Shown here: in pieces, positions 1 to 64,000 of the stretch
Position numbering within the stretch: position 1 is the stretch's first letter
Layout: the number at the start of each line of letters is the position of its first letter
Origin: an uncultured Flavobacteriaceae bacterium
Lineage (GTDB): Bacteria; Bacteroidota; Bacteroidia; Flavobacteriales; Flavobacteriaceae
Length of the DNA stretch: 64,000 bases
Assembly: GCA_947502975.1 (NCBI GenBank)
Contig: CANNBV010000001.1
Location: 744,001 to 808,000 of the forward strand
Direction of reading: 5' to 3'
Translations under genes and position numbers: made by a program
The notes under the pieces: model-generated
The model's input: the letters and a program-made list of their open reading frames with translations, nothing else
Told to the model about the DNA's origin: nothing
Database searches by the model: none

Positions 1-393
1 CGCCATCATGCTTTTAAGGATGATGTGCTATGGACGGAAGAAGGTCATCGTTTATCATGGCGAATGATGCTTAGAGCAAAATATGGATCAATTACTTATA
101 CCGTTGAAGATAAAAAAACAAAAGAGAAAAGAGTGATTCGGTTAGATGATTACCTAACCAAAAAGCAACAAAAAAGTGCAAGTACAAAGCCAGATGTAAT
201 ATGGCAGTTTTCGCAATATTTAAAAAAAGAGTTTGAGAGAAAAGGTCAAGATATAGCTGTTTATGTAAATTGTAGAATAAGTGTAAATGGTAAACCTTTA
301 AAACGACTTATTAATCCTGAGGCAGATATTGCAAGTCAACCTTGGACACCGTTGTGTCACAGTGATTGGATTTTACCTTCAAAAACCGAATAA
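1..393 (+). CDS. HTTM-domain membrane protein, C-terminal fragment
   Basis: The frame is open from base 1, so this is the 3' end of a gene that begins outside the window; the internal GTG at 25 is not a start. The visible 131 residues resemble the soluble C-terminus of HTTM proteins (the bacterial relatives of vitamin K-dependent gamma-carboxylase): an EEGHRLSWRMML motif followed by a basic, mixed alpha/beta tail that carries a PDVIWQF segment. The membrane part is not visible. Function in flavobacteria is not established; family assignment is from motif recall and is moderate. Confidence 0.6.
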   Translation, partial: RHHAFKDDVLWTEEGHRLSWRMMLRAKYGSITYTVEDKKTKEKRVIRLDDYLTKKQQKSASTKPDVIWQFSQYLKKEFERKGQDIAVYVNCRISVNGKPLKRLINPEADIASQPWTPLCHSDWILPSKTE

Positions 394-409
394 GTCTTAT
401 AGTATTTCT

Positions 410-417
410 TAAATTTG
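410..417 (+). promoter_or_regulatory. Probable -7 box (TAAATTTG) of serS
   Basis: TAAATTTG matches the Bacteroidetes -7 consensus TAnnTTTG and ends 20 bases before the serS ATG at 438, which predicts a very short leader. No clear -33 TTG box is visible at the usual distance. Confidence 0.5.
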
Positions 418-437
418 TCGCTTAAAATTTGCAAACC

Positions 438-1706
438 ATGCTACAAGTTCCATTTATTAGAGACAACAAAGCAGTTGTTATCGAGCGTTTATCAAAACGT
501 AATATTGATGCAGCTAAATTGATTGACGACGTTATTGTTTTAGATGAAAAACGTAGAAGTACTCAAGCTGATCTTGATAATACTTTAGCAGAATCTAATT
601 CAATTTCAAAAGAAATAGGGAACTTGTTTAAATCCGGAAAGGTTGAAGAAGCAAACGCCCTAAAAGCAAAAACGGGAGAATTAAAAGAAGCGTCAAAAAC
701 ACTTACGGAACAGCTAAATACAACTGCTGAAAGTTTGCAAGAATTGTTATTTCAAATTCCTAATGTACCTCATGAATCTGTACCAGATGGAAATTCTGAA
801 GAGGATAATGAAGAAGTGTTTAAAGCAGGTGAAGTTCCAAGTCTTCATGAAGGTGCTCAACCGCATTGGGAGCTTGCAAAAAAATATGATATCATTGATT
901 TTGAATTAGGAAATAAAATCACTGGTGCAGGTTTTCCAGTGTATAAGGGAAAAGGCGCAAGATTGCAACGTGCATTAATCGCTTATTTTTTAGATAAAAA
1001 CACGGCAGCTGGTTACACCGAATACCAATTACCACATTTAGTAAATGAAGCTTCAGGAATTGGGACGGGGCAATTGCCAGATAAGGAAGGGCAGATGTAT
1101 CATGTTACTGAAGATAATTTGTACTTGATACCTACAGCAGAAGTGCCAGGAACTAATATTTTTAGAAACACGGTGTTGAATGAGGCCGATTTACCTATCG
1201 GAATCACAGGTTATACACCATGTTTTCGTAGAGAGGCTGGTAGTTATGGTGCACATGTTAGAGGACTAAACAGATTGCATCAGTTTGATAAAGTAGAGAT
1301 TATTAGAGTAGAACACCCCACAAAATCTTATGAGGCTTTAGATAGTATGGTAAACCATGTAAAAGGTATTTTAGAAGAATTGAAATTACCATACAGAATT
1401 TTGAGATTATGTGCTGGTGATACTTCTTTTGCATCTGCATTAACTTATGATTTTGAAGTGTTTTCCACAGCACAAGATAGATGGCTCGAAGTATCTTCTG
1501 TTTCAAATTTTGAAACCTTTCAGGCAAACCGTCTAAAATTGAGATTTAAAAATGCTAATGGAAAAAATGAATTGGCACATACTTTAAATGGAAGTTCATT
1601 AGCGTTACCAAGAATTTTAGCAGGTATTTTAGAAAATTATCAGACTGAAACTGGTATTGATATTCCAGAGGTTTTAAGATCTTATACAGGATTTGATTCT
1701 ATTTGA
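438..1706 (+). CDS. serS: Seryl-tRNA synthetase
   Basis: Charges tRNA-Ser with serine in the cytoplasm. The protein is 422 residues, a normal length. The N-terminal 110 residues are a long charged coiled-coil arm, followed by the class II catalytic core with motif 2 (CFRREAGSYG) and a C-terminal motif 3 region (NGSSLALPR). An in-frame TTG lies nine bases upstream, but ATG at 438 gives the usual MLQVPFIR start and sits 20 bases after a -7 promoter box, so I use it. Single gene; the neighbours do not suggest an operon. Confidence 0.97.
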   Translation: MLQVPFIRDNKAVVIERLSKRNIDAAKLIDDVIVLDEKRRSTQADLDNTLAESNSISKEIGNLFKSGKVEEANALKAKTGELKEASKTLTEQLNTTAESLQELLFQIPNVPHESVPDGNSEEDNEEVFKAGEVPSLHEGAQPHWELAKKYDIIDFELGNKITGAGFPVYKGKGARLQRALIAYFLDKNTAAGYTEYQLPHLVNEASGIGTGQLPDKEGQMYHVTEDNLYLIPTAEVPGTNIFRNTVLNEADLPIGITGYTPCFRREAGSYGAHVRGLNRLHQFDKVEIIRVEHPTKSYEALDSMVNHVKGILEELKLPYRILRLCAGDTSFASALTYDFEVFSTAQDRWLEVSSVSNFETFQANRLKLRFKNANGKNELAHTLNGSSLALPRILAGILENYQTETGIDIPEVLRSYTGFDSI

Positions 1707-1848
1707 TAGTTTTTTCTTTCATTTTTAATATATAAAATCGATTAAATGCAGTTATTTGGCGCTGTTTAACGATTTTTAAGTGCTTTTCTTTGTGATTTAG
1801 GTTATATTTTAGAATATTACTGAACCAAATCTAATAACCTACTTAACC

Positions 1849-1971
1849 ATGAAGAATATACTACGTATTATTCTGCTTTTAGCACTGATCTTTATTGGGA
1901 GTAAAGTTTTGTTCTCAGATTTTAGTTTAGAAAAATCTGAAAATAAAACCTTGGCAGTCGTAAAAAAATAA
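1849..1971 (+). CDS. Small single-pass or secreted peptide, 40 residues
   Basis: An ATG at 1849 opens a 40-codon frame. The first 22 residues are a strongly hydrophobic segment (ILRIILLLALIFIG) after a Lys/Arg N-terminus, then a short polar tail ending in VVKK. It could be a one-helix membrane peptide or a signal-peptide remnant. It sits alone between serS and a good terminator at 2062, which argues for a real transcript. I recognise no family; coding status is inferred from composition and context only. Confidence 0.4.
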   Translation: MKNILRIILLLALIFIGSKVLFSDFSLEKSENKTLAVVKK

Positions 1972-2061
1972 GTTTTTAATTACTAAGAGCTGTCCCCAAT
2001 CGAGTGATACTATCGTTTTTAATTTCGGTAGTTTAGTTAATAGAACATTATTTTGGTTGGT

Positions 2062-2091
2062 AATGCCCGAATGCAATATTCGGGCATTTTT
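2062..2091 (+). terminator. Intrinsic terminator
   Basis: An 11-bp perfect stem (2062-2072 with 2078-2088, GC-rich core GCCCG/CGGGC), five-base loop and a T-run. It would end transcription of the 40-codon gene, or of serS plus that gene, before the TPR gene. Confidence 0.8.
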
Positions 2092-2139
2092 GGTGTTTCT
2101 CTAATACCAATTTCAATATATCTTCATTATATTTACTAA

Positions 2140-3915
2140 ATGCGATTAGTACTATTTTTATTTTTAGTAATTCCTTCGATTCTATTAGCCCAAGACGATT
2201 TGTTTGCTAAAGAATATTACAAAAACGGTGATTTTGAAAAGGCTTTAATTGAGTATCAGAAGCTGTATAATAAATCAAAATCGAATATCACTTATATCAA
2301 ACAAATCATTGATATTCATCAGCAATTAGAACAATATAAAGAAGCAGAAACATTTTTACTCGAAATAATTGGTAGAACTAATTATCCTGCATTTTATGTT
2401 AATCTTGGCTATAATTATCAACTGCAAGACAACCCTGAGAAGGCGAATGAAAATTACACCATTGCGATAAACAGTTTGCTAGTCAACCCCAATAATGCCT
2501 ATTCTGTAGCAAGAAGTTTCCAAGATTATGCATTGCTAGATCAGGCAACAACTACTTACGAAAAGGCAATGGAACTCAAGCCAACTTTGAATTTAAAATT
2601 GCCTTTGGCGCAAATTTACGGAGAGAAGGGAGACATTGAAAAAATGATGTTAAATTATATAGATTTTGCTGAAAGTAACCCTATATCTGTAAACAATATA
2701 AAGCGTGCATTAAATAGTTTTATAAGTGAAGATGGTAATAATGAAAGTAACTTAATATTAAGAAGACTACTCATAAAAAAGATACAACAAGAACCCAATG
2801 TACTTTGGAATGAACTGCTCAGCTGGTTATTTATTCAACAAAAAGATTTTAATAAAGCCTTTGTACAAGAAAAAGCAATTAGTGCTAGAAATCAAGACGG
2901 TTTAGACCGTATCATGAATTTAGGTAGAATTGCTGAAAAAGAAAAAGCATTAGAAACAGCTAAGACTATTTTTAATTATGTAATTGAAAATGCCCAAGAT
3001 AATGATACTAAATTGATGGCATTCTACGATGTACTTCAAATAGAAACTAAAGAAGTAAATCCAGATGCATATAAAGATATACAAAGTAAGTACGTAGAAC
3101 TTTTCGACACCTATGGAAAGTTTTCACAAACATTAGATTTACAAATATCTTATGCACATTTTTTAGCATTTTACATGAATAAAAATGAAGAGGCTACAGC
3201 TTTTTTAGAAGATGCTTTAAAGCTACCACTTAATGATATTCAAAAAGCTGAGATTAAACTAGAGCTTGGAGATATTTTAGTGTTGGAAGAAGCGTTTAAT
3301 AAAGCGTTAATCTACTACACACAAATTCAAAGGAATTTAAAAAACAGCACTGTGTCTCAAATGGCACGTTTTAAAGTGGCTAAGGCAAGTTATTATAAAG
3401 GTGATTTTAAATGGGCAGAGTCTCAGCTTAAAATTTTAAAATCGTCTACCTCACAATTAATTGCTAACGATGCGTTGGACTTAAAGCTCTTGATTACCGA
3501 TAATAAATACGAAGATTCCTTACAAACAGCTTTAAAACGTTATGCAAAAGCAGATTTATTGGCATTTCAAAATAGAAATGATGAGGCAATTAATGTGCTG
3601 AGTAATATAATAACAGAGCATAGTACAGAACCAATAATACCTCAAACACTCTATAAGCAAGGACAGCTTTATGAACTTAAAAAACAGTTTGAAAAAGCTG
3701 CAGCAAACTATCAAGCTATTATCGAAAATTACAGAGATGGTATTTTAATAGACAACGCTATTTATAGTTTAGCTGAATTATACTTGCACCATTTAGATGC
3801 TCCAGAACAGGCAAAAGAATTATATAAAGAATTGGTGTTTAATCATGCAGATAGCATTTACTTCATTGAGGCTCGAAAGCAATATAGAAGACTAAGAGGA
3901 GACGCCATTAATTAA
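2140..3915 (+). CDS. Secreted/periplasmic TPR-repeat protein
   Basis: A 591-residue protein with a clear signal peptide (about residues 1-17, ending LLAQ) followed by tetratricopeptide-like helical repeats along its whole length (for example around residues 20-110, 330-400 and 480-590, with paired helices and YxxA/F patterns). TPR proteins are scaffolds for protein-protein contacts; in Bacteroidetes such exported versions are common in cell-envelope assembly, but no partner is shown here. No catalytic motif is seen. It ends 17 bases before the SemiSWEET gene, so the two may share a transcript. Confidence 0.8.
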   Translation: MRLVLFLFLVIPSILLAQDDLFAKEYYKNGDFEKALIEYQKLYNKSKSNITYIKQIIDIHQQLEQYKEAETFLLEIIGRTNYPAFYVNLGYNYQLQDNPEKANENYTIAINSLLVNPNNAYSVARSFQDYALLDQATTTYEKAMELKPTLNLKLPLAQIYGEKGDIEKMMLNYIDFAESNPISVNNIKRALNSFISEDGNNESNLILRRLLIKKIQQEPNVLWNELLSWLFIQQKDFNKAFVQEKAISARNQDGLDRIMNLGRIAEKEKALETAKTIFNYVIENAQDNDTKLMAFYDVLQIETKEVNPDAYKDIQSKYVELFDTYGKFSQTLDLQISYAHFLAFYMNKNEEATAFLEDALKLPLNDIQKAEIKLELGDILVLEEAFNKALIYYTQIQRNLKNSTVSQMARFKVAKASYYKGDFKWAESQLKILKSSTSQLIANDALDLKLLITDNKYEDSLQTALKRYAKADLLAFQNRNDEAINVLSNIITEHSTEPIIPQTLYKQGQLYELKKQFEKAAANYQAIIENYRDGILIDNAIYSLAELYLHHLDAPEQAKELYKELVFNHADSIYFIEARKQYRRLRGDAIN

Positions 3916-3932
3916 TTTGAATTTCAATTATA

Positions 3933-4199
3933 ATGCATTTTGATGTTAATGAAATCATTGGTTTTGGTGCTGCAGTACTTACTACTATTGCATTTTTACC
4001 TCAAGTATATAAAACATGGAAAACTAAAGACGTTTCAAGTTTATCATTGCCTATGCTACTTTTGTTTTTTATAGGAATTGTACTCTGGCTTATTTATGGT
4101 TTTTTATTGCATAGTCCTTCCATGATTTTTGCGAATTCTATCACTGTTATATCTTCATTGCTATTGTTATATTTCAAAATAAAGTATAGCAAAAACTAG
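3933..4199 (+). CDS. SemiSWEET family sugar transporter
   Basis: An 88-residue protein with three predicted membrane helices (about residues 8-28, 38-60, 62-82) and the PQ-loop signature FLPQVYKTW near residue 23. SemiSWEETs are half-size relatives of SWEET carriers that work as dimers and allow facilitated diffusion of small sugars across the inner membrane. Size and motif fit well; the substrate cannot be read from sequence. The spacing of 17 bases after the TPR gene suggests co-transcription. Confidence 0.85.
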   Translation: MHFDVNEIIGFGAAVLTTIAFLPQVYKTWKTKDVSSLSLPMLLLFFIGIVLWLIYGFLLHSPSMIFANSITVISSLLLLYFKIKYSKN

Positions 4200-4412
4200 T
4201 TTTTAATTATACTATTTCATCAATTAAATATCTGTAATTTAATGTCTATTAAATCGATGTGTTTTATGTAATTCCTAACGTATTGTTAAATCAGGTATTG
4301 AAAATTCAAAAAAAACACAGGTTTTGTGTTTATTCTCAATTCAAATTTTTAATATTGTACCCGATTTGGTGATGTTCATCAAACATAAATTTCAAATATA
4401 AAAACCTTTCAA

Positions 4413-5513
4413 ATGAAAATTGGTGTTCCTATTGAAATCAAAAACAACGAAAACCGTGTAGGAATGACACCTTCTGGTGTTTTCGAATTAACAAAAAGAA
4501 ATCATACTGTATATATTCAAAAAGATGCCGGGCATAATAGTGGCTTTTTAGATGAAGACTATGTAAATGCAGGTGCAATTATTCTTGATACCATAGAAGA
4601 AGTTTACGATGCTGCTGATATGATTGTTAAGGTGAAAGAGCCTATTGAAAAAGAATATGGTTTGATTAAGGAAAACCAAGTTGTGTTTACCTATTTTCAT
4701 TTTGCTTCTAGTGAGGTTCTTACTAAAGCAATGATAGATAGTAAGGCTATTTGTATAGCATATGAAACTGTTGAAGATGCAGATGGTTCTTTACCATTAT
4801 TGATTCCTATGTCCGAAGTAGCTGGCCGTATGTCTATCCAACAAGGTGCTAAATATTTGGAAAAACCAATTCAAGGTCGTGGTATTTTGTTGGGAGGTAT
4901 CCCAGGTGTGCCACCAGCTAAAGTTTTAATACTTGGTGCTGGAATTGTTGGGTATCAAGCCGCTAAAATGGCTTCAGGTTTGGGAGCCTATGTGGTAATA
5001 ATGGATATTAATATGAAAGCGTTACGTTATGTTAGTGATTCTATGCCAAATAATGTGATAAGCGAATTTTCGAGTGAATACAATATTAGAAAACATATTA
5101 AAGATGCCGATTTAATAATTGGGGGTGTTTTAATAAAGGGAGCTAAAGCCCCAAAATTAATTACAAAAGATATGTTGAAAGAAATGAGACCTGGAACTGT
5201 AATGGTAGATGTTGCCGTAGATCAAGGTGGTTGTTTTGAAACAACTAAACCTACAACACACCAAGATCCAACATATATTATTGATGATGTTGTACACTAT
5301 AGCGTTGCTAACATGCCAGGAGCAGTGCCTTATACATCTACAATGGGATTAACAAATGTAACGTTACCATACGTGATTAAACTGGCAGATTTAGGCTGGC
5401 AAAAGGCTACTAAACAAAACAAATCTTTAGCTAAAGGTCTTAATGTGGTTAATGGTAAAATAGTTTACAAGGAAATCGCCGAAGCTTTCGATTTACAATT
5501 TGAAGAAGTTTAA
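4413..5513 (+). CDS. ald: Alanine dehydrogenase
   Basis: Catalyses reversible oxidative deamination of L-alanine to pyruvate and ammonia with NAD+. 366 residues, close to the normal 370. The N-terminal domain starts with MKIGVPIEIKNNENRVG, typical of the AlaDH/PNT family; the Rossmann motif LGAGIVGYQAA is near residue 173, and the C-terminal region carries the expected HYSVANMPGAVPYTST block near residue 300. A 213-base spacer upstream has no gene and only a weak A/T hairpin near 4313-4331. Family assignment is strong; single-gene unit. Confidence 0.95.
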   Translation: MKIGVPIEIKNNENRVGMTPSGVFELTKRNHTVYIQKDAGHNSGFLDEDYVNAGAIILDTIEEVYDAADMIVKVKEPIEKEYGLIKENQVVFTYFHFASSEVLTKAMIDSKAICIAYETVEDADGSLPLLIPMSEVAGRMSIQQGAKYLEKPIQGRGILLGGIPGVPPAKVLILGAGIVGYQAAKMASGLGAYVVIMDINMKALRYVSDSMPNNVISEFSSEYNIRKHIKDADLIIGGVLIKGAKAPKLITKDMLKEMRPGTVMVDVAVDQGGCFETTKPTTHQDPTYIIDDVVHYSVANMPGAVPYTSTMGLTNVTLPYVIKLADLGWQKATKQNKSLAKGLNVVNGKIVYKEIAEAFDLQFEEV

Positions 5514-5593
5514 TGTTCGCATCTGACAAAATTTCATATATTAAATATGGTGTAATTATTGTTATCTTTATTACATAATTTAAAAATGATATT

Positions 5594-6286
5594 ATGTTAG
5601 GATACTATATATTAATTGGAGCTGTAATGCTTGCAAGTTGGGCAGTGAGTAATACTTTAAAACGAAAGTTTGAAAAGTATTCTAAAGTTCATCTTAGAAA
5701 TGGAATGAGTGGTGCTGAGATAGCACAAAAAATGTTATCAGATCATGGTATTTATGATGTTGAAGTCATTTCAACTCCTGGTCGTTTAACAGACCACTAC
5801 AACCCAAAAAACAAAACTGTTAATTTAAGTGAAGCGGTATATAATCAACGAAATGCAGCAGCAGCAGCAGTTGCGGCTCATGAAGTTGGTCATGCAGTAC
5901 AACATGCAAAAGCTTACAGTTGGTTAGAAATGCGTTCTACCTTAGTTCCTGTAGTTAGTGTAAGTTCAGGAATGTCTCAATGGTTAATTATTGGAGGATT
6001 GATTTTAGGTGGAGCTGCTGGCTTAGGTTTAGGTTGGTGGGTTGCAGTAGCTGGTTTAGTGATGATGGGCGCTGCTACGTTGTTTAGCTTTATCACTTTA
6101 CCTGTAGAATATGATGCAAGTAATAGAGCTTTAGCTTGGTTGAAAAATAAAAACATGGTAACTCCAGAAGAATATAAAGGCTCTGAAGATGCGTTAAAAT
6201 GGGCTGCAAGAACCTATCTGGTAGCTGCAATTGGAGCATTGGCTAATTTATTATACTGGGCTTTTCAAATATTTGGAAGGGATTAA
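5594..6286 (+). CDS. YugP-type zinc metallopeptidase, membrane
   Basis: A 230-residue protein with the zinc-protease motif HEVGH (His96, Glu97, His100), an N-terminal membrane helix, and three further hydrophobic segments between about residues 120 and 230. This matches the YugP/DUF1-like neutral zinc metallopeptidase family, whose active site lies near the membrane and whose physiological substrates are unknown. ATG at 5594 gives a full N-terminal helix. A terminator follows at 6307. Confidence 0.9.
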   Translation: MLGYYILIGAVMLASWAVSNTLKRKFEKYSKVHLRNGMSGAEIAQKMLSDHGIYDVEVISTPGRLTDHYNPKNKTVNLSEAVYNQRNAAAAAVAAHEVGHAVQHAKAYSWLEMRSTLVPVVSVSSGMSQWLIIGGLILGGAAGLGLGWWVAVAGLVMMGAATLFSFITLPVEYDASNRALAWLKNKNMVTPEEYKGSEDALKWAARTYLVAAIGALANLLYWAFQIFGRD

Positions 6287-6306
6287 ACCAAAAATTCAAT
6301 ACATTC

Positions 6307-6335
6307 AAAGCTCTGAATTCATTCAGGGCTTTTTT
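6307..6335 (+). terminator. Intrinsic terminator after the YugP-type gene
   Basis: A 12-bp stem with a single G-T pair (6307-6318 with 6321-6332) and a two-base gap as the loop, followed by a T-run. It lies immediately before the next gene's start region. Confidence 0.75.
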
Positions 6336-6360
6336 GTTTCTTTACATTTTAATTAAGACA

Positions 6361-8136
6361 ATGAATACTTCAAATCCAAAGGAATACTATAAGACACATT
6401 TAGAAAACTATAACATCAAGTCAACACAGTTGTATAGGCAAATGACAACATTAAGTGTGTTGCGTATTTCAGTGTTTTTAGCAACCACTTTTGGAATTTA
6501 TATGTGTTTTAATTATTGGCAAATTGCACTTTTAATTGGGGTAGCGGGTACAGCTCTTTTTATTTATGTATTGTCAAGACATACAGATGTAAAACAACAA
6601 AAAAGGTTTTATGATGCCTTAGTTGAAATCAATACAGATGAAATAACCATTGCTTCAGGAGATTTTCATGATAGAGATGATGGTCTAGAATTTCAGGATC
6701 CGAAGCATTATTACAGTTTAGATATCGATTTGTTTGGTAGAGGTTCTTTTTTTCAATTTATCAATAGAACTACAATTTCTGAAGGTAAAACCAAACTTGC
6801 GGATACTTTAAAAGCAAATGATATAAACCATGTTGAGGCAAGACAAGAAGCAATCAGGGAATTAGCGTCAAAACCCAAATGGCGTCAGTTTTATAATGCT
6901 AATGCTAGCTTGGTAACTGTGGAAACGCCTGCAAAAGCCATTATCGAATGGTTGGGAGGTTATAAACCGTTTTTACCAAAATTAATGAAATGGCTCCCTC
7001 TGGTTTTTATTATATGTTCAATATTGATTTTTGTACTCACAGTTACAGAAGTTTTAAGTCAAATGATATTAGGTTATTGGTTGTTTTTTGGTTTGGGAAT
7101 TACAGGACTTTATGTTAAAAAAACAAATGAACTCTCATCTAAGGTAGATAGCGTTAAAGACACTTTTCGTCAATATGCCATGTTGTTAGATTTAATTGAA
7201 AATGAAACGTTTCAAACTGAATTATTAAATCAAAAACAGCATCAAATTAAATTAGATACGGAAAAAGCTTCCATAATTTTTAAAAAGTTAGCACGATCAT
7301 TGGATGCGCTCGATAATAGAAATAATATTATCGGTGCCATTTTTGGAAACGGATTATTTTTAACAGATATAAAGAATACTTATAGAATTGAAAAATGGAT
7401 AGGTCAATATGGTGATAAGGTTTCTGATTGGTTTGAGGTAGTTTCGTTTTTTGATGCTTACAATACTTTAGGGAATTATACATTTAATCATCCAGAATTT
7501 GTATTCCCTACTATTTCAAAAGAAAATAAAGTGATAGAAGCCAAAGGGTTAGGGCATCCACTTTTGGATACGCGCAAAAGAGTGGATAGCGATATTACTA
7601 TAAAAGGTGAGGAATTTTTTATTGTTACTGGAGCAAATATGGCTGGAAAAAGTACATTTTTAAGAACAATTTCCTTGCATATCGTTATGGCGAATGTTGG
7701 GCTTCCTGTGTGTGCAGCATCTAGTGTATATTATCCCGTAAAGCTTATTACAAGTATGAGAACGTCTGATTCTTTAACAGACGATAGTTCTTATTTCTTC
7801 TCAGAATTAACCAGATTAAAATTTATAGTAGATACCATTACACATGAATCCTATTTTATTGTTTTAGATGAAATATTAAAAGGTACAAATAGTACAGATA
7901 AGGCTATTGGTTCCAGAAAGTTTGTAGAAAAACTAGTGGCTACACATGCAACAGGAATTATTGCAACACATGATTTAAGTTTATGTGAGATTGAAAAGGA
8001 ATTAGAAGAGGTGAAAAACTATTATTTTGATGCTGAAATTATTGATGACGAATTATATTTTGATTACAAACTAAAACAAGGCGTTTGTAAAAATATGAAT
8101 GCATCTTTTTTATTAAACAAAATGAAAATTATTTAA
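6361..8136 (+). CDS. Membrane-anchored MutS-like ATPase
   Basis: 591 residues. The N-terminal half has four hydrophobic segments in two pairs (about 27-70 and 210-260). The C-terminal third is the MutS ATPase domain, with Walker A GANMAGKST near residue 434, a DSLTDDSSYFFSEL block and Walker B VLDEILKGTNS near 510. It lacks the mismatch-recognition domain of MutS and the Smr domain of MutS2. A TTG nine codons upstream is inside the preceding terminator's T-run, so ATG 6361 is preferred. Role unknown: DNA binding is possible by family, but the membrane segments are atypical for repair. Confidence 0.85.
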   Translation: MNTSNPKEYYKTHLENYNIKSTQLYRQMTTLSVLRISVFLATTFGIYMCFNYWQIALLIGVAGTALFIYVLSRHTDVKQQKRFYDALVEINTDEITIASGDFHDRDDGLEFQDPKHYYSLDIDLFGRGSFFQFINRTTISEGKTKLADTLKANDINHVEARQEAIRELASKPKWRQFYNANASLVTVETPAKAIIEWLGGYKPFLPKLMKWLPLVFIICSILIFVLTVTEVLSQMILGYWLFFGLGITGLYVKKTNELSSKVDSVKDTFRQYAMLLDLIENETFQTELLNQKQHQIKLDTEKASIIFKKLARSLDALDNRNNIIGAIFGNGLFLTDIKNTYRIEKWIGQYGDKVSDWFEVVSFFDAYNTLGNYTFNHPEFVFPTISKENKVIEAKGLGHPLLDTRKRVDSDITIKGEEFFIVTGANMAGKSTFLRTISLHIVMANVGLPVCAASSVYYPVKLITSMRTSDSLTDDSSYFFSELTRLKFIVDTITHESYFIVLDEILKGTNSTDKAIGSRKFVEKLVATHATGIIATHDLSLCEIEKELEEVKNYYFDAEIIDDELYFDYKLKQGVCKNMNASFLLNKMKII

Positions 8137-8201
8137 TCATATTAAAAAAATTGATGTGACTTTCCATGTTTGAAGTGTCTAAAAGGTATAGATTTTAAAC
8201 A

Positions 8202-8705
8202 ATGAAAAACATGAAGCGACTAGTATTATTTATCGTATTACTCATAATTGGATCTACCGTATTTGCACAAGAAGTAAAAATTAATGATGATGTTTATGAA
8301 GTAAAGAAAGATGTGATTTATAAAAATGGAGTTGATGTTACCAGTACACTTTCTGATGATGAAAAAACAAAAATTTTATCAGCATTTGAGACACAAAAAA
8401 TAAAATCTGCTGAAGAAGATAAAGCGAAAGAGAGATTAGAAAAAGCAGAAAAGGAACAAAGGAGAGCAGAGAAGCAACAAAAGAAAGCCGAAAAAAAACA
8501 AAAAAAAGCAGAAAAAGCTTTAAAGCAAAAGGAGAAGGCTCAATCTAATTATGATAAAGCTATCAAGAAGCATGAGGATGCTATTACTAAATACGAAAAA
8601 CTGAAAAAGAAAGGAAAGCTCTCGCCTGTTGAAGAAGGAAAATGGTTAGAAAAGATTGAAAAGTTGAATGCTAACATTGCTAAAACAAAGAAGAAATTAA
8701 AATAA
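8202..8705 (+). CDS. Secreted Lys/Glu-rich coiled-coil protein
   Basis: 167 residues: signal peptide (about 1-22, ending VFAQ), a short beta-like region that may be surface exposed (residues 23-60), then a long charged coiled coil (about 65-165) built from KAEKEQ/KKAEKK-type heptads. No catalytic residues. Similar exported coiled-coil proteins are common in flavobacteria without assigned function. The Lys-rich stretch is low-complexity, so homology searches would be biased by it. A strong terminator follows. Confidence 0.7.
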   Translation: MKNMKRLVLFIVLLIIGSTVFAQEVKINDDVYEVKKDVIYKNGVDVTSTLSDDEKTKILSAFETQKIKSAEEDKAKERLEKAEKEQRRAEKQQKKAEKKQKKAEKALKQKEKAQSNYDKAIKKHEDAITKYEKLKKKGKLSPVEEGKWLEKIEKLNANIAKTKKKLK

Positions 8706-8763
8706 CCTACTTACAGATTTAGATTCAAATCTGGTTTGATAACTTTAAAATAAGTAATATCTT

Positions 8764-8800
8764 AAGAGTTCAAAAAACTAAAATTTTTGAACTCTTTTTT
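8764..8800 (+). terminator. Intrinsic terminator after the coiled-coil gene
   Basis: A 13-bp perfect stem (8764-8776 with 8784-8796), seven-base loop, T-run to 8800. The A-rich left arm means it could also work on the other strand, though no minus-strand gene ends nearby. Confidence 0.85.
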
Positions 8801-8844
8801 GTTGGAGATAGTATTATAATAAGGTAATCAATGCACTTTAATTA

Positions 8845-9630
8845 ATGGATCAAAAAGACTTAAAAATAGCTTTAATACAAACAGATTTAGTTTGGGAAAA
8901 CCCAGAAGAGAATCGATTCAACTTTACTGAAAAAATCAACTCTATTTCTGAAGATGTTGATGTAATTATCCTTGCAGAAATGTTCACCAGTGGTTTTACA
9001 ATGCATCCTGAAGTTGTTGCCGAAACTATGAATGGTATTACAGTGTCTTGGATGAAAGATCTAGCAAAGAAAACAAATGCTGCTATTACTGGAAGTATTG
9101 TAATTCAAGAAGAGACTAATTATTACAACCGACTGTTATTTGTTGAGCCAAGTGGAAAAATATGGAGTTACGATAAGCGACATACCTTCACACTAGCTGG
9201 AGAGGATAAAGTATATAAAGCAGGAAATAAAAAGATTATTATAGATTATAAGGGATGGAAAATCTGCCCGATGATTTGCTATGATCTGCGCTTTCCAGTT
9301 TGGGCAAGAAATACTGATAATTATGATGTTTTAATATATGTAGCTAATTGGCCAGTGACAAGAATTGATGCTTGGGATACTTTACTGAAAGCAAGAGCTA
9401 TCGAAAACATGAGTTATTGTATTGGAGTAAACCGAATAGGTATTGATGGTATAGATGTGAAATACTGTGGCAGTTCAGCAGTTTATGATGTTTTAGGTAA
9501 AAAATTAACTGACTTATCTCTGAATAAAGAAGCTATTCAAATAGTAACTCTAAATAAAAACCATATTAAAAAGTATAGAAATGCTTTAAAATTTCTTGAT
9601 GATAGAGATGAGTTTACTTATTTAAGGTAA
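8845..9630 (+). CDS. Nitrilase-superfamily hydrolase, omega-amidase (YafV-like)
   Basis: 261 residues with the complete nitrilase catalytic triad: Glu45 (LAEMFTSGF), Lys111 (YDKRHTF) and Cys145 (PMICYDLRFPVW). The AEMFTSGF and CYDLRFPVWARN blocks fit the YafV/Nit2 omega-amidase branch, which hydrolyses alpha-ketoglutaramate or alpha-ketosuccinamate in methionine salvage and transamination repair. The 3' end overlaps the convergent Ig-like lipoprotein gene by 17 bases. Branch assignment is by motif recall; superfamily is certain. Confidence 0.88.
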   Translation: MDQKDLKIALIQTDLVWENPEENRFNFTEKINSISEDVDVIILAEMFTSGFTMHPEVVAETMNGITVSWMKDLAKKTNAAITGSIVIQEETNYYNRLLFVEPSGKIWSYDKRHTFTLAGEDKVYKAGNKKIIIDYKGWKICPMICYDLRFPVWARNTDNYDVLIYVANWPVTRIDAWDTLLKARAIENMSYCIGVNRIGIDGIDVKYCGSSAVYDVLGKKLTDLSLNKEAIQIVTLNKNHIKKYRNALKFLDDRDEFTYLR

Positions 9631-11245
9631 ACGTTTCAATAACATCCCAACCAGCTCTAACTGGCTCTTGTATTTTAGTTTTAGAATGCTTTACTATTTC
9701 AGGTTGTGTTTTCTTTAGATAATTACCCGTGTCATAAACACCATTTTTGTTTTCGTCAAAAATAACTCTAATAAAATAATCTCCGGGATTAATATTTAAG
9801 AAGTCAAATGGCTTTTGTTCAGTAGCATATTTTTCATATTTCACTTTTCCCTCTTTATCTGTTAATTGAATGATAATTGGATAAACCGCGTTAATAATGC
9901 TTAAGCGTAAATTACCATAACTATCTTGTTTTTTTGTTCTTAAGGAATAGTTAAGTGTGTCATTCGTATTTTCAAAGAAATCCATAAAAGCTTCAGGGAA
10001 CACCGTCATATTGTATTCATTATCTTCTGTTTTTTCAAAATTTAAAGTATAGGTGTTGGTAAGAGAATCAAATGACTTCATTGAAAACGCTACAGGTAAA
10101 GAATCCTTATCTATTAATTCTATTTTCGATGTATCAAATTTAGTAAATGGAATATTTCCAGAGATTTTAAAATCTTCATCATAGCTAATAGTACCACTAG
10201 GTTCAGCTTCAATTAACAAAGAATCACGTTCTTTATCGCGTATTCTAACGGTATATGTTTCTTCCGTTATTTGTGGGTGTTTGATACTTAATACCAAAGA
10301 ATCAACTTCTAGTTTAGGTTTATACCAATAATATAGTGTGTCTGTTTCTTTATCTTTTGAAACACGATATTCAAACTCTTCAGGGACTACATCAGAGGTT
10401 ATAGAATCCAATGAAAATGCAACATCTTCAGGATTCCCTTCATAGCCAATCATTATTTTTTCACCATTTACTAATTGAGGTCTAGACGGTTTAAAATCTA
10501 TAATTTCATTAAACAACCTTAAATTATAAGTGCTATCTGTAGGAAGTGTTATAAATTCTTTTTTAAAAGCAATTTGATCTGATTTTTGTTGAAATTTATT
10601 ATCCCCGTTTTTATCTTTTAAAGCTACTAACAAATATTTACCAGCTTTTGCATTTTCTATAGTATAGGAGGTAACACTATCTAATGTATTTGTAATGTAT
10701 TTTGGGGTTTCTTTATAGATTATTGAATCAGTAAATGTAGAATCTACTTCATAAAGCATTACTGAAACAAAAGTTTCAGGCTCTCGTTTTAAAGCATCTG
10801 TGATATTTCCAGATACAGTTAAGGAATCAATATAATCTCCTGTAGAAAACACATAACGATAATAGGTGTATGGGTTTCCTTCATTATTATCCTCAATACT
10901 ATTTCCAAAATTAAAGGCATAAGTTGTATTTGGAGGTAGCGTATCGAAAATTTTTATTTTAATGGTCTTGCTAGCACTACCCAAAGGTGTGATTTCGGGT
11001 TGCGTTTTCATTGGAGGTGAAATAATTAATTGCTTTTGTAAATTCTTAATTTTGATATACTCATCAAACTCAATTTTTATTTCCTTTACATTAAAATTGG
11101 TAGAATAATTTTCAGGGGAGGTACTTACAATAACTGGAGGTGTTACATCTTCTTCTCCTCCTATCGGTGCGCTTCTATTGGCACAGTTAATAAAAATACA
11201 GCCTATAATTAGAGCTAAAAGAACGTTTAAAAACTTATTACGCAT
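9614..11245 (-). CDS. Lipoprotein with bacterial Ig-like domain
   Basis: 543 residues. The N-terminus has a lipobox (IFINC, cysteine about residue 21), so the mature protein should be membrane anchored. Residues about 35-130 form an SbsA-type Ig-like domain (DVTPPVIVSTSPEN... IKIEFDEYI), followed by several beta-rich segments and a C-terminal domain with ENKNGVYDTGNY. This architecture is common and conserved in flavobacteria, usually annotated only as Ig-like. I start at ATG 11245 rather than the TTG two codons earlier. Its 3' end overlaps the omega-amidase gene by 17 bases. Confidence 0.75.
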   Translation of the reverse strand: MRNKFLNVLLALIIGCIFINCANRSAPIGGEEDVTPPVIVSTSPENYSTNFNVKEIKIEFDEYIKIKNLQKQLIISPPMKTQPEITPLGSASKTIKIKIFDTLPPNTTYAFNFGNSIEDNNEGNPYTYYRYVFSTGDYIDSLTVSGNITDALKREPETFVSVMLYEVDSTFTDSIIYKETPKYITNTLDSVTSYTIENAKAGKYLLVALKDKNGDNKFQQKSDQIAFKKEFITLPTDSTYNLRLFNEIIDFKPSRPQLVNGEKIMIGYEGNPEDVAFSLDSITSDVVPEEFEYRVSKDKETDTLYYWYKPKLEVDSLVLSIKHPQITEETYTVRIRDKERDSLLIEAEPSGTISYDEDFKISGNIPFTKFDTSKIELIDKDSLPVAFSMKSFDSLTNTYTLNFEKTEDNEYNMTVFPEAFMDFFENTNDTLNYSLRTKKQDSYGNLRLSIINAVYPIIIQLTDKEGKVKYEKYATEQKPFDFLNINPGDYFIRVIFDENKNGVYDTGNYLKKTQPEIVKHSKTKIQEPVRAGWDVIETFTLNK

Positions 11246-11352
11246 TACCAAAAACTATTTTGCACAAACCTACATAAATTTAAAGAGATATCACTCGCTT
11301 AAATGTAAACGATAATATATTTATTTTCTTATTTAGAGTTTCAATTTTCAAT

Positions 11353-12027
11353 TTAAGCTATAGCCATAGTAGCGATGCTTATTTTTATAATTTTCGCTTG
11401 ACTCAATGCTGAAGCACATGCTTCTAATGTAGCACCGGTGGTTATAATGTCATCTACTAGAAGCACATGTTTGTTTTCAATTTTTAAGATGTTTTTTACA
11501 GCGAAGATTTCATTAGCATTGTTCCATCGTGCTAAACGGCCTTTTGTGGTTTGAGATTTAGTGTTTGATATTTTTACCAATACATCATCTACATATTCTG
11601 CATTCAAAGCTTTAGCAATTTGTTGTCCAAATTTTGCAACTTGATTATAGCCACGTTTTTTTAATTTTTTTGGGTGCATAGGTACAGGAATTACCATATC
11701 TATGGCTTTGTATGCTTCAATTTCAGAGAGTTCACCGCCAAGCCAATCTCCCAAAAGTTCACCAATATGTTCGTAGCCTTTATATTTTAAACCGTGAATA
11801 AGACGCTGTACAGGTCCTTTTTTTTCAAAACGAAAAAGTGCTGTACCATGCGCTATGTTTGCACGCCCTCGTAATACTTTTTTAACGCTATCGTCATTAT
11901 TAAAATGAAAATCAGTTATTGGTAAATCGTGCCTACAATTAATGCAAATCGTGTCTTCATTATCCGAAAGGTAATTAGAACAGGCATAACATACCTTAGG
12001 AAAAAATAAATTGATAAGTGATTTCAA
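11353..12027 (-). CDS. comF: ComF family phosphoribosyltransferase-like protein
   Basis: 224 residues: an N-terminal zinc-ribbon with two CxxC pairs (VCYAC about residue 13, CINC about 28) and a C-terminal phosphoribosyltransferase domain with the PRPP loop LLVDDIITTGAT. ComF proteins are needed for DNA uptake in naturally competent bacteria, and widely conserved elsewhere with unknown role. No ATG is available: the frame is closed by a stop 15 bases upstream, and TTG at 12027 gives the expected MKSLINLFFPK start. It is divergent from glyS. Confidence 0.88.
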   Translation of the reverse strand: MKSLINLFFPKVCYACSNYLSDNEDTICINCRHDLPITDFHFNNDDSVKKVLRGRANIAHGTALFRFEKKGPVQRLIHGLKYKGYEHIGELLGDWLGGELSEIEAYKAIDMVIPVPMHPKKLKKRGYNQVAKFGQQIAKALNAEYVDDVLVKISNTKSQTTKGRLARWNNANEIFAVKNILKIENKHVLLVDDIITTGATLEACASALSQAKIIKISIATMAIA

Positions 12028-12103
12028 AAGCAGATGGAATTACTTGCCTTGTAAACTTAAGTAAAAAAACATAAAACAGTTCTATTAGTTTTCTGCACTT
12101 TTA

Positions 12104-12111
12104 TATTTTTG
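12104..12111 (+). promoter_or_regulatory. Probable -7 box (TATTTTTG) of glyS
   Basis: A TAnnTTTG match ending five bases before the glyS ATG at 12117. At the usual spacing the transcript would start at or next to the ATG, giving a leaderless or nearly leaderless mRNA. Confidence 0.5.
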
Positions 12112-12116
12112 CACCT

Positions 12117-13661
12117 ATGGCAAATCAAGACGATACATTTAAGAAGGTAATTTCGCATGCAAAGGAATACGGTTATGTATTTCAAAGTAGCGAAATTTAT
12201 GATGGTTTAAGCGCAGTTTACGACTACGCTCAAAACGGTGCAGAATTAAAAAAGAATATTAGAGACTATTGGTGGCGTGCCATGGTACAGATGAATGAAA
12301 ATATTGTAGGGATAGATGCAGCAATTTTTATGCATCCTACTACATGGAAAGCTTCTGGGCATGTTGATGCGTTTAACGATCCTCTAATTGATAATAAAGA
12401 TTCAAAAAAACGCTACAGAGCTGATGTTTTAGTTGAGGATTTCAGGGAAAAGATTTCAGAAAAAATAGAGAAAGACATCACAAAAGCTAAAAAACGTTTT
12501 GGAGATGCCTTTGATGAAAAGCAGTTTAGAGAAACTAACCCGAATGTAATTCGAAGACAAAATCAAATAAATGAAATTACTGAGCGTTTGACCAAAGTTC
12601 AGGAAGAAGGAGATTTAGAAGGATTTAAGCAGTTGATATTAGACCTTGGGATTATTTGTCCTCTTTCAGGAAGCAAAAATTGGACTGATGTTAAGCAATT
12701 TAACTTAATGTTTGGGACTAAATTAGGTGCTTCTGCAGAAACTGCGATGGATTTATATTTAAGGCCTGAAACAGCACAAGGTATTTTTGTAAACTTTTTA
12801 AATGTACAAAAGACCAGCCGTTTAAAGATTCCTTTTGGAATTGCGCAAACTGGTAAAGCATTTAGAAATGAAATTGTGGCGCGACAATTCATTTTTAGAA
12901 TGCGTGAGTTTGAGCAAATGGAAATGCAGTTTTTTATAAAGCCAGGAACTCAAGGTGAATGGTATGAGCATTGGAAAGCGCATAGAATGAAGTGGCATTT
13001 ATCACTTGGAATGGGAGAAGATAACTATCGTTTTCACGACCATGAGAAGTTAGCCCATTATGCAGATGCCGCAGCAGATATTGAATTTAAGTTTCCTTTC
13101 GGATTTAAAGAATTAGAAGGCATTCATTCTAGAACAGATTTTGACTTAAAAGCGCACGAAGAATATTCTGGAAAAAAATTACAATATTTTGATCATGAAG
13201 ATAATGCAAGTTACACGCCATACGTTTTAGAAACTTCAATAGGTTTAGATCGTATGTTCTTAGCTGTATTTTCTAATTCATTACAAGAAGAGGAGTTAGA
13301 GAATGGTACAACTAGAACAGTTTTAAAATTGCCAAGTGTTTTAGCTCCAGTTAAGGCTGCAGTTTTACCATTAATTAAAAGAGATGGGTTACCAGAAGTA
13401 GCTAGAAAAATAGTAGAAGAATTAAAATGGGATTTTAATATTATTTATGATGAAAAGGATGCAGTTGGAAGACGTTATAGACGACAAGATGCCAACGGAA
13501 CACCATTTTGTATCACTGTAGATCATGATACTCTGGAAGATAATACAGTTACCATTCGTCATAGAGATACCATGGCACAAGAACGAGTAAATATTGATAA
13601 CCTAAGAGCGATTATCAAAAAAGAAGTTGATGTGCGCAATTGGTTGATGAAGATGAAGTAA
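12117..13661 (+). CDS. glyS: Glycyl-tRNA synthetase (single-chain, dimeric type)
   Basis: Charges tRNA-Gly. 514 residues, the homodimeric class II type used by Bacteroidetes rather than the two-subunit alpha2beta2 form. The N-terminus (GYVFQSSEIYDGL) and class II motif 2 region (GIAQTGKAFRNE) are evident, and the C-terminal 120 residues form the anticodon-binding domain (LAPVKAAVLPL). ATG at 12117 sits five bases from a -7 box. A terminator follows at 13689. Confidence 0.97.
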   Translation: MANQDDTFKKVISHAKEYGYVFQSSEIYDGLSAVYDYAQNGAELKKNIRDYWWRAMVQMNENIVGIDAAIFMHPTTWKASGHVDAFNDPLIDNKDSKKRYRADVLVEDFREKISEKIEKDITKAKKRFGDAFDEKQFRETNPNVIRRQNQINEITERLTKVQEEGDLEGFKQLILDLGIICPLSGSKNWTDVKQFNLMFGTKLGASAETAMDLYLRPETAQGIFVNFLNVQKTSRLKIPFGIAQTGKAFRNEIVARQFIFRMREFEQMEMQFFIKPGTQGEWYEHWKAHRMKWHLSLGMGEDNYRFHDHEKLAHYADAAADIEFKFPFGFKELEGIHSRTDFDLKAHEEYSGKKLQYFDHEDNASYTPYVLETSIGLDRMFLAVFSNSLQEEELENGTTRTVLKLPSVLAPVKAAVLPLIKRDGLPEVARKIVEELKWDFNIIYDEKDAVGRRYRRQDANGTPFCITVDHDTLEDNTVTIRHRDTMAQERVNIDNLRAIIKKEVDVRNWLMKMK

Positions 13662-13688
13662 AAAATTTGAAAATATAAATGTTGTTAT

Positions 13689-13720
13689 AAAAACTCAAGT
13701 TAATTCGACTTGAGTTTTTT
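13689..13720 (+). terminator. Intrinsic terminator of glyS
   Basis: A 12-bp perfect stem (13689-13700 with 13708-13719) with a seven-base loop and T-run. The A-rich left arm also makes it potentially bidirectional. Confidence 0.85.
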
Positions 13721-13915
13721 TGTATGCGCTTTTGTGGTATAGCTAATTGGTTTTTAGGGTTTTATATTGATTAACTACACGGTTTATCGATAAAAATCGT
13801 ATTTACTGGTCAAATTAGGGTAATTATAGTCTTTTTCTGATAACATATGGTTTTTGTATGAAATAGTTGAGAGTTTTTGTCATAATTTAAGGATACAAAC
13901 CATAACTAAATAATT

Positions 13916-16462
13916 ATGAACAACTTCAAAAAAATTTTAGCATCAGGTTTATTCTTGATGTTTTTAGGAGCTTTATCAGCTCAGGATCAACCAACATTTA
14001 GCTCTGGACAAAATCCAACTCCAACAGGTAAAAAGTGGCAAAAAATTGAGAACATGTCAGATGAGTTTGATGGTACTTCATTAAACACTACTAAATGGGA
14101 TGATCAAGACCCGCAATGGGAAGGTAGAAAACCTGCTAGATTTGAAAAGTCTTCGGTATCAGTTTCTGGTGGTGACTTAAAAATCGTAGCATCCAAAAAA
14201 ACCAATCCATTTAATGGATGGACACACAACGGTGGCTTAGTAAGAAGTAAAAGCAAAACTACTTATGGCTATTTTGAAACCAGAGTAAAAGGTAACAGAA
14301 CATTTTTATCAACTACATTTTGGCTAATTAACAAGCGTAATGATGTACCAACGTCTAGTTGTGATTATCGTGTAACCGAGCTTGATATTCTAGAAACTGT
14401 TGGAGTAGTAACTCCAGGTGCACCAAATTGGGCACAAGATTTTGAAAAGAAAATGAATATGAATACTCATAGTAGGGAAGCTCCTAATGCTCAAAGTTGT
14501 GGTACACAACTTGGTAGTAAAGGTGCAAAATATACTTTTGCTCAAAACGAAACGCATTGGGAAGATTACCATGTTTATGGCGTATGGTGGAAAAGTGCAA
14601 CAGAAGTTATTTTTTATTATGATGGTAGGAAAGTTGCTGAAATTACTCCAGAAGAAAATTTTGATATCGGTATGTATTTAAGAATGGTAGTAGAAAGTTA
14701 TAGTTGGAACCCCCCAAGTACTGGTAACGATAATATAGATTTACCATTAGCAGATAGGACTTCATATTATGATTGGACACGCTCTTGGAAACTGGTAGAC
14801 TGCAATGGCGATTGTCCTAACAATAATCCAGTAGCTAGCGTAGACTGTAATAGTTTGCCATCATCAGTTGTTACGTCTACTGCCATAAACGTTCCTGTAG
14901 ATTATGTAGCAGATCAAAATAGAGATGTGGTTGTGGAACTTTGGGATACTAGTACAAACACATATTTAAAAGAAGGTAAAACGACTGTATCTGCTGGTTC
15001 AGGAACTGCAAATGTTACTATAACTTTTAACACTGCACCAGCCACAGGAAATAATTACCAATTTAAAGCAAGTATTCGCCCAGTTGGTACAAACTGGCAA
15101 CAAAATTTAGATGCTTGTAATAAATCGGGTATTACTCTAAACAATACTCCACCTGTTGGTGGTACACCAGATGTAGATTGTAATAGTTTACCCTCTTCTG
15201 TAACTTTAAATAATGGTGAAATATCAGTTTCTGTAGACTATACATCAGATCAAAATAGAGATGTGGTTATCGAATTATGGAACACCTCAAATAATAGTTA
15301 CATTACGGAATCAAGAACTACTGTTGCTGCGGGCACAGGAACTGCAACTGTAGTTATAAATACAACAGCTGGAGCAGGATCTAATTATCAATTTAAGGCC
15401 AGTATTCGCCCTGTGGGTACAAATTGGCAGCAAAATTTAGATGCTTGTAATAAATCGGGGATTACTCTAAGCAATACCCCTCCTGTTGGTGGTACACCAG
15501 ATGTAGATTGTAATAGTTTACCCTCTTCTGTAACTTTAAATAATGGTGAAATATCAGTTTCAGTAGATTATACATCAGATCAAAATAGAGATGTGGTTAT
15601 CGAATTATGGAACACCTCAAATAATAGTTACATTACGGAATCAAGAACTACTGTTACTGCGGGTACTGGAACTGCAACCGTAGTTATAAATACAACAGTT
15701 GGAGCAGGGTCTAATTATCAATTTAAGGCCAGTATTCGCCCTGTGGGTACAAATTGGCAGCAAAATTTAGATGCTTGTAATAAATCGGGTATTACTATAA
15801 TTGGAAACAACAATTGTAATATCAATTGGACATCCCCTAATCAAAGTATTACACAAACAACATCTAATTGGACATCTCCTGCTATAGATATTTCGTGTGC
15901 GGCTTCAGTTAATATTTCTATGGATATTGAAGGTCTAACACCAGCACAAATGGAAGCTTCAGATTACTTAAATATTTATTATTCTGTTGACGGAGGTACT
16001 CAAATACCTATTTCGGAAAATACCGATGGTTTTGCTTTAAAAACGGTTAGCGCTAATGGCATAACTGGAAATAGTCTGGTATTGATTATAAATGGAAAAA
16101 CAAGTTGGAGTGATGAAACTTATAACATAAATAATATTTCTGTTCAATCTTCAAATACTTCAAAATCAATTGACAATAAATCTGTTGATGCTGCTGTGGA
16201 GAGTCTGAGCAAAAGTATAGTTTATCCAAATCCAGTATCATCAAATTCATCATTCAATATTTCTTTAAGTAATACAGATGATGAGAAACAAATTTCGATT
16301 TTTGAATATACTGGAAAGTTAATTTATCAAATACAAACGAGAGCATCAAAGGTAAATATTAAAAGAAGTGAACTCACTATATCTCAAGGTATATACCTAA
16401 TTAAAATAGATAATTTAGGAAATAAGAGTGATGTTGAAATATTAAAACTATTAGTGAAATAG
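13916..16462 (+). CDS. Secreted GH16 galactanase-like enzyme (agarase/porphyranase type) with T9SS tail
   Basis: 848 residues. Signal peptide 1-22; GH16 catalytic domain about 35-300 with ELDILE giving Glu155 (nucleophile), Asp157 and Glu160 (acid/base). The six-residue ExDxxE form and the closing YYDWTRSWKLV block recall beta-agarases and beta-porphyranases, which cut red-algal galactans internally. Then three 110-residue repeats (309-629), a beta-sandwich-like domain about 630-755, and a T9SS type A sorting domain (about 765-848, starting VYPNPV). Secreted to the surface or medium. Laminarinase activity is a less likely alternative. It lies alone between two terminators, 22 kb from the sugar-degradation operon. 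Confidence 0.82.
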   Translation: MNNFKKILASGLFLMFLGALSAQDQPTFSSGQNPTPTGKKWQKIENMSDEFDGTSLNTTKWDDQDPQWEGRKPARFEKSSVSVSGGDLKIVASKKTNPFNGWTHNGGLVRSKSKTTYGYFETRVKGNRTFLSTTFWLINKRNDVPTSSCDYRVTELDILETVGVVTPGAPNWAQDFEKKMNMNTHSREAPNAQSCGTQLGSKGAKYTFAQNETHWEDYHVYGVWWKSATEVIFYYDGRKVAEITPEENFDIGMYLRMVVESYSWNPPSTGNDNIDLPLADRTSYYDWTRSWKLVDCNGDCPNNNPVASVDCNSLPSSVVTSTAINVPVDYVADQNRDVVVELWDTSTNTYLKEGKTTVSAGSGTANVTITFNTAPATGNNYQFKASIRPVGTNWQQNLDACNKSGITLNNTPPVGGTPDVDCNSLPSSVTLNNGEISVSVDYTSDQNRDVVIELWNTSNNSYITESRTTVAAGTGTATVVINTTAGAGSNYQFKASIRPVGTNWQQNLDACNKSGITLSNTPPVGGTPDVDCNSLPSSVTLNNGEISVSVDYTSDQNRDVVIELWNTSNNSYITESRTTVTAGTGTATVVINTTVGAGSNYQFKASIRPVGTNWQQNLDACNKSGITIIGNNNCNINWTSPNQSITQTTSNWTSPAIDISCAASVNISMDIEGLTPAQMEASDYLNIYYSVDGGTQIPISENTDGFALKTVSANGITGNSLVLIINGKTSWSDETYNINNISVQSSNTSKSIDNKSVDAAVESLSKSIVYPNPVSSNSSFNISLSNTDDEKQISIFEYTGKLIYQIQTRASKVNIKRSELTISQGIYLIKIDNLGNKSDVEILKLLVK
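14840..15800 (+). repeat. Three tandem 330-base repeats inside the GH16 gene
   Basis: Repeat starts at about 14840, 15173 and 15503, each beginning with VDCNSLPSSV and ending near NLDACNKSGIT. Copies two and three differ at only about ten bases in 320, while copy one is clearly older. Each unit has two cysteines, a DQNRDVVxELW core and an IRPVGTNW motif, and looks like a small beta-sandwich module, perhaps carbohydrate-binding; I recognise no named family. Confidence 0.9.
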
Positions 16463-16485
16463 TTTTATTGATTTATCTATAAACA

Positions 16486-16526
16486 AAAAAATCCGAAATA
16501 CTAATTGTTGAGTATTTCGGATTTTT
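16486..16526. terminator. Bidirectional terminator between convergent genes
   Basis: A 16-bp perfect stem (16487-16502 with 16511-16526) with an eight-base loop, A-rich on the left and T-rich on the right. It can serve both the GH16 gene (plus) and the beta-barrel gene ending at 16550 (minus). Confidence 0.9.
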
Positions 16527-16549
16527 CTATTATTGAATTCTAACAGTAA

Positions 16550-17107
16550 TTAAAATCTGTAGCCTAATGTAATACCACCTTTACCAATGATTTCGTAATC
16601 GAGATCATTACTGCTAAAGAGGTTTCTACCTACACCAAAACCAATTTCGCCAATAAAACCACTTTTGGTAACCCATTTGCCGCCAATGCCTATCCCCAGT
16701 GCGAAATCTGTGTTCTTTTCTCTAGACTCCGTAAAACCGATGATTGTATCACTAAAAAAGCGATTTTCATTAGTAGAGTTTAGCATTCCAAATCCTTCAA
16801 CATAAAATCCAGCTGCATATTTTTTACCGAAGTAGAAACGATAATAAGGAGATATATAATAATTAATATCATCACTCACATCATCATCAATTGGTAAAAA
16901 CACTGTGATACCTGCCCCAGATTCCTCGTTTATTGTTCTTTCATAAGTTACTTCAAATGCGCCAAGAACGAGAAATAGTCCATTTAGTTTTATCTCATTA
17001 AAATTTGTTGAGGTGTCACTTTTGCTATTGCTACTATTGTTTTCTTGAGAGAAAGAAACGTTAAAAGTGAATAGTGCTAATAACACTACTAGACATAATT
17101 TTTTCAT
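16550..17107 (-). CDS. Small outer-membrane beta-barrel-like protein
   Basis: 185 residues with a signal peptide (1-20), a Ser/Asn-rich linker, then alternating amphipathic beta strands ending in a terminal aromatic (GGITLGYRF), the usual signature of outer-membrane barrels. About eight strands would fit the length. No ligand or enzyme motif is visible. It could be an OmpA/OmpX-like structural barrel. Single gene, convergent with GH16 and separated by a shared terminator. Confidence 0.65.
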   Translation of the reverse strand: MKKLCLVVLLALFTFNVSFSQENNSSNSKSDTSTNFNEIKLNGLFLVLGAFEVTYERTINEESGAGITVFLPIDDDVSDDINYYISPYYRFYFGKKYAAGFYVEGFGMLNSTNENRFFSDTIIGFTESREKNTDFALGIGIGGKWVTKSGFIGEIGFGVGRNLFSSNDLDYEIIGKGGITLGYRF

Positions 17108-17202
17108 AAATATTTAGTTTAGAGTTTAATGTAAACAATTACACCCTAGATGTAATTTTATTACAAAGGTTGCGCAAAAAGTATGCCTGTTTTTGACTTC
17201 TG

Positions 17203-17667
17203 TTAGATTTTTACTTGGCGTTGTATTAATTGAGATAAAGAAATGAAGGTTTCGGTACGAGAAACACCATTGATTTCTTGAATGGTATTTAATACTTGCA
17301 TTAAATGATCATTACTTTTACAAATTACTTTTAGGAAAACGTTCCAGTTACCAGTAGTATAGTGACATTCTAAAACTTCGGGAACGCGTTTTAAAAGTTT
17401 TATAATTAATGGTGCATCTGCAGCTTTGTCAAAATAAACACCAACAAAGGCCATAGTGTCAAATCCTAAAACTTCTGGATTTACAACGAATTTAGAGCCT
17501 GCTAAAAGACCTGATTTTTCTAATTTACGAAGACGTTGGTGAATTGCTGCCCCAGAAATCCCTACGTTTCTTGCAATTTCTAAGATGGGGGTTCGTGCAT
17601 CTTCCATTAAGGTGCGCAGTATTTTTTTGTCTATACCATCAATTTCGGTTTGTTTTTTTTTGGCCAT
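17203..17667 (-). CDS. Lrp/AsnC family transcriptional regulator
   Basis: 154 residues: N-terminal winged helix-turn-helix (about 8-60, DGIDKKILRTLMEDARTP followed by GISGAAIHQRLRKLEKSG) and C-terminal RAM ligand-binding domain (about 75-150). Such proteins sense amino acids and regulate amino-acid metabolism. The nearby saccharopine-dehydrogenase-like gene and alanine dehydrogenase are possible targets, but nothing in the sequence proves this. The first residues MAKKKQTEIDG match the flavobacterial norm. Confidence 0.92.
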   Translation of the reverse strand: MAKKKQTEIDGIDKKILRTLMEDARTPILEIARNVGISGAAIHQRLRKLEKSGLLAGSKFVVNPEVLGFDTMAFVGVYFDKAADAPLIIKLLKRVPEVLECHYTTGNWNVFLKVICKSNDHLMQVLNTIQEINGVSRTETFISLSQLIQRQVKI

Positions 17668-17804
17668 GAGAGTTGTAAATTAAAAGGTAAAAGTAATAAT
17701 TTGATTTCAATTAGGAACATTTTTTTAACTCAGAAACGTTTTATCGTTTACTAAATATTTAGAAAGGGTATGATATTGGTTTTGGGTTAGAAGTTAGCAG
17801 ATTA

Positions 17805-17890
17805 CCCCGCGTTAGGGATTGAACGGCATGTTTGAAATCCCCGCCGCAGGAGGGATTGAGTAGTGAAAGCCCGACCCTTGTGGTAACGCC
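17805..17890 (-). repeat. Interspersed structured repeat, copy A
   Basis: Read on the minus strand it starts GGCGTTACCACAAGGGTCGG and ends CCCTAACGC. It begins about 10 bases after the stop codon of the saccharopine-dehydrogenase-like gene, in the same orientation. Terminal GCGTTA and TAACGC can pair. It matches copy B (52363-52449) at all but about four of 86 bases. Not part of any gene I can support; see findings. Confidence 0.85.
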
Positions 17891-17899
17891 ATAAAAAAT

Positions 17900-19264
17900 T
17901 TAATTATTTAAGGGATTATACCCTAAATACGGTACTTCTTTTTCATGAAATTGAATGCCAAAATTTTTGAGTTCCTTTAATATGGGTTGATAAATTTCTT
18001 TGGATATAGGAATTTGAACGCCTGGGCTTTTAATTTTACCATTTAAAATAGCCAGAGCTGCCATGGCAACAGGTAATCCTACGGTTTTTGCCATAGCGGT
18101 GTAGGTTTGGTCTTCACCCAAAACTACCATGTTTGCGTCTATTTGATAGTGCTTGCCGTTGAGTTTATATCCAAACTTATGGTACATTACAATCATATCT
18201 TTATCATTTTTACTCAAGGTCCAACTGTCCATTAAAATCTTTTGTAGTATTTGGGCTGGTGTTGCGTTTTTCAGGCCTACTTTTTTGTTAGGATTGAAGA
18301 TGTCTAGTTCTACAAGTTTATCCCAAACTACATCGTCTTGATCTATTTTTAGTTCATGTCTTAACTTTAATTCTACAGAATCTTTATGGCTGTAAGGTAG
18401 AAATGCATTGGTGAAATCGCGATAGCTCATGTTTTCACTATCTTCTATTGTAAAACCATCATCGGTCATACCTAAGGTAACAAAAATATGCCATGCGCGA
18501 CTAAAACCTACACGACGCATAGTGCCACGATACAAGGTTTTTACATTTTGTAAGCCATACGCATTTTGATATTTTAAAGAGTCGCGATTGGCATAGGCTT
18601 CAAACCTACCATATTTATCTACATCTAAAAATTCGGTGCGTCTGAATAAACGTTGGTATGGAATGTACTTATAGCTGCCTTCTTGTAAAAATTTTGCAGT
18701 GCCACCTTGGCCAGCTGTAACCACATTTCTTGGGTTCCAAGTGAATTTATAGTTCCATAAATTATTGTCACTCTCTGGAGCTACTAGTCCACCCGTAAAA
18801 GATTCAAATAAGATGATGGAGCCACCTTTATCTCTTATATCATCTAAAACTTGCATGGCACTCATATGGTCTATCCCTGGATCTACACCAATTTCATTCA
18901 TAAGGATAACGCCATTGGTCTTTGCTTCTTCATCAAGTGCTTGCATGTCTTTGTTAACATATGATGCCGTAACGAGGTGTTTTTTTTGTGCAACACAGTC
19001 TTTTGCTACCATAATATGGAATCGAGCCGGTAGCATAGAAATTACAATATCTGATTGTTTTATGGCCTCTACCCGTTGGGTTTCATCAAAAACATCTAAG
19101 GCTATGGCGTTAGAATTTGGGTGATTATGCAATAATGCTTTTGCATTGCTTAACTTTATGTCGCCAACGGTAACGTGTAGGTTTTCCAATTCTGATTTAT
19201 CTAGTAAATATTTTAAAAGAAAAGCTGTGGATTTTCCAGAACCAATTACTAAAATCTTTCGCAT
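17900..19264 (-). CDS. Saccharopine dehydrogenase family protein
   Basis: 454 residues with an N-terminal Rossmann motif (ILVIGSGKST, residues 4-13) and the saccharopine dehydrogenase fold, including NEIGVDPGIDHMSA near residue 125. Enzymes of this family (Lys9-like, glutamate-forming) act in lysine degradation or synthesis through saccharopine; bacterial versions also include carboxynorspermidine dehydrogenases. The length and the DPGIDHM block favour the Lys9-like branch. Divergent from the DUF423 gene with a 47-base gap. Repeat copy A follows the stop. Confidence 0.85.
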   Translation of the reverse strand: MRKILVIGSGKSTAFLLKYLLDKSELENLHVTVGDIKLSNAKALLHNHPNSNAIALDVFDETQRVEAIKQSDIVISMLPARFHIMVAKDCVAQKKHLVTASYVNKDMQALDEEAKTNGVILMNEIGVDPGIDHMSAMQVLDDIRDKGGSIILFESFTGGLVAPESDNNLWNYKFTWNPRNVVTAGQGGTAKFLQEGSYKYIPYQRLFRRTEFLDVDKYGRFEAYANRDSLKYQNAYGLQNVKTLYRGTMRRVGFSRAWHIFVTLGMTDDGFTIEDSENMSYRDFTNAFLPYSHKDSVELKLRHELKIDQDDVVWDKLVELDIFNPNKKVGLKNATPAQILQKILMDSWTLSKNDKDMIVMYHKFGYKLNGKHYQIDANMVVLGEDQTYTAMAKTVGLPVAMAALAILNGKIKSPGVQIPISKEIYQPILKELKNFGIQFHEKEVPYLGYNPLNN

Positions 19265-19311
19265 AATTATGATTTGTTGAGTAGATTTGTTAAACTATTT
19301 AAATTTTTAGA

Positions 19312-19698
19312 ATGAATAAAGTTATATTAATTACAGGAGCTATTTTAGGAGTTTTAGCAATTATTCTTGGCGCTTTTGGAGCACATGGTTTAAAAGCCCA
19401 TTTATCTGTTGAAAGCTTACAAACTTTTGAAACTGGTGTGCGCTATCAAATGTATCATGGGCTATTTTTATTGTTTATTGGTAGCACAACTTTGGTGAGT
19501 TCAGGATATAAAAACATTATTTTTTATTTGGTTATTATTGGTGTTGTTTTGTTTTCGGGTTCTATTTATGGATTGGCGACAAATCAACTCACTAATTTTA
19601 ACTTTAAATCTATTGGTTTTGTGACACCCATAGGTGGATTGTTTTTAATTGCGTCTTGGGTTGTTTTAATTGTTAATTTCATAAAATTAAAGTCCTAA
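19312..19698 (+). CDS. DUF423 small membrane protein
   Basis: 128 residues with four predicted membrane helices and the DUF423/YgdD signature GAFGAHGLKAHL near residue 21. Function unknown across bacteria. Expressed divergently from the saccharopine-dehydrogenase-like gene and 73 bases ahead of pckA, which has its own promoter box. Confidence 0.88.
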   Translation: MNKVILITGAILGVLAIILGAFGAHGLKAHLSVESLQTFETGVRYQMYHGLFLLFIGSTTLVSSGYKNIIFYLVIIGVVLFSGSIYGLATNQLTNFNFKSIGFVTPIGGLFLIASWVVLIVNFIKLKS

Positions 19699-19736
19699 AA
19701 ATACGAATTTTATATTTTTAGTTTAAAATAATATCA

Positions 19737-19744
19737 TAGTTTTG
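19737..19744 (+). promoter_or_regulatory. Probable -7 box (TAGTTTTG) of pckA
   Basis: A TAnnTTTG match 27 bases before the pckA ATG. No clear -33 box at the expected distance; the flanks are very A/T-rich. Confidence 0.45.
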
Positions 19745-19771
19745 CGTAATAATTATTTTATGGTATAAATT

Positions 19772-21388
19772 ATGACAAATTACAATCCATCTACGCAAAC
19801 GATTGCGTTGGAATCTTATGGTATTAAGAATGCTAAGGTTCAGTATCAATTATCTTCAGAAGAATTACATCGTATTACTATTGAAAAGGGACAAGGTGTT
19901 GCCGCATCTTCTGGTGCGTTAGCAGTGAAAACGGGTGAGTTTACTGGGCGTTCTCCAAAAGATAGATTTATAGTTAAAGATACTATTACTAAAGATAAAG
20001 TTTGGTGGGGAGATATTAATATTCCTTTTGATACTTCTGATTTTGATGCACTTTACAATAAGGTAGTGAGTTATCTTTCTGAAAAAGAATTATTTGTTCG
20101 TGATTGTTATGCTTGTGCTGATGATAATTATAGATTGAATATTCGTGTAATTAATGAGTATCCTTGGAGTAACATGTTTGCTTACAATATGTTTTTAAGA
20201 CCTACTTTAGAGGAACTAGATGGTTTTGAAGCTGAATGGACTGTAGTGAATGCCCCAGGATTTATGGCAAATCCTGATGTTGACGGTACCAGACAGCACA
20301 ATTTTGCAATTTTGAATTTTACAAAAAAAATTGCACTAATTGGTGGAACAGGTTATACAGGAGAAATTAAGAAAGGTATATTTTCTGCTCTGAATTTTAT
20401 ACTTCCTGTTGAAAAAAATACATTGCCAATGCATTGCAGTGCTAATGTAGGTGCAGCTGGTGATACTGCTATTTTCTTCGGATTATCTGGTACTGGAAAA
20501 ACAACGTTGTCTACAGATCCTAACCGTAGTTTAATTGGAGATGATGAACACGGTTGGACTAACGAAAATTCTGTTTTTAATTTTGAAGGTGGATGTTACG
20601 CAAAAGTGATCAATCTTTCAAAAGATAAAGAACCAGAGATTTATGATGCTATCAAGTCTGGTGCTATTCTTGAAAACGTGATTTTAGATGCTAATGGTGT
20701 GGTTGATTTTGAAGATACATCCATTACCCAAAATACAAGGGTAAGTTACCCAATAGATCATATTGAAAATATTAAAACACCGTCTGTAGGTAAGAATCCG
20801 AAAAACATTTTCTTTTTAACGGCAGATGCGTTTGGTGTTATTCCACCAATATCTAAATTAACACCAAGTCAAGCAGCATATCATTTTATTTCAGGCTATA
20901 CTGCTAAAGTTGCTGGTACAGAAGCAGGTATTAAAGAACCACAACCATCTTTTTCAGCATGTTTTGGTGCACCATTTATGCCTTTGCATCCCGCTAAATA
21001 TGCTGAAATGTTAAGTCATAAAATGATTGAAGCTGGTGTAAATGTTTGGTTAATTAATACAGGCTGGACTGGTGGACCGTATGGTGTTGGAACCCGTATG
21101 GAGTTAAAGTACACTAGAGCGATGATTAATGCCGTATTAAATGGAGATTTAGGATTGTATAATTATGATGATTACCATATCCATTCTGTATTTGGTGTGG
21201 CGCAACCTAGAACCTGTCCTGGTGTGCCAACGAGTGTTTTAAGTCCAAGAGCTACTTGGAACGATGACGAAGCATATTATACTACAGCTTTTAAGTTAAC
21301 CAACGCTTTCAGAGAAAATTTTAAAAAGTTCGAGGCACATTGTACAGAAGAAATAAGACGTGGTGGACCACAACGGTATGCATTCTAA
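19772..21388 (+). CDS. pckA: Phosphoenolpyruvate carboxykinase (ATP)
   Basis: Converts oxaloacetate and ATP to PEP, CO2 and ADP; the entry step of gluconeogenesis when growing on organic or amino acids. 538 residues, the normal length of the ATP-dependent type. Visible motifs: GEFTGRSPKDRF near residue 50, MHCSANVG near 225, the kinase loop GLSGTGKTTLS near 240 and DDEHGW near 260. Its own promoter box and a strong terminator at 21394 make it a single-gene unit. A second, unrelated PEPCK-like protein may lie at the right edge of the window. Confidence 0.97.
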   Translation: MTNYNPSTQTIALESYGIKNAKVQYQLSSEELHRITIEKGQGVAASSGALAVKTGEFTGRSPKDRFIVKDTITKDKVWWGDINIPFDTSDFDALYNKVVSYLSEKELFVRDCYACADDNYRLNIRVINEYPWSNMFAYNMFLRPTLEELDGFEAEWTVVNAPGFMANPDVDGTRQHNFAILNFTKKIALIGGTGYTGEIKKGIFSALNFILPVEKNTLPMHCSANVGAAGDTAIFFGLSGTGKTTLSTDPNRSLIGDDEHGWTNENSVFNFEGGCYAKVINLSKDKEPEIYDAIKSGAILENVILDANGVVDFEDTSITQNTRVSYPIDHIENIKTPSVGKNPKNIFFLTADAFGVIPPISKLTPSQAAYHFISGYTAKVAGTEAGIKEPQPSFSACFGAPFMPLHPAKYAEMLSHKMIEAGVNVWLINTGWTGGPYGVGTRMELKYTRAMINAVLNGDLGLYNYDDYHIHSVFGVAQPRTCPGVPTSVLSPRATWNDDEAYYTTAFKLTNAFRENFKKFEAHCTEEIRRGGPQRYAF

Positions 21389-21393
21389 TAAAA

Positions 21394-21428
21394 AAACAAC
21401 TCTCATATAATATATATGAGAGTTGTTT
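21394..21428. terminator. Bidirectional terminator after pckA
   Basis: A 16-bp perfect stem (21394-21409 with 21413-21428), three-base loop. A-tract on the left and T-tract on the right allow it to end both pckA and the convergent MORN gene (stop at 21441). Confidence 0.85.
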
Positions 21429-21440
21429 AAAGTACTTTTT

Positions 21441-21902
21441 TTACTTAGTTAATAATTGATCTTGTTCCCATTTACCTTTTTTTATAACTTCTCCAAGGGT
21501 GTTAAAAATGGTACCTTTTCCATGCTTTCTATTTTCTTTCCAAGAACCACTCCATTTGCTATTGTCTGCTAATATCATAGAGCCTTTTCCATGTCTTTTA
21601 TGTTTTTTAAATGAGCCTTCATAGCGCTGACCATTTGGCCAAATATAAGTTCCTCTTCCAGAAATGAAATAACCATTTAACTGGCCAGAATAAGAAGATC
21701 CATCATTCCAGGTAATAATACCTTTGTTTAATCGACCTCCTAAAACTTCTACATCAAAAGTTGAATTACCGAGAGTAAATTGATACCACCCATCGCTAAG
21801 CTTCTCAATATCTTGACTCTGTGGAATATTATTTAATTGTTGCGCATGTATAGTTATTACAGTTAAAAGAGCAAAACTTGCTAGTATCATATATTTTTTC
21901 AT
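21441..21902 (-). CDS. Exported MORN-repeat protein
   Basis: 153 residues with a signal peptide (1-20) and three to four MORN repeats between about 65 and 145 (YSGQLNGYFISGRGTY, YEGSFKKHKRHGKG, WSGSWKENRKHGKG). MORN repeats form elongated beta-hairpin arrays that mediate protein or lipid contacts. No enzyme motif is present. Probably periplasmic; role unknown. Confidence 0.8.
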   Translation of the reverse strand: MKKYMILASFALLTVITIHAQQLNNIPQSQDIEKLSDGWYQFTLGNSTFDVEVLGGRLNKGIITWNDGSSYSGQLNGYFISGRGTYIWPNGQRYEGSFKKHKRHGKGSMILADNSKWSGSWKENRKHGKGTIFNTLGEVIKKGKWEQDQLLTK

Positions 21903-21989
21903 AATTACTTTTTTAGTTTTTGTTTTGAGTCGTAACCAGAATTAAAATACTTACAAGATTATATCATAAGTTATAGATGTATATAAAAA

Positions 21990-22013
21990 AAGCCTAACGA
22001 AAGAGTTAGGCTT
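21990..22013 (-). terminator. Intrinsic terminator after hemD
   Basis: A nine-bp perfect stem (21990-21998 with 22005-22013) with a six-base loop. On the minus strand it is followed by a T-run (21985-21990), so it fits the end of the hemD/DUF4271 unit. Confidence 0.8.
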
Positions 22014-22043
22014 AGTTTTTAGTTATTATAAATAAAGTGTAGT

Positions 22044-22793
22044 TTATTTTCCTTTATTAACCTTTTCTATATATTTTTCTAAAGCCATTGTCATAGAAGG
22101 GGTTTCAGGTGTTGGTGCAGCAATATCTACTCGCAAACCTTTTTCTTCTACAGCTTTTATTGTCGTATTACCAAAAACAGCAATTCTAGTTTCATTTTGT
22201 TGAAAATCCGGAAAATTTTGAAATAAAGACTCAATTCCCGAAGGACTAAAAAACACTAAAACATCATAGTATACATCAGCTAGATCTGATAAATCACTTA
22301 CTACAGTTTTGTAAAATGTAGCTTGTTTCCAATCTACCCCTAAACCATTCAAAGTTTCTGGAACAAGTGGTTTTACCTTATCAGTATTGGGTAATAAGAA
22401 TTTTTCATCCTTATACTTTTTGATTAAAGGAGATAGTTCTGCAAATGTACGTTTACCCACATAGATTTTACGTTTTCTATAAACAACATATTTTTGTAGA
22501 TAGTAAGCTACAGCTTCTGACTGACAAAAATATTTCATAGAATCTGGGACTTTAAAACGCATTTCCTCAGCTACTCTAAAAAAGTGGTCAACTGCATTTC
22601 TACTAGTTAAGATGATAGCGGTATAATTGTGTAGGTCAATTTTTTGATGCCTTATTTCTTTTGCAGGGACACCCTCTACATGAATAAAAGGTCTAAAATC
22701 TATTTTTACTTTCTTTTTCTCCTGTAAATCAAAGTAAGGAGAATTCTCTATTTTAGGTTCTGGTTGAGATACTAAAATGGTCTTCACTTTCAT
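22044..22793 (-). CDS. hemD: Uroporphyrinogen-III synthase family protein
   Basis: 249 residues, two alpha/beta domains as in HemD, with the conserved TSRNAVDHFF near residue 62 and FFSPSGIESLF near 175. HemD closes and inverts ring D of hydroxymethylbilane in haem synthesis. HemD sequences diverge strongly, so the call leans on these blocks and on the DUF4271 neighbour, a pair seen in other flavobacteria. It follows the DUF4271 gene by 18 bases and they probably form one transcript. Confidence 0.85.
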   Translation of the reverse strand: MKVKTILVSQPEPKIENSPYFDLQEKKKVKIDFRPFIHVEGVPAKEIRHQKIDLHNYTAIILTSRNAVDHFFRVAEEMRFKVPDSMKYFCQSEAVAYYLQKYVVYRKRKIYVGKRTFAELSPLIKKYKDEKFLLPNTDKVKPLVPETLNGLGVDWKQATFYKTVVSDLSDLADVYYDVLVFFSPSGIESLFQNFPDFQQNETRIAVFGNTTIKAVEEKGLRVDIAAPTPETPSMTMALEKYIEKVNKGK

Positions 22794-22811
22794 AGGCTCA
22801 AAATAGTTAAA

Positions 22812-23456
22812 TTAGGCACTAAAAACCGCGTAAATAATTACATAGGGTGCGATTTCGAGAGCGCAAAGATACAAAATAAAATAGAAAAAGTTGTTTTTTA
22901 TTTCATTTTGATACATTTTAAATGTGGTTATTAAACCACTTATATTCACTACAAAAAGCAACAAAAGAATACCGTAAATTAGAGTCTCGCTGGGTGCGAT
23001 GCTAAAGATTAACAGTGCATTAATTGGTAGAAGTAATATACCTAAATAATTTTTATAACTTATTTTCTGAAAAAGGTAGTTATCTATAATAGTGTCAATT
23101 TCAAAAAGACTAGCAATTAAGCGCTCTAAAAGTACTTTAGCGAGTATAAATATACCAATACCTAATACTAGCTTAAAAATTAGAGTGACATTTATTTCTA
23201 TAGAATTGGTTAAGTGTTCAAAACACAATACACAAAAAATAGCGCTAGAAATAATTAAATTTAAAAATAGTAAACCGTCATAATAATCTAAAAACTTTTG
23301 ATCTTTACCATAAATCTTTAAATATTTCGAGTTACCAATCACCAAGATAAATTCACTAAATCGTTTAGGAGCAATACTTTTGGCAATTGCTATAGCTACT
23401 AGGCAAATAACAAGTAAAATAATATAAAGCGTATGTGCAGGTACTTCTCGAAGCAT
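22812..23456 (-). CDS. DUF4271 membrane protein
   Basis: 214 residues with about six predicted membrane helices and few polar residues between them; a basic loop follows the first helix. This matches DUF4271, found in Bacteroidetes beside hemD. Function is unknown; the linkage to hemD suggests a role near haem biosynthesis or only shared transcription. Upstream gene of the pair, with the promoter expected in 23457-23558. Confidence 0.8.
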   Translation of the reverse strand: MLREVPAHTLYIILLVICLVAIAIAKSIAPKRFSEFILVIGNSKYLKIYGKDQKFLDYYDGLLFLNLIISSAIFCVLCFEHLTNSIEINVTLIFKLVLGIGIFILAKVLLERLIASLFEIDTIIDNYLFQKISYKNYLGILLLPINALLIFSIAPSETLIYGILLLLFVVNISGLITTFKMYQNEIKNNFFYFILYLCALEIAPYVIIYAVFSA

Positions 23457-23533
23457 GGGTTAAAATTATCATAAATTTTATAGAAGTAATGAAATATTAC
23501 GAAATTTTTAAAAAAAAGAATAGCTTAAAAATG

Positions 23534-23541
23534 TACATTTG
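23534..23541 (+). promoter_or_regulatory. Probable -7 box (TACATTTG) of the glycosyltransferase operon
   Basis: A TAnnTTTG match 17 bases before the ATG at 23559, predicting a leader of about ten bases for the three-gene operon that follows. Confidence 0.5.
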
Positions 23542-23558
23542 TCTCTATATTATTTTAG

Positions 23559-24290
23559 ATGAAGGACGCTGTTGTAATCATTCCAACCTATAACGAGATT
23601 GAAAATATAGAGCATATCATAAAGGCTGTATTTTCTGAATCTAAAGAGATACACATTCTTATTGTAGATGATAATTCACCTGATGGTACTTCGGATAAAG
23701 TGAAAGCACTTCAAAAAGATTTTTCAGGACGATTACATTTAAAACAACGTGAAGAAAAAGCTGGTTTAGGTACAGCTTATATTTTAGGGTTTAAGTGGAG
23801 TTTGATTAGGGAGTACAACTATATTTTTGAGATGGATGCAGATTTTTCTCATGACCCTAAAGACTTAATTCGACTATACAAGGCATGTAGAGATGGAGGG
23901 GCAGATATGGCTATTGGTTCACGCTATATCACAGGTGTTAATGTTGTTAATTGGCCTATGAGTAGAGTTTTGATGTCTTATTTAGCCTCAAAATATGTGC
24001 GTTTTATTACAGGAATGAAGATTAATGATACTACTGCAGGGTTTGTGTGTTACAAGCGACAAGTACTTGAAACATTAAACTTAAGAAAAATCAAATTTAT
24101 TGGGTATGCATTTCAAATTGAAATGAAGTTTAAAGCCTATTTAAGGCATTTTAAAATAGTTGAAGTTCCTGTTATTTTTACAGACAGGACTAGAGGAGAA
24201 TCTAAACTAAGTTCAGGTATAATATCTGAAGCAGTTTTTGGAGTAATTTCAATGAAATTAAAAAGTTTATTTAAAAGAAAAGCATTGTAA
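23559..24290 (+). CDS. Polyprenol-phosphate mannosyltransferase-like glycosyltransferase (GT2)
   Basis: 243 residues, GT-A fold, with VIIPTYNEIENIE (residues 6-18), VDDNSPDGT and the metal-binding DADFSHDP near residue 95. This is the dolichol-phosphate mannose synthase type without the C-terminal membrane domain. It transfers a sugar from GDP- or UDP-sugar to a lipid carrier at the inner membrane. Its last base pair overlaps the pyrC start (TAATG), so translation is probably coupled. Sugar specificity cannot be read. Confidence 0.9.
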   Translation: MKDAVVIIPTYNEIENIEHIIKAVFSESKEIHILIVDDNSPDGTSDKVKALQKDFSGRLHLKQREEKAGLGTAYILGFKWSLIREYNYIFEMDADFSHDPKDLIRLYKACRDGGADMAIGSRYITGVNVVNWPMSRVLMSYLASKYVRFITGMKINDTTAGFVCYKRQVLETLNLRKIKFIGYAFQIEMKFKAYLRHFKIVEVPVIFTDRTRGESKLSSGIISEAVFGVISMKLKSLFKRKAL

Positions 24291-25636
24291 TGAAGCTAAA
24301 AAGAACACTTATAAAGAACGCTAAAATTGTAAATGAAGGGACTATTTTTAGTGGCGATATACTAATTGAAGGCGAATTTATAAAACAGATAGATACATCA
24401 ATTAGCGCTAAATGGGCAGATGTAACTATTATTGACGCAGAAGGCAAGTATGTGTTGCCAGGAGCAATAGATGATCAAGTACATTTTAGAGAGCCTGGTT
24501 TAACACATAAAGCAAATATTGCTACAGAGTCTAAAGCGGCATTAGCAGGAGGTATTACATCGTTTATCGAAATGCCAAATACAAATCCGCAAACAACTAC
24601 TCTAGAGAAATTAGAGGAGAAATTTGAAATAGCATCTAGAACATCATTAGCAAATTATTCCTTTATGTTTGGAGGGACAAATGATAATTTAGATGAAATT
24701 TTAAGAGTTGATGAAACTACTGTAGCTGGTTTAAAATTGTTTCTGGGGTCCTCTACAGGGAATATGTTGGTTGACGACCCAAAAGTTTTGGAGAAGATTT
24801 TCAAAAGCACCAATATGGTAATTTCTGTTCATTGTGAAGATGAAGCAACTATAAGAGAAAATCTCGAAAAGCATATTGAAAAATATGGTGATGATATTCC
24901 GATAGAATTACATCCGGTTATTCGAAGTGAGGAAGCATGCTATTTATCATCTTCAACGGCGATAAAACTTGCTAAAAAAACAGGAGCTAGATTGCATGTA
25001 TTTCATTTATCTACAGGTAAAGAAACCAACTTGTTTTCAAATAAGATACCATTAAAAGATAAAAAAATTACTGCGGAAGTATGTATACATCATTTATGGT
25101 TTTCAGATGAAGATTATAAAAAGAAGGGCACCAATATAAAATGGAATCCAGCAGTTAAAACAGCAGTGGATAGGGAGCAGTTATGGGAAGCGCTTTTAGA
25201 CGATAGAATTGATGTGATTGCAACCGATCATGCACCACATACTATAGAAGAAAAGAAAAACGTTTACACTAAAGCACCTTCTGGCGGACCATTAGTACAA
25301 CATGCATTACCTGCTATGTTAGAAATGTACCATAAGGGTAAAATTTCAATAGAAAAAATAGTAGAAAAGATGTGTCATAACCCAGCTATATTATTTCAGG
25401 TAGAACGCAGAGGTTATATTAAAGAAGGGTATTATGCAGATTTAGTTTTAGTAGATTTAAATAATCCATGGACGGTGCAAAAAGACAATATTTTATACAA
25501 ATGTGGCTGGTCTCCTTTTGAAGGATCAACATTTAAGTCTAGAGTAACGCACACAGTTCTTAATGGTAGCTTAGTATACCATAATTTTAAGTTTTCAGAA
25601 GTAAAAGCTGCTAAAAGATTAACATTCAATAGATGA
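24290..25636 (+). CDS. pyrC: Dihydroorotase
   Basis: Forms dihydroorotate from carbamoyl aspartate in pyrimidine synthesis. 448 residues, amidohydrolase fold with the metal-binding DDQVHFREPG near residue 62 (where HxH is usual, here the residue ahead of the conserved H is V with the D preceding), PNTNP near 97 and DHAPHT near 317. Long class I type. Overlaps the upstream glycosyltransferase by one base and the downstream DUF4296 gene by four (ATGA), forming a coupled three-gene operon that is common in flavobacteria. Confidence 0.92.
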   Translation: MKLKRTLIKNAKIVNEGTIFSGDILIEGEFIKQIDTSISAKWADVTIIDAEGKYVLPGAIDDQVHFREPGLTHKANIATESKAALAGGITSFIEMPNTNPQTTTLEKLEEKFEIASRTSLANYSFMFGGTNDNLDEILRVDETTVAGLKLFLGSSTGNMLVDDPKVLEKIFKSTNMVISVHCEDEATIRENLEKHIEKYGDDIPIELHPVIRSEEACYLSSSTAIKLAKKTGARLHVFHLSTGKETNLFSNKIPLKDKKITAEVCIHHLWFSDEDYKKKGTNIKWNPAVKTAVDREQLWEALLDDRIDVIATDHAPHTIEEKKNVYTKAPSGGPLVQHALPAMLEMYHKGKISIEKIVEKMCHNPAILFQVERRGYIKEGYYADLVLVDLNNPWTVQKDNILYKCGWSPFEGSTFKSRVTHTVLNGSLVYHNFKFSEVKAAKRLTFNR

Positions 25637-26145
25637 TGATATACAAAAGGTTGATAGTGTTATGTTGTGTTGTAATGATTGCTACATCATGCTATAAATA
25701 CAACAAACCTGATAAGCCCAAAGATTTGGTTTCTCAGGAAACAATGGTGTATGTGTTATTAGATTTAAAACTTATTGGAGCTGTAACTGGAAGAGATAAA
25801 AAGGTTTTAGATAGTGCTAAGGTTGATCCTGAAGGCTATATCTATAAAAAATATGGTATAGATAGTACACAATTTGCACAAAGCAATGCTTACTATACGT
25901 ATTACATGGACGAATATGCTGAAATTTATGTAAAAGTAAAAGATAGCCTATCTAAACTTAAAACACATTACAAGGCTATTCTTGATAAAGAACGTAAAGA
26001 GAAAAAGCAAGCAGATTCTTTAAAAGCGGTTAAAAAAGAACTTGAGGAATTAGAAATAGATGCGCAAATTGGTACAGAAGATCCTAAACTTATTGCGCCT
26101 GTTTCAGATAAAGATTCCCAATCTCAGAAACTATTTGATCAATAG
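25633..26145 (+). CDS. DUF4296 lipoprotein
   Basis: 170 residues. Lipobox cysteine at about residue 20 (MIATSCYKY), then a short conserved region (VSQETMVYVLLDLKLIGAV) typical of DUF4296, and a charged helical C-terminus. Function unknown. Last gene of the glycosyltransferase-pyrC operon. Its final 56 bases overlap the end of the convergent epimerase gene, so the last 18 residues are encoded within the overlap. Confidence 0.85.
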   Translation: MMIYKRLIVLCCVVMIATSCYKYNKPDKPKDLVSQETMVYVLLDLKLIGAVTGRDKKVLDSAKVDPEGYIYKKYGIDSTQFAQSNAYYTYYMDEYAEIYVKVKDSLSKLKTHYKAILDKERKEKKQADSLKAVKKELEELEIDAQIGTEDPKLIAPVSDKDSQSQKLFDQ

Positions 26146-27100
26146 GTTCAAATTCATAGTTTAAGGCTGCAATAACTTTTGCATTATCATAGTTTTTTGA
26201 TAAGGTTAAAGATTGTGCTAGGTGCTTCGTAAGTATTCTTCGTTTTCCAGTAAGTATTCGTTTCAGCCAATCTAATCGCCACCCAATGTTAAGTAACCAA
26301 GGTTTAGCTAATTTTTTAGGAGGCTTTACATTAACTGCTTTAGCTGCGTTTTGTAAGAACGTTTTGTAAGACCAATTTTCGCCAACTAAAATATATTTTT
26401 CATGTGTTATATCGCTTTTTAATAGCCGAATCATAATCTTTACCACATCATTTACACTTACCAAACCAATACTTCCTGATGTATAATAATTAACACCTTT
26501 ATGTATTTTTTTAAAAATACTTCCAGAACCATAGCGCCAAATTCCAGCACCAAGAATCACTCCAGGATTTACAATAACAGCATCAAGACCTTCTTGAGTA
26601 CCGCGCCAAACTTCCATTTCGGCACCATATTTAGTTATGGCGTATACACTATTGTCCTCTTCAGGATTCCAGTGGGTTTCTTCGGTTATTGGTTCGTTTT
26701 TTACAGGGTTTCCAATGGTAGCGATAGAACTTACATAGCAGAGTTTTTTAACTCGGTTAGAAATGCACAAATTAACGATGTTTGCAGTACCTTCAATATT
26801 GGTGCGTCTTAACTGCTGATATTTATCAGGTTCAAAAGAAACAAAAGCAGCACAGTGGTAAACATAATTTACGTTATGAAATGCTTCGTTTAAAGATGGT
26901 ATGTCTAGAAGATCAGCTTTAACCCATTCAATCTTATTAAGCAAATTTTCATAGTTGTCTGTATAACAAGAAAATACATTTTTAACGTTTTCAAGTTTAC
27001 GTTCAGTTCTATAAATTGCTTTTACGGTTTCATTTTCAGAAACTAATTTATAAAGTAGATGAGCACCAACTAAACCTGTGCCTCCTGTTACTAAAATCAT
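26090..27100 (-). CDS. NAD-dependent epimerase/dehydratase family protein
   Basis: 336 residues, extended SDR fold: MILVTGGTGLVGAHLL at the N-terminus and the YxxxK catalytic pair in YAITKYGAE near residue 154. The sequence resembles dihydroflavonol reductase-like/3-beta-HSD-like members more than classical UDP-sugar epimerases. Substrate unknown. Convergent with, and overlapping by 56 bases, the DUF4296 gene. Confidence 0.85.
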   Translation of the reverse strand: MILVTGGTGLVGAHLLYKLVSENETVKAIYRTERKLENVKNVFSCYTDNYENLLNKIEWVKADLLDIPSLNEAFHNVNYVYHCAAFVSFEPDKYQQLRRTNIEGTANIVNLCISNRVKKLCYVSSIATIGNPVKNEPITEETHWNPEEDNSVYAITKYGAEMEVWRGTQEGLDAVIVNPGVILGAGIWRYGSGSIFKKIHKGVNYYTSGSIGLVSVNDVVKIMIRLLKSDITHEKYILVGENWSYKTFLQNAAKAVNVKPPKKLAKPWLLNIGWRLDWLKRILTGKRRILTKHLAQSLTLSKNYDNAKVIAALNYEFEPIDQIVSEIGNLYLKQAQ

Positions 27101-27153
27101 AAAACGAAATTAAAGAATTATTCAGAATCGCTGCCTATTTATACACGTATTTT

Positions 27154-27161
27154 TATATTTG
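27154..27161 (+). promoter_or_regulatory. Probable -7 box (TATATTTG) of tyrS
   Basis: A TAnnTTTG match ending 25 bases before the tyrS ATG. The flanking sequence is A/T-rich and the -33 element is not clear. Confidence 0.5.
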
Positions 27162-27186
27162 CGCTAGTTTTCTAAAATAACATAAA

Positions 27187-28482
27187 ATGATACGCAATTT
27201 TGTAGAAGAATTAACATGGAGAGGTATGATTCATACAGTTATGCCAGGTGCTGAAGAACATTTAATGGAAGGTATGAAAAGTGCTTATGTAGGGTTTGAT
27301 CCTACAGCAGATTCTTTACATATAGGAAACTTGGTGCCGATTATGCTTTTAGCACACTATCAACGTTGCGGGCATAAGCCTGTAGCTTTAGTTGGTGGTG
27401 CAACAGGAATGATAGGAGACCCATCTGGAAAATCTAGTGAACGTAACTTATTAGATGAAAAAACATTGCGTCATAACCAGGAGGCCATAAAAAACCAACT
27501 GGCACATTTTTTAGATTTTGAAAGTGATGCTGAAAATGCTGCAGTTTTAGTGAATAACTATGATTGGATGAAGGAATTCTCATTCTTAGAATTTATCAGA
27601 GATGTTGGAAAACATATTACCGTAAATTACATGATGGCTAAAGATTCTGTGAAAAACAGAATTTCCTCTGATGATTCTGAAGGAATGAGCTTTACAGAGT
27701 TTACCTATCAATTGGTACAGGGTTATGATTTTTTGCATCTGTATAGAGAGAATAACTGTACTATCCAAATGGGTGGTAGCGACCAGTGGGGTAATATCAC
27801 TACAGGAACAGAATTAATTCGTCGTGTTGGAGGAGGAAAAGGCTATGCTATTACTTGTCCATTGATTACAAAGTCAGACGGTTCTAAATTTGGTAAGTCA
27901 GAAGGTGGAAATGTGTGGTTAGATGCCAATAGAACTTCGCCTTACAAATTTTATCAATACTGGTTGAATTCCAGTGATGACGACGCAGAAAAGTATATCA
28001 AGATTTTTACCTTTTTAAAAGAAGATGATATAAATGATTTGATTAATGAACACAAAGAGGCGCCACATTTAAGAGTGTTACAAAAACGTTTAGCTGAAGA
28101 AATTACGACAATGGTACATTCTAAATCTGATTTAGAAAATGCTATAAAAGCAAGTAATATTCTTTTCGGAAAATCCACTAGTGAGGATTTGAAGGCATTA
28201 AATGAACAAACATTTTTAGATGTATTTGACGGTGTGCCGCAAACGCAAATAGATAGATTTGAAATTTCTGAAGGTTTAGATATAGTTGGTGCACTTGCTG
28301 AAAAAGGTGGATTTTTAAAATCTAATGGTGAAGCAAGACGTGCACTCAAAGAAAACTCTATTTCAGTTAATAAAGAAAAAGTAAAAGACGATTATAAAAT
28401 AACTAAGGCAGATTTAATAAACGATAAGTTTGTACTGTTACAACGTGGTAAAAAAAATTACTTTGTTTTGACGGTAAAATAA
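27187..28482 (+). CDS. tyrS: Tyrosyl-tRNA synthetase
   Basis: Charges tRNA-Tyr. 431 residues, class I with the HIGN signature ([10 protein letters not shown], residues 38-47) and the KMSKS-equivalent KFGKS near residue 236, plus a C-terminal S4 RNA-binding domain (about 365-430). Single gene with its own promoter box and terminator. Confidence 0.97.
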
Positions 28483-28484
28483 AC

Positions 28485-28511
28485 AAAGCCCAATCTTTCA
28501 ATTGGGCTTTT
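28485..28511 (+). terminator. Intrinsic terminator of tyrS
   Basis: A ten-bp perfect stem (28485-28494 with 28501-28510) with a six-base loop, directly after the tyrS stop codon. The T-run is short. Confidence 0.8.
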
Positions 28512-28596
28512 ACCTAACCAATCTACTAAAAATAACTTTTCTTAATCTTAGCGTTTGTTTTGTCGAAATTGAGTTCGATACCTTACAAAGTAGAGG

Positions 28597-29043
28597 TTAT
28601 TTATTGAATTTTATAGCGTTCCAATTTTTATTGGCCATTTCAACTAATCTATTTTGGTTTTCTTTAAGCCACAACTCTAAGGTATCTATACCCCAAGCAT
28701 TGTAAAATAAATAAAGCTTACCATTTTTAATTAGAAAAGACTTAGGGTTTATTGAAACTTTATCACTTTTTAAAGCAACTGCGTAAGCGCAATAACCACC
28801 ATATTGTGGAATATATTTTTCTGGATGTTCAATAAAAAGATTAAGGTGTTCTTTTGATGAAAACTTATAGTTTACACCATTGAAAACAGTTTTAAATTTT
28901 TTGTGACCTTCTTGTGCTTTATTATCAAAATAAGCAACAACATCATATCCGTTAGCAGCAAATCCCTTTTTTGTATTGGTATCAATGGTCTGTCCTGATA
29001 GCGATTTGCAAAAAATTAGTAACACTATAAGTAAAGCTCTCAT
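28597..29043 (-). CDS. Exported YHS-domain protein
   Basis: 148 residues with a signal peptide (1-17) and a YHS domain (about 28-85: GYDVVAYFDN followed by the YKFSSKEHLNLFIEHPEKYIPQYGG block). YHS domains bind metals and occur in copper-related and other redox proteins; here the classic cysteine of YHS is replaced, while a GGYCAYA cysteine is present nearby. Probably periplasmic. Role unknown. The start ATG at 29043 gives a normal signal peptide. Confidence 0.85.
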   Translation of the reverse strand: MRALLIVLLIFCKSLSGQTIDTNTKKGFAANGYDVVAYFDNKAQEGHKKFKTVFNGVNYKFSSKEHLNLFIEHPEKYIPQYGGYCAYAVALKSDKVSINPKSFLIKNGKLYLFYNAWGIDTLELWLKENQNRLVEMANKNWNAIKFNK

Positions 29044-29135
29044 ATAATGTAAAGTTTAGATAATAAGTCGAATAAGAGCATAAGACTTTACTTTTAAATC
29101 CGAATTATGTGATATTTTCTATTCAATAATTCTGG

Positions 29136-30116
29136 TTAAAGTACCATCAAATTGCACCCACGAATATCAGAATTATCAAAACGTCCAATTATCTCAAAAG
29201 AATTATCTGCATACACACGCCCTAGATCCTGTGTAGCAATAAAAGAACAAGAATTAATGTTGGCTAAATCTATAATATTTATGCCACCAGCCTTTTCCAA
29301 GTTTTGTATAGTTAGAGGGTCTTCAGTATCTCGTGTTAAAACCTTCATCCATGGTGGACAATTAAATATACCATTCCCTTTTGAATAGCCTTGACTCAAT
29401 AATTCCGTCATGCCATATTCACTATGAATATTTGTTACACCAAATCCGTTTTTAAGTCTAGTATGAAGTTCTGTTCTTATCAATTCTTTCCGTCTTCCTT
29501 TCATACCGCCAGTTTCCATGATAATGGTGTTTTTAAGTTGAAATGAGTTTAATTCAACTAAATTTAATAAGGCGAAAGACACGCCAATAAGCAATATTTT
29601 TTCACCTTTTTGGTCTAAATGGTTAATTTTTTGTCTTAATTCCGATAGGTTATTCAGATAAAAACCACTTTCAGGAGATTTTGATTGCGTAATCAAATCG
29701 TTCACCATATAAACTAAGGATGAACCTTCACGCTCCAGGTAAGACGGTAATAAAGCTAAAATGGTATAATCTTCGATATTACCATAAAAGTAAGCAAAAC
29801 CTTTTCTAAAACTTTCTTTGTAAATATCAAGATTAGCAACATAGTGTTTACTTGTTGAACTTCCCGTAGTACCAGAACTTGTAAATATTGTTTCTGGGTT
29901 TTGATTTTTACAAATTACTTTTCGACTTTTAAAAAATTCAATAGGTAAAAATGGAATATCATGAATTGCTCTTACATCACTGGGATGCTTATATAATAAA
30001 TCACAAAAGGAGCGATATATGCCATTGTTTTCAAACTGAAATCTAAAGACATCTAAAGCCAAAGCTTCAAATTCGGTTTTAGAAGTAATATTGAAAATTG
30101 AGTTACTATCAATCAT
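29136..30116 (-). CDS. LuxE-like acyl-protein synthetase/adenylate-forming protein
   Basis: 326 residues with the adenylation P-loop FTSSGTTGSSTSKH near residue 78 and the E-Y-G-M-T-E block near 239. This is the LuxE/PaaK-like branch that activates acyl groups as adenylates and transfers them to a protein or small acceptor. No luxCDAB genes are present. In flavobacteria such solitary LuxE-like genes lie near surface-polysaccharide or lipid genes; here the neighbours give no clue. Substrate unknown. Confidence 0.8.
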   Translation of the reverse strand: MIDSNSIFNITSKTEFEALALDVFRFQFENNGIYRSFCDLLYKHPSDVRAIHDIPFLPIEFFKSRKVICKNQNPETIFTSSGTTGSSTSKHYVANLDIYKESFRKGFAYFYGNIEDYTILALLPSYLEREGSSLVYMVNDLITQSKSPESGFYLNNLSELRQKINHLDQKGEKILLIGVSFALLNLVELNSFQLKNTIIMETGGMKGRRKELIRTELHTRLKNGFGVTNIHSEYGMTELLSQGYSKGNGIFNCPPWMKVLTRDTEDPLTIQNLEKAGGINIIDLANINSCSFIATQDLGRVYADNSFEIIGRFDNSDIRGCNLMVL

Positions 30117-30163
30117 TTTTAGAAGAACCTTCTATATTAGAACCACAAAAATATGCAAATAAA

Positions 30164-30188
30164 AAAGCATCGCGGAGAGCAATGCTTT
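30164..30188. terminator. Weak hairpin between convergent-like ends
   Basis: A seven-bp stem (30164-30170 with 30182-30188) extended by two GC pairs across a mismatch. It lies between the start of the LuxE-like gene and the end of the T9SS-tail gene, both on the minus strand; it could end the latter. Moderate at best. Confidence 0.4.
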
Positions 30189-30213
30189 ATTTATTTTATT
30201 TTGAAAAGATGGA

Positions 30214-30558
30214 TTATTGTATCACTAATTTTCGTGTTTCACTAATGGAACCTTCAGTAATTTTTAAGATATAAACTCCAGAATTTAAAGCAGAGATATC
30301 TAGTTCTTTACTTGTAGCAATCGTTTTCTTTATCTGTTTACCTAGTACATTGTAAATGGTTACTTCCTTAATCGTATTTTTATTTTTACTGGTAATATAA
30401 ATAGCAGTAGCTTGATTACTTACGGGATTTGGATACACAGAAAGCCCCTCAATATTTAATTGAATAGCATCAGGTGGCGGATTGCCCTGTGCAAATCCAT
30501 TTTGAGTGGACAGGCAAAAAAAGGCGATAAAAATTAATAAAAAGTAGATGTTCTTCAT
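30214..30558 (-). CDS. Orphan T9SS type A sorting-domain protein
   Basis: 114 residues: signal peptide (1-23, ending GFAQ), about 15 passenger residues, then a complete T9SS type A C-terminal domain (about 40-114, starting VYPNPV and ending ISETRKLVIQ). There is almost no cargo between signal and sorting domain. It may be the remnant of a larger secreted protein, or a minimal secreted peptide. The start at 30558 is the only ATG giving a signal peptide. Confidence 0.8.
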   Translation of the reverse strand: MKNIYFLLIFIAFFCLSTQNGFAQGNPPPDAIQLNIEGLSVYPNPVSNQATAIYITSKNKNTIKEVTIYNVLGKQIKKTIATSKELDISALNSGVYILKITEGSISETRKLVIQ

Positions 30559-30760
30559 AAAACATGCTTTATATGGTATAAAATTACTACAAAAGCTGCA
30601 AAATCCATACCAAAAATGTGTTAAATATTTGTGTTTTACATCGAAAAGTTACTTTTCTGTAAGAGTAGTGTTACCATTTTGTTATTAATCTGGTAAAGTT
30701 TATAAATTAGCGTTATTAGTTTTATATTTACTATTATAATAAATCTACATTAAATTCTTA

Positions 30761-31438
30761 ATGAATAAAAAGGATATAAAAATACTTCTAGTAGATGATG
30801 AACCAGATATTTTAGAAATAGTTGGTTATAACTTGTCGAGCGAAGGCTATCAAATAATTACAGCAGAAAACGGTGTTGAAGCTGTAAAAAAGGCGAAAAA
30901 GGAAATACCGCAATTAATTATTTTGGATGTGATGATGCCAGAAATGGATGGTATAGAAGCATGTGAAAATATTAGAAAATACCCTGAGCTAAAAGATGTG
31001 GTAATTACCTTTCTAACTGCTAGAGGAGAAGATTATTCGCAAGTAGCAGGTTTTGATGCTGGAGCAGACGATTATATTACAAAGCCCATTAAACCAAAAG
31101 TATTAGTTAGCAAAGTTAAGGCGCTTCTAAGACGTTTTAAAGAGGATGTAAAAGACACGGTTAAGGTTGGTAACTTAGTTATTAATAGAGATGAATACAA
31201 GATTGTCTTAAAAGGAAACGAAATTATATTACCAAGAAAAGAGTTTGAATTATTATCTTTATTGGCGTCGAAACCAGGTAAAGTTTTTAAACGTGATGAA
31301 ATCTTAGACAAAGTCTGGGGTAACGAAGTTGTTGTTGGTGGACGAACAATTGATGTGCATATTCGTAAATTGCGTGAAAAAATAGGAGACAAGAGCTTTA
31401 AAACAGTTAAAGGTGTCGGCTACAAGTTTGTAGACTAA
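30761..31438 (+). CDS. OmpR/PhoB-family response regulator
   Basis: 225 residues: receiver domain with the acidic pair at residues 12-13 and phosphoacceptor Asp56 (ILDVMMPEMDG), and a C-terminal winged-helix DNA-binding domain (about 130-225, GGRTIDVHIRKLREKIG). Its stop overlaps the kinase start by one base (TAATG), so the two form a coupled two-component system. The PhoB-like sequence and kinase partner suggest phosphate or envelope sensing, but no phosphate gene is near. Confidence 0.92.
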   Translation: MNKKDIKILLVDDEPDILEIVGYNLSSEGYQIITAENGVEAVKKAKKEIPQLIILDVMMPEMDGIEACENIRKYPELKDVVITFLTARGEDYSQVAGFDAGADDYITKPIKPKVLVSKVKALLRRFKEDVKDTVKVGNLVINRDEYKIVLKGNEIILPRKEFELLSLLASKPGKVFKRDEILDKVWGNEVVVGGRTIDVHIRKLREKIGDKSFKTVKGVGYKFVD

Positions 31439-32481
31439 TGCAGGTAAAATTTAAGAAATCTTATAAATTTGCGATACACACATCGCTATATTTAACACTG
31501 GTTTTTACACTCTTAATGAGTGTTTTTTTGTATTATTTTTTTACGTTTGAATGGGTACCTATTCTAATATTTGCCGTAGCCTTTTATGTTTTTTCTTTTG
31601 TAATCATTCAATATCGCGTAGAGCACTATATATACAGACGTGTAAAAAGTATTTATGATGATTTAACCCTTTTAGAATCTACAAGTTTAACAAGAGGGGC
31701 CATTACAACCGATATGGCAACTTTAACTCAAGAAATTGACAAATTTGCCAGAGATAAAAAATTAGAAATTGAAACTTTAAAAGTAAGAGAACAATACCGA
31801 AAAGAATTTTTGGGTAATGTATCGCATGAATTAAAAACACCACTTTTTACCATTCAAGGCTATATTTTAACCCTTTTAGATGGTGCAATGGATGATGAAA
31901 AAATAAGAAAAAAATATTTAAAACGTGCCAATAGTGCTGTAGAACGCTTGGGTTATATCGTAAGCGATTTAGACTTAATTACCAAGTTAGAAGCTGGCGA
32001 TTTACGCTTACAACCTGAAATTTTTGATATCATTGAATTGATAAAAGAAGTGTTTGGTATGGTTGAAATGCGTGCTAATGAGAAGAAAATCACACTTACT
32101 TTTGATAGAGATTATGATAATGCTGTGATGGTACGCGCAGACAAAGAACGGATACAACAAGTATTGATAAACCTCATTATCAATTCTTTAAAATACGGTC
32201 GTATTAAAGGTACCACAGAAATAAGTATCGAAAACTTAATAAAGAATAAAGCTATTATTCGTGTTACTGATAATGGAGAAGGTATAGAAAAAAATCATTT
32301 AGCACGATTATTTGAACGCTTCTATCGTGTAGACAAAAGTGGATCGAGGAGAGAAGGAGGGTCAGGTCTAGGGCTTTCCATAGTAAAGCATATTATAGAA
32401 GCACACGACGAACGTATTTATGTAGAAAGTGAGTATGGTGTTGGTAGTGAGTTCTCATTCACCTTAGAAAAGGCTAAATAG
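31438..32481 (+). CDS. PhoR-like sensor histidine kinase
   Basis: 347 residues. Two membrane helices (about 15-35 and 40-60) enclose only a few residues, so there is almost no periplasmic sensor domain. Then a dimerisation helix with the phosphorylated His130 (SHELKTPLFT) and an ATPase domain with NLIINSLKYG and DNGEGIEKNH near residues 242 and 280. Partner of the upstream regulator. The tiny external loop suggests sensing in or near the membrane or through a partner. Its end overlaps the convergent glycosyltransferase gene by 18 bases. Confidence 0.92.
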   Translation: MQVKFKKSYKFAIHTSLYLTLVFTLLMSVFLYYFFTFEWVPILIFAVAFYVFSFVIIQYRVEHYIYRRVKSIYDDLTLLESTSLTRGAITTDMATLTQEIDKFARDKKLEIETLKVREQYRKEFLGNVSHELKTPLFTIQGYILTLLDGAMDDEKIRKKYLKRANSAVERLGYIVSDLDLITKLEAGDLRLQPEIFDIIELIKEVFGMVEMRANEKKITLTFDRDYDNAVMVRADKERIQQVLINLIINSLKYGRIKGTTEISIENLIKNKAIIRVTDNGEGIEKNHLARLFERFYRVDKSGSRREGGSGLGLSIVKHIIEAHDERIYVESEYGVGSEFSFTLEKAK

Positions 32482-33510
32482 ATCCTTGTAATCTACCCTA
32501 GTATTAAAGCTCTTTAAACCTTTGTAGTCTGCAATTTTATCCAGTAGAAAAATACTGAATTCATCTTGTTTACAGCTAGGTACAAACCCTTGGTCCATTA
32601 GTCGTTTTGCCAAATACTCTTGTTCTGTTTGCCCTGGTGTTGGAATGAAAAATGCTTTCTTTTCTAATTTAGCCAAATCCATAATAGTAGTATACCCCGA
32701 TCTAGATAACACCAACTTACTATTGTTAATTGTTTTTTCAAGACGATTAGATGTCATAAAATTAAAAAAAGTCACATTATTTTTTTGGGTAATATTTTGG
32801 TGTTTTTCAGGAATACCCCTTACAAAAACAACATTGCCATTAAAGTTTTTAACTGCATTTACTAACTTATCTTCCAGTAAAGAACGTTGAGGTTCAGGAC
32901 CAGAAAGTAGAACTAATAAATCAATGGTTTCATCGGTATTTGTCTTTGTAAATCTACTTATTGGACCAATATATTTTGTCTCAATATTAAGATGTTTTTT
33001 ATGTCCTAATTTGCCCGATAAATTTAAATCGCCCTCAGCATCTGGAACCCAACACTCATCAAAGCGAGCTATGTATTTTTCGTGTAATTTAGTACTCAAC
33101 CATGTGGTGCTACCAGTTAAAACGTTTAACTGATGTGTCATAAATGCACAGGGAATATGCTTATGGCTAACACCTAATCTGTTATCCGAAATAATACCAG
33201 CGATATGGTGTGTTTCAACAATATCAACGATAGCCTTTTTCTCAGCTTTAATCGCTTTCAAAAGTTTTGGAGAATCCTTAATCAACTTCAGCTTAAAATA
33301 TTTCCCTTTTTTGGAATAACTGACGTTGTATGAAGGCAATTCAATTGACGAAAATTCAGGGAATTCTTTTTGTAATAAAGACAAGGCAACCCCATCACTA
33401 GCAATAATTGGTTGAAACCCATGAGCGTATAGTGCTTTAATTATAGGGATACATCGTGTGGCATGTCCTAAGCCCCAGTTTAGCGGTGCAACAAGTATTC
33501 GTTTTTTCAT
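32464..33510 (-). CDS. MurG/MGT-like glycosyltransferase family protein
   Basis: 348 residues with a GT-B fold start (RILVAPLNWGLGHATR) and a sugar-nucleotide region near 290-330 (SRSGYTTIMDLAKLEKKAFFIPTPGQTEQEYLA), as in UDP-glycosyltransferases of the MurG/MGT type. Acceptor unknown; an envelope lipid or polysaccharide is likely. I start at ATG 33510 (MKKRIL...), eight codons inside the longest frame, because the extension runs toward repeat copy C and has no conserved features. Confidence 0.8.
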   Translation of the reverse strand: MKKRILVAPLNWGLGHATRCIPIIKALYAHGFQPIIASDGVALSLLQKEFPEFSSIELPSYNVSYSKKGKYFKLKLIKDSPKLLKAIKAEKKAIVDIVETHHIAGIISDNRLGVSHKHIPCAFMTHQLNVLTGSTTWLSTKLHEKYIARFDECWVPDAEGDLNLSGKLGHKKHLNIETKYIGPISRFTKTNTDETIDLLVLLSGPEPQRSLLEDKLVNAVKNFNGNVVFVRGIPEKHQNITQKNNVTFFNFMTSNRLEKTINNSKLVLSRSGYTTIMDLAKLEKKAFFIPTPGQTEQEYLAKRLMDQGFVPSCKQDEFSIFLLDKIADYKGLKSFNTRVDYKDLFSLF

Positions 33511-33521
33511 TAAAATAATTT

Positions 33522-33627
33522 GGGCGTGCCCCATAAAGGGTCAGGCTTTCGGCAGTCGCTTTTTTGTGTTGCATAGGTGCAACAACACAAAAAGAGCTTC
33601 AACAAATGCCTCAATCCTTCACGCAAG
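33522..33627 (+). repeat. Interspersed structured repeat, copy C
   Basis: Begins GGGCGTGCCCCATAAAGGGT and ends TTCACGC. Terminal GCGTG/CACGC pair, in place of the GCGTTA/TAACGC of the other copies. A large central hairpin (about 33561-33571 with 33583-33593, stem TTTTTGTGTTG/CAACACAAAAA). It lies between the glycosyltransferase start and trmB. Confidence 0.8.
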
Positions 33628-33722
33628 TTTAGGCTAAATTCAAAAGTAAAGATAGTAACCCTGCCGTATATTTCCTTAATTTTACCAATTCAAACTTAAT
33701 ACTAAGAAACAGTTAAGATATT

Positions 33723-34397
33723 TTGGGAAGTAAAAACAAACTAAAGCGGTTTAAGGAAAACGAAACCTTTAGCAATGTATTTCAGCCTTCACGAGAGGAA
33801 CTTGTTAGTGATACTTACGAATTAAAAGGCCGGTGGAACAAAACTTTTTTCAATAATAATAATCCTATAGTTTTAGAATTGGGTTGTGGTAAGGGCGAAT
33901 ATTCTGTTGCTTTAGCACAAAAATATCCCGATAAAAATTTTGTAGGTGTCGATATTAAAGGTGCTAGGTTTTGGAGAGGAGCAAAAACTGCAGTTGAAGA
34001 AAATTTGCCTAATGTTGCTTTTTTAAGAACTCAAATAGAGTTGATAGATTATGCTTTTGGAGAAAGCGAGGTAGACGAAATTTGGATTACTTTTCCAGAT
34101 CCACAAATAAAATACAAACGCACCAAGCACAGACTTACTAACCTAGAGTTTTTAGCGCGTTATAAGCGTATTTTAAAACCTAATGGGATAATGAATCTAA
34201 AAACCGATAGCGAATTTATGCACGGATATACTTTAGGTTTGTTACACGGTGCTGGACATGAAGTATTATATGCCAACCATAATGTATACAAACAAGAAGG
34301 AAGCCCAGAGGAAGTTACAAGCATTCAGACCTTTTATGAATCACAGTATCTAAAGGAAAACAAACCAATTACGTATATTCGGTTTAAAATCAACTAA
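33723..34397 (+). CDS. trmB: tRNA (guanine-N7)-methyltransferase
   Basis: Methylates G46 of tRNAs with S-adenosylmethionine. 224 residues with the SAM motif LELGCGKGEYSVAL near residue 50 and the TrmB-type FPDPQIKYKRTKHR near 125. The frame has no ATG: the start is TTG at 33723, since the upstream codon is followed at once by a stop; the resulting MGSKNKLKRFKEN matches the family N-terminus. The LysE and alkyltransferase-like genes follow with gaps of three bases or less. Confidence 0.93.
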   Translation: MGSKNKLKRFKENETFSNVFQPSREELVSDTYELKGRWNKTFFNNNNPIVLELGCGKGEYSVALAQKYPDKNFVGVDIKGARFWRGAKTAVEENLPNVAFLRTQIELIDYAFGESEVDEIWITFPDPQIKYKRTKHRLTNLEFLARYKRILKPNGIMNLKTDSEFMHGYTLGLLHGAGHEVLYANHNVYKQEGSPEEVTSIQTFYESQYLKENKPITYIRFKIN

Positions 34398-34400
34398 CTT

Positions 34401-35030
34401 ATGAGTTTAACTCTCATCTTTTTTTTAGGACTGTTTTTTGCACTTGTAGGTGTTATACCGCCGGGATTGTTGAATATGACAGCCGCAAAAATTAGTTTAA
34501 AAGAAGGGCATGTAAGAGGTATTGTATTTTCAATTGGAGTATGTGTCGTCGTATTTGCGCAAACGTATTTAGCGGCAATTTTTGCACGTTACTTGAGTAT
34601 GCATCCAGAGGTTGTAGGTATTCTTAGAAGTGTAGCTTTGGTTATTTTTGTTCTCATTACTATTTACTTTTTATTCATAGCGAAAGCGTCTTCAAAACAA
34701 CAAATTCAACCAAAAGTAAAAAGTAAACATAGCCGCTTTTTTCAAGGTATGCTTATGTCGGCCATCAATGTATTTCCTATTCCGTATCAGGCTTACATGA
34801 CGATTACTTTGGCTTCTATTGGTTGGTTGAATTTTGAACAAACAAGTATTGTGTCATATGTTGCAGGAGCTGGAATGGGTACATTTGTAATGCTGTATAT
34901 TTATATTTTCTTTTTTGATAAAATAAAAAGCAAATCGTTTACATCTCAGAAAAACATGAACTATATTATTGGAGGTATTACAGGAATTATTTCTATGCTC
35001 ACTATAATTAAAATCATAAAAGATTGGTAA
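34401..35030 (+). CDS. LysE family amino-acid exporter
   Basis: 209 residues with six predicted membrane helices and the LysE/RhtB N-terminal pattern (FFALVGVIPPGLLNMTAAKISLKEG). Members export amino acids or related solutes. The polar loop around residue 100 (KVKSKHSRF) fits the family. It starts three bases after trmB and ends three bases before the alkyltransferase-like gene, so the three are probably one transcript. Confidence 0.88.
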   Translation: MSLTLIFFLGLFFALVGVIPPGLLNMTAAKISLKEGHVRGIVFSIGVCVVVFAQTYLAAIFARYLSMHPEVVGILRSVALVIFVLITIYFLFIAKASSKQQIQPKVKSKHSRFFQGMLMSAINVFPIPYQAYMTITLASIGWLNFEQTSIVSYVAGAGMGTFVMLYIYIFFFDKIKSKSFTSQKNMNYIIGGITGIISMLTIIKIIKDW

Positions 35031-35032
35031 AC

Positions 35033-35371
35033 ATGAAGGAAGAGACCTTAACGTTTTTTGATAAAGTGTATGATGTTGCTCGATTGATCCCACATGGTCG
35101 TGTCACCAGTTATGGTGCCATTGCTAAATATTTAGGAGCGGCCAGAAGTGCAAGAATGGTAGGTTATGCTATGAATGGTTCTGGTGGAAAAGATGTGCCA
35201 GCACATCGTGTGGTAAACAGAAAAGGCTTATTAACTGGTAAACACCATTTTGATGGTACTAACCTAATGCAACAACTTTTAGAAAGTGAAGGCATTATAG
35301 TTAAAGAGAACCAAATCCAAAATCTTGATGATGTGTTTTGGGATCCTTCGAAAGCACTAAAACACGAATAA
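35033..35371 (+). CDS. Alkyltransferase-like protein (ATL), MGMT fold
   Basis: 112 residues, MGMT C-terminal domain alone with the helix-turn-helix (VTSYGAIAKYLG) and the active-site block PAHRVVNRKG. The catalytic cysteine of O6-alkylguanine methyltransferases (PCHRV) is alanine (Ala57), the hallmark of ATL proteins, which bind O6-alkylguanine without repairing it and recruit excision repair. I start at ATG 35033; the TTG at 35024 overlaps the LysE gene. Size and motif fit well. Confidence 0.9.
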   Translation: MKEETLTFFDKVYDVARLIPHGRVTSYGAIAKYLGAARSARMVGYAMNGSGGKDVPAHRVVNRKGLLTGKHHFDGTNLMQQLLESEGIIVKENQIQNLDDVFWDPSKALKHE

Positions 35372-35380
35372 GGCATTTCG

Positions 35381-35770
35381 CTAACTAGATTTAAAATTAT
35401 GTCGAATTATAAGTGGCTTTTCTTTTTGAATTGAAAGACCATTAATTTTATCCAATAAATTAATTTCATTTTTAAAAAGCGACTTTTTTAAAATTTGCAT
35501 TTCTTCCTCCATCTTAAGTTTTATGGTCTTTTTTAGACTGTCGGTAAAGGATAAGTTAAACGACTTTTTATACAAGTAAACATGATTAGAAAATGTTACC
35601 ACACTATCACCAATACAAATTGATATTCGGTTTTTTTTATCCAACAAGAAATACTCATCAGAAATTGGAGAAATCATCTTCTTTATACTACTATTAGATG
35701 CATAGTTATTTACTATATCAATGATAAGTTGCGCATCTTCGGCTATTTTTTTCTTTTTAAAATTAAACAT
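35381..35770 (-). CDS. Hypothetical cytosolic protein
   Basis: 129 residues, no signal peptide or membrane helix, mixed alpha/beta with basic patches (N-terminal FNFKKKK, C-terminal IRHNFKSS). I recognise no family. Possibly a lineage-specific gene. Convergent with the alkyltransferase-like gene, ten bases away. Coding is supported by length and clean frame only. Confidence 0.6.
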   Translation of the reverse strand: MFNFKKKKIAEDAQLIIDIVNNYASNSSIKKMISPISDEYFLLDKKNRISICIGDSVVTFSNHVYLYKKSFNLSFTDSLKKTIKLKMEEEMQILKKSLFKNEINLLDKINGLSIQKEKPLIIRHNFKSS

Positions 35771-36047
35771 ACTTTAATGTTTTATCTTGATTAAAATCAA
35801 GAGGTTGTGTTATTAAGAAACAATATTCAAGCCATTGTCACTCAAAAGGTTATGATGGAGTGCTACTCAACGTAATTGTAAGTATTTGGTCTAATTGAAG
35901 ATGTTTTTTTCGACGAAATACGATTTTTGTTAACACTTATTTGTATGTATTATTTGAATTATAGCTTTCATTATTGCCATAACCAAACCCAATAACTAAA
36001 TAGTAAAAACTTCTAGCTACCGTCTTCGGTCTTCTAGCTTTATTAGC
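35771..36047. other. Intergenic stretch before mrp, no gene seen
   Basis: About 280 bases between divergent genes. It contains a direct repeat CTTCTAGCT (about 36010 and 36031) flanking a short ACCG/CGGT hairpin, but no credible open frame or known RNA. The mrp promoter box follows immediately. Confidence 0.5.
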
Positions 36048-36055
36048 TATCTTTG
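36048..36055 (+). promoter_or_regulatory. Probable -7 box (TATCTTTG) of mrp
   Basis: A TAnnTTTG match 25 bases before the mrp ATG; the expected start site falls inside the palindromic site described next. Confidence 0.5.
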
Positions 36056-36058
36056 CAT

Positions 36059-36073
36059 TTAGAATGATTCTTA
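36059..36073 (+). promoter_or_regulatory. Fur/PerR-like 7-1-7 palindrome
   Basis: TTAGAATGATTCTTA: two seven-base arms around one base, with one mismatch. It resembles PerR/Fur 7-1-7 boxes and overlaps the predicted transcription start of mrp, which fits a repressor of Fe-S assembly genes responding to iron or peroxide. Inference only: no regulator is encoded nearby. Confidence 0.4.
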
Positions 36074-36080
36074 ATAAATT

Positions 36081-37217
36081 ATGAAACTTAATAAACAAGA
36101 TATATTAAAAGCTTTAGAAACCATAACCGTTCCAGGAGAAGGGCAAAATATGGTAGAAAGTGGCGCTGTAAAAAACGTAGTAACTTTTGCTGACGAAGTC
36201 ATCGTAGATATTACGATAAAAAATCCGAGTTTACAGGCTAAGAAGCGAACCGAAGTAGATATACTTAAAACTATTCATGAACGAGTATATGCAAAGGCAA
36301 AAATTACAGTGAATGTAAAAGTGGAAGCCCCAGCAAAACCTAAAACAAATGTTATAAAAGGAAACCCAATTCCAGGGATTCAAAATATAGTGGCAGTAGC
36401 TTCAGGAAAAGGTGGTGTAGGGAAATCTACGGTTACAGCAAATTTGGCGGTATCATTATCTAAAATGGGATTTAAAGTTGGTATTCTAGATGCTGATATT
36501 TACGGGCCATCTATACCAATTATGTTTGATGTGGAAGCTGAAAAACCTTTAGCAGTAAATATTGGTGGTAAATCTAAAATGAAGCCTATTGAAAATTACG
36601 GTGTTAAAGTATTATCTATTGGGTTTTTTACACAACCTAATCAAGCGGTAGTATGGCGAGGACCTATGGCTGCAAAAGCTTTAAACCAAATGATTTTTGA
36701 TGCACACTGGGGAGAGTTAGATTTCTTATTGCTTGACTTACCTCCAGGTACAGGAGATATTCACCTAAGTATTATGCAATCGCTTCCAATTACTGGAGCT
36801 GTTGTGGTAAGCACACCACAAAATGTGGCATTAGCAGATGCTAAAAAAGGTGTAGCTATGTTTCAACAAGACAGCATTCAAGTACCAGTTTTAGGAATTA
36901 TTGAAAATATGGCGTACTTTACACCTGAAGAGTTACCTGATAATAAGTATTATATTTTTGGTAAAGAAGGTGCGAAAAACTTATCCGAAGATTTAAAAGT
37001 GCCATTTTTAGGAGAGATTCCATTAGTGCAAAGTATTAGAGAAGCTGGTGATGTTGGTCGTCCAGCTGCTTTACAAACAGCAACGCCTTTGGAGCAAGCT
37101 TTCGAGAAAATAACGCAAGATGTAGTTCAGGAAGTTGTAAGGCGTAATGATAATTTACCACCAACTGAAGCAATAAAAATCACCACCATGGCTGGATGTT
37201 CAGCTGTAAAAAAATAA
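36081..37217 (+). CDS. mrp: Mrp/ApbC Fe-S cluster carrier ATPase
   Basis: 378 residues: N-terminal DUF59/MIP18 domain (about 1-90), then a P-loop ATPase (VASGKGGVGKSTVTANLA near 106; DADIYGPSIP; LLDLPPGTGDIHLS). Mrp proteins bind and deliver Fe-S clusters to apo-enzymes. The conserved C-terminal CxxC is not seen; only a single cysteine remains in the terminal MAGCSAVKK. Three bases separate it from the NifU-like gene; with the ferredoxin downstream this looks like an Fe-S cluster unit. Confidence 0.92.
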   Translation: MKLNKQDILKALETITVPGEGQNMVESGAVKNVVTFADEVIVDITIKNPSLQAKKRTEVDILKTIHERVYAKAKITVNVKVEAPAKPKTNVIKGNPIPGIQNIVAVASGKGGVGKSTVTANLAVSLSKMGFKVGILDADIYGPSIPIMFDVEAEKPLAVNIGGKSKMKPIENYGVKVLSIGFFTQPNQAVVWRGPMAAKALNQMIFDAHWGELDFLLLDLPPGTGDIHLSIMQSLPITGAVVVSTPQNVALADAKKGVAMFQQDSIQVPVLGIIENMAYFTPEELPDNKYYIFGKEGAKNLSEDLKVPFLGEIPLVQSIREAGDVGRPAALQTATPLEQAFEKITQDVVQEVVRRNDNLPPTEAIKITTMAGCSAVKK

Positions 37218-37220
37218 GAC

Positions 37221-37463
37221 ATGACATCAGAAGAATTAAAAGAAAAAGTTGAAATAGCATTAGATGAAATCCGTCCGTTTTTGCAAAGTGATGGTGGAGA
37301 TATTTCACTATTATCTATTGAAGACGATAAATTGGTGAAAGTCCAGTTGCAAGGAGCCTGTGTTGGCTGCAGTGTTAACCAAATGACCTTGAAGTCCGGT
37401 GTAGAAATGACCATTAAAAAGCATGCGCCTCAAATAGAGCAAGTAGTTAACATAGAAGTATAA
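37221..37463 (+). CDS. NifU C-terminal-like Fe-S scaffold
   Basis: 80 residues, NifU C-terminal (Nfu) domain with the cluster-binding CxxC in GACVGCSVNQ near residue 50. Nfu proteins carry 4Fe-4S clusters to target enzymes. The pair with mrp, three bases apart, supports a joint role. A 203-base spacer with its own promoter and a palindrome separates it from the ferredoxin gene. Confidence 0.92.
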   Translation: MTSEELKEKVEIALDEIRPFLQSDGGDISLLSIEDDKLVKVQLQGACVGCSVNQMTLKSGVEMTIKKHAPQIEQVVNIEV

Positions 37464-37564
37464 GCACAATCAGTTTCTGCAAAACTTTCAATTATAATAA
37501 CATTTTTGTGCTAAAGGTTTTCTAAACGCTTCATAAAATTAAATATTCTACAATTTTTATAAAT

Positions 37565-37581
37565 CCTACTAAATTAGTAGG
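37565..37581 (+). promoter_or_regulatory. 17-base perfect palindrome, possible Rrf2/IscR-type operator
   Basis: CCTACTAAATTAGTAGG: eight-base arms around one base, containing ACTAAATTAGT, which fits IscR/Rrf2-type sites (ACTRWWWYAGT). It lies about 32 bases before the ferredoxin -7 box, around the -45 region. A regulator of this family is not encoded in the window. Confidence 0.45.
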
Positions 37582-37612
37582 GAAAACATTTAAAAGTTTA
37601 AAACACATCACT

Positions 37613-37620
37613 TAAATTTG
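37613..37620 (+). promoter_or_regulatory. Probable -7 box (TAAATTTG) of the ferredoxin gene
   Basis: A perfect TAnnTTTG match 46 bases before the ferredoxin ATG, giving a leader of about 40 bases. Confidence 0.5.
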
Positions 37621-37666
37621 CGGCACGAATTATGTTATGCTCATAACGTAGCACAAATATTAAACT

Positions 37667-37996
37667 ATGCAAGACATAAACATCAAGATAACTGACAGAG
37701 ATGGCGTAATGCACGACATTGTAGCACCAACTGATATGGCCATGAATTTAATGGAGGTGGTACGCTCATACGAATTAGCACCAGAAGGAACCATTGGCGT
37801 TTGTGGCGGTATGGCTATGTGTGCATCTTGCCAATGTTATGTACTAAGCGAAACAGAATTGCCAGAAATGAGTGATGATGAAGAAGCAATGTTATCTGAA
37901 GCATTTGATGTTCAAGATAATTCTCGTTTAGGTTGCCAAATACAGATAACACCAGAAATGGAAGGTCTTGAAGTGGAGTTGGCTCCAGAGAGTTAG
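37667..37996 (+). CDS. 2Fe-2S ferredoxin
   Basis: 109 residues with the plant/adrenodoxin-type cluster motif: cysteines in CGGMAMCASCQC (residues 45-56) and LGCQIQI near 84. Adrenodoxin-like ferredoxins pass electrons to P450s or take part in Fe-S cluster assembly, which fits the mrp/Nfu neighbours. Convergent with the sugar operon that ends at 38034. Confidence 0.92.
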   Translation: MQDINIKITDRDGVMHDIVAPTDMAMNLMEVVRSYELAPEGTIGVCGGMAMCASCQCYVLSETELPEMSDDEEAMLSEAFDVQDNSRLGCQIQITPEMEGLEVELAPES

Positions 37997-38033
37997 TAGT
38001 TTTTTGTTACTTTTAAGTTATAAAGCTTAAAAT

Positions 38034-39179
38034 TCACTTTAGTGGAATTCTTAAATTGCAGGCGTGCCCTCTATGAATACCATCAATTGTAATTCCTAAA
38101 GCCCCGAATAAGTATGTAGGTTTATTATTTTCTATTAATAGCTGTGGGCGTTCTATTTTGTATTCTGTTCTGGTACCATCTTTCTTTAAAATTTTACTTG
38201 GTACCACTAGTGGATATTTAGATTTTTTCCAATCTATACCGTTTTCAGATTCCATCAAAGCAATTGCTCCATTATCTCCAGTAAAAAGCCCCTTAATATC
38301 TGTAACAAGAGCGTAATATTTTTTATTTTGACTCCAAACAAAAGGATCTTCAGCTATCATATGCGCTTCATCAGAACCTTTCAATTCAAAAATTGTCTCA
38401 TGGTGTTTTTTAAAAGGTCCTAATGGATTTTCGGCAAAGGCTACCATATATCTAACTCTATCTCCTTTAGATACATTGTGACTTTCGTTAGTATTATTCA
38501 TGTTAACCTGTTTCCAACCTTTCTGCTTTCCAACCGCTTTGTAAACAGCAAAAACACTTCCATCTGGAGCAATATTTATCGCAGGATTAGAGGTCATCAA
38601 AGCATCAGGAGCATTAGAATCTTTGCTAACATCTATAACAGGCTTTTCTAACCTATGCCACGGACCATCAGGATTATTAGACCACGCAACACCAATACGC
38701 TGATTATTTCTATATACCCACCAATCTTTGTTTTTCATAGATGTTGGTTGTTCAGCTTTTATATGAGAGGTTGTTCCCATATAATATAAATAGTATTTAC
38801 CATCTTTTTTAAATATTGTAGGATTATGTGTTGTAGTGCCATCCCAATAATTACTACCTCTAGGAGGCAAAGCTACATTAACAGTCTTATAAGGCCCATT
38901 AGCTTCATCTGCAACTGCATATGCAATTTCAGAATTAGTTACCCAAGCCATATGACCAAGTTCGTATTTCCAACGCGAATAATACATGTGATATTTGCCA
39001 TCATAGCCTTTGACTACCGAAGCTCCCCATATATGATAATCAGTACTAATGAATTTGTGTTCATCAGAAATTGGTTGTACCATCTTGCCTATATTCAAAT
39101 CATTAGTTTGAGAACAACCAAATACTTGACATAAAACAAACCCTATAAAAAGTGATATGTTTTTAAATTGATTTTTCAT
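38034..39179 (-). CDS. Five-bladed beta-propeller glycoside hydrolase, GH43-like lipoprotein
   Basis: 381 residues: lipobox (VFGC, cysteine about 22) and a five-bladed propeller with repeated blades of the type NPTIFKKDGKYYLYYMGT, MTSNPAINIAPDGSVFAVYK and AEDPFVWSQNKKYYALV, each with an acidic or polar residue at the active-site rim. This suits the GH43/GH32/GH117 clan of exo-acting sugar hydrolases. The exact family and linkage are not certain. Last gene of the operon, 24 bases after GH43. Likely periplasm-facing, anchored. Confidence 0.75.
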   Translation of the reverse strand: MKNQFKNISLFIGFVLCQVFGCSQTNDLNIGKMVQPISDEHKFISTDYHIWGASVVKGYDGKYHMYYSRWKYELGHMAWVTNSEIAYAVADEANGPYKTVNVALPPRGSNYWDGTTTHNPTIFKKDGKYYLYYMGTTSHIKAEQPTSMKNKDWWVYRNNQRIGVAWSNNPDGPWHRLEKPVIDVSKDSNAPDALMTSNPAINIAPDGSVFAVYKAVGKQKGWKQVNMNNTNESHNVSKGDRVRYMVAFAENPLGPFKKHHETIFELKGSDEAHMIAEDPFVWSQNKKYYALVTDIKGLFTGDNGAIALMESENGIDWKKSKYPLVVPSKILKKDGTRTEYKIERPQLLIENNKPTYLFGALGITIDGIHRGHACNLRIPLK

Positions 39180-39203
39180 TTCTTAAATCTAGATTTGTCA
39201 TTT

Positions 39204-40841
39204 TTAGTTGTCTTGACTTTCTAGTTCAAACCAATCAAAAAAGGCTTTATTTTTACTCTCTTCACCTGAAGAAGTTGCATACATACCGATATATACTCCA
39301 TTGAACCGTTGCGCAACTTCATCCGAGATCAAAGTGTAATCCTGAGTTTTTCCAATTGTTTTCAAATCATTTTCAGTTTCACCATAAAAAAATTGTGCTT
39401 CAATACCACTTATTTCTACTTTAAAAAGAACGTCTTTCTTATTGTAGGGTACAGATGCTATGATTTCTGGTTTGAATTTACCCTGATTATTCTTTTGAAA
39501 AACTTTAATAAGAACTATTTCTTTTTTAGTTTTTAATAATTGAAAGTTATTGCCATGTCGTCTATAAATTACTAAACCAGCTTTTTCATTTATTTTTCTA
39601 GTACTGAATGAAAGTTTAGTGTTAGCCTGATAGCTAAAATGTCTTGTGCGTTGTGCAATATAAGCTGGATTTACGAGTTTAGTTAGGGTTTCAGGCTGCA
39701 AATCAATAATAAGCTGCTCGTTATTAAGAGAATACCATTTGTGTTTCGGGGTACGTAAAAAATTCCATTCAAGCCCTAAGACTTCTTTATCAAATTCATC
39801 TCTGTGAGGAATCTCAGGAATTGGTGTCCATGGTAAATCTGGACGTTCTTGTTCTTTTTGGAGCAACCCTTTACCTGGATTAAAAATTGGAGTAATCCCA
39901 CTTTCTTGTTGCGTCATTATCACCTCTGCTAAAAAGGTTTCTCTGGCGAGTGTAACAAACCCATCCACTTGTCTTTTGGCTAACATAACACTCCACCAAT
40001 CCCCATTTTGAGTTTGCACCAAATCGGCATGTCCTGTTTGACCAATCGTATGGGTTTTTCCTAAATGGCGATGTGTCATAACTGGATTAGCATGATTTGG
40101 AATATATGGTCCCCACAAATTTTTACTATTGAAAACCGTAACAGCATGGTATTCCCCAGTGCCGCCTTCTCCAATTAATAACATATATTCACCATCAATT
40201 TTATATAGATGCGGACCTTCAGCCCAACGTGCGTTGGAGGCATGTCCATAAGTTAACTGTTTTTTTTCTCCCAACAGGATACCTTTGTCAGGATTGATTT
40301 CTTGCATCCAAACACCATTTTTTCCTGGCCATTCCTTTTGAGTTCCATCAACAATTCCAGCGCCAGTGTAGTAACATCTACCATCATCGTCCCAAAACAG
40401 GGAAGGGTCAATTCCTGGAGCATTTTCAATCCACATTGGGTCACTCCATGGGCCTTCAGGGTTTTTGGCTGTGATTATGAAATTTCCTTTCTGACCAACC
40501 ATGGTGGTAATAATGTAAAATGTACCATTTCTATAACGAATGGTTGGCGCGAAAATACCATTAGAATTCCTTAAGCCGTCTTTGTATACTATTTGGTCTG
40601 GACGATGTAAACCATGACCAATTTTTTCCCAATTTACCAAATCTTTACTGCGATGGATGGGTAATCCTGGAAACCATTCAAAACTTGAATTCACCATATA
40701 ATATGTGTCTCCAACTCTGCAAATTGAAGGATCTGGATAAAATCCTGATAGAATAGGGTTTTTAAAGGATTTTAGTGCTGTTTGGGCTTGTAAGTCGAGA
40801 CTTAAAATAAGTATAATTACGATATTGAAAACTCTATTCAT
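39204..40841 (-). CDS. GH43 glycoside hydrolase with C-terminal beta-sandwich domain
   Basis: About 545 residues. Signal peptide ([14 protein letters not shown]... QAQ), GH43 propeller with acids in [17 protein letters not shown] (catalytic base), [12 protein letters not shown] (pKa modulator) and [14 protein letters not shown] (acid), and a C-terminal concanavalin-like domain (about 345-545). These features fit the beta-xylosidase/arabinofuranosidase type, but GH43 in algal loci can act on other sugars. I start at 40841 (8-base overlap with GH117), not at the longer frame start 40940, which has no signal peptide at its beginning. Probably translationally coupled to GH117. Confidence 0.82.
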
Positions 40842-42072
40842 TTGATTTGTTTTTACTTTCTGCGAATTCAGCTTTGGTATTTCTATTTCTAGTGAAACTA
40901 AAACGTGCCAAATAGTTATCACCAGTCCACCAAGTTTCACCTGGGTATATTTTAGTTTTATGGTGGAGTCCCCAACTTAGTGCCTCGGTTGGATGCTTAT
41001 CATTATCTAAAGTAGTTACTAGGCCCATGGCCGTGGGTACCCAGTTTACATAAGACATGATTTCAAAATTAATACCATCTTGGGCGTATTGAATGGTTTG
41101 CCTCTCTGGACCGTCGGCCGATGAGACCATGGCGATCCCCTCTTTATATTTCCAAACGCAAAGTTCATGACCACTATGCGTTATAGGGTTGTGTTCAGAT
41201 TTTATATAAGGCCCTTTAATATTATCTGCAATGGCTACACCCCAGCGTATTTCTCGCCCACCAGCTGTATTTCTCTCTCCCATACGCTCACCTTTGTAAT
41301 ATAAATAGAACTTGTTATTGTAAAATAATAAAGTTGGATCATGTACTTTTTGACTATCGAAACTGCCTTGAGACTTTACAGAAAACCTACTATCTTCTTC
41401 ACCTAACCATTCTCCATCTTTAGAAGCTTCAAGTATAGGAACTAGTAAGCGTTTCCATGGACCTTTTGGGCTATCAGCTATAGACATACCAATTGTATTA
41501 AAGGAACGATTTACATATGGTGCTTTGATACATTGATAGACTAAGTAGTATTTTCCATCATGAACTAATATTTCTGGAGTAAAAACAGATCTGTCGTCGT
41601 AAGCGCCTTTTGGACCAAAGGTAATGGCTACACCTTGTTCTTCCCATTCCCAACCATCTTCTGAGGTAGCATACCATATTTCTGTTTTGTCCCATGGAAA
41701 TACCTTTTTGTCTGGATCTCCGGTACCAAAGCCATATGTTTTTCCAATGGATTTTGAATACCATGTATAATATAGTTCATTCACCTGAATAACCATTGTT
41801 GGATCTCGACGAATAACCCCCTTTTGATAACCTACATCTCCTTTTAATTCATGATTATGGAAAGTGCCAAACCATTCTTCATTTTTATGGTAATGATTTC
41901 TTAATGCTCGTTTAGAAGCTGAACTCATCTTTTGAGGATTTTCAATAGCAAGAAAATCGTAATCTTCTTGGGTATATTGCTCTGTAGTAATGCTAGGAAA
42001 ATCAGTTTGTTTTTGTTCTTTGCAAGAAAACAAAAGAATCATTAAACATGAATATACAGTTAACAATCTCAT
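40834..42072 (-). CDS. GH117 glycoside hydrolase, exo-alpha-galactosidase/neoagarooligosaccharide hydrolase-like
   Basis: 412 residues, lipobox cysteine 17 (LLFSC). Motifs match GH117: [66 protein letters not shown] and [10 protein letters not shown]. Characterised members release 3,6-anhydro-L-galactose from the non-reducing end of neoagaro-oligosaccharides, working as domain-swapped dimers; other clades have unknown specificities. Anchored in the periplasm. In the operon it follows the sulfatase by 97 bases and overlaps the GH43 start, so desulfation then trimming is plausible. Confidence 0.85.
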
Positions 42073-42169
42073 TTTCGTTTAGTTTTAATTAGAATTCTTT
42101 AAATGTAATCATTCATATCTTTATACACAATCACTTTAAGTTCAGGGGAAATTTTTTGTTCTGAGCCCA

Positions 42170-44002
42170 TTAAAGTTTTGATATATATACGTAATAAGTA
42201 CCTGCAATAACTTGGTTAGATTCGTCTAACATTTCACTTTTAATATTGGTATATCCTTTTGATAACTTTATATTAAAAGTTACATGCGTTTGTTGATTAG
42301 AAACACGAGCTGCTGTCTTTTCGTGTGTGCCTACTTCAAGTGTAATTGAGTTTATGGGTAAAGCTTTCATTTTTCTGCCATATAACAATCTATCTACTTG
42401 GCCGTCTACCTTCCAAGCATCAATTGTTTTTTTAAAAGCAGGTATTCCTCTGATAGGTGCATTCGCTTCCCTTGGCCATCTTCGTGCTTCAATACGATAG
42501 GTTCCTGATTCTGCAATATGAATATCCCATGAGCCAGACACGGGTTTTCCATCCGCTACTTGAGCATGGTTCCAAGGGACATCTGGCAAGTACCAATCGG
42601 AGGGGGTTAGGTAGGTTTCTTTATCATTAGGATGCCCAACAATTATTTTTGGAAGTTCGCGATCGTTAGGTGAAACTAATTTCCAATACACTTCAAATTC
42701 ATCACGGATTTCAGCTACAACTTCAGGATGTTTTTCAATTACATTTTTTTTTTGACCTGGATCATCAATAATATCGTATAATTCCTCGTTATGAATCAAA
42801 CGCCAACGATTAGTCATACCAGCAGTTCTTTTCCATTTTTGAGCAGTAAACGTTCTTTGGTTTTCGACAAATAGAGTACGGTTTGGAAGCTGTGTTTCAG
42901 ATTTCAATAGTTGTTCTTTAAAACTTCTTCCATCAAATTTCACCTCTTTTGAAGGGCTTAAATCGCAAAGTTCTAATAATGTTGGCAATACGTCGATATG
43001 CGCCGTTAAATCATTCACATCTTTCCCATGTGCCAAATTGCCTTTAGGCCAATGCACAAATAAAGGGACACGATGCCCACCATCATAAGCATCTGTTTTT
43101 CTTCCGCGCATTCCAGCATTGTATAGATCAACACCATCAGTTCCTCCATTATCCGTCATAAATAATAGTATGGTATTGTCAGCTTTTCCCGAAGCTTTCA
43201 AGGCTTTTCTTAATTTCCCAATATTTTGATCTACACGGTTAATTCCCGCATAAAAATAAGTAACATAGTCAGGAACCTTTTCTCCATATCCATCTGTCAT
43301 AGAAGTACTAGATACTGTATGCGGACCATGAGGTAAGTAAGTTGCGAGATACATAAAAAACGGTTTCTCGTGATCTTTATTGATATAGTCTATGGCCTTA
43401 TTAAAAAAAACATCAGGAGCATAGCCTTCAATTTTTTCTCGTTTTCCATTGTGCCAATACTGATCATTTACACGATCATTAAAGAACCAATCATCTGTGG
43501 TACCTGTACCTCCATCACCATTACCAAGCCACTCATCAAACCCTCTGTCTATTGGGCGGTAAGGATAATTAGCTCCTAAATGCCATTTTCCGAACATAGC
43601 AGTCCTGTAGCCTGATGCTTTAAAAACATCAGCCATCGTTTTTTCTGTACTTCTTAGATGATTACCTCCACTTACCGTATGCCATACGCCTACATGGTGT
43701 GAATATTTCCCCGTCATTAAAGCTGAGCGCGTAGGAGCACAAGTTGGGTCTACATGAAAGTCTGTAAAACGAACAGATTCGTCATGGAGTTGATCCATGT
43801 TAGGAGTTTTGATATAGGGATTTCCATGACAACTTAAGTCACCATAACCTTGATCATCTGTAAGAATGACTATAACATTGGGTTTTTCAAAATTTGATGC
43901 TTTCGATGTATTGGAGGAACATGAAAAGTAGGTTAGTGTAACAATTACAATTCCTAACGATTTCAGTACTTTATGGATTTTTTTATTCAACACATCAAGC
44001 AT
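42170..44002 (-). CDS. Formylglycine-dependent S1-type sulfatase
   Basis: 610 residues. Lipobox near Cys28; metal-site DDQGYGDLS (Asp49, Asp50); active-site Cys88 in CAPTRSALMTG, the site of formylglycine conversion, with Arg92. The C-terminal 150 residues form the usual sulfatase cap. The enzyme removes sulfate esters from carbohydrates; Cys-type (CxPxR) rather than Ser-type. Activation needs an anaerobic or aerobic formylglycine-generating enzyme, not encoded here. Position between GH29 and GH117 suggests an L-sugar or anhydro-galactan oligosaccharide. Subfamily cannot be fixed by eye. Confidence 0.92.
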   Translation of the reverse strand: MLDVLNKKIHKVLKSLGIVIVTLTYFSCSSNTSKASNFEKPNVIVILTDDQGYGDLSCHGNPYIKTPNMDQLHDESVRFTDFHVDPTCAPTRSALMTGKYSHHVGVWHTVSGGNHLRSTEKTMADVFKASGYRTAMFGKWHLGANYPYRPIDRGFDEWLGNGDGGTGTTDDWFFNDRVNDQYWHNGKREKIEGYAPDVFFNKAIDYINKDHEKPFFMYLATYLPHGPHTVSSTSMTDGYGEKVPDYVTYFYAGINRVDQNIGKLRKALKASGKADNTILLFMTDNGGTDGVDLYNAGMRGRKTDAYDGGHRVPLFVHWPKGNLAHGKDVNDLTAHIDVLPTLLELCDLSPSKEVKFDGRSFKEQLLKSETQLPNRTLFVENQRTFTAQKWKRTAGMTNRWRLIHNEELYDIIDDPGQKKNVIEKHPEVVAEIRDEFEVYWKLVSPNDRELPKIIVGHPNDKETYLTPSDWYLPDVPWNHAQVADGKPVSGSWDIHIAESGTYRIEARRWPREANAPIRGIPAFKKTIDAWKVDGQVDRLLYGRKMKALPINSITLEVGTHEKTAARVSNQQTHVTFNIKLSKGYTNIKSEMLDESNQVIAGTYYVYISKL

Positions 44003-44014
44003 ACAGTTTCAAAT

Positions 44015-45526
44015 TTACATTTCAATTTTAAATACCCATGCGTAGTCTAAATTAACGTTTTTCGGTAAAGTAATAAGAGTACCCTTAGCTGATTGTTCAA
44101 ATTCAATTTTCCCATCAAATCCTAAAAGTTCAATAGATTTGATGTTGATTTTTGAATCAGTCAAATATTTTATGTTAACATCTTTAATAGGAGCTCTCAA
44201 AACAGTAGCGTACAGTGCTTCATTATTTGTTGTAAAGCGAATGTCTTCTTGAGTAAATCCTTTGTTTTTATCTTCAGATAAATGACCTGTCGCAGTTTTT
44301 GTTGGTCCTTCACCATATACGTCAAAATATGTAGAACCATAAACGGCTTCTCCATTTATTTTTAGCCATCTACCGATATCTAATAATGTTTTCTTTTGAT
44401 CATCTGGAATGATGCCATCTTTTCTTGGGCCAATATTCAATAATAAACATCCATTTTTACTCACAATATCCATTAAATCTGCAATTAAATCTTCTGCTGA
44501 TTTTGGGATCCAATTTTTGGTATAGTACCAAGAGTTTTTACCAATAGAAGTATCTGTTTGCCAATATTCAGTGCGTAACGAATCCATTTTACTGCGTTCT
44601 AAATCAAGCATATGTGTACCTGGTTTGTAAGATTCATAGCGTAAATTCTTAGTTTGAAGTACTACATTCTTATCTCTTTTTAATCCAGAATTATAGTAAT
44701 ACGCTGCTAATTTTTTATGGTAAGGCGCAAATTCTGGACGATCTAAATAAAAATCGAACCAAAGAATATCTGGTTGGTATTTGTCAATAATTTCTTTGGT
44801 TCTAGGCCACCATGTATTAGCTAACCATTCTGGACTTGCAGGGGAATATGGTTTATGTTGTGGCGCATACAAATCTGCAAATTGAGAATCTCCAGTATCA
44901 AATCGATCTTTCTGGGTGTAGAAATTCCAGTTGAAAGCCAAATGCGAACTTACGCCACAAATTAAGCCTTGTTTTTTAATTTCATCGGTTAGGTCTTTTA
45001 ATACATCACGTTTTGGTCCCATAGCAACGGCATTGTAAGGCGTAATACTAGACTCATACAATGCAAAACCATCATGATGTTCTGCTACAGGAACTACATA
45101 TTGTGCACCAGCTTCTTTGAACAAGTCCACCCAAGTTTTAGCGTCAAAGTTCTCCATAGTCCACATAGGAATTAAGTCTTTAAAACCAAATTCCTTCGGG
45201 TCGCCAAAATTTTCCTTATGAAATACAGAGGCAGGATGAGGTATGTCGTTTAATTTTTCACCAGTTACATGGTCTACATGACCTTCATCTAAATACATCC
45301 AACGAGAATACCAGTCAGTATGCATTTCTGGTACAGAATTAGGTCCCCAATGAATAAAGATTCCGAATTTCGCATCTTTCATCCATTGTGGAATTTTATA
45401 ATTGCTTAAACTTTCCCAGTTATCTTCAAAGCTGAATGCTGTTTCTTCTGGTTTCTCAGCTTCCTTAGTTTTACAATTAAAGCAGATTAGCGTTACTAGT
45501 AGTAATAAAAAAATGTTCTTACTCAT
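44015..45526 (-). CDS. GH29 alpha-L-fucosidase-type glycoside hydrolase
   Basis: 503 residues, lipobox (CFNC, Cys18). The (beta/alpha)8 domain carries KFGIFIHWG, the HHDGFALY motif (residues 150-157) and nucleophile Asp258 in DILWFDFYLD; the C-terminal 110 residues form a beta-sandwich. GH29 enzymes hydrolyse alpha-L-fucosides, and one known porphyran-system branch releases alpha-L-galactose. With a FucP-like carrier and mutarotase, L-fucose or L-galactose release is the natural reading. Membrane anchored, periplasmic. Confidence 0.9.
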   Translation of the reverse strand: MSKNIFLLLLVTLICFNCKTKEAEKPEETAFSFEDNWESLSNYKIPQWMKDAKFGIFIHWGPNSVPEMHTDWYSRWMYLDEGHVDHVTGEKLNDIPHPASVFHKENFGDPKEFGFKDLIPMWTMENFDAKTWVDLFKEAGAQYVVPVAEHHDGFALYESSITPYNAVAMGPKRDVLKDLTDEIKKQGLICGVSSHLAFNWNFYTQKDRFDTGDSQFADLYAPQHKPYSPASPEWLANTWWPRTKEIIDKYQPDILWFDFYLDRPEFAPYHKKLAAYYYNSGLKRDKNVVLQTKNLRYESYKPGTHMLDLERSKMDSLRTEYWQTDTSIGKNSWYYTKNWIPKSAEDLIADLMDIVSKNGCLLLNIGPRKDGIIPDDQKKTLLDIGRWLKINGEAVYGSTYFDVYGEGPTKTATGHLSEDKNKGFTQEDIRFTTNNEALYATVLRAPIKDVNIKYLTDSKINIKSIELLGFDGKIEFEQSAKGTLITLPKNVNLDYAWVFKIEM

Positions 45527-45544
45527 TTAATTTCTTTTTAATAA

Positions 45545-46189
45545 TTATAGTTTTATCATATCCTGCCATTTCTCTTGAATGGAACTTTCTGGGTCTGTTT
45601 TTTGAAATTTAGCCACATAAGCTTGCCATTCTTCCTCTCTAGGCAATTTTTGCCATTTGGGACCAACTTCATCTAAATCGAAATCCGGTTTTGCATCCAT
45701 TATTAAAACAACTTTGTCATTCTTGATATAAATCTCCATATCCTTAACACCAACAATCTTCATGTTTTGTGTTATCTCAGGCCATGCTTGACCCATAGCA
45801 TGAACATGCTTGTACTCTTCAATTAAATCTGGTTCTAATAACAGTGTCCAAACAAAACGTTTATAAGGTGCTACACTTGTTTTTAACTGACCTTCATTTG
45901 GGGTGTAAACTTCTTTTTGTTCTAGCTTATAAATACGTTCTAAAGGTGATGCTTCAAAAGAAATATTTAACGTTGATAACTTTTCTTGTATATAAGTATT
46001 ATTCATTTCAACGGAAGCGTCTATCAGCAAAAAATAATCTTCCGATTCTTGATACACTTCGTATGTATAAATATCTTTATGTTGAAGTTGATTTTTAATG
46101 TAGTCTGACGTTAATTCACCTATTACACCAGAAGCATCATCTTCTGAAGATATTAAATATGTAAATCGACGAAATTGGTTTACAGACAT
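45545..46189 (-). CDS. DUF718/L-rhamnose-L-fucose mutarotase-like protein with two repeats
   Basis: 214 residues, twice the length of RhaM-type mutarotases. The C-terminal half (about 107-214) has the DUF718 pattern KRFVWTLLLEPDLIEEYKHVHA, including the expected histidines, and VKDMEIYIKNDKVVLIMD. The N-terminal half (5-90) follows the same order (RRFTYLISSEDDA ... DIYTYEVYQESEDYFLLIDA) but lacks the histidines, so it looks like a degenerate duplicate. Role: anomer interconversion before oxidation or phosphorylation of the sugar. Four bases separate it from the transporter. Confidence 0.8.
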   Translation of the reverse strand: MSVNQFRRFTYLISSEDDASGVIGELTSDYIKNQLQHKDIYTYEVYQESEDYFLLIDASVEMNNTYIQEKLSTLNISFEASPLERIYKLEQKEVYTPNEGQLKTSVAPYKRFVWTLLLEPDLIEEYKHVHAMGQAWPEITQNMKIVGVKDMEIYIKNDKVVLIMDAKPDFDLDEVGPKWQKLPREEEWQAYVAKFQKTDPESSIQEKWQDMIKL

Positions 46190-46193
46190 GTTA

Positions 46194-47447
46194 TTACGCT
46201 TTTATATTTACTTTATATCCTTTAACAGCAAAGAATAATAAATACACATAACAAACTAACGGAATAATGAACGAGTATTTAATACCTACAGTATCTGAAA
46301 TGTATCCCATCAATGGCGGTACAATGGCGCCTCCTACAATTCCTAATAAAAATACTGAAGACCCCGTTTTGGTATATTCCTTTAAATCCTTCATACTTAA
46401 ACTAAATATGATTGGATAAATAATTGAAGTAAAAAACCCAACGATTGATAAACATGTTAATGAGAAATACCCATTTGTAACAATAGCAAGGGTTACCATA
46501 ATGAAAGCACCAATACTACAAAATGCCAATACATTTTGAGGTTTGAATTTCTTTAGAATGTAGACTCCTAATAATCTTCCGATAAGCACCAATCCCATAA
46601 ATGCTGTAATATATTGTGCCGATTTTTGTTCGGTAAGTTCTGGCAAATTAAACCATTTAGCATATCTAATAATGAAACTAACAATACCAACTTCTGCACC
46701 AACGTAGAAAAACTCTGCACCCACACCATAAAGCGTGTGTTTGTATTTTAAAATTCCTGATAGTGGTTTTTTGTCTCCACCTTCTTCATCTTTAATAGTA
46801 GGTAATTTTGTAAAAACTACTACCAAAGCTATTAAAACCAGAATAGCACCTAAGACTAAATATGGTGGCTTTACCAAATCTGCTTCACTGGATAAAAAGG
46901 TTTCTAGTTGACTTGGCGAGAATGCGTCAATGGTTGCTTGTGCTACATCTTCTTCATGTAAAAGTAATAATGCTGCCAAAGAAGGCGCAATAGTTGCACC
47001 TACGGAACCTATTGCAGAAGCCATGCTTAAGCGACTAGAAGCACCTTCAGGGTTTCCTAATTTTGTAATATAAGGTGATGCTGTAACTTCTAAAACAGCA
47101 AATCCTGCTGCCATAATAAATAATGCTAATAGGAAAAAAGAATAAACCCGTGTTTCTGCTGCTGGATAAAATAGAAAAGCACCAATTGCTGCAATGAGTA
47201 AACCAGTAATCATTCCCATGCGATAGCCTTTTTTCTGAATATACCAACCTGCAGGTAAAGCCACTACAAAGTAGGCTCCAAAAAAAGCAGATTGCACTAA
47301 AGATGATTGAAAGTCGGTTAGCTGACAAGCTCTTTTTAAGTGCGGAATTAAAACATCGTTAATATTTCTACTTAAGTTCCAAAGGAACATCAATGCCATT
47401 ACAATTATTAGTGGTACTAGAAACTGATTTGCTTTTTTAGTTTGCAT
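46194..47447 (-). CDS. fucP: L-fucose:H+ symporter-like MFS transporter
   Basis: 417 residues, twelve predicted membrane helices. The two acidic residues known for E. coli FucP are in place: Asp31 (NINDVLIPHL) and Glu120 (VLEVTASPY). FucP-type carriers import L-fucose and accept L-galactose and D-arabinose. This is the inner-membrane entry point for the sugar released by the lipoprotein hydrolases upstream in the pathway. Gap of 19 bases to the dehydrogenase. Confidence 0.85.
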   Translation of the reverse strand: MQTKKANQFLVPLIIVMALMFLWNLSRNINDVLIPHLKRACQLTDFQSSLVQSAFFGAYFVVALPAGWYIQKKGYRMGMITGLLIAAIGAFLFYPAAETRVYSFFLLALFIMAAGFAVLEVTASPYITKLGNPEGASSRLSMASAIGSVGATIAPSLAALLLLHEEDVAQATIDAFSPSQLETFLSSEADLVKPPYLVLGAILVLIALVVVFTKLPTIKDEEGGDKKPLSGILKYKHTLYGVGAEFFYVGAEVGIVSFIIRYAKWFNLPELTEQKSAQYITAFMGLVLIGRLLGVYILKKFKPQNVLAFCSIGAFIMVTLAIVTNGYFSLTCLSIVGFFTSIIYPIIFSLSMKDLKEYTKTGSSVFLLGIVGGAIVPPLMGYISDTVGIKYSFIIPLVCYVYLLFFAVKGYKVNIKA

Positions 47448-47466
47448 TAAAACGTGGTTTAATTGG

Positions 47467-48483
47467 TTAAAGTTCTATAACTGCTTTAATTAAGTTTTTT
47501 TTGGTGTATAATTTTTCGAATTCCGTTGGAATATCGTCAAATTTTATGCGATGCGTAATAAATGATGTAGCATCAATCTTACCCGCTTCAATCAATCTAA
47601 TGATTCTACCAAAATCGCTACCCATAGCAGCTCTACTGGCTTTTAGTGTTAGTTCTTTTTTATGAAAAGATGGATCGTGAAATACAACATCGCCCATAAA
47701 TAAACCGATAAATACTATAGTGCCTCCAGCTGCTGCGTATTTAAAGGTATTCATCATAGAGGTTGCATTGCCTGTAGCATCTAAAATGACGGTGGGTAAA
47801 TCACCATTTAACAATGAAGCCAATTCAGCTTCTACATCTCCTGTGGCATTTATAGTATCTTTTACATTGGTGATTTGTCTGCATTTTTCCAATTTGGCAT
47901 CATCTATATCCATGGCAATAACCTTTGCACCTTTTAATTGTGCAAATTGAATGGTGCCTAAACCGATGGGGCCTGCGCCAATAACGAGTACAATATCATC
48001 TTCCTTAATATCAGCTCTATCCACAGCATGACAGCCTATGGCTAAAGGCTCAATCATTGCCAATTGGTCATCTGTTAAAGAATTAGTAGCATGTAAAAAC
48101 TCAGCAGGATACACAAAATATTCTTGCATACCGCCATCTACATGTACACCTAAAACTTTTAAATGTTCTCCACAATTGGTTTTGCCTCGTCTTACTGCCT
48201 GTCCAACAATATCATTGTAATAAGGCTCTACCGAACATTTATCACCTACAGTTACATTGGTTACATCATCAGCCACTGCTACTACTTCAACCGCTAACTC
48301 ATGTCCCAGAATACGCGGATAATTAAAAAAGGGTTGTTGTCCTTTAAAGGCATGCAAATCGGTACCACAAACCCCGATTTTTTTCACTTTCAGTAATGCT
48401 TCACCACTTGATAACACCGAATTTGGTTTCTCTACATCAAGTGTTTCCCATATTCCTGGTTCTTTTAATCTAACTACCTTCAT
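47467..48483 (-). CDS. MDR-family dehydrogenase, LgoD/RspB-like
   Basis: 338 residues with catalytic-zinc ligands (GVCGTDLHAF, Cys39; GHE, His61-Glu62) and a Rossmann motif VIGAGPIGLGTIQFA near 168. The string QPFFNYPRILGHE and the DPSFHKKELTLKASR ending are close, from memory, to the L-galactonate 5-dehydrogenase/RspB subfamily. The structural-zinc cysteine cluster is almost absent (only Cys104 remains). Possible role: oxidation at C5 of an L-sugar acid, or a sugar dehydrogenase. One base separates it from the aldo/keto reductase stop. Confidence 0.8.
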   Translation of the reverse strand: MKVVRLKEPGIWETLDVEKPNSVLSSGEALLKVKKIGVCGTDLHAFKGQQPFFNYPRILGHELAVEVVAVADDVTNVTVGDKCSVEPYYNDIVGQAVRRGKTNCGEHLKVLGVHVDGGMQEYFVYPAEFLHATNSLTDDQLAMIEPLAIGCHAVDRADIKEDDIVLVIGAGPIGLGTIQFAQLKGAKVIAMDIDDAKLEKCRQITNVKDTINATGDVEAELASLLNGDLPTVILDATGNATSMMNTFKYAAAGGTIVFIGLFMGDVVFHDPSFHKKELTLKASRAAMGSDFGRIIRLIEAGKIDATSFITHRIKFDDIPTEFEKLYTKKNLIKAVIEL

Positions 48484-48484
48484 A

Positions 48485-49426
48485 TTATTCAGTTAAAATA
48501 CAAGCTGTAACTTCGTTAAATAGGCCTTCGGAGAGTTTTCCTGCATTCCAATCATCAATAGTTGCCTTAATTTGGGCAGGTGTTCTTGCGCCCATTACTA
48601 CTCTATCAGCTTCTTTAATTGAAAACAAGTAACGTTGTGCTAAGGTAGCTAAAGGCATATTGTGATTATCAGCTACTGCTTTTACTCGAATAGCATTTTC
48701 CATATCTAATTGAGTTATCCACTCACCATCAATACCTTCACTTTTATATTTTTCAAAACGATTTCCTAATAAGGAAAAATGTAATGCCGAAGCTGCATAA
48801 TAAGCGATGCCTTGATCTTGATATTTCTGAATTTCGCCATTAAATGCCGATAAATTACAAGCATCCATATGTAAGAACCCTGAAACAACATCAAAATTTT
48901 CTTTAGTGACATAAGGCATAAATTCTGGAGATGGATTTCCACCTACGCCAATTGAATTCACTAACCCTTTAGATTTGAAGCTTTTTAAAGTATTTAATAT
49001 TTCATCTATATTTTTAAGAGGGACCAATTGTGGTTCGTGTAAAAACAACAAATCTATTTTATCTAAGCCTAATGTTTTTAAACTATTGTCGAGACTGCGT
49101 TTTAAGCCTTCTGTACTGTAATCTAATTTAGTTTCAAAAGCATCTTTACCTTTTAAACGTCCAATTTTTGTGCTTACAAAAGGGGTTTTGCCATGCCATT
49201 CCTTTAATGCCATACCCACATAATATTCTGCGTTGGCATACGAAGGAGCGGTATCTAGAGCCGAAATTCCGTTTTCAAAAGCATACAAAAGTGCATCAAT
49301 AGAATCACGTTGGTTTACTTCGCCCCAAACACCACCTAAACCTGATGTGCCGTAAACTAATCTTGTTTTATTATTAAATGCAGGGCTTAAAGTATAATCT
49401 CCTGTTATGTATGTTGGTTTCATCAT
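48485..49426 (-). CDS. Aldo/keto reductase, L-fucose/L-galactose 1-dehydrogenase-like
   Basis: 313 residues, AKR barrel with the catalytic tetrad Asp58 and Tyr63 (DTAPSYANAE), Lys87 (STKIGR) and His130 (LLFLHEPQ). It resembles D-threo-aldose/L-fucose and plant L-galactose 1-dehydrogenases, which oxidise the sugar at C1 to a lactone. In this operon that gives the first oxidative step; a lactonase is not encoded. Two ATGs (49426, 49423) are possible starts. One-base gap to the dehydrogenase suggests coupled translation. Confidence 0.82.
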   Translation of the reverse strand: MMKPTYITGDYTLSPAFNNKTRLVYGTSGLGGVWGEVNQRDSIDALLYAFENGISALDTAPSYANAEYYVGMALKEWHGKTPFVSTKIGRLKGKDAFETKLDYSTEGLKRSLDNSLKTLGLDKIDLLFLHEPQLVPLKNIDEILNTLKSFKSKGLVNSIGVGGNPSPEFMPYVTKENFDVVSGFLHMDACNLSAFNGEIQKYQDQGIAYYAASALHFSLLGNRFEKYKSEGIDGEWITQLDMENAIRVKAVADNHNMPLATLAQRYLFSIKEADRVVMGARTPAQIKATIDDWNAGKLSEGLFNEVTACILTE

Positions 49427-49469
49427 TTACTTTTTCATTTGAGTGAGATAACCTATCTCAAAATGTGGA

Positions 49470-50231
49470 TTAAAAATTAACAGTGGCGCCACCATCCACG
49501 GGTAAAATAACTCCTGTGATATATTTTGCGCCTTCAGAACTTAAAAATACTGCGGCATTACCGATATCTTCTGGTGTTCCGAAATGATCCATAGCTATAC
49601 GATTTGTAATTTGTTGCTTACGAGCTTGATCTTTATTCACCGCATTTAAAAACATATTGGATGTTATCCATCCTGGAGCAATAGCATTTACTCTTACATT
49701 GTTTTTTGCGTATTCCGTCGTCAAACTATTTACCAACCCTGTTAAAGCTGTTTTTGAAGCACTGTAAGCAATGACGCGATCGATACCGAATAACCCGGCC
49801 ATAGAGCCAATCATAATGATGCTTCCTTTTTTGCGCTTTAGCATGTATTTGGCACACTCACGCGTTAAAGAAAAAACACTGATGAGGTTGGTTTGAATTA
49901 CACGTTCAAAATCTTCATCTGCGGTGTCTTGTGCCCAAGCTTTATGATGAATGCCCGCGTTATTTACCAAAATATGTATAGGGCCTTCTTCAGTTTCGAT
50001 TGATTCCACTAAAGTTGGAATACTGGCTTTATCGGTAATATCGTTAACGCGATAAGAAGCGTTTTTACCTAATTCCGCAACAGCCTCTTTTAAAACGTCT
50101 TCTCTACGTCCTGTAATGACAACTTTTCCACCAGCTTCAATAATAGCTTTGGAAATTCCAAGACCAATGCCTGTGCCTCCTCCAGTTACTAGTGCGCGTT
50201 GCCCTTCTAATGAAAAAACTTGTAAACCCAT
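49470..50231 (-). CDS. SDR, gluconate 5-dehydrogenase/2-keto-3-deoxy-sugar-acid dehydrogenase-like
   Basis: 253 residues, classical SDR: TGGGTGIG (16-23), NNAG near 90, catalytic Ser143, Tyr156 and Lys160 (YSASK). Sequence style matches KduD/Gno dehydrogenases used in sugar-acid pathways. The start overlaps the dehydratase stop by one base (TAATG). In the inferred oxidative pathway it would act on the keto-deoxy acid made by the dehydratase, giving a diketo acid, but other reactions are possible. Confidence 0.85.
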   Translation of the reverse strand: MGLQVFSLEGQRALVTGGGTGIGLGISKAIIEAGGKVVITGRREDVLKEAVAELGKNASYRVNDITDKASIPTLVESIETEEGPIHILVNNAGIHHKAWAQDTADEDFERVIQTNLISVFSLTRECAKYMLKRKKGSIIMIGSMAGLFGIDRVIAYSASKTALTGLVNSLTTEYAKNNVRVNAIAPGWITSNMFLNAVNKDQARKQQITNRIAMDHFGTPEDIGNAAVFLSSEGAKYITGVILPVDGGATVNF

Positions 50232-51319
50232 TAAAACTTTATTTCTGTTAGTGTGTCATCAATAAAATTGAATCCCCAACCTGGTCTATCATGCGGTTTT
50301 GCATAACCATCTTGAATCACCATTGGATTGTCAATTAATGGATCGACCCAATCAAAAGATTCAGCGCCAACTCCGTTTGGAATAGTGCACAATAAAGGTA
50401 CATCATAATCCTTGTAATAGTGAGGCAGTACAGGAAGGTTAAAACTATCTGCCAAAGCAGCACTTTCTCTCCATTTTTCTACACCTCCAATTCTTAAAAT
50501 ATCTGGTTGCCAAATGTCTAGGGCATTTCTTGTTACTAATTCGCGCAGTGGTAGAGTGTCAAACTCGCGTTCACCCATAGCTAAAGAGATACCTGCTTGA
50601 TTTTTAAGGATTTCAAAAGCCTGGAAATTTTGATGGTTTACAGGTTCTTCAAACCAGTTGATGTTTAATTCTTTGGCTGCTCTAGATAATTTCATAGCAG
50701 ATGGTAAATCCATACCTTGGTTGGCATCCATCATAATATCCACTTTATCACCAACAGCGTCACGTACTAATCGAAGCCGTTCTACATCTGTACTTACTTT
50801 TGGTGAGCCTACTTTTATTTTTACAGCTTTAAATCCACGGTCTGCGTAGCCAGTAACTTCTTCAATTAACTCATCAATCGTATAAGAAATCCAACCACCA
50901 CTTCCGTAAATAGATACTTTTTTATGACAAACACCTAATATTTCATGAATAGGTAGTTTTAAGGTTTTTCCCCAAGCGTCCCACATAGCAATATTTACAG
51001 CAGATTGCGCCCAACGGTTGATGCCTTGATTCCCAAAATATTCTCCCAAGTCATCTAACTTGTCATATACAATGCCCATTTCATTTGTTTTATGGCCAAT
51101 GATATGAGTAATAGCATCTTTTAACGCACCAGCAATTGCATTTGGCGAATATTGAAATGATAATAAATAAGATTCTCCAACAACACCGTTTTCTAATTGA
51201 ATTCTGAGTACTAAAAACGAAATTTCAGTAATAGTATGGGTAGCATCAGATATTGGTTTTTTAAGATGTGCTACAGCCTTATATATTTTTGCATCTTTAA
51301 TTATAATGTCTTTAGACAT
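50231..51319 (-). CDS. Enolase-superfamily acid-sugar dehydratase or cycloisomerase
   Basis: 362 residues, MR subgroup: Lys167 and Lys169 (VKIKV), metal ligands Asp198 (DANQG), Glu224/225 (WFEEPV) and Glu250 (MGEREFD), and the His300/Asp273 pair (LPHYY, QPDILRIGG). Family members dehydrate sugar acids (fuconate, rhamnonate, galactonate) or cycloisomerise 3,6-anhydrogalactonate. The PHYYKDYD strand does not match the FucD or RhaD forms I recall, so the exact substrate is open. First gene of the operon, divergent from araC-like. Confidence 0.85.
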   Translation of the reverse strand: MSKDIIIKDAKIYKAVAHLKKPISDATHTITEISFLVLRIQLENGVVGESYLLSFQYSPNAIAGALKDAITHIIGHKTNEMGIVYDKLDDLGEYFGNQGINRWAQSAVNIAMWDAWGKTLKLPIHEILGVCHKKVSIYGSGGWISYTIDELIEEVTGYADRGFKAVKIKVGSPKVSTDVERLRLVRDAVGDKVDIMMDANQGMDLPSAMKLSRAAKELNINWFEEPVNHQNFQAFEILKNQAGISLAMGEREFDTLPLRELVTRNALDIWQPDILRIGGVEKWRESAALADSFNLPVLPHYYKDYDVPLLCTIPNGVGAESFDWVDPLIDNPMVIQDGYAKPHDRPGWGFNFIDDTLTEIKF

Positions 51320-51362
51320 ATTTTTTCTTTTTGTTTTAAATAGATCGGTTAATTAGTAGTAA

Positions 51363-51370
51363 CAAATTTA
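51363..51370 (-). promoter_or_regulatory. Probable -7 box (TAAATTTG) of the sugar operon
   Basis: On the minus strand this is TAAATTTG, matching TAnnTTTG, 43 bases before the dehydratase ATG. It lies in the 175-base gap shared with the AraC-like gene, so AraC binding here would control the whole operon. No clear -33 box at 19-21 bases. Confidence 0.5.
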
Positions 51371-51494
51371 TCGATTAAAGTAGTGTGTTATTTCCACAAT
51401 TACGCTATTTTTATACACTATTTTGGGTTTACATCTATTTTTAGAGCTTTGTTTACTCCAAAAAGATATATTTTTAAGCTTAAATCCATTTTAA

Positions 51495-52355
51495 TTGAAG
51501 GCACGTTATCATGACATAAGAAACTCTCCGGGAAGTTCATTTAGAGTGACCCTATTTGAAGACAAAGAGTTTCCTGCTGCTTGGCATTTTCATAAAGAAT
51601 ACGAACTCACCTATATTATAAAAAGTACTGGCATTCGGTATGTTGGGAACAGTATGGATACTTTTGATCATGACGATTTAGTGATGGTGGGTGCTAACTT
51701 GCCACATTGTTGGAAAACCATTGGAGCGCAAACCGAAGATGTTAAGTGCATTGTCATTCAGTGGCATGAAGAGCTCTTACAGAATTGGTTAAATAAAGAA
51801 GAAATTAAGCATATCCATACCTTATTAAAACGCTCTCAAAGAGGTATCAAATTCAACAAACCATTTGCAAGAGACATTAAGAAAAACTTACTGAAGTTAG
51901 TGAAGGCACAATCTTTTGAGAGACTTATTTTATTTTTACAAGTGCTACAAAAAATAGCATTAACCAATGAGTTCGAATTGCTAGCAGGTTCCAGTTTTTC
52001 CAACAGTTTATCCTCCAAAGAAAGCGAACGCATTAACATCATTTATACCTATTTAAAAGAAAATCATTTAGAAAAAATTACGCTCAGTAATATTGCTTCA
52101 GAGGTTTCTATGAGTAACGATACGTTTTGCAGATTTTTCAAGAAAACCTTCAATACCTCATTCTTTTCATTTTTGAACGAATACAAAGTAAGCATTGCGA
52201 GTAAAATGCTTATAGATACCGATTTGTCAGTGTCCGAAGTAGGTTATAAAACAGGTTACAATACTCTCACGTTTTTTCATCGGCAGTTTCAAAAACACAT
52301 TGGGATGTCGCCCTCAAAGTACAGAAAGGCGTACCAACGTATTCCAATATCTTAA
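51495..52355 (+). CDS. AraC-family regulator of the sugar operon
   Basis: 286 residues: N-terminal cupin-like sensor (HFHKEYELTYI, about 30-110) and C-terminal AraC double helix-turn-helix (about 190-286; SMSNDTFCRFFKKTF and VGYKTGYNTLTFFHRQFQKHIGMSPSKYRK). The frame starts with TTG at 51495; a stop precedes it directly, and no ATG lies in frame nearby. Divergent from the operon, so it probably controls it in response to a released sugar. Inference by position and family. Confidence 0.87.
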   Translation: MKARYHDIRNSPGSSFRVTLFEDKEFPAAWHFHKEYELTYIIKSTGIRYVGNSMDTFDHDDLVMVGANLPHCWKTIGAQTEDVKCIVIQWHEELLQNWLNKEEIKHIHTLLKRSQRGIKFNKPFARDIKKNLLKLVKAQSFERLILFLQVLQKIALTNEFELLAGSSFSNSLSSKESERINIIYTYLKENHLEKITLSNIASEVSMSNDTFCRFFKKTFNTSFFSFLNEYKVSIASKMLIDTDLSVSEVGYKTGYNTLTFFHRQFQKHIGMSPSKYRKAYQRIPIS

Positions 52356-52362
52356 TTATTTT

Positions 52363-52449
52363 GGGCGTTACCCGAAGGGTCGGGCTTTCACTACTCAATC
52401 CCTCCTGCGTCGGGGATTTCAAACATGCCGTTCAATCCCTAACGCGAGG
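52363..52449 (+). repeat. Interspersed structured repeat, copy B
   Basis: Starts GGGCGTTACCCGAAGGGTCG and ends AATCCCTAACGC, seven bases after the AraC-like stop, same orientation as that gene. An ACCC-GAA-GGGT hairpin sits at the 5' side. Inside, GGGATT (52413-52418) can pair with either of two AATCCC blocks (52397-52402, 52434-52439), so two alternative folds exist. Nearly identical to copy A. Confidence 0.85.
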
Positions 52450-52569
52450 TGTTTGCCAGTTTTGTTTTAAATCTAAAAGTGATTTTATTTTATGGAGGTT
52501 CGTTAAACTGTTTGTTTATGGTTAGTAGCGTGGTTAAGCAACTAATTTAGCAAACATTCACGAGTCAGA

Positions 52570-52590
52570 GAAAATTCCGAAGGAATTTTC
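52570..52590. other. Perfect nine-bp hairpin with GAA loop, no T-run
   Basis: GAAAATTCC-GAA-GGAATTTTC. It lies in the 200-base gap between repeat B and the YfcC-like gene end. Without a T-run it is not a typical terminator; perhaps a remnant of another small repeat. Confidence 0.4.
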
Positions 52591-52649
52591 CAAATAAGCA
52601 CTTGCCAAAGCAATTAATTATACACGGTGTTGTGGTGTCGTTTTTATTA

Positions 52650-54143
52650 TCAATAGACGGAAATAGTAAGTAATATCATAGTGGTAATTAGCAAAACTAA
52701 AAAAAGAGGCATTATAAATTTCAACCACTTATTAAAACCAATTTTGACAATAGCCAAAGCCGCTAAAATTAATCCAGTAGGATTTATTAAATAAAACAAG
52801 CCAAGTCCATATTGATAAGTGTCAACAATAATTTCTCTTCCTACATTAACAGTATCAGCTAATGGCGACATAATAGGCATTGTAAGTACCGCCATACCTG
52901 ACGAGGATGGCATAAAAAAGGATAAACCACCATAAATAGTGAGCATAACATTAGCAAATATGCCTTTGCTCATGCCCTCGGTTATCTCACTCGCATGAAA
53001 TAAAATAGTATCACTTACAAGACCATCTGACATTAAAATAGTTACACCTCTCGCTATACCTATAATAAATGCAACGCCCAATAATTCTCCAGCGCCTTTT
53101 GCAAACGCCTCAACGAATATGTTTTCTTTTATCTTAGCAATGAACCCAATGATAATAGCTCCTACCAAAAATGTGGCAGTCATTTCTATGAACCACCAAT
53201 CAAGCATAGAAACACCTATTATCATTACAACAAAACATAATGAAAATATGACTAGAATGAGTCTCAGTCTATTAGTGAATTTTACAGTAGCACTCATTTT
53301 ATTTACCCCAAATAGCTCTTCTAGGGCTTCTTTTTGATCATAAATAATAGATTTTGTAGGATCGGCTTTTACGCGCTTTGCATACTGTAGAATATACAGA
53401 ATAGTAATAGTCAAACAAACAACTAACATAATTATGCGATTTTCAAGACCTTCTGTCCAACTTATGCCAGCAGCATCTGAGGCAATAATCGTCGCAAAGG
53501 GATTTATCGTTGAACACATTGATCCAATACCAGAACCAAGAAAAATACATGCTAGTCCAACCATAGCATCATATTTTGCAGCGAGGAAAACTGGAATCAA
53601 AATAGGATAGAATGCCATTGTTTCTTCGGCAAGTCCAAAGGTTGTACCGCCAGCTGCTATTAATGTAGTTACCAAAATGATTAAGATGTACTCTTTACCT
53701 TTAAGCGTTTTTGCCATCCAAGAAATTCCGGCATCAAAAGCACCAGTCAGATTCATTATGCCAATCAATCCTCCAATAATAAGAACTAGAAAAATGATAT
53801 CGGAAGCTGCTATTATTCCTTTTATAGGCGACTTCACGAATGATGCAAAGCCTTGAGGTTTTGACTCTAGTTTTTTATATGTATTGGGAATACCAATAGG
53901 TTTATAAATATCACCATTTAGAAATTTTTTAATGGGAATTTTTATACCGAGGTTATCTAAAGTCTCTTGTGTAGCAGGTAATTCGATACTCTTTTCTAAG
54001 CTAGTTTTTGTAAATAAATTGCTTGTGGTATTGTAAGATAAACTATCGTACTTACCAGCTGGAACTAACCATGTTAAGAGCGTTACAAACCCAGCTATGA
54101 GGATTAAAATTGTTTGGGCAGTTGGAAATTTTAGTTTTCTCAT
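52650..54143 (-). CDS. YfcC family transporter
   Basis: 497 residues, about eleven to twelve predicted membrane helices, with GFVTLLTWLVPAGKYD at the N-terminus, TTFGLAEETMAFYP near 178 and FFMPSSSGMAVLTMPIMSPLAD near 410. This fits the YfcC/C4-dicarboxylate-carrier-like (DcuC/ArsB superfamily) group, whose members may move basic amino acids, small peptides or organic acids. Substrate unknown. It stands alone between gaps of 200 and 150 bases. Confidence 0.85.
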   Translation of the reverse strand: MRKLKFPTAQTILILIAGFVTLLTWLVPAGKYDSLSYNTTSNLFTKTSLEKSIELPATQETLDNLGIKIPIKKFLNGDIYKPIGIPNTYKKLESKPQGFASFVKSPIKGIIAASDIIFLVLIIGGLIGIMNLTGAFDAGISWMAKTLKGKEYILIILVTTLIAAGGTTFGLAEETMAFYPILIPVFLAAKYDAMVGLACIFLGSGIGSMCSTINPFATIIASDAAGISWTEGLENRIIMLVVCLTITILYILQYAKRVKADPTKSIIYDQKEALEELFGVNKMSATVKFTNRLRLILVIFSLCFVVMIIGVSMLDWWFIEMTATFLVGAIIIGFIAKIKENIFVEAFAKGAGELLGVAFIIGIARGVTILMSDGLVSDTILFHASEITEGMSKGIFANVMLTIYGGLSFFMPSSSGMAVLTMPIMSPLADTVNVGREIIVDTYQYGLGLFYLINPTGLILAALAIVKIGFNKWLKFIMPLFLVLLITTMILLTISVY

Positions 54144-54292
54144 GTATAAATTATATTTTCAAATTTAAGTTAGTCCAAATGCACCACAACTTGAGGATAT
54201 GCGTCGTTTTAATGACTTATATCCGACGTTAAACGAAGTTATCGTTTTTTCCTGACAAAGTCAAGGTTTAAAATTTTATAAACGGAAGCAAT

Positions 54293-55090
54293 TTACCACC
54301 ACACCAAAAACACTTTTTTAATCAAACCATTTTGCAATTTCATCCAAATTAATGTGGAATATTTTTGTTCAAAATAGTCTTGAGTAGTAGAAGAAAACAA
54401 TTCAAACGTTAACCAGTTTACATTAGCGTGTGGTAGTAGTAACCAGTCTTTTTTAGATGGAATATAAAATTTACAATCCTCAAATGTAGAAAGCTCATTT
54501 TTGGTAATATAAAACCCAACCACACAATCATTATTCAAGGTTTTAAGTTGAATGTCTTTATTTGAAAATGGCACAAATAATTGCGCTTTAAAATAAACCT
54601 GTTGTTTAATGGTTTCAGCTTTTAAATCAAATGTTTCAAGATAAGGTTTGCAAGTATTGGTATATAAAAGCGGCAGCTGCTTGTCTTTTAGTTTCGTTAG
54701 TTTTTCAATTAAGGAATCTTTTCTGTTAGGGCCAATAAAATGGTCTATTTCAGAAGTGCCCACCGAATCATCATATAAATAAAACTTATAAATAATTTCC
54801 AAATGAATGGGTTTGCCATCTTTTAAAAGCAAACAATCCAGTTCGCCTAATGTCAGTTTATCTTTTTGAATTTGAATATTTTCTGCGAGAACTTTAATGT
54901 TGTTTTGTTGATTGAGTTCAAAAGCTGCCAAACGTTCCACATATTTACCTAAACGCAGATTGTCATCAATGGCAATATCAATTTTTGAAAAATTGGTTTT
55001 AAGTTCAAATTGCTTTAAATTAAACACCGCATCGTCATTCCATAAGCAAGATGTTTTAAGGAAGCCCTGAAAGCGTTTTTCAAAATTCAA
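54293..55090 (-). CDS. DUF1853 protein
   Basis: About 266 residues with the DUF1853 pattern (FLKTSCLWNDD near residue 10, LGKYVERLAAFEL near 45, ELDCLLLKDGKPIHLEIIYKF near 85). Function unknown; the fold has been likened to nuclease-type domains by others, which I cannot confirm. No ATG is available; TTG at 55090 is the likely start, as a stop lies five codons upstream. Gap of 27 bases to the next minus-strand gene. Confidence 0.8.
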   Translation of the reverse strand: MNFEKRFQGFLKTSCLWNDDAVFNLKQFELKTNFSKIDIAIDDNLRLGKYVERLAAFELNQQNNIKVLAENIQIQKDKLTLGELDCLLLKDGKPIHLEIIYKFYLYDDSVGTSEIDHFIGPNRKDSLIEKLTKLKDKQLPLLYTNTCKPYLETFDLKAETIKQQVYFKAQLFVPFSNKDIQLKTLNNDCVVGFYITKNELSTFEDCKFYIPSKKDWLLLPHANVNWLTFELFSSTTQDYFEQKYSTLIWMKLQNGLIKKVFLVWW

Positions 55091-55117
55091 TAATTCTAGT
55101 GTTTTTTATTTTTAATA

Positions 55118-55810
55118 TTATTGAAAGAACTCATTCTTTAAAATAATATCAAATTCAGTGAGGCTTGATGTCTCTGTAGCCGGAATTTCAACTTCAAATA
55201 ATTGAGACTCTGAGTTTGATAAGTTTCGGTAAAATTTGATTATTTGTTTAGAAGTCTTATCAATAAGTATTTGTCGAACTTCAGTTCCGTTGTTAATAGT
55301 TATTGAAGGCAATTGTCTACGTGACCCGAAATCACTAGTAAAAAAATGTTCTATATAGATGGGTGTAAAATCAACATTATCTAATATTATATTTAGCTTA
55401 GCGGGAAACAATTTTAATACGTCAAAATTAATTTCGTTATCGTCACCAACATTAGAAATTTCTTTTTGACTATCATAATAATCCCAGAATCTAATATCAT
55501 CGTTTAGATGAATCTCATATGAATTTCCTTGTCCGCTTGTTGTGAAAATAAAATCAAAATTACCAGAAGAATCAGTAATTGTCGAATCTACATATTGAAT
55601 AAAATCGTTATTACTTCCTCCAGATCCCGGTCTAAATCGGTCTTTGTATTCCGCAACAAATATTTTGTAATTTTCAATAGGAATCTCGTTCACTTCATCA
55701 TATACTTTTCCATAAACCCTAGTTTCAATGCCTTCCTCTAAAGGATCCGCTTCACAGAGGGCATTCAGAAATAGTAAAGGAAAACATAAATAAAAAAATA
55801 CTTTTCTCAT
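55118..55810 (-). CDS. Exported beta-rich protein of unknown function
   Basis: 230 residues with a signal peptide (1-20, ending ALCEA) and an all-beta region (about 25-115) resembling a carboxypeptidase regulatory-like domain (VYGKVYDEVNEIPIENYKIFV), then a second beta domain (120-225). No catalytic residues. It may be a periplasmic or surface structural protein. No specific neighbour link. Confidence 0.6.
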   Translation of the reverse strand: MRKVFFYLCFPLLFLNALCEADPLEEGIETRVYGKVYDEVNEIPIENYKIFVAEYKDRFRPGSGGSNNDFIQYVDSTITDSSGNFDFIFTTSGQGNSYEIHLNDDIRFWDYYDSQKEISNVGDDNEINFDVLKLFPAKLNIILDNVDFTPIYIEHFFTSDFGSRRQLPSITINNGTEVRQILIDKTSKQIIKFYRNLSNSESQLFEVEIPATETSSLTEFDIILKNEFFQ

Positions 55811-55841
55811 ATTCTTTTTTTAAGAGATGCAGAAAGACTTT

Positions 55842-56750
55842 TTAGGTTGCGTCAAATTTCGTGTAATTAATCAATTTTCTTGGACCTTCTAATAATACCC
55901 TAACAATTTGCAGCGTACCATCTTCTCTTGTGGCAATATGCCATTTTATCAAAGAAATAGCACCGTTTTCAATCTCTAAACCAGTAATACTTCTGGGGTG
56001 TACACAACTACCATCGTTAAAAAAAGCAATGTCTCCAGGTTCAGGAAAACGAGGGCGGTGTGTATGTCCTGCAATAGTTAAGAGGTTATTATTTTCTGCA
56101 ATCCATTTTTTTGTGCGACGCTCTACCTTAATCAATTCTTTATAATTTTTTGCAGGACTTGTAGGATCTGCAATGCCCATCACATTTAAGGGTTTCCAAA
56201 GCACACGTACCATAAATCGGCTCCATTTCCAAAAGAGGAAATTCCACCAATCTGCTTGATGTCCATGTGTTAAAAATAATTCTTGTTCAGTAGCACGGTG
56301 TTTTAAAACAATACCTTCGTGGTAGGTAATGTTTTCAAAAAGCTCAACATCTTCTCCTACTTTTGGATCGAAATAGGTCGATAAATATTTCTTTACATAA
56401 TTGGGATCTCGATATACCATATCGTGATTGCCCCATATCATATGTAAACGATTATCCTTATGAAACAACTTCATTAGCATAAAGACATTCTTGTGCGCAC
56501 CTAAAATGGATTTGAATGAAAGGTTTTCCCATAATTCATCACCATCACCTAATTCGCAGTATTGAAAACCTTCAGAATAATAATGTTTTAAAGCATGAAA
56601 ATAGATGTTTCTATTATTTGCAAAATCGTCTGCAAAACTATTATCACCTCTATGGCAATCACTAAAAAGGATGAATTTGCTATCGTCATCAAAATCAATG
56701 ATCTTAGCAGTTTTGTATGCCTTATCTAAGCGTTTTTTTGAAGAAAACAT
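55842..56750 (-). CDS. Calcineurin-like metallophosphoesterase
   Basis: 302 residues with the full metal-binding set: DCHRGD near residue 32, GDGDELWENL near 68, GNHDMVYRD near 106, the HGHQ block near 162 and GHTHRPR near 222. Family members cleave phosphomono- or diesters; similarity in style to UDP-2,3-diacylglucosamine hydrolase (LpxH) exists, but the longer linker after GNHD differs. Substrate unknown. Probably cytosolic or peripheral. Confidence 0.85.
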   Translation of the reverse strand: MFSSKKRLDKAYKTAKIIDFDDDSKFILFSDCHRGDNSFADDFANNRNIYFHALKHYYSEGFQYCELGDGDELWENLSFKSILGAHKNVFMLMKLFHKDNRLHMIWGNHDMVYRDPNYVKKYLSTYFDPKVGEDVELFENITYHEGIVLKHRATEQELFLTHGHQADWWNFLFWKWSRFMVRVLWKPLNVMGIADPTSPAKNYKELIKVERRTKKWIAENNNLLTIAGHTHRPRFPEPGDIAFFNDGSCVHPRSITGLEIENGAISLIKWHIATREDGTLQIVRVLLEGPRKLINYTKFDAT

Positions 56751-56778
56751 TAAATTACTTTAGGCTAATATAGTTAAA

Positions 56779-57537
56779 TTAGTCAGTAGTATATCCTATT
56801 TTTTCTAAAGCATAGGGCAAAATTCTACTCACAAATTGCGTGTATGCAGATGTTGATGGATGTAAGCCGTCACTCGCCACTAAATTTGGGTTTTCTAGCC
56901 CTTTTCTAGTAATATCTGTGATGAATATATAGGTGATACCATACTGTTTACAGTAATTCTCAATATGACTGTTGTATTTATTAATGTCTTGAGAAATATT
57001 GGAGTCTGCATTTCCAAAAGGTGTGAAGGCATAATCTGGAATGGAAACCACAATAAGATTATCTTTTTTGCCATTAGCATATTTTATGGCTTCACTTACC
57101 AATTCGGGAAACTCCTTTTCAAATATATCAAAAGGTCTGCGTTGGTATTGATTATTAACTCCAATGAGCAGGGTAGCTAAATCATAATCTTTGGCTAAAG
57201 TTTCATTTTCTATAGCTCCTTTTAGTGCTGTTGTTGTCCATCCTGTTCTGGCTATAACTTTTAATTCAATATCTTGATTGTCAATTTTTTCTTTAATACT
57301 GTCTTTAAGTTGCTCAGGAAACCTGCAGGTGTCGCAGACACTTTCGCCTATGGTATAACTATCGCCAAGAGAAAGTATTTTTAAACTGCTTTTAGTATCA
57401 GAGGGTGTTTCTTCTGGTTCCGTATTATCTTCAATTTCCATTTCGGGTTCTTCGACATTTAAATCAGAATTTGAAGAACATGAAATGCATAGAAAAAACA
57501 CCAAACCTACCCATAGCATAGAGAAGTTTAATTTCAT
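56779..57537 (-). CDS. GDSL/SGNH hydrolase lipoprotein
   Basis: 252 residues, lipobox cysteine 20 (LCISCSS), an acidic linker (PEMEIEDNTEPEETP), then a SGNH fold: block I LSLGDSYTIG (catalytic serine), block III GVNN near 125 and block V SDGLHPS near 225. Esterase or lipase family, here anchored to the outside of a membrane. Could act on acetylated polysaccharide, but nothing in the context shows it. Confidence 0.88.
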   Translation of the reverse strand: MKLNFSMLWVGLVFFLCISCSSNSDLNVEEPEMEIEDNTEPEETPSDTKSSLKILSLGDSYTIGESVCDTCRFPEQLKDSIKEKIDNQDIELKVIARTGWTTTALKGAIENETLAKDYDLATLLIGVNNQYQRRPFDIFEKEFPELVSEAIKYANGKKDNLIVVSIPDYAFTPFGNADSNISQDINKYNSHIENYCKQYGITYIFITDITRKGLENPNLVASDGLHPSTSAYTQFVSRILPYALEKIGYTTD

Positions 57538-57654
57538 TTTTTTGTTTTAAAGATACAACTTTGTAGCCAAAACATAAAAAAAATCCATTTTGCAGCATTT
57601 AAGTTAAGATTGCTTTTTTAACTATACGTAGCATTCTTATAGGTGCTATAGCTA

Positions 57655-58371
57655 TTATGGATTTGTAGACCACAAAGCTGCGCCCTTAAGCATAGCTCTT
57701 CTTGGAAGCCTTAAACCTGCAACAATTAATTCTGCAAAATCTTGGGGTTGGAGTACATTTTCTGAGCCTTTTTCTAGCATACCTAAACCAATGGTCATGT
57801 CAGACTCAATTGTACTTGGTGTTAACGTGTTCACTCTAATATTGTTTTTACGCACTTCTTTCATTAAGGATTCTGACATCCCAATAACTGCAAATTTCGA
57901 TGCACTATAGGCAGATATGTTGGCATTACCATTTAAACCTGCTGTTGACGATATATTAACAATATCACCTTCGTTTTGATTGATAAGATGCGGCAATACT
58001 TCTTTGGTAACATAATACATGCCCATCACATTAATTTGAATAATATCTCTCCATTGCTCAACGGGCATATCATTAAACGATCCAATGGCAGCAATTCCTG
58101 CATTATTTACCAAAATATCAATACCTCCTAAAGTATCAATAATTGTTTTGATACTATTTTTAACTTGATCGTAATTGCTAACATCAAATACTGAATATAT
58201 TGCTTTAACACCAAAGGTTTCTAATTCGTTAACTGTTGCCTTTAAAACGCTTTCGGTCCGTCCAGTTATAGCTACATCAATTCCTTCTTTCGCAAAGGCT
58301 AATGCTGTTGCTTTTCCAAGACCTCTACCGCCTCCTGTTACGATTGCTTTTTTATGTTTTAAATTGCCCAT
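57655..58371 (-). CDS. SDR, FabG-like 3-oxoacyl reductase family
   Basis: 238 residues with TGGGRGLGKA (11-20), NNAG near 87 and the YSASK pair near 150. Closest in style to FabG-like reductases but with a distinctive C-terminus (GAALWSTNP). Last gene of a minus-strand run that begins with a Crp-like regulator at 61067; 19 bases separate it from the propeller gene. Substrate unknown. Confidence 0.85.
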   Translation of the reverse strand: MGNLKHKKAIVTGGGRGLGKATALAFAKEGIDVAITGRTESVLKATVNELETFGVKAIYSVFDVSNYDQVKNSIKTIIDTLGGIDILVNNAGIAAIGSFNDMPVEQWRDIIQINVMGMYYVTKEVLPHLINQNEGDIVNISSTAGLNGNANISAYSASKFAVIGMSESLMKEVRKNNIRVNTLTPSTIESDMTIGLGMLEKGSENVLQPQDFAELIVAGLRLPRRAMLKGAALWSTNP

Positions 58372-58390
58372 TTGCTTCTTTTAATATTGT

Positions 58391-59914
58391 TTATTTTTTT
58401 GTCCAATAATCCATTACTAAAACATCGGCAATAATTGGACCTACCTTACTTACCAAATCCAAATGTGCCTTATGAAATAGATAGATTTCTAATGCGTGTT
58501 CATTTTCAAAGGTTAGAGTAAAACAATAATCAAAACCATGACTGTGCCCTTCTGTACTTTCATTGGGTCCCCATTCTAAACTAGCAATTTCTGGAATTTC
58601 ATTTTTAAGATTTACAAATGTTTGTATAGCTTCATCTACTTGTGCTTTTGTCGCGTCTTCTTTATATTTTAAATTGACTATATGCCTTAATACTTTACCA
58701 TCACGATTAATTTTAGGGGCAATTTTGTAGGTTACTATTTTTCCTAAATCAAACCTAAAAGAACCTGCAATCAGGAAGTTTTCATTTTCAATTTTATGCG
58801 ACCTTAAACCATAGTAAATAGAAAAACCAGTTTCTAGATAGTTGATGGGACTTAGCATACCATCTTTGTTTAATTTTAAGAGTTGAATACTTGCATCATC
58901 TCTAGTGCCTACTGCCAATATAGCTTCGTTATTATCTTTTGAAATCACTTCAATTCTTGTCTGCCCCTGTAGCTTTGTAGTTTCATTATCTTTTAAAACG
59001 AAATGAGGAATTAAAGCTCCTTTTTTATTCACTTTAAAAACACTCACACCATCACCGTGGTATACAAAATCCGTCTTTTTAATAAAACCATTTCTCTTAT
59101 AATATTTATGATGTCTGTGTCCAACAATGACATAATGGTTGTCATCTAAAGTTACACCAGTTACGGGATAAGCTCCAGTTAAATATCTGTCTGTGTTATT
59201 ATCACTTATGTTATTGATGTTTTTGAACGTACCATTTTGATAAATTCTAAAGCTACTTACACCATTGTCTTGAAATCCGCCAGTATATAGATATGTTTTT
59301 CCTTTTATATTATGAACAAACATGCCTATGATGCCATCAGTATGAATTTTATTGTCATCTTTCATAGACATCACATGAGTTAATTTGCCATCGTTATTTA
59401 TTTTGAAAGAACTTAATCCGGGTGTTGCTTCTAAGCCTCCAATAAACAGATATGACGATGTTTTCATATGAACAACCTGTAACGTTATAGCGGTTCCTAG
59501 ATGAGTTTTATCTGTGTCTTCAACTAGAGCAACACGTTCAATAGCACCATTATCTAAAATCTTGAAGGTCTCTATAACATTGCCATGTTTGTTAGCTACA
59601 AATAGAAAATCGGTACCGCCAATATTATCGGCCACCATGCCCCGTGCGGGACCTTTTTGTTTATAGAGTTCATGATTACTGATAGACGTAAGCTTACCAT
59701 TTTTATCTAAGCTGTAGACATCTACATTGCCGATACCACCAGCATAAACATAATGAGAATCTCCTTTTTTATAACTTGTTACAGAAACTGTATTCTTTCC
59801 AGAGATATTTTTAAAATCTTGCCTATACAGCATTAATTCATCAGAGGTTTGCCCTAAACATATTTGAGCTAAGCCAAATGCTAACAGAAGAATTGTTTTT
59901 TTAATAGTATTCAT
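58391..59914 (-). CDS. Beta-propeller (lactonase-like) fused to a Dabb stress-response domain
   Basis: 507 residues: signal peptide (1-21), a seven-bladed propeller-like region about 30-395 (lactonase or quinoprotein-like blades such as YVYAGGIGNVDVYSLDKNGKLTS), and a C-terminal Dabb/stress-responsive A/B barrel domain (about 408-507, VLRHIVNLKYKEDATKAQVDEAIQTF... GFDYCFTLTFEN). Dabb proteins are dimeric ferredoxin-like barrels, some of them involved in aromatic or polyketide transformations. The fusion is unusual to me. Role unknown. 28 bases separate it from the HbpS-like gene. Confidence 0.8.
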   Translation of the reverse strand: MNTIKKTILLLAFGLAQICLGQTSDELMLYRQDFKNISGKNTVSVTSYKKGDSHYVYAGGIGNVDVYSLDKNGKLTSISNHELYKQKGPARGMVADNIGGTDFLFVANKHGNVIETFKILDNGAIERVALVEDTDKTHLGTAITLQVVHMKTSSYLFIGGLEATPGLSSFKINNDGKLTHVMSMKDDNKIHTDGIIGMFVHNIKGKTYLYTGGFQDNGVSSFRIYQNGTFKNINNISDNNTDRYLTGAYPVTGVTLDDNHYVIVGHRHHKYYKRNGFIKKTDFVYHGDGVSVFKVNKKGALIPHFVLKDNETTKLQGQTRIEVISKDNNEAILAVGTRDDASIQLLKLNKDGMLSPINYLETGFSIYYGLRSHKIENENFLIAGSFRFDLGKIVTYKIAPKINRDGKVLRHIVNLKYKEDATKAQVDEAIQTFVNLKNEIPEIASLEWGPNESTEGHSHGFDYCFTLTFENEHALEIYLFHKAHLDLVSKVGPIIADVLVMDYWTKK

Positions 59915-59942
59915 AGTTTAAGTCTTTTCTAAATGTAGTGTA

Positions 59943-60431
59943 TTAATCTAAGATGGCAGCTGCACCAGCTTTGGCAATCGCTCGATCTTGTTCTATAGTA
60001 CCGCCACTTACACCTATGGCACCAATAATTTTACCGTTTTTAGTTTTAATAGGGATGCCTCCGGGGAATGATACAAGTCCATTATTGGTCAATTCTATAT
60101 TGTAAATAATGCCTCCAGGTTGTGTTAACTCGCCCAATTTTCCTGTATCGATATTAAAATATCTCGCAGTTTTTGCCTTTTTAATAGCAACATCAATACT
60201 CCCGAGAAACGATTCATCCATGCGTATAAATGTCTTTAAATTTGCACCAGCGTCTACGATCGCAATGTTTACTAAAACACTATCTTTTTCAGCTTTTTTC
60301 TTTGCAGCTAATAGTATTTCTAATGCTTCGTCATGAGAAATGTCATTTGTTATTTGCGCAGATATCGTATTTGAAAGTAGTAAAAGTGCTACTGCTACTG
60401 TATAAATTTTTAAATGCTTAAATGAGTTCAT
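59943..60431 (-). CDS. Exported HbpS/GlcG-family protein
   Basis: 162 residues with a signal peptide (1-24, ending AQI) and a GlcG/HbpS domain (DUF336): ALEILLAAKKKAE, GANLKTFIRMDESFLGSIDVAIKKAKTARYF and IGAIGVSGGT. HbpS binds haem and senses redox conditions in Streptomyces; others bind cobalamin-like ligands. The export signal suggests a periplasmic role. In the same run as the Crp-like regulator and the propeller/Dabb gene. Confidence 0.85.
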   Translation of the reverse strand: MNSFKHLKIYTVAVALLLLSNTISAQITNDISHDEALEILLAAKKKAEKDSVLVNIAIVDAGANLKTFIRMDESFLGSIDVAIKKAKTARYFNIDTGKLGELTQPGGIIYNIELTNNGLVSFPGGIPIKTKNGKIIGAIGVSGGTIEQDRAIAKAGAAAILD

Positions 60432-60494
60432 AATTAAGTTTAATATTTAAACTACAAAAATTATAAACCATTCTTATAAAACTGTTGAACAAGT

Positions 60495-61067
60495 TCAACT
60501 CTGCTTTTTTATTTTACTCAAAAATTCATGAGTGATTCCAAGATAACTAGCAATTTGTTTATCCGTTAGTTTTGAAGCGATATTAGGATAAGTTTTTGTA
60601 AAGTAGTGATACCGTTCTTTCGCTGTTTGGCTATGATTGCGTATTAATCGACGTTGCCATGCAACAATTGCTTTTTGAGACATTACTCTAAAAAGTTTCT
60701 CTACTATTGGAACCGACTCGTAAAGCGCTAATTTATCTGTTCTGCTAATTAAAAGCACTTTACTGTTTTCTAAAGCTTGAATATTTAGACTTGATGGTGT
60801 TTGATTCATAAAACTGTCTATATCCATTAACCACCAATCTTTAGCTGCAAAATGCAGTGTGTTTTCATTCCCTTTTTTGTCGATGGAAAAAATTCTAAAA
60901 CACCCTTCTAAAACAAACCCTTCATATTTAAAAATACGCCCTTGCATGAGTAGGAATTCTTTTTTATTGATGATGCTAGGCTTAAAATAACTGCAAATAG
61001 TATTTAAATCTTCATTAGAGATTTCGATAGTATTTTTAATATGTTGCTTTAATAAATCGTGAGACAT
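60495..61067 (-). CDS. Crp/Fnr-like transcriptional regulator
   Basis: 190 residues: cyclic-nucleotide-binding-like N-terminal barrel (about 20-115) and a C-terminal winged helix (about 140-190, DKQIASYLGITHEFLSKIKK). No Fnr cysteines. The TTG seven codons upstream falls inside the -7 box at 61086, so ATG 61067 is the start. First gene of the run to HbpS, the propeller/Dabb gene and the SDR; likely the local regulator. Confidence 0.87.
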   Translation of the reverse strand: MSHDLLKQHIKNTIEISNEDLNTICSYFKPSIINKKEFLLMQGRIFKYEGFVLEGCFRIFSIDKKGNENTLHFAAKDWWLMDIDSFMNQTPSSLNIQALENSKVLLISRTDKLALYESVPIVEKLFRVMSQKAIVAWQRRLIRNHSQTAKERYHYFTKTYPNIASKLTDKQIASYLGITHEFLSKIKKQS

Positions 61068-61085
61068 GCTTTTATCGCTGGATAT

Positions 61086-61093
61086 CAAAATTA
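61086..61093 (-). promoter_or_regulatory. Probable -7 box (TAATTTTG) of the Crp-like gene
   Basis: On the minus strand TAATTTTG, a TAnnTTTG match 18 bases before the ATG at 61067. Its position decides the start codon. Confidence 0.5.
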
Positions 61094-61134
61094 CGCATTA
61101 ATTATAGCTTTGAAATTAGAACTATAAATTTATT

Positions 61135-61166
61135 AAAAAAGCGTTTCGTTAACGAAACGCTTTTTT
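61135..61166. terminator. Perfect palindromic bidirectional terminator
   Basis: A 32-base perfect palindrome: 14-bp stem with a TTAA loop and A- and T-tracts at the ends. It follows the Met-rich outer-membrane protein gene (minus strand), separating it from the Crp-like gene. Confidence 0.9.
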
Positions 61167-61190
61167 AACTATTTAAGGCAAAAAAGGTGG

Positions 61191-62228
61191 TTAATGCATG
61201 GCGTATTGTAATCCAAACATTAAATTATAATTCTGTTTTAACTGAATACCATTTAGGTCTTGGTATAGTGCTGTGCTTATCTCCCCAGCAAATCTTAGCC
61301 CTTTCAAACTACCATTTTTAATCATGTAGTTTAATCCGAAACCAGAATTAACATAACCGCCACCAGAATTTATGGTATCTGCTGTTGTTACCATCATTGG
61401 ATTTAATACAGGACTAGTTCCATCTATTTCATCAATAAATAAGATTTCTAACCGTACAGAAACACTTAAATTTTCTCCAGCTTTAGCTGCTATCCAGTTA
61501 TTAAAACTATAGCGATTTCCAAATTTGTAATCTTGGTTGTTATCGTTAATATTAACCAAGGCATACAGTTGATGTCCTCTAGAAAACTTTTTGTATTGTT
61601 CTAAATATGTCAATCCTAATTTAGCACCAAAAGAACCTGTTCCTGTTTGCATTGGGTAGGGTAATTGTACTGCGTTACCCATAGATACTGGTAGTACACC
61701 TTTTTCTTCTATGCTTCCAGTTGGTATATTTACACCTAGTTGTGCATGCATAGTTTTTCTGTTTTTATTAAAAAAATTGTATAGCGCGCTCACCATAATA
61801 TCTCCAAATCCAGAAGTATTCGTGGAAAACTGATTGCCATTACGCATTTGCAAATTCATGTCATTTTCTAGGTAATTAGCCATCGCCATAATAGTAATTT
61901 TATCAGATGGTGCGTACATAGCACCTAGCATGTGCATGTTCATAATCATATCAATTGGAGCTACCATGTAATTAGTATGCGCGTCGCTGGATGACACATC
62001 ATTTGTGCCTTGTCGTAATTGTCGCATATCCATGGTCATGTATCGGTAAGAGAACATAAATTCTCCTTTATGGTGTGTATGGTCTCCCATTACCGAAATT
62101 GGCGCATGTCCATCAGGTCTGCTAGAAGACCATTGATTTGAATTCGATTTGTGTTTGTCGTGATTTTCGTGTTGTGCAAAAGTTAATGAGGTTGCAACAC
62201 AAAGTATTGCAATGATTATATGTTTCAT
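61191..62228 (-). CDS. Met/His-rich outer-membrane beta-barrel protein
   Basis: 345 residues with a signal peptide (1-18), a His-rich N-terminus (HENHDKHKSNS, GDHTHHKGEF) and a barrel body rich in methionine near the N-terminal half (YMTMDMRQL, MIMNMHMLGAMYA). Alternating strands and a C-terminal LQYAMH end fit an outer-membrane transporter of the MetA-pathway (phenol-degradation-like) family. The Met/His richness suggests copper or another soft metal as ligand, but no other copper gene except the small CxxxC protein is present. Confidence 0.7.
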   Translation of the reverse strand: MKHIIIAILCVATSLTFAQHENHDKHKSNSNQWSSSRPDGHAPISVMGDHTHHKGEFMFSYRYMTMDMRQLRQGTNDVSSSDAHTNYMVAPIDMIMNMHMLGAMYAPSDKITIMAMANYLENDMNLQMRNGNQFSTNTSGFGDIMVSALYNFFNKNRKTMHAQLGVNIPTGSIEEKGVLPVSMGNAVQLPYPMQTGTGSFGAKLGLTYLEQYKKFSRGHQLYALVNINDNNQDYKFGNRYSFNNWIAAKAGENLSVSVRLEILFIDEIDGTSPVLNPMMVTTADTINSGGGYVNSGFGLNYMIKNGSLKGLRFAGEISTALYQDLNGIQLKQNYNLMFGLQYAMH

Positions 62229-62259
62229 TGTAGTTTAATTATTATATATGTAATTATTT

Positions 62260-62410
62260 GGGCGTTACCACAAGGGTCGCGCTATCCGCTATATCTTTTT
62301 TGATATTAAATGTAAGTTACTATCCAAGCTGTTTTTAGTGTATTCAAACTATGGGAAGCTCAATAAATATTTGTCTATCAAAAAAGGATGCCGCTTCTAT
62401 CGCTAACGCA
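62260..62410 (+). repeat. Interspersed structured repeat, copy D
   Basis: Starts GGGCGTTACCACAAGGGTCG and ends ATCGCTAACGCA. Longest copy. Central 11-bp perfect stem CTTTTTTGATA/TATCAAAAAAG (62295-62305 with 62376-62386), enclosed by the pairing ends. It lies between the two genes possibly linked to metal handling. Confidence 0.8.
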
Positions 62411-62433
62411 AAAGAAAATTAGGTCTGTAATAA

Positions 62434-62808
62434 CTACACATAGTCTGGTGGTTGAAAAGCACTAAAATTATAATCGAAATGATATAATATGAGGTAAGGC
62501 GTGTTTGAGCGATGCTGTTGAGGTATAAAACTATTTGGTTTTACAATTTTATAAATGTTTACAAAGCCAATAGGATAGTTTTCTAATGCAATTGCTAGTG
62601 CAGAAAAAGGCTCTTGTTCTTGTTGTCTTTCAATTTCTTTTACCAAGTGACATTTACCATTACATTGTAATTTTGGTTTGTCTTTATTGATACATAAAAA
62701 CTCGGCGATGTAATCTTGGTTTAGTATATATTCAACATAAGGTTGCACAGGTCTTAGCATGGCCAACATGTATAAAAAAACGAAAAATATGGCAGTGATT
62801 TTGTGCAA
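62434..62808 (-). CDS. Small membrane protein with CNGKC motif
   Basis: About 124 residues with one N-terminal membrane helix (AIFFVFLYMLAML) and a polar domain with LCINKDKPKLQCNGKCHLVKEIE. The CxxxC cysteines could bind a metal. Such small CxGKC proteins occur in flavobacteria beside copper-related genes, by recall. No ATG fits; the TTG at 62808 (followed by HKITAIFF) is more typical than the TTG at 62850. Ends before repeat copy D. Confidence 0.6.
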   Translation of the reverse strand: MHKITAIFFVFLYMLAMLRPVQPYVEYILNQDYIAEFLCINKDKPKLQCNGKCHLVKEIERQQEQEPFSALAIALENYPIGFVNIYKIVKPNSFIPQQHRSNTPYLILYHFDYNFSAFQPPDYV

Positions 62809-62914
62809 TACTAAAATTTTGAGTAAATATAATTCTGAAAGGGTTAACAAAAAAATCTGGATGACATTTAATCACCCAGATTTTAAAAAATAACCAAAAT
62901 CACACGTCAATTTA

Positions 62915-64000
62915 TCAACTAGTTTTTTTATACAAAGGATCTGCTCCAATGGTACCAATTAAACTATTTAGGTAAGTATCAGATTTTACGTTTTTGTAAG
63001 ATGCTTTTACAGACTTTAATCTCTCCTTAATATTCATTTCAGTAACTAAAATTTTGTTTTGTGGGTTCGAAATAAAATCTTCTAAATAGGTTATTTGCGC
63101 ATCATAGAAACTAATATCCTTTTGTTGCTTTAATTGTAATCGCTCTTTGTACCAATCGCTATTTAAAACATAGTCTCTATCAAAGAATTTACGTAACTCA
63201 GGATCACTAATGTTTTTTCCTTCATATTGGCCATATGCCATAATATGTAACAATATTTTTAATGGAGGAATAGCACTTTCTACACTGCCATCTTCAAAAT
63301 AATTGAGTGCTACTTTTTGTTGAGCTTCCACAATATTATTGATACCATCAACATAATCATCTAAACCTTGTAATTCAGGTTTTAGCATACGCTCGCTAAA
63401 TACGGCTGTAGGCTCATCAAAAATTCTGTTTAAACAATATAAATCGAACTTTCTAGTAATTCTATAGCCTAATCTGCTTGCTAATACTTTTTGGCCTTCG
63501 TATTCAAAATCTTCAAGTTTTTCTAAAGAACCATTAGCAATAAGGTTTTTAGGATTTCTGTCTTCAGGAGTCATACGAGCCCAAATTTCAGGGATTAATA
63601 AACTCACATCATGGTCTATTTTATTTTCTGCACCAACATAGCCAGCCGCAGTACTGAACCCTTGAGATTCTGTTAAAATATGAGATAACAACGCATTATT
63701 TAAATCTGTTGTTGGTGTTAACATATTAAACGGTGCTTTGGTTAATGCGCCCTCAGAACCTGCTCCTGTTGTTGATGGCGATTTTCCTGTTAAGCTACAT
63801 ACAAAGTCCATAAACAATTCAGGTGTTTCTTGATAGTGAATTGGGTTGTATACTGCTAAAGGTCTAATACCATTTACTTTATCTACAGGGTTATTTCTTC
63901 TGCCTGGTAACACCGCATTTACAACATGAATAACAGGATTATTTGATTTAATTTTTCTATGCAAACGCACACCAATATCTGAGATGTAAGACGCTTCATT
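62915..64000 (-). CDS. Probable PPi-type phosphoenolpyruvate carboxykinase, C-terminal part
   Basis: The frame is open to the window edge, so this is the C-terminal 361 residues of a larger protein. The block SLTGKSPSTTGAGSEGALTK and the downstream LLIPEIWARM, RITRKFDLYCLNRIFDEP and FDRDYVLNSDWY resemble, from memory, the diphosphate-dependent PEP carboxykinases of Bacteroidetes and others (about 1100 residues). These make PEP from oxaloacetate using PPi instead of ATP. Two PEPCK systems in one window would be notable. Identification is by recalled motifs only. Confidence 0.5.
   Translation of the reverse strand, partial: NEASYISDIGVRLHRKIKSNNPVIHVVNAVLPGRRNNPVDKVNGIRPLAVYNPIHYQETPELFMDFVCSLTGKSPSTTGAGSEGALTKAPFNMLTPTTDLNNALLSHILTESQGFSTAAGYVGAENKIDHDVSLLIPEIWARMTPEDRNPKNLIANGSLEKLEDFEYEGQKVLASRLGYRITRKFDLYCLNRIFDEPTAVFSERMLKPELQGLDDYVDGINNIVEAQQKVALNYFEDGSVESAIPPLKILLHIMAYGQYEGKNISDPELRKFFDRDYVLNSDWYKERLQLKQQKDISFYDAQITYLEDFISNPQNKILVTEMNIKERLKSVKASYKNVKSDTYLNSLIGTIGADPLYKKTS

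Follow-up and report, generated by a model that had tools for sequence, protein, structure and literature searches.

The four repeat copies in the window (the whole stretch of DNA analysed, 64 kb) belong to a large modular family. It probably consists of REP-like mobile DNA, palindromic and non-autonomous, that works in folded single-stranded form, and a dedicated RNA gene is the less likely reading. We also lean towards the view that the Rfam family Flavo-1 (RF01705) describes one part of this larger family. The copies are real: the sequence agreed with the first-pass annotation at all four places, and the covariance model R1 returned these four as the only members in the window. The copies and their main parts are as follows.

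17809 to 17894, minus strand: 17.8-kb copy; frame F1, outer pair GCGTTA/TAACGC, ACC..GGT side hairpin, GGG/CCC, module II
33519 to 33624, plus strand: 33.5-kb copy; frame F1, outer pair GCGTG/CACGC, AGG/CCT, module IV with long tip
33524 to 33528, plus strand: 5' arm GCGTG of the outer helix of the 33.5-kb copy, pairing with CACGC at 33620-33624
33551 to 33610, plus strand: exchangeable inner module of the 33.5-kb copy (GGCA ... TGCC)
52360 to 52445, plus strand: 52.4-kb copy; frame F1, outer pair GCGTTA/TAACGC, module II
62257 to 62409, plus strand: 62.3-kb copy; frame F1, outer pair GCGTTA/TAACGC (GCG/CGC plus TA/TA), module I with long tip
62288 to 62393, plus strand: inner module I of the 62.3-kb copy

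The 17.8-kb copy begins 9 bases past the stop codon of the minus-strand ORF 17900-19264, and the 52.4-kb copy 8 bases past that of the plus-strand ORF 51495-52355. The 33.5-kb copy lies immediately upstream of the conserved start codon (CAT, 33508-33510) of a minus-strand gene, whose mechanically listed span (32464-33534) places its start inside the copy.

The four copies share an outer frame that forms a three-way junction, made of the GCGTTA/TAACGC helix, a small side hairpin and GGG/CCC, and the inner position of this frame holds one of about six exchangeable hairpin modules, typed by simple sequence patterns. The central hairpins had been described as 11 bp long in two copies with a shorter alternative in the other two; this is corrected here to module II at 17.8 and 52.4 kb, module IV with a long tip at 33.5 kb, and module I with a long tip at 62.3 kb. 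The claim that the outer ends are conserved as a pair held for the window (GCGTTA/TAACGC at 17.8, 52.4 and 62.3 kb, GCGTG/CACGC at 33.5 kb) and extends past it. In 117 copies from the same genome, extracted by a rule that required at least 6 of 8 end pairs to match and so leans towards paired ends, the inner pairs of the outer helix were TA in 109 and CG in 8, and TA in 111, AT in 4 and GC in 2. In alignment A2, whose 27 copies were mostly hand-trimmed, 88.1% of the cells were paired and 12 of 21 pairs had changes on both sides; none of 500 shuffles attained its covariation score. Pairing dropped to 33-49% when the structure was slid along the alignment, a control that favours the A2 structure because it was drawn from the same rows. 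The strong covariation confirms the earlier reading of a conserved structure with changing sequence.

Further copies were numerous. A covariance-model search, as proposed in the first-pass annotation, scored 150 of 1781 candidates from the own genome and returned at least 122 hits at E≤0.01. Neither outcome that the first-pass annotation had named as refuting it, a lack of further copies or unpaired ends, was observed. The pattern GGGCGTKNCCN{4,14}GGGTCG matched 82 times (81 places) in the whole genome, and its reversed control not once. Pooling the Flavo-1, model and pattern searches yielded 139 places in this genome, 137 typed from two of the searches and 2 from the pattern. End-to-end parsing recovered 108 copies with strict rules and 117 with looser ones, at least one looser row (L120) resulting from a false start. 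The places beyond the parsed copies are short, divergent or of frame F2, and three left ends that had previously gone unparsed are short variant or deletion forms. Across 12 genomes of one genus, the own genome included, there are 10 to 106 copies per genome, and hits occurred in 45 of 296 genomes of a Bacteroidota sample. Segments of the 52.4-kb copy, 62-83 bases long, are present in other species at 97-100% identity, compared with about 64-82% for gene stretches in the same search; many further cross-species matches of this copy are weaker, down to about 71%.

Flavo-1 has been a candidate structured RNA since 2010 (Weinberg et al. 2010). The first-pass annotation could not tie the repeats to a named family; the 62.3-kb copy passes the Flavo-1 model at 54.6 bits against a gathering score of 42 (minus strand, 62414-62271). 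The 33.5-kb copy scored 28.9 bits, under that cut-off, and the 17.8-kb and 52.4-kb copies gave no match up to E=1. At least 35 of the 56 listed Flavo-1 matches in the own genome exceeded the cut-off (150 of 901 candidates scored). The repeats described here have the same module I and underlying helix as Flavo-1, and the strand agrees. The two differ in that most copies have another outer frame, the three-way junction, and many have other modules; moreover, three of the four window copies fall below the cut-off or are unmatched, and the repeats behave as mobile DNA. If Flavo-1 were recast as a modular mobile DNA hairpin, its annotation would change wherever it is present.

Copies lie mainly between genes, 95 of the 108 parsed copies overlapping no ORF of 70 or more aa. 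At site E the own genome carries a copy and all eight relatives read are empty, and we therefore conclude that copies insert. Five relatives were read at the 17.8-kb site, of which one was empty and one held a remnant. At orthologous sites the copy was missing or decayed in a number of cases (L180, L187, L188, L190, L191, L193, L178, L207, L212-L214). The species compared diverge so far (matches about 64-82%) that empty sites are not readable to the base. The two genes flanking the 52.4-kb copy were not matched side by side in relatives. The first-pass annotation had left the choice between a small mobile element and a structured RNA; its mobile half is supported by the copy number of 10 to 106, the empty site E and the 97-100% recurrences, and its RNA half stays as a rival. 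New copies would enter AT-rich spacers, often right after stop codons.

Inner modules differ between species at the same site. This was the case at all five compared sites that are filled in several species (A, B, D, G and H). At site B, the site of the 33.5-kb copy, all eight filled copies share the GCGTG/CACGC ends yet contain three kinds of module, with module I or a II-type module in other species in place of module IV. These ends are found in only 1 other of the 117 own copies, and in three from another genus (L323-L325). Four of the eight site B copies also have the same side hairpin, with modules of type IV, I, IV and II. At the 62.3-kb site, module I here corresponds to module III in G003 (L176). 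Module IV occurs in frame F1 (L060) and in the Rfam-type frame F2 (L410) with one base differing over the shared stretch, and beside it the two frames share only about GCTTTC and TCAAT. The puzzle that this raises is what alters the interior of the hairpin and spares the ends.

Ordinary homologous gene conversion among repeat copies, with nothing specific to hairpins, is a possible explanation of the swaps that we consider somewhat improbable. Every module type is represented in the own genome, so that possible donors exist, and donor and recipient frames are alike. Against it, the ends and side hairpin are constant at site B, and the swapped tract therefore lies between shared borders of about 8-11 bases (left) and 8-9 bases (right). 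The RecA homology requirement is about 25 bp, and both these borders and the stretches shared by F1 and F2 beside module IV fall below it. Exchange over about 6 to 11 shared bases would thus be the surprising part, and short-tract gene conversion its main rival. In the mobile DNA interpretation, an incoming hairpin would replace the resident module via short shared borders (approximately GGGC-TTTC and CAAT-CCC). A bolder version, that these are two-part mobile hairpins whose cassette is swapped in situ, through a dedicated single-strand process that requires just 6-11 border bases per side and depends on an undescribed recombinase or on annealing of excised hairpins at the replication fork, is offered tentatively and is rather doubtful.

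We regard as unlikely the alternative that Flavo-1 is a protein-bound structured RNA (an sRNA, leader or trailer) made from the minus strand, which spread by duplication and is kept for regulation. A curated Rfam model and the covariation on A2 speak for it, as does a bias in mismatches. Pooling 225 elements for helix P3a and 121 for the inner pair of module I gave, read on the plus strand, 16 A.C against 2 G.T mismatches (p = 0.0013, rows taken as independent). Such an A.C excess amounts to wobble on the minus strand, and it counts for the favoured mobile reading as well, as a sign of which strand is active. Counts in the outer helix were even (33 A.C to 38 G.T) and gave no support for either strand; they were set aside because of the many rows, most of the set, that are out of register. 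Folding of the active strand fits RNA and single-stranded DNA equally. At site B a copy persists next to one conserved start codon in 8 of 12 species, which favours the RNA reading; such long residence is not required of a purely selfish repeat and counts against the mobile one. The RNA explanation is opposed by folding, since z-scores for six strands, taken from four copies in other parts of the genome, were -1.18 to +0.88, no more stable as RNA than shuffles. It is also opposed by the absence or decay of copies at orthologous sites and by the occupation of either strand of apparent leaders (minus at 33.5 kb, plus at site H). The portion of PMC9723704 available to us reports no strand rule in transcriptome data, which likewise speaks against it, and no function is given in the available portions of PMC9723704, PMC9029176 and PMC2864571. 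With mobile DNA as the favoured reading, the element would act through its minus strand, the one modelled by Rfam, folded and exposed in single-stranded form; the family would then be a warning against taking covariation as proof of RNA.

That the repeats are transcription terminators or stabilisers of mRNA 3' ends is very unlikely: stop codons close by on the 5' side (no more than 20 bases away in 30 of 60 cases, against 7 of 48 for start codons, p = 0.0001) and an excess of convergent over divergent neighbouring genes (32 vs. 15, p = 0.019) fit that role, but none of the 25 listed terminator-like sites in 17000-34000 and 52000-63000 (GC-rich hairpin followed by a run of T) overlaps a copy, the site G copy follows a separate terminator-like hairpin (by eye), and the copies at sites B and H precede start codons, that at H lying on the plus strand between a promoter-like box and the start codon.

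The folded strand would be handled in trans by an enzyme that is not evidently a REP transposase. Mobilisation as a REP element by a RAYT (Y1_Tnp) is suggested by the likeness of intergenic hairpin repeats without target duplication to REPs, by the presence in this genome of two Y1_Tnp genes accompanied by their own palindromes, and by a correlation of copy and Y1 counts in 40 genomes (rho 0.41, p = 0.008, kinship ignored). A Bacteroidetes RAYT subclass with atypical flanking structures is also described in the part of PMC6006769 available to us. The proposal nevertheless seems highly improbable, given that a Y1_Tnp match at E≤0.001 is lacking in 9 of 27 genomes that carry copies, including the 78-copy genome G003, and that the within-genus rho is -0.43 (not significant). 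Furthermore, no genuine copy was found at 30 Y1_Tnp loci (of 64 matches; about 1.5 kb on each side), scanned by the copy pattern with one false positive discounted. As a linked helper, RAYT is not supported. No transposase or autonomous long version was present in the fetched stretches, which counts against the mobile reading, and the genes in six intervals between close copy pairs, their translations read by eye, resemble ordinary host genes. Literature searches returned nothing on RAYT in Flavobacterium or on flavobacterial intergenic or miniature repeats, and the occurrences of GGGCGTTACC were unrelated, judged by title.

The repeats share with REP/REPIN elements short intergenic palindromes, high copy number and absence of target duplication, and presumably an active folded single strand; they differ in being larger, with a three-way junction, exchangeable modules and no linked RAYT. 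The REP tag GT[AG]G, from which some RAYT subclasses deviate according to the accessible part of PMC6006769, was absent from the hairpin foot, where a 5' flank TTTG is conserved instead (89/94/83/87% per base, n = 108). MITEs such as RUP, NEMIS/Correia and ERIC are likewise 70-300-bp non-coding intergenic repeats beside genes. Target-site duplication is usual in MITEs, not universal. The flanks here had neither pairing nor direct repeats (direct-repeat score z = 0.6 against permuted flanks, n = 108), thus no target-site duplication was seen, a further point against the mobile reading, and no parent transposon was found. The terminal inverted repeat, the outer helix, measures just 5-6 bp, against the 15-30 bp given for MITEs in the accessible part of PMC3733652.

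Integron attC sites, which end in RYYYAAC ... GTTRRRY, are also folded single-strand sites with a variable terminal stem, often right after a stop codon. The ends here read GCGTTA ... TAACGC, with the GTT..AAC motif the wrong way round for R''/R' boxes, and the copies are scattered in both orientations. Orientation relative to replication gave conflicting signals. Local GC skew corrected for coding direction indicated a replication-strand bias in two sets (intercepts -0.030, n = 117, and -0.0425, n = 104), whereas replichore counts by hand in two complete genomes showed none (G-rich strand holding 12 of 21 copies in one and 14 of 24 in the other). The 52.4-kb copy had no match among 72,556 plasmid or 50,697 phage records. 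The left-end pattern occurs in 11 viral contigs.

The first-pass annotation had described a family of structured repeats at four places in the window, and the sequences read directly at all four agreed with that description. The 17.8-kb copy lies on the minus strand and the 33.5-, 52.4- and 62.3-kb copies on the plus strand. Against the Rfam model Flavo-1 (RF01705; cut-off 42 bits), the 62.3-kb copy scored 54.6 bits on the minus strand and the 33.5-kb copy 28.9 bits; the 17.8- and 52.4-kb copies gave no match up to E = 1. The source genome contained at least 56 Flavo-1 matches at E≤0.001, at least 35 of them above the cut-off, among the best 150 of 901 candidates. We regard the structure and the element family as strongly supported, and the family as already known in part, as Flavo-1.

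The structure was drawn from an alignment of 27 copies, with the tip removed in most. It revealed an outer frame, F1, in the form of a three-way junction:

P1, outer helix: GCGTT(A)/(T)AACGC
P2, side hairpin: ACC..GGT
P3: GGG/CCC, next TT/AA, next the inner module

The F1 helices vary in sequence and keep their pairing. Pair 31-73 was GC in 24 rows and AT in 3, pair 32-72 GC in 21, CG in 4 and other in 2, pair 36-68 TA in 19 and AT in 8, and pair 40-64 GC in 17, AT and CG in 4 each and other in 2. Overall, 88.1% of the cells were paired, and the covariation score was attained by 0 of 500 shuffles, a significance that kinship among rows can inflate. RNA folding of single copies (six strands, four copies) was no better than shuffled (z from -1.18 to +0.88). 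The 5' boundary falls between TTTG and GGCG, and a weaker motif, T-N-Y-N-N-GC, lies after the 3' end of 50 of the 108 copies, versus 5 of 108 in a control stretch. Target duplications were not found at the flanks of the 108 copies.

Copy number is high in the source genome and uneven elsewhere. A fixed left-end pattern gave 82 matches at 81 places (two overlapping) in the 4.55-Mb source genome, and its reversed control none; the covariance model built here, R1, gave at least 122 places at E≤0.01 among the best 150 of 1781 candidates. R1 matched in 27 of 40 genomes (source genome and relatives), including all 12 of the same genus with 10 to 106 copies each; copies were fewer in the family beyond the genus, and outside the family the order had few. 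At least 45 of 296 genomes in a wider Bacteroidota sample had matches among the best 16 candidates per genome, a limit that caps the copy numbers in this sample. An exact pattern of F1 plus module I occurred in 106 stretches among named genomes; the 80 listed were all from Flavobacteriaceae (Algibacter, Tamlana, Jejuia, Hyunsoonleella and Tenacibaculum among the genera) or unclassified Flavobacteriales, except one Pedobacter. The left-end pattern was also present in eleven viral contigs (L395-L405).

Simple rules assigned inner modules to 117 source-genome copies: I in 40, IV in 18, II and V in 15 each, III in 13, II' in 12, with 4 unclassified. The second frame, F2, is Rfam's original one; its search pattern (AGCTATTTCC ... 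GGGGCT) found five copies in the source genome, four with module I and the fifth (L410) with module IV, and therefore frames and modules combine. Beside module IV, F1 and F2 have in common only about GCTTTC and TCAAT. Six loci (L018, L025, L041, L056, L175, L184) carry other palindromes within tips or side hairpins, e.g. CATTGCGAGGAG.., CATTCCTGC..GCAGGAATCC and CCTGCCTGCCGGTAGGCAGG, as if hairpins had inserted into hairpin loops.

Six orthologous sites were compared, three in the window (A, 17.8 kb; B, 33.5 kb; D, 62.3 kb) and three in one other stretch (E, G, H), with a set of relatives that differs from site to site. Site E is filled in the source genome and empty in 8 of 8 relatives. Site A is filled in three of five relatives (L192, L194, L195), empty in L191 and a remnant in L193; its module is II in the source genome, I in L192 and L195, and a different one, by eye, in L194. 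Site B is filled in the source genome and 7 of 11 relatives, the element not being parsed in L180, L187, L188 and L190. All eight filled copies there have GCGTG/CACGC ends, and the modules, assigned by eye, are IV (source genome, L181, L183, L184), I (L182, L185, L186) and a II type (L189); L181, L182, L183 and L189 have the same side hairpin. Such ends were found in one other of the 117 source-genome copies and in three copies of another genus, and eight independent insertions of elements with these rare ends at site B are therefore implausible; the outer ends were inherited and the inside replaced. At site D, filled in the source genome and four of five relatives (L178 is without the element), L176 keeps GCG/CGC and TA/TA with module III in place of I, and L174 and L175 have GGG/CCC. 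Site G has module III in the source genome, L205, L206 and L208 (L205 and L206 from the alignment), a II' type in L204 and none in L207. Site H has module IV in the source genome, L210 and L215, II in L209 and L211, and decayed or absent elements in L212-L214. Module type thus varies at all five compared sites with several filled species.

Since P1 and P2 are kept when the module is replaced, the exchanged tract is confined by shared stretches of about 8-11 bases at one border and 8-9 bases at the other. For conversion by the ordinary RecA route, longer homology is required. The exchange could proceed by short-tract conversion, by annealing of a hairpin strand, or by loss of modules that are themselves small mobile hairpins and their re-insertion at the tip; at the species divergence compared, these would fit equally. 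Module loss is exemplified by L143, a copy cut down to its frame with the inner module almost wholly deleted.

In other species, stretches of 62-83 bases are 97-100% identical to parts of the 52.4-kb copy; its other matches are lower, and gene stretches in the same search reached about 64-82% identity. Uneven copy number, the filled and empty site, remnants and such near-identical interspecies copies point to mobile DNA, and a mobile modular DNA hairpin is, on balance, the reading we favor. A strand-bound RNA role is countered by apparent leaders that carry the element on either strand: the 33.5-kb copy lies on the minus strand of one, ahead of a conserved start codon, and the site H copy on the plus strand of another, between a TTGTATCTTTG box, promoter-like by the Bacteroidetes consensus, and a start codon. 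A remark in PMC9723704 also argues against such a role: Flavo-1 hits there showed no apparent preference between sense and antisense orientation relative to transcribed regions.

With ORFs called mechanically, 95 of 108 parsed copies overlapped no ORF of at least 70 aa. At a distance of up to 20 bases on the 5' side, stop codons were present in 30 of 60 cases and start codons in 7 of 48 (p = 0.0001), and convergent spacers outnumbered divergent ones (32 vs. 15, p = 0.019). By local GC skew, element orientation appears to follow replication in the source genome and named loci, a link not seen in two complete genomes. Counted on the plus strand, P3a together with the inner pair of module I had 16 A.C versus 2 G.T mismatches, an excess that implies wobble on the minus strand; those of the outer helix were even (33 A.C vs. 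38 G.T), most rows being out of register. The bias in P3a and module I suggests to us that recognition is of the folded minus strand, as single-stranded DNA or RNA.

The obvious candidate for a helper mobilising the element, and the single protein family tested as one, was the REP-type transposase Y1_Tnp, whose gene counts correlated with copy number across all 40 genomes (rank correlation +0.41, p = 0.008, kinship not corrected for). Within the genus, however, the correlation was -0.43 and not significant, and Y1_Tnp was not found (E≤0.001) in 9 of the 27 copy-bearing genomes, including G003 with its 78 copies. None of 30 Y1_Tnp loci examined, out of 64 matches, held a copy by pattern, and the palindromes belonging to the source genome's two Y1_Tnp genes (L031, L032), CTGGCGCTAGT...ACTAGTGCC, differ from the element. 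A repeat similar to these palindromes, CTGGCGCTAG, adjoins the element at site E.

The 52.4-kb copy is followed on its 3' side by another repeat of about 125 bp (window 52509-52634; ends CAATTAATTATACACGGTGTTG), presumably integron attC-like. Six sites that we likewise take to be attC-like lie in a relative (L411, G001:C18) between small genes, most of which run in the same direction, a layout of genes and sites resembling an integron cassette array.
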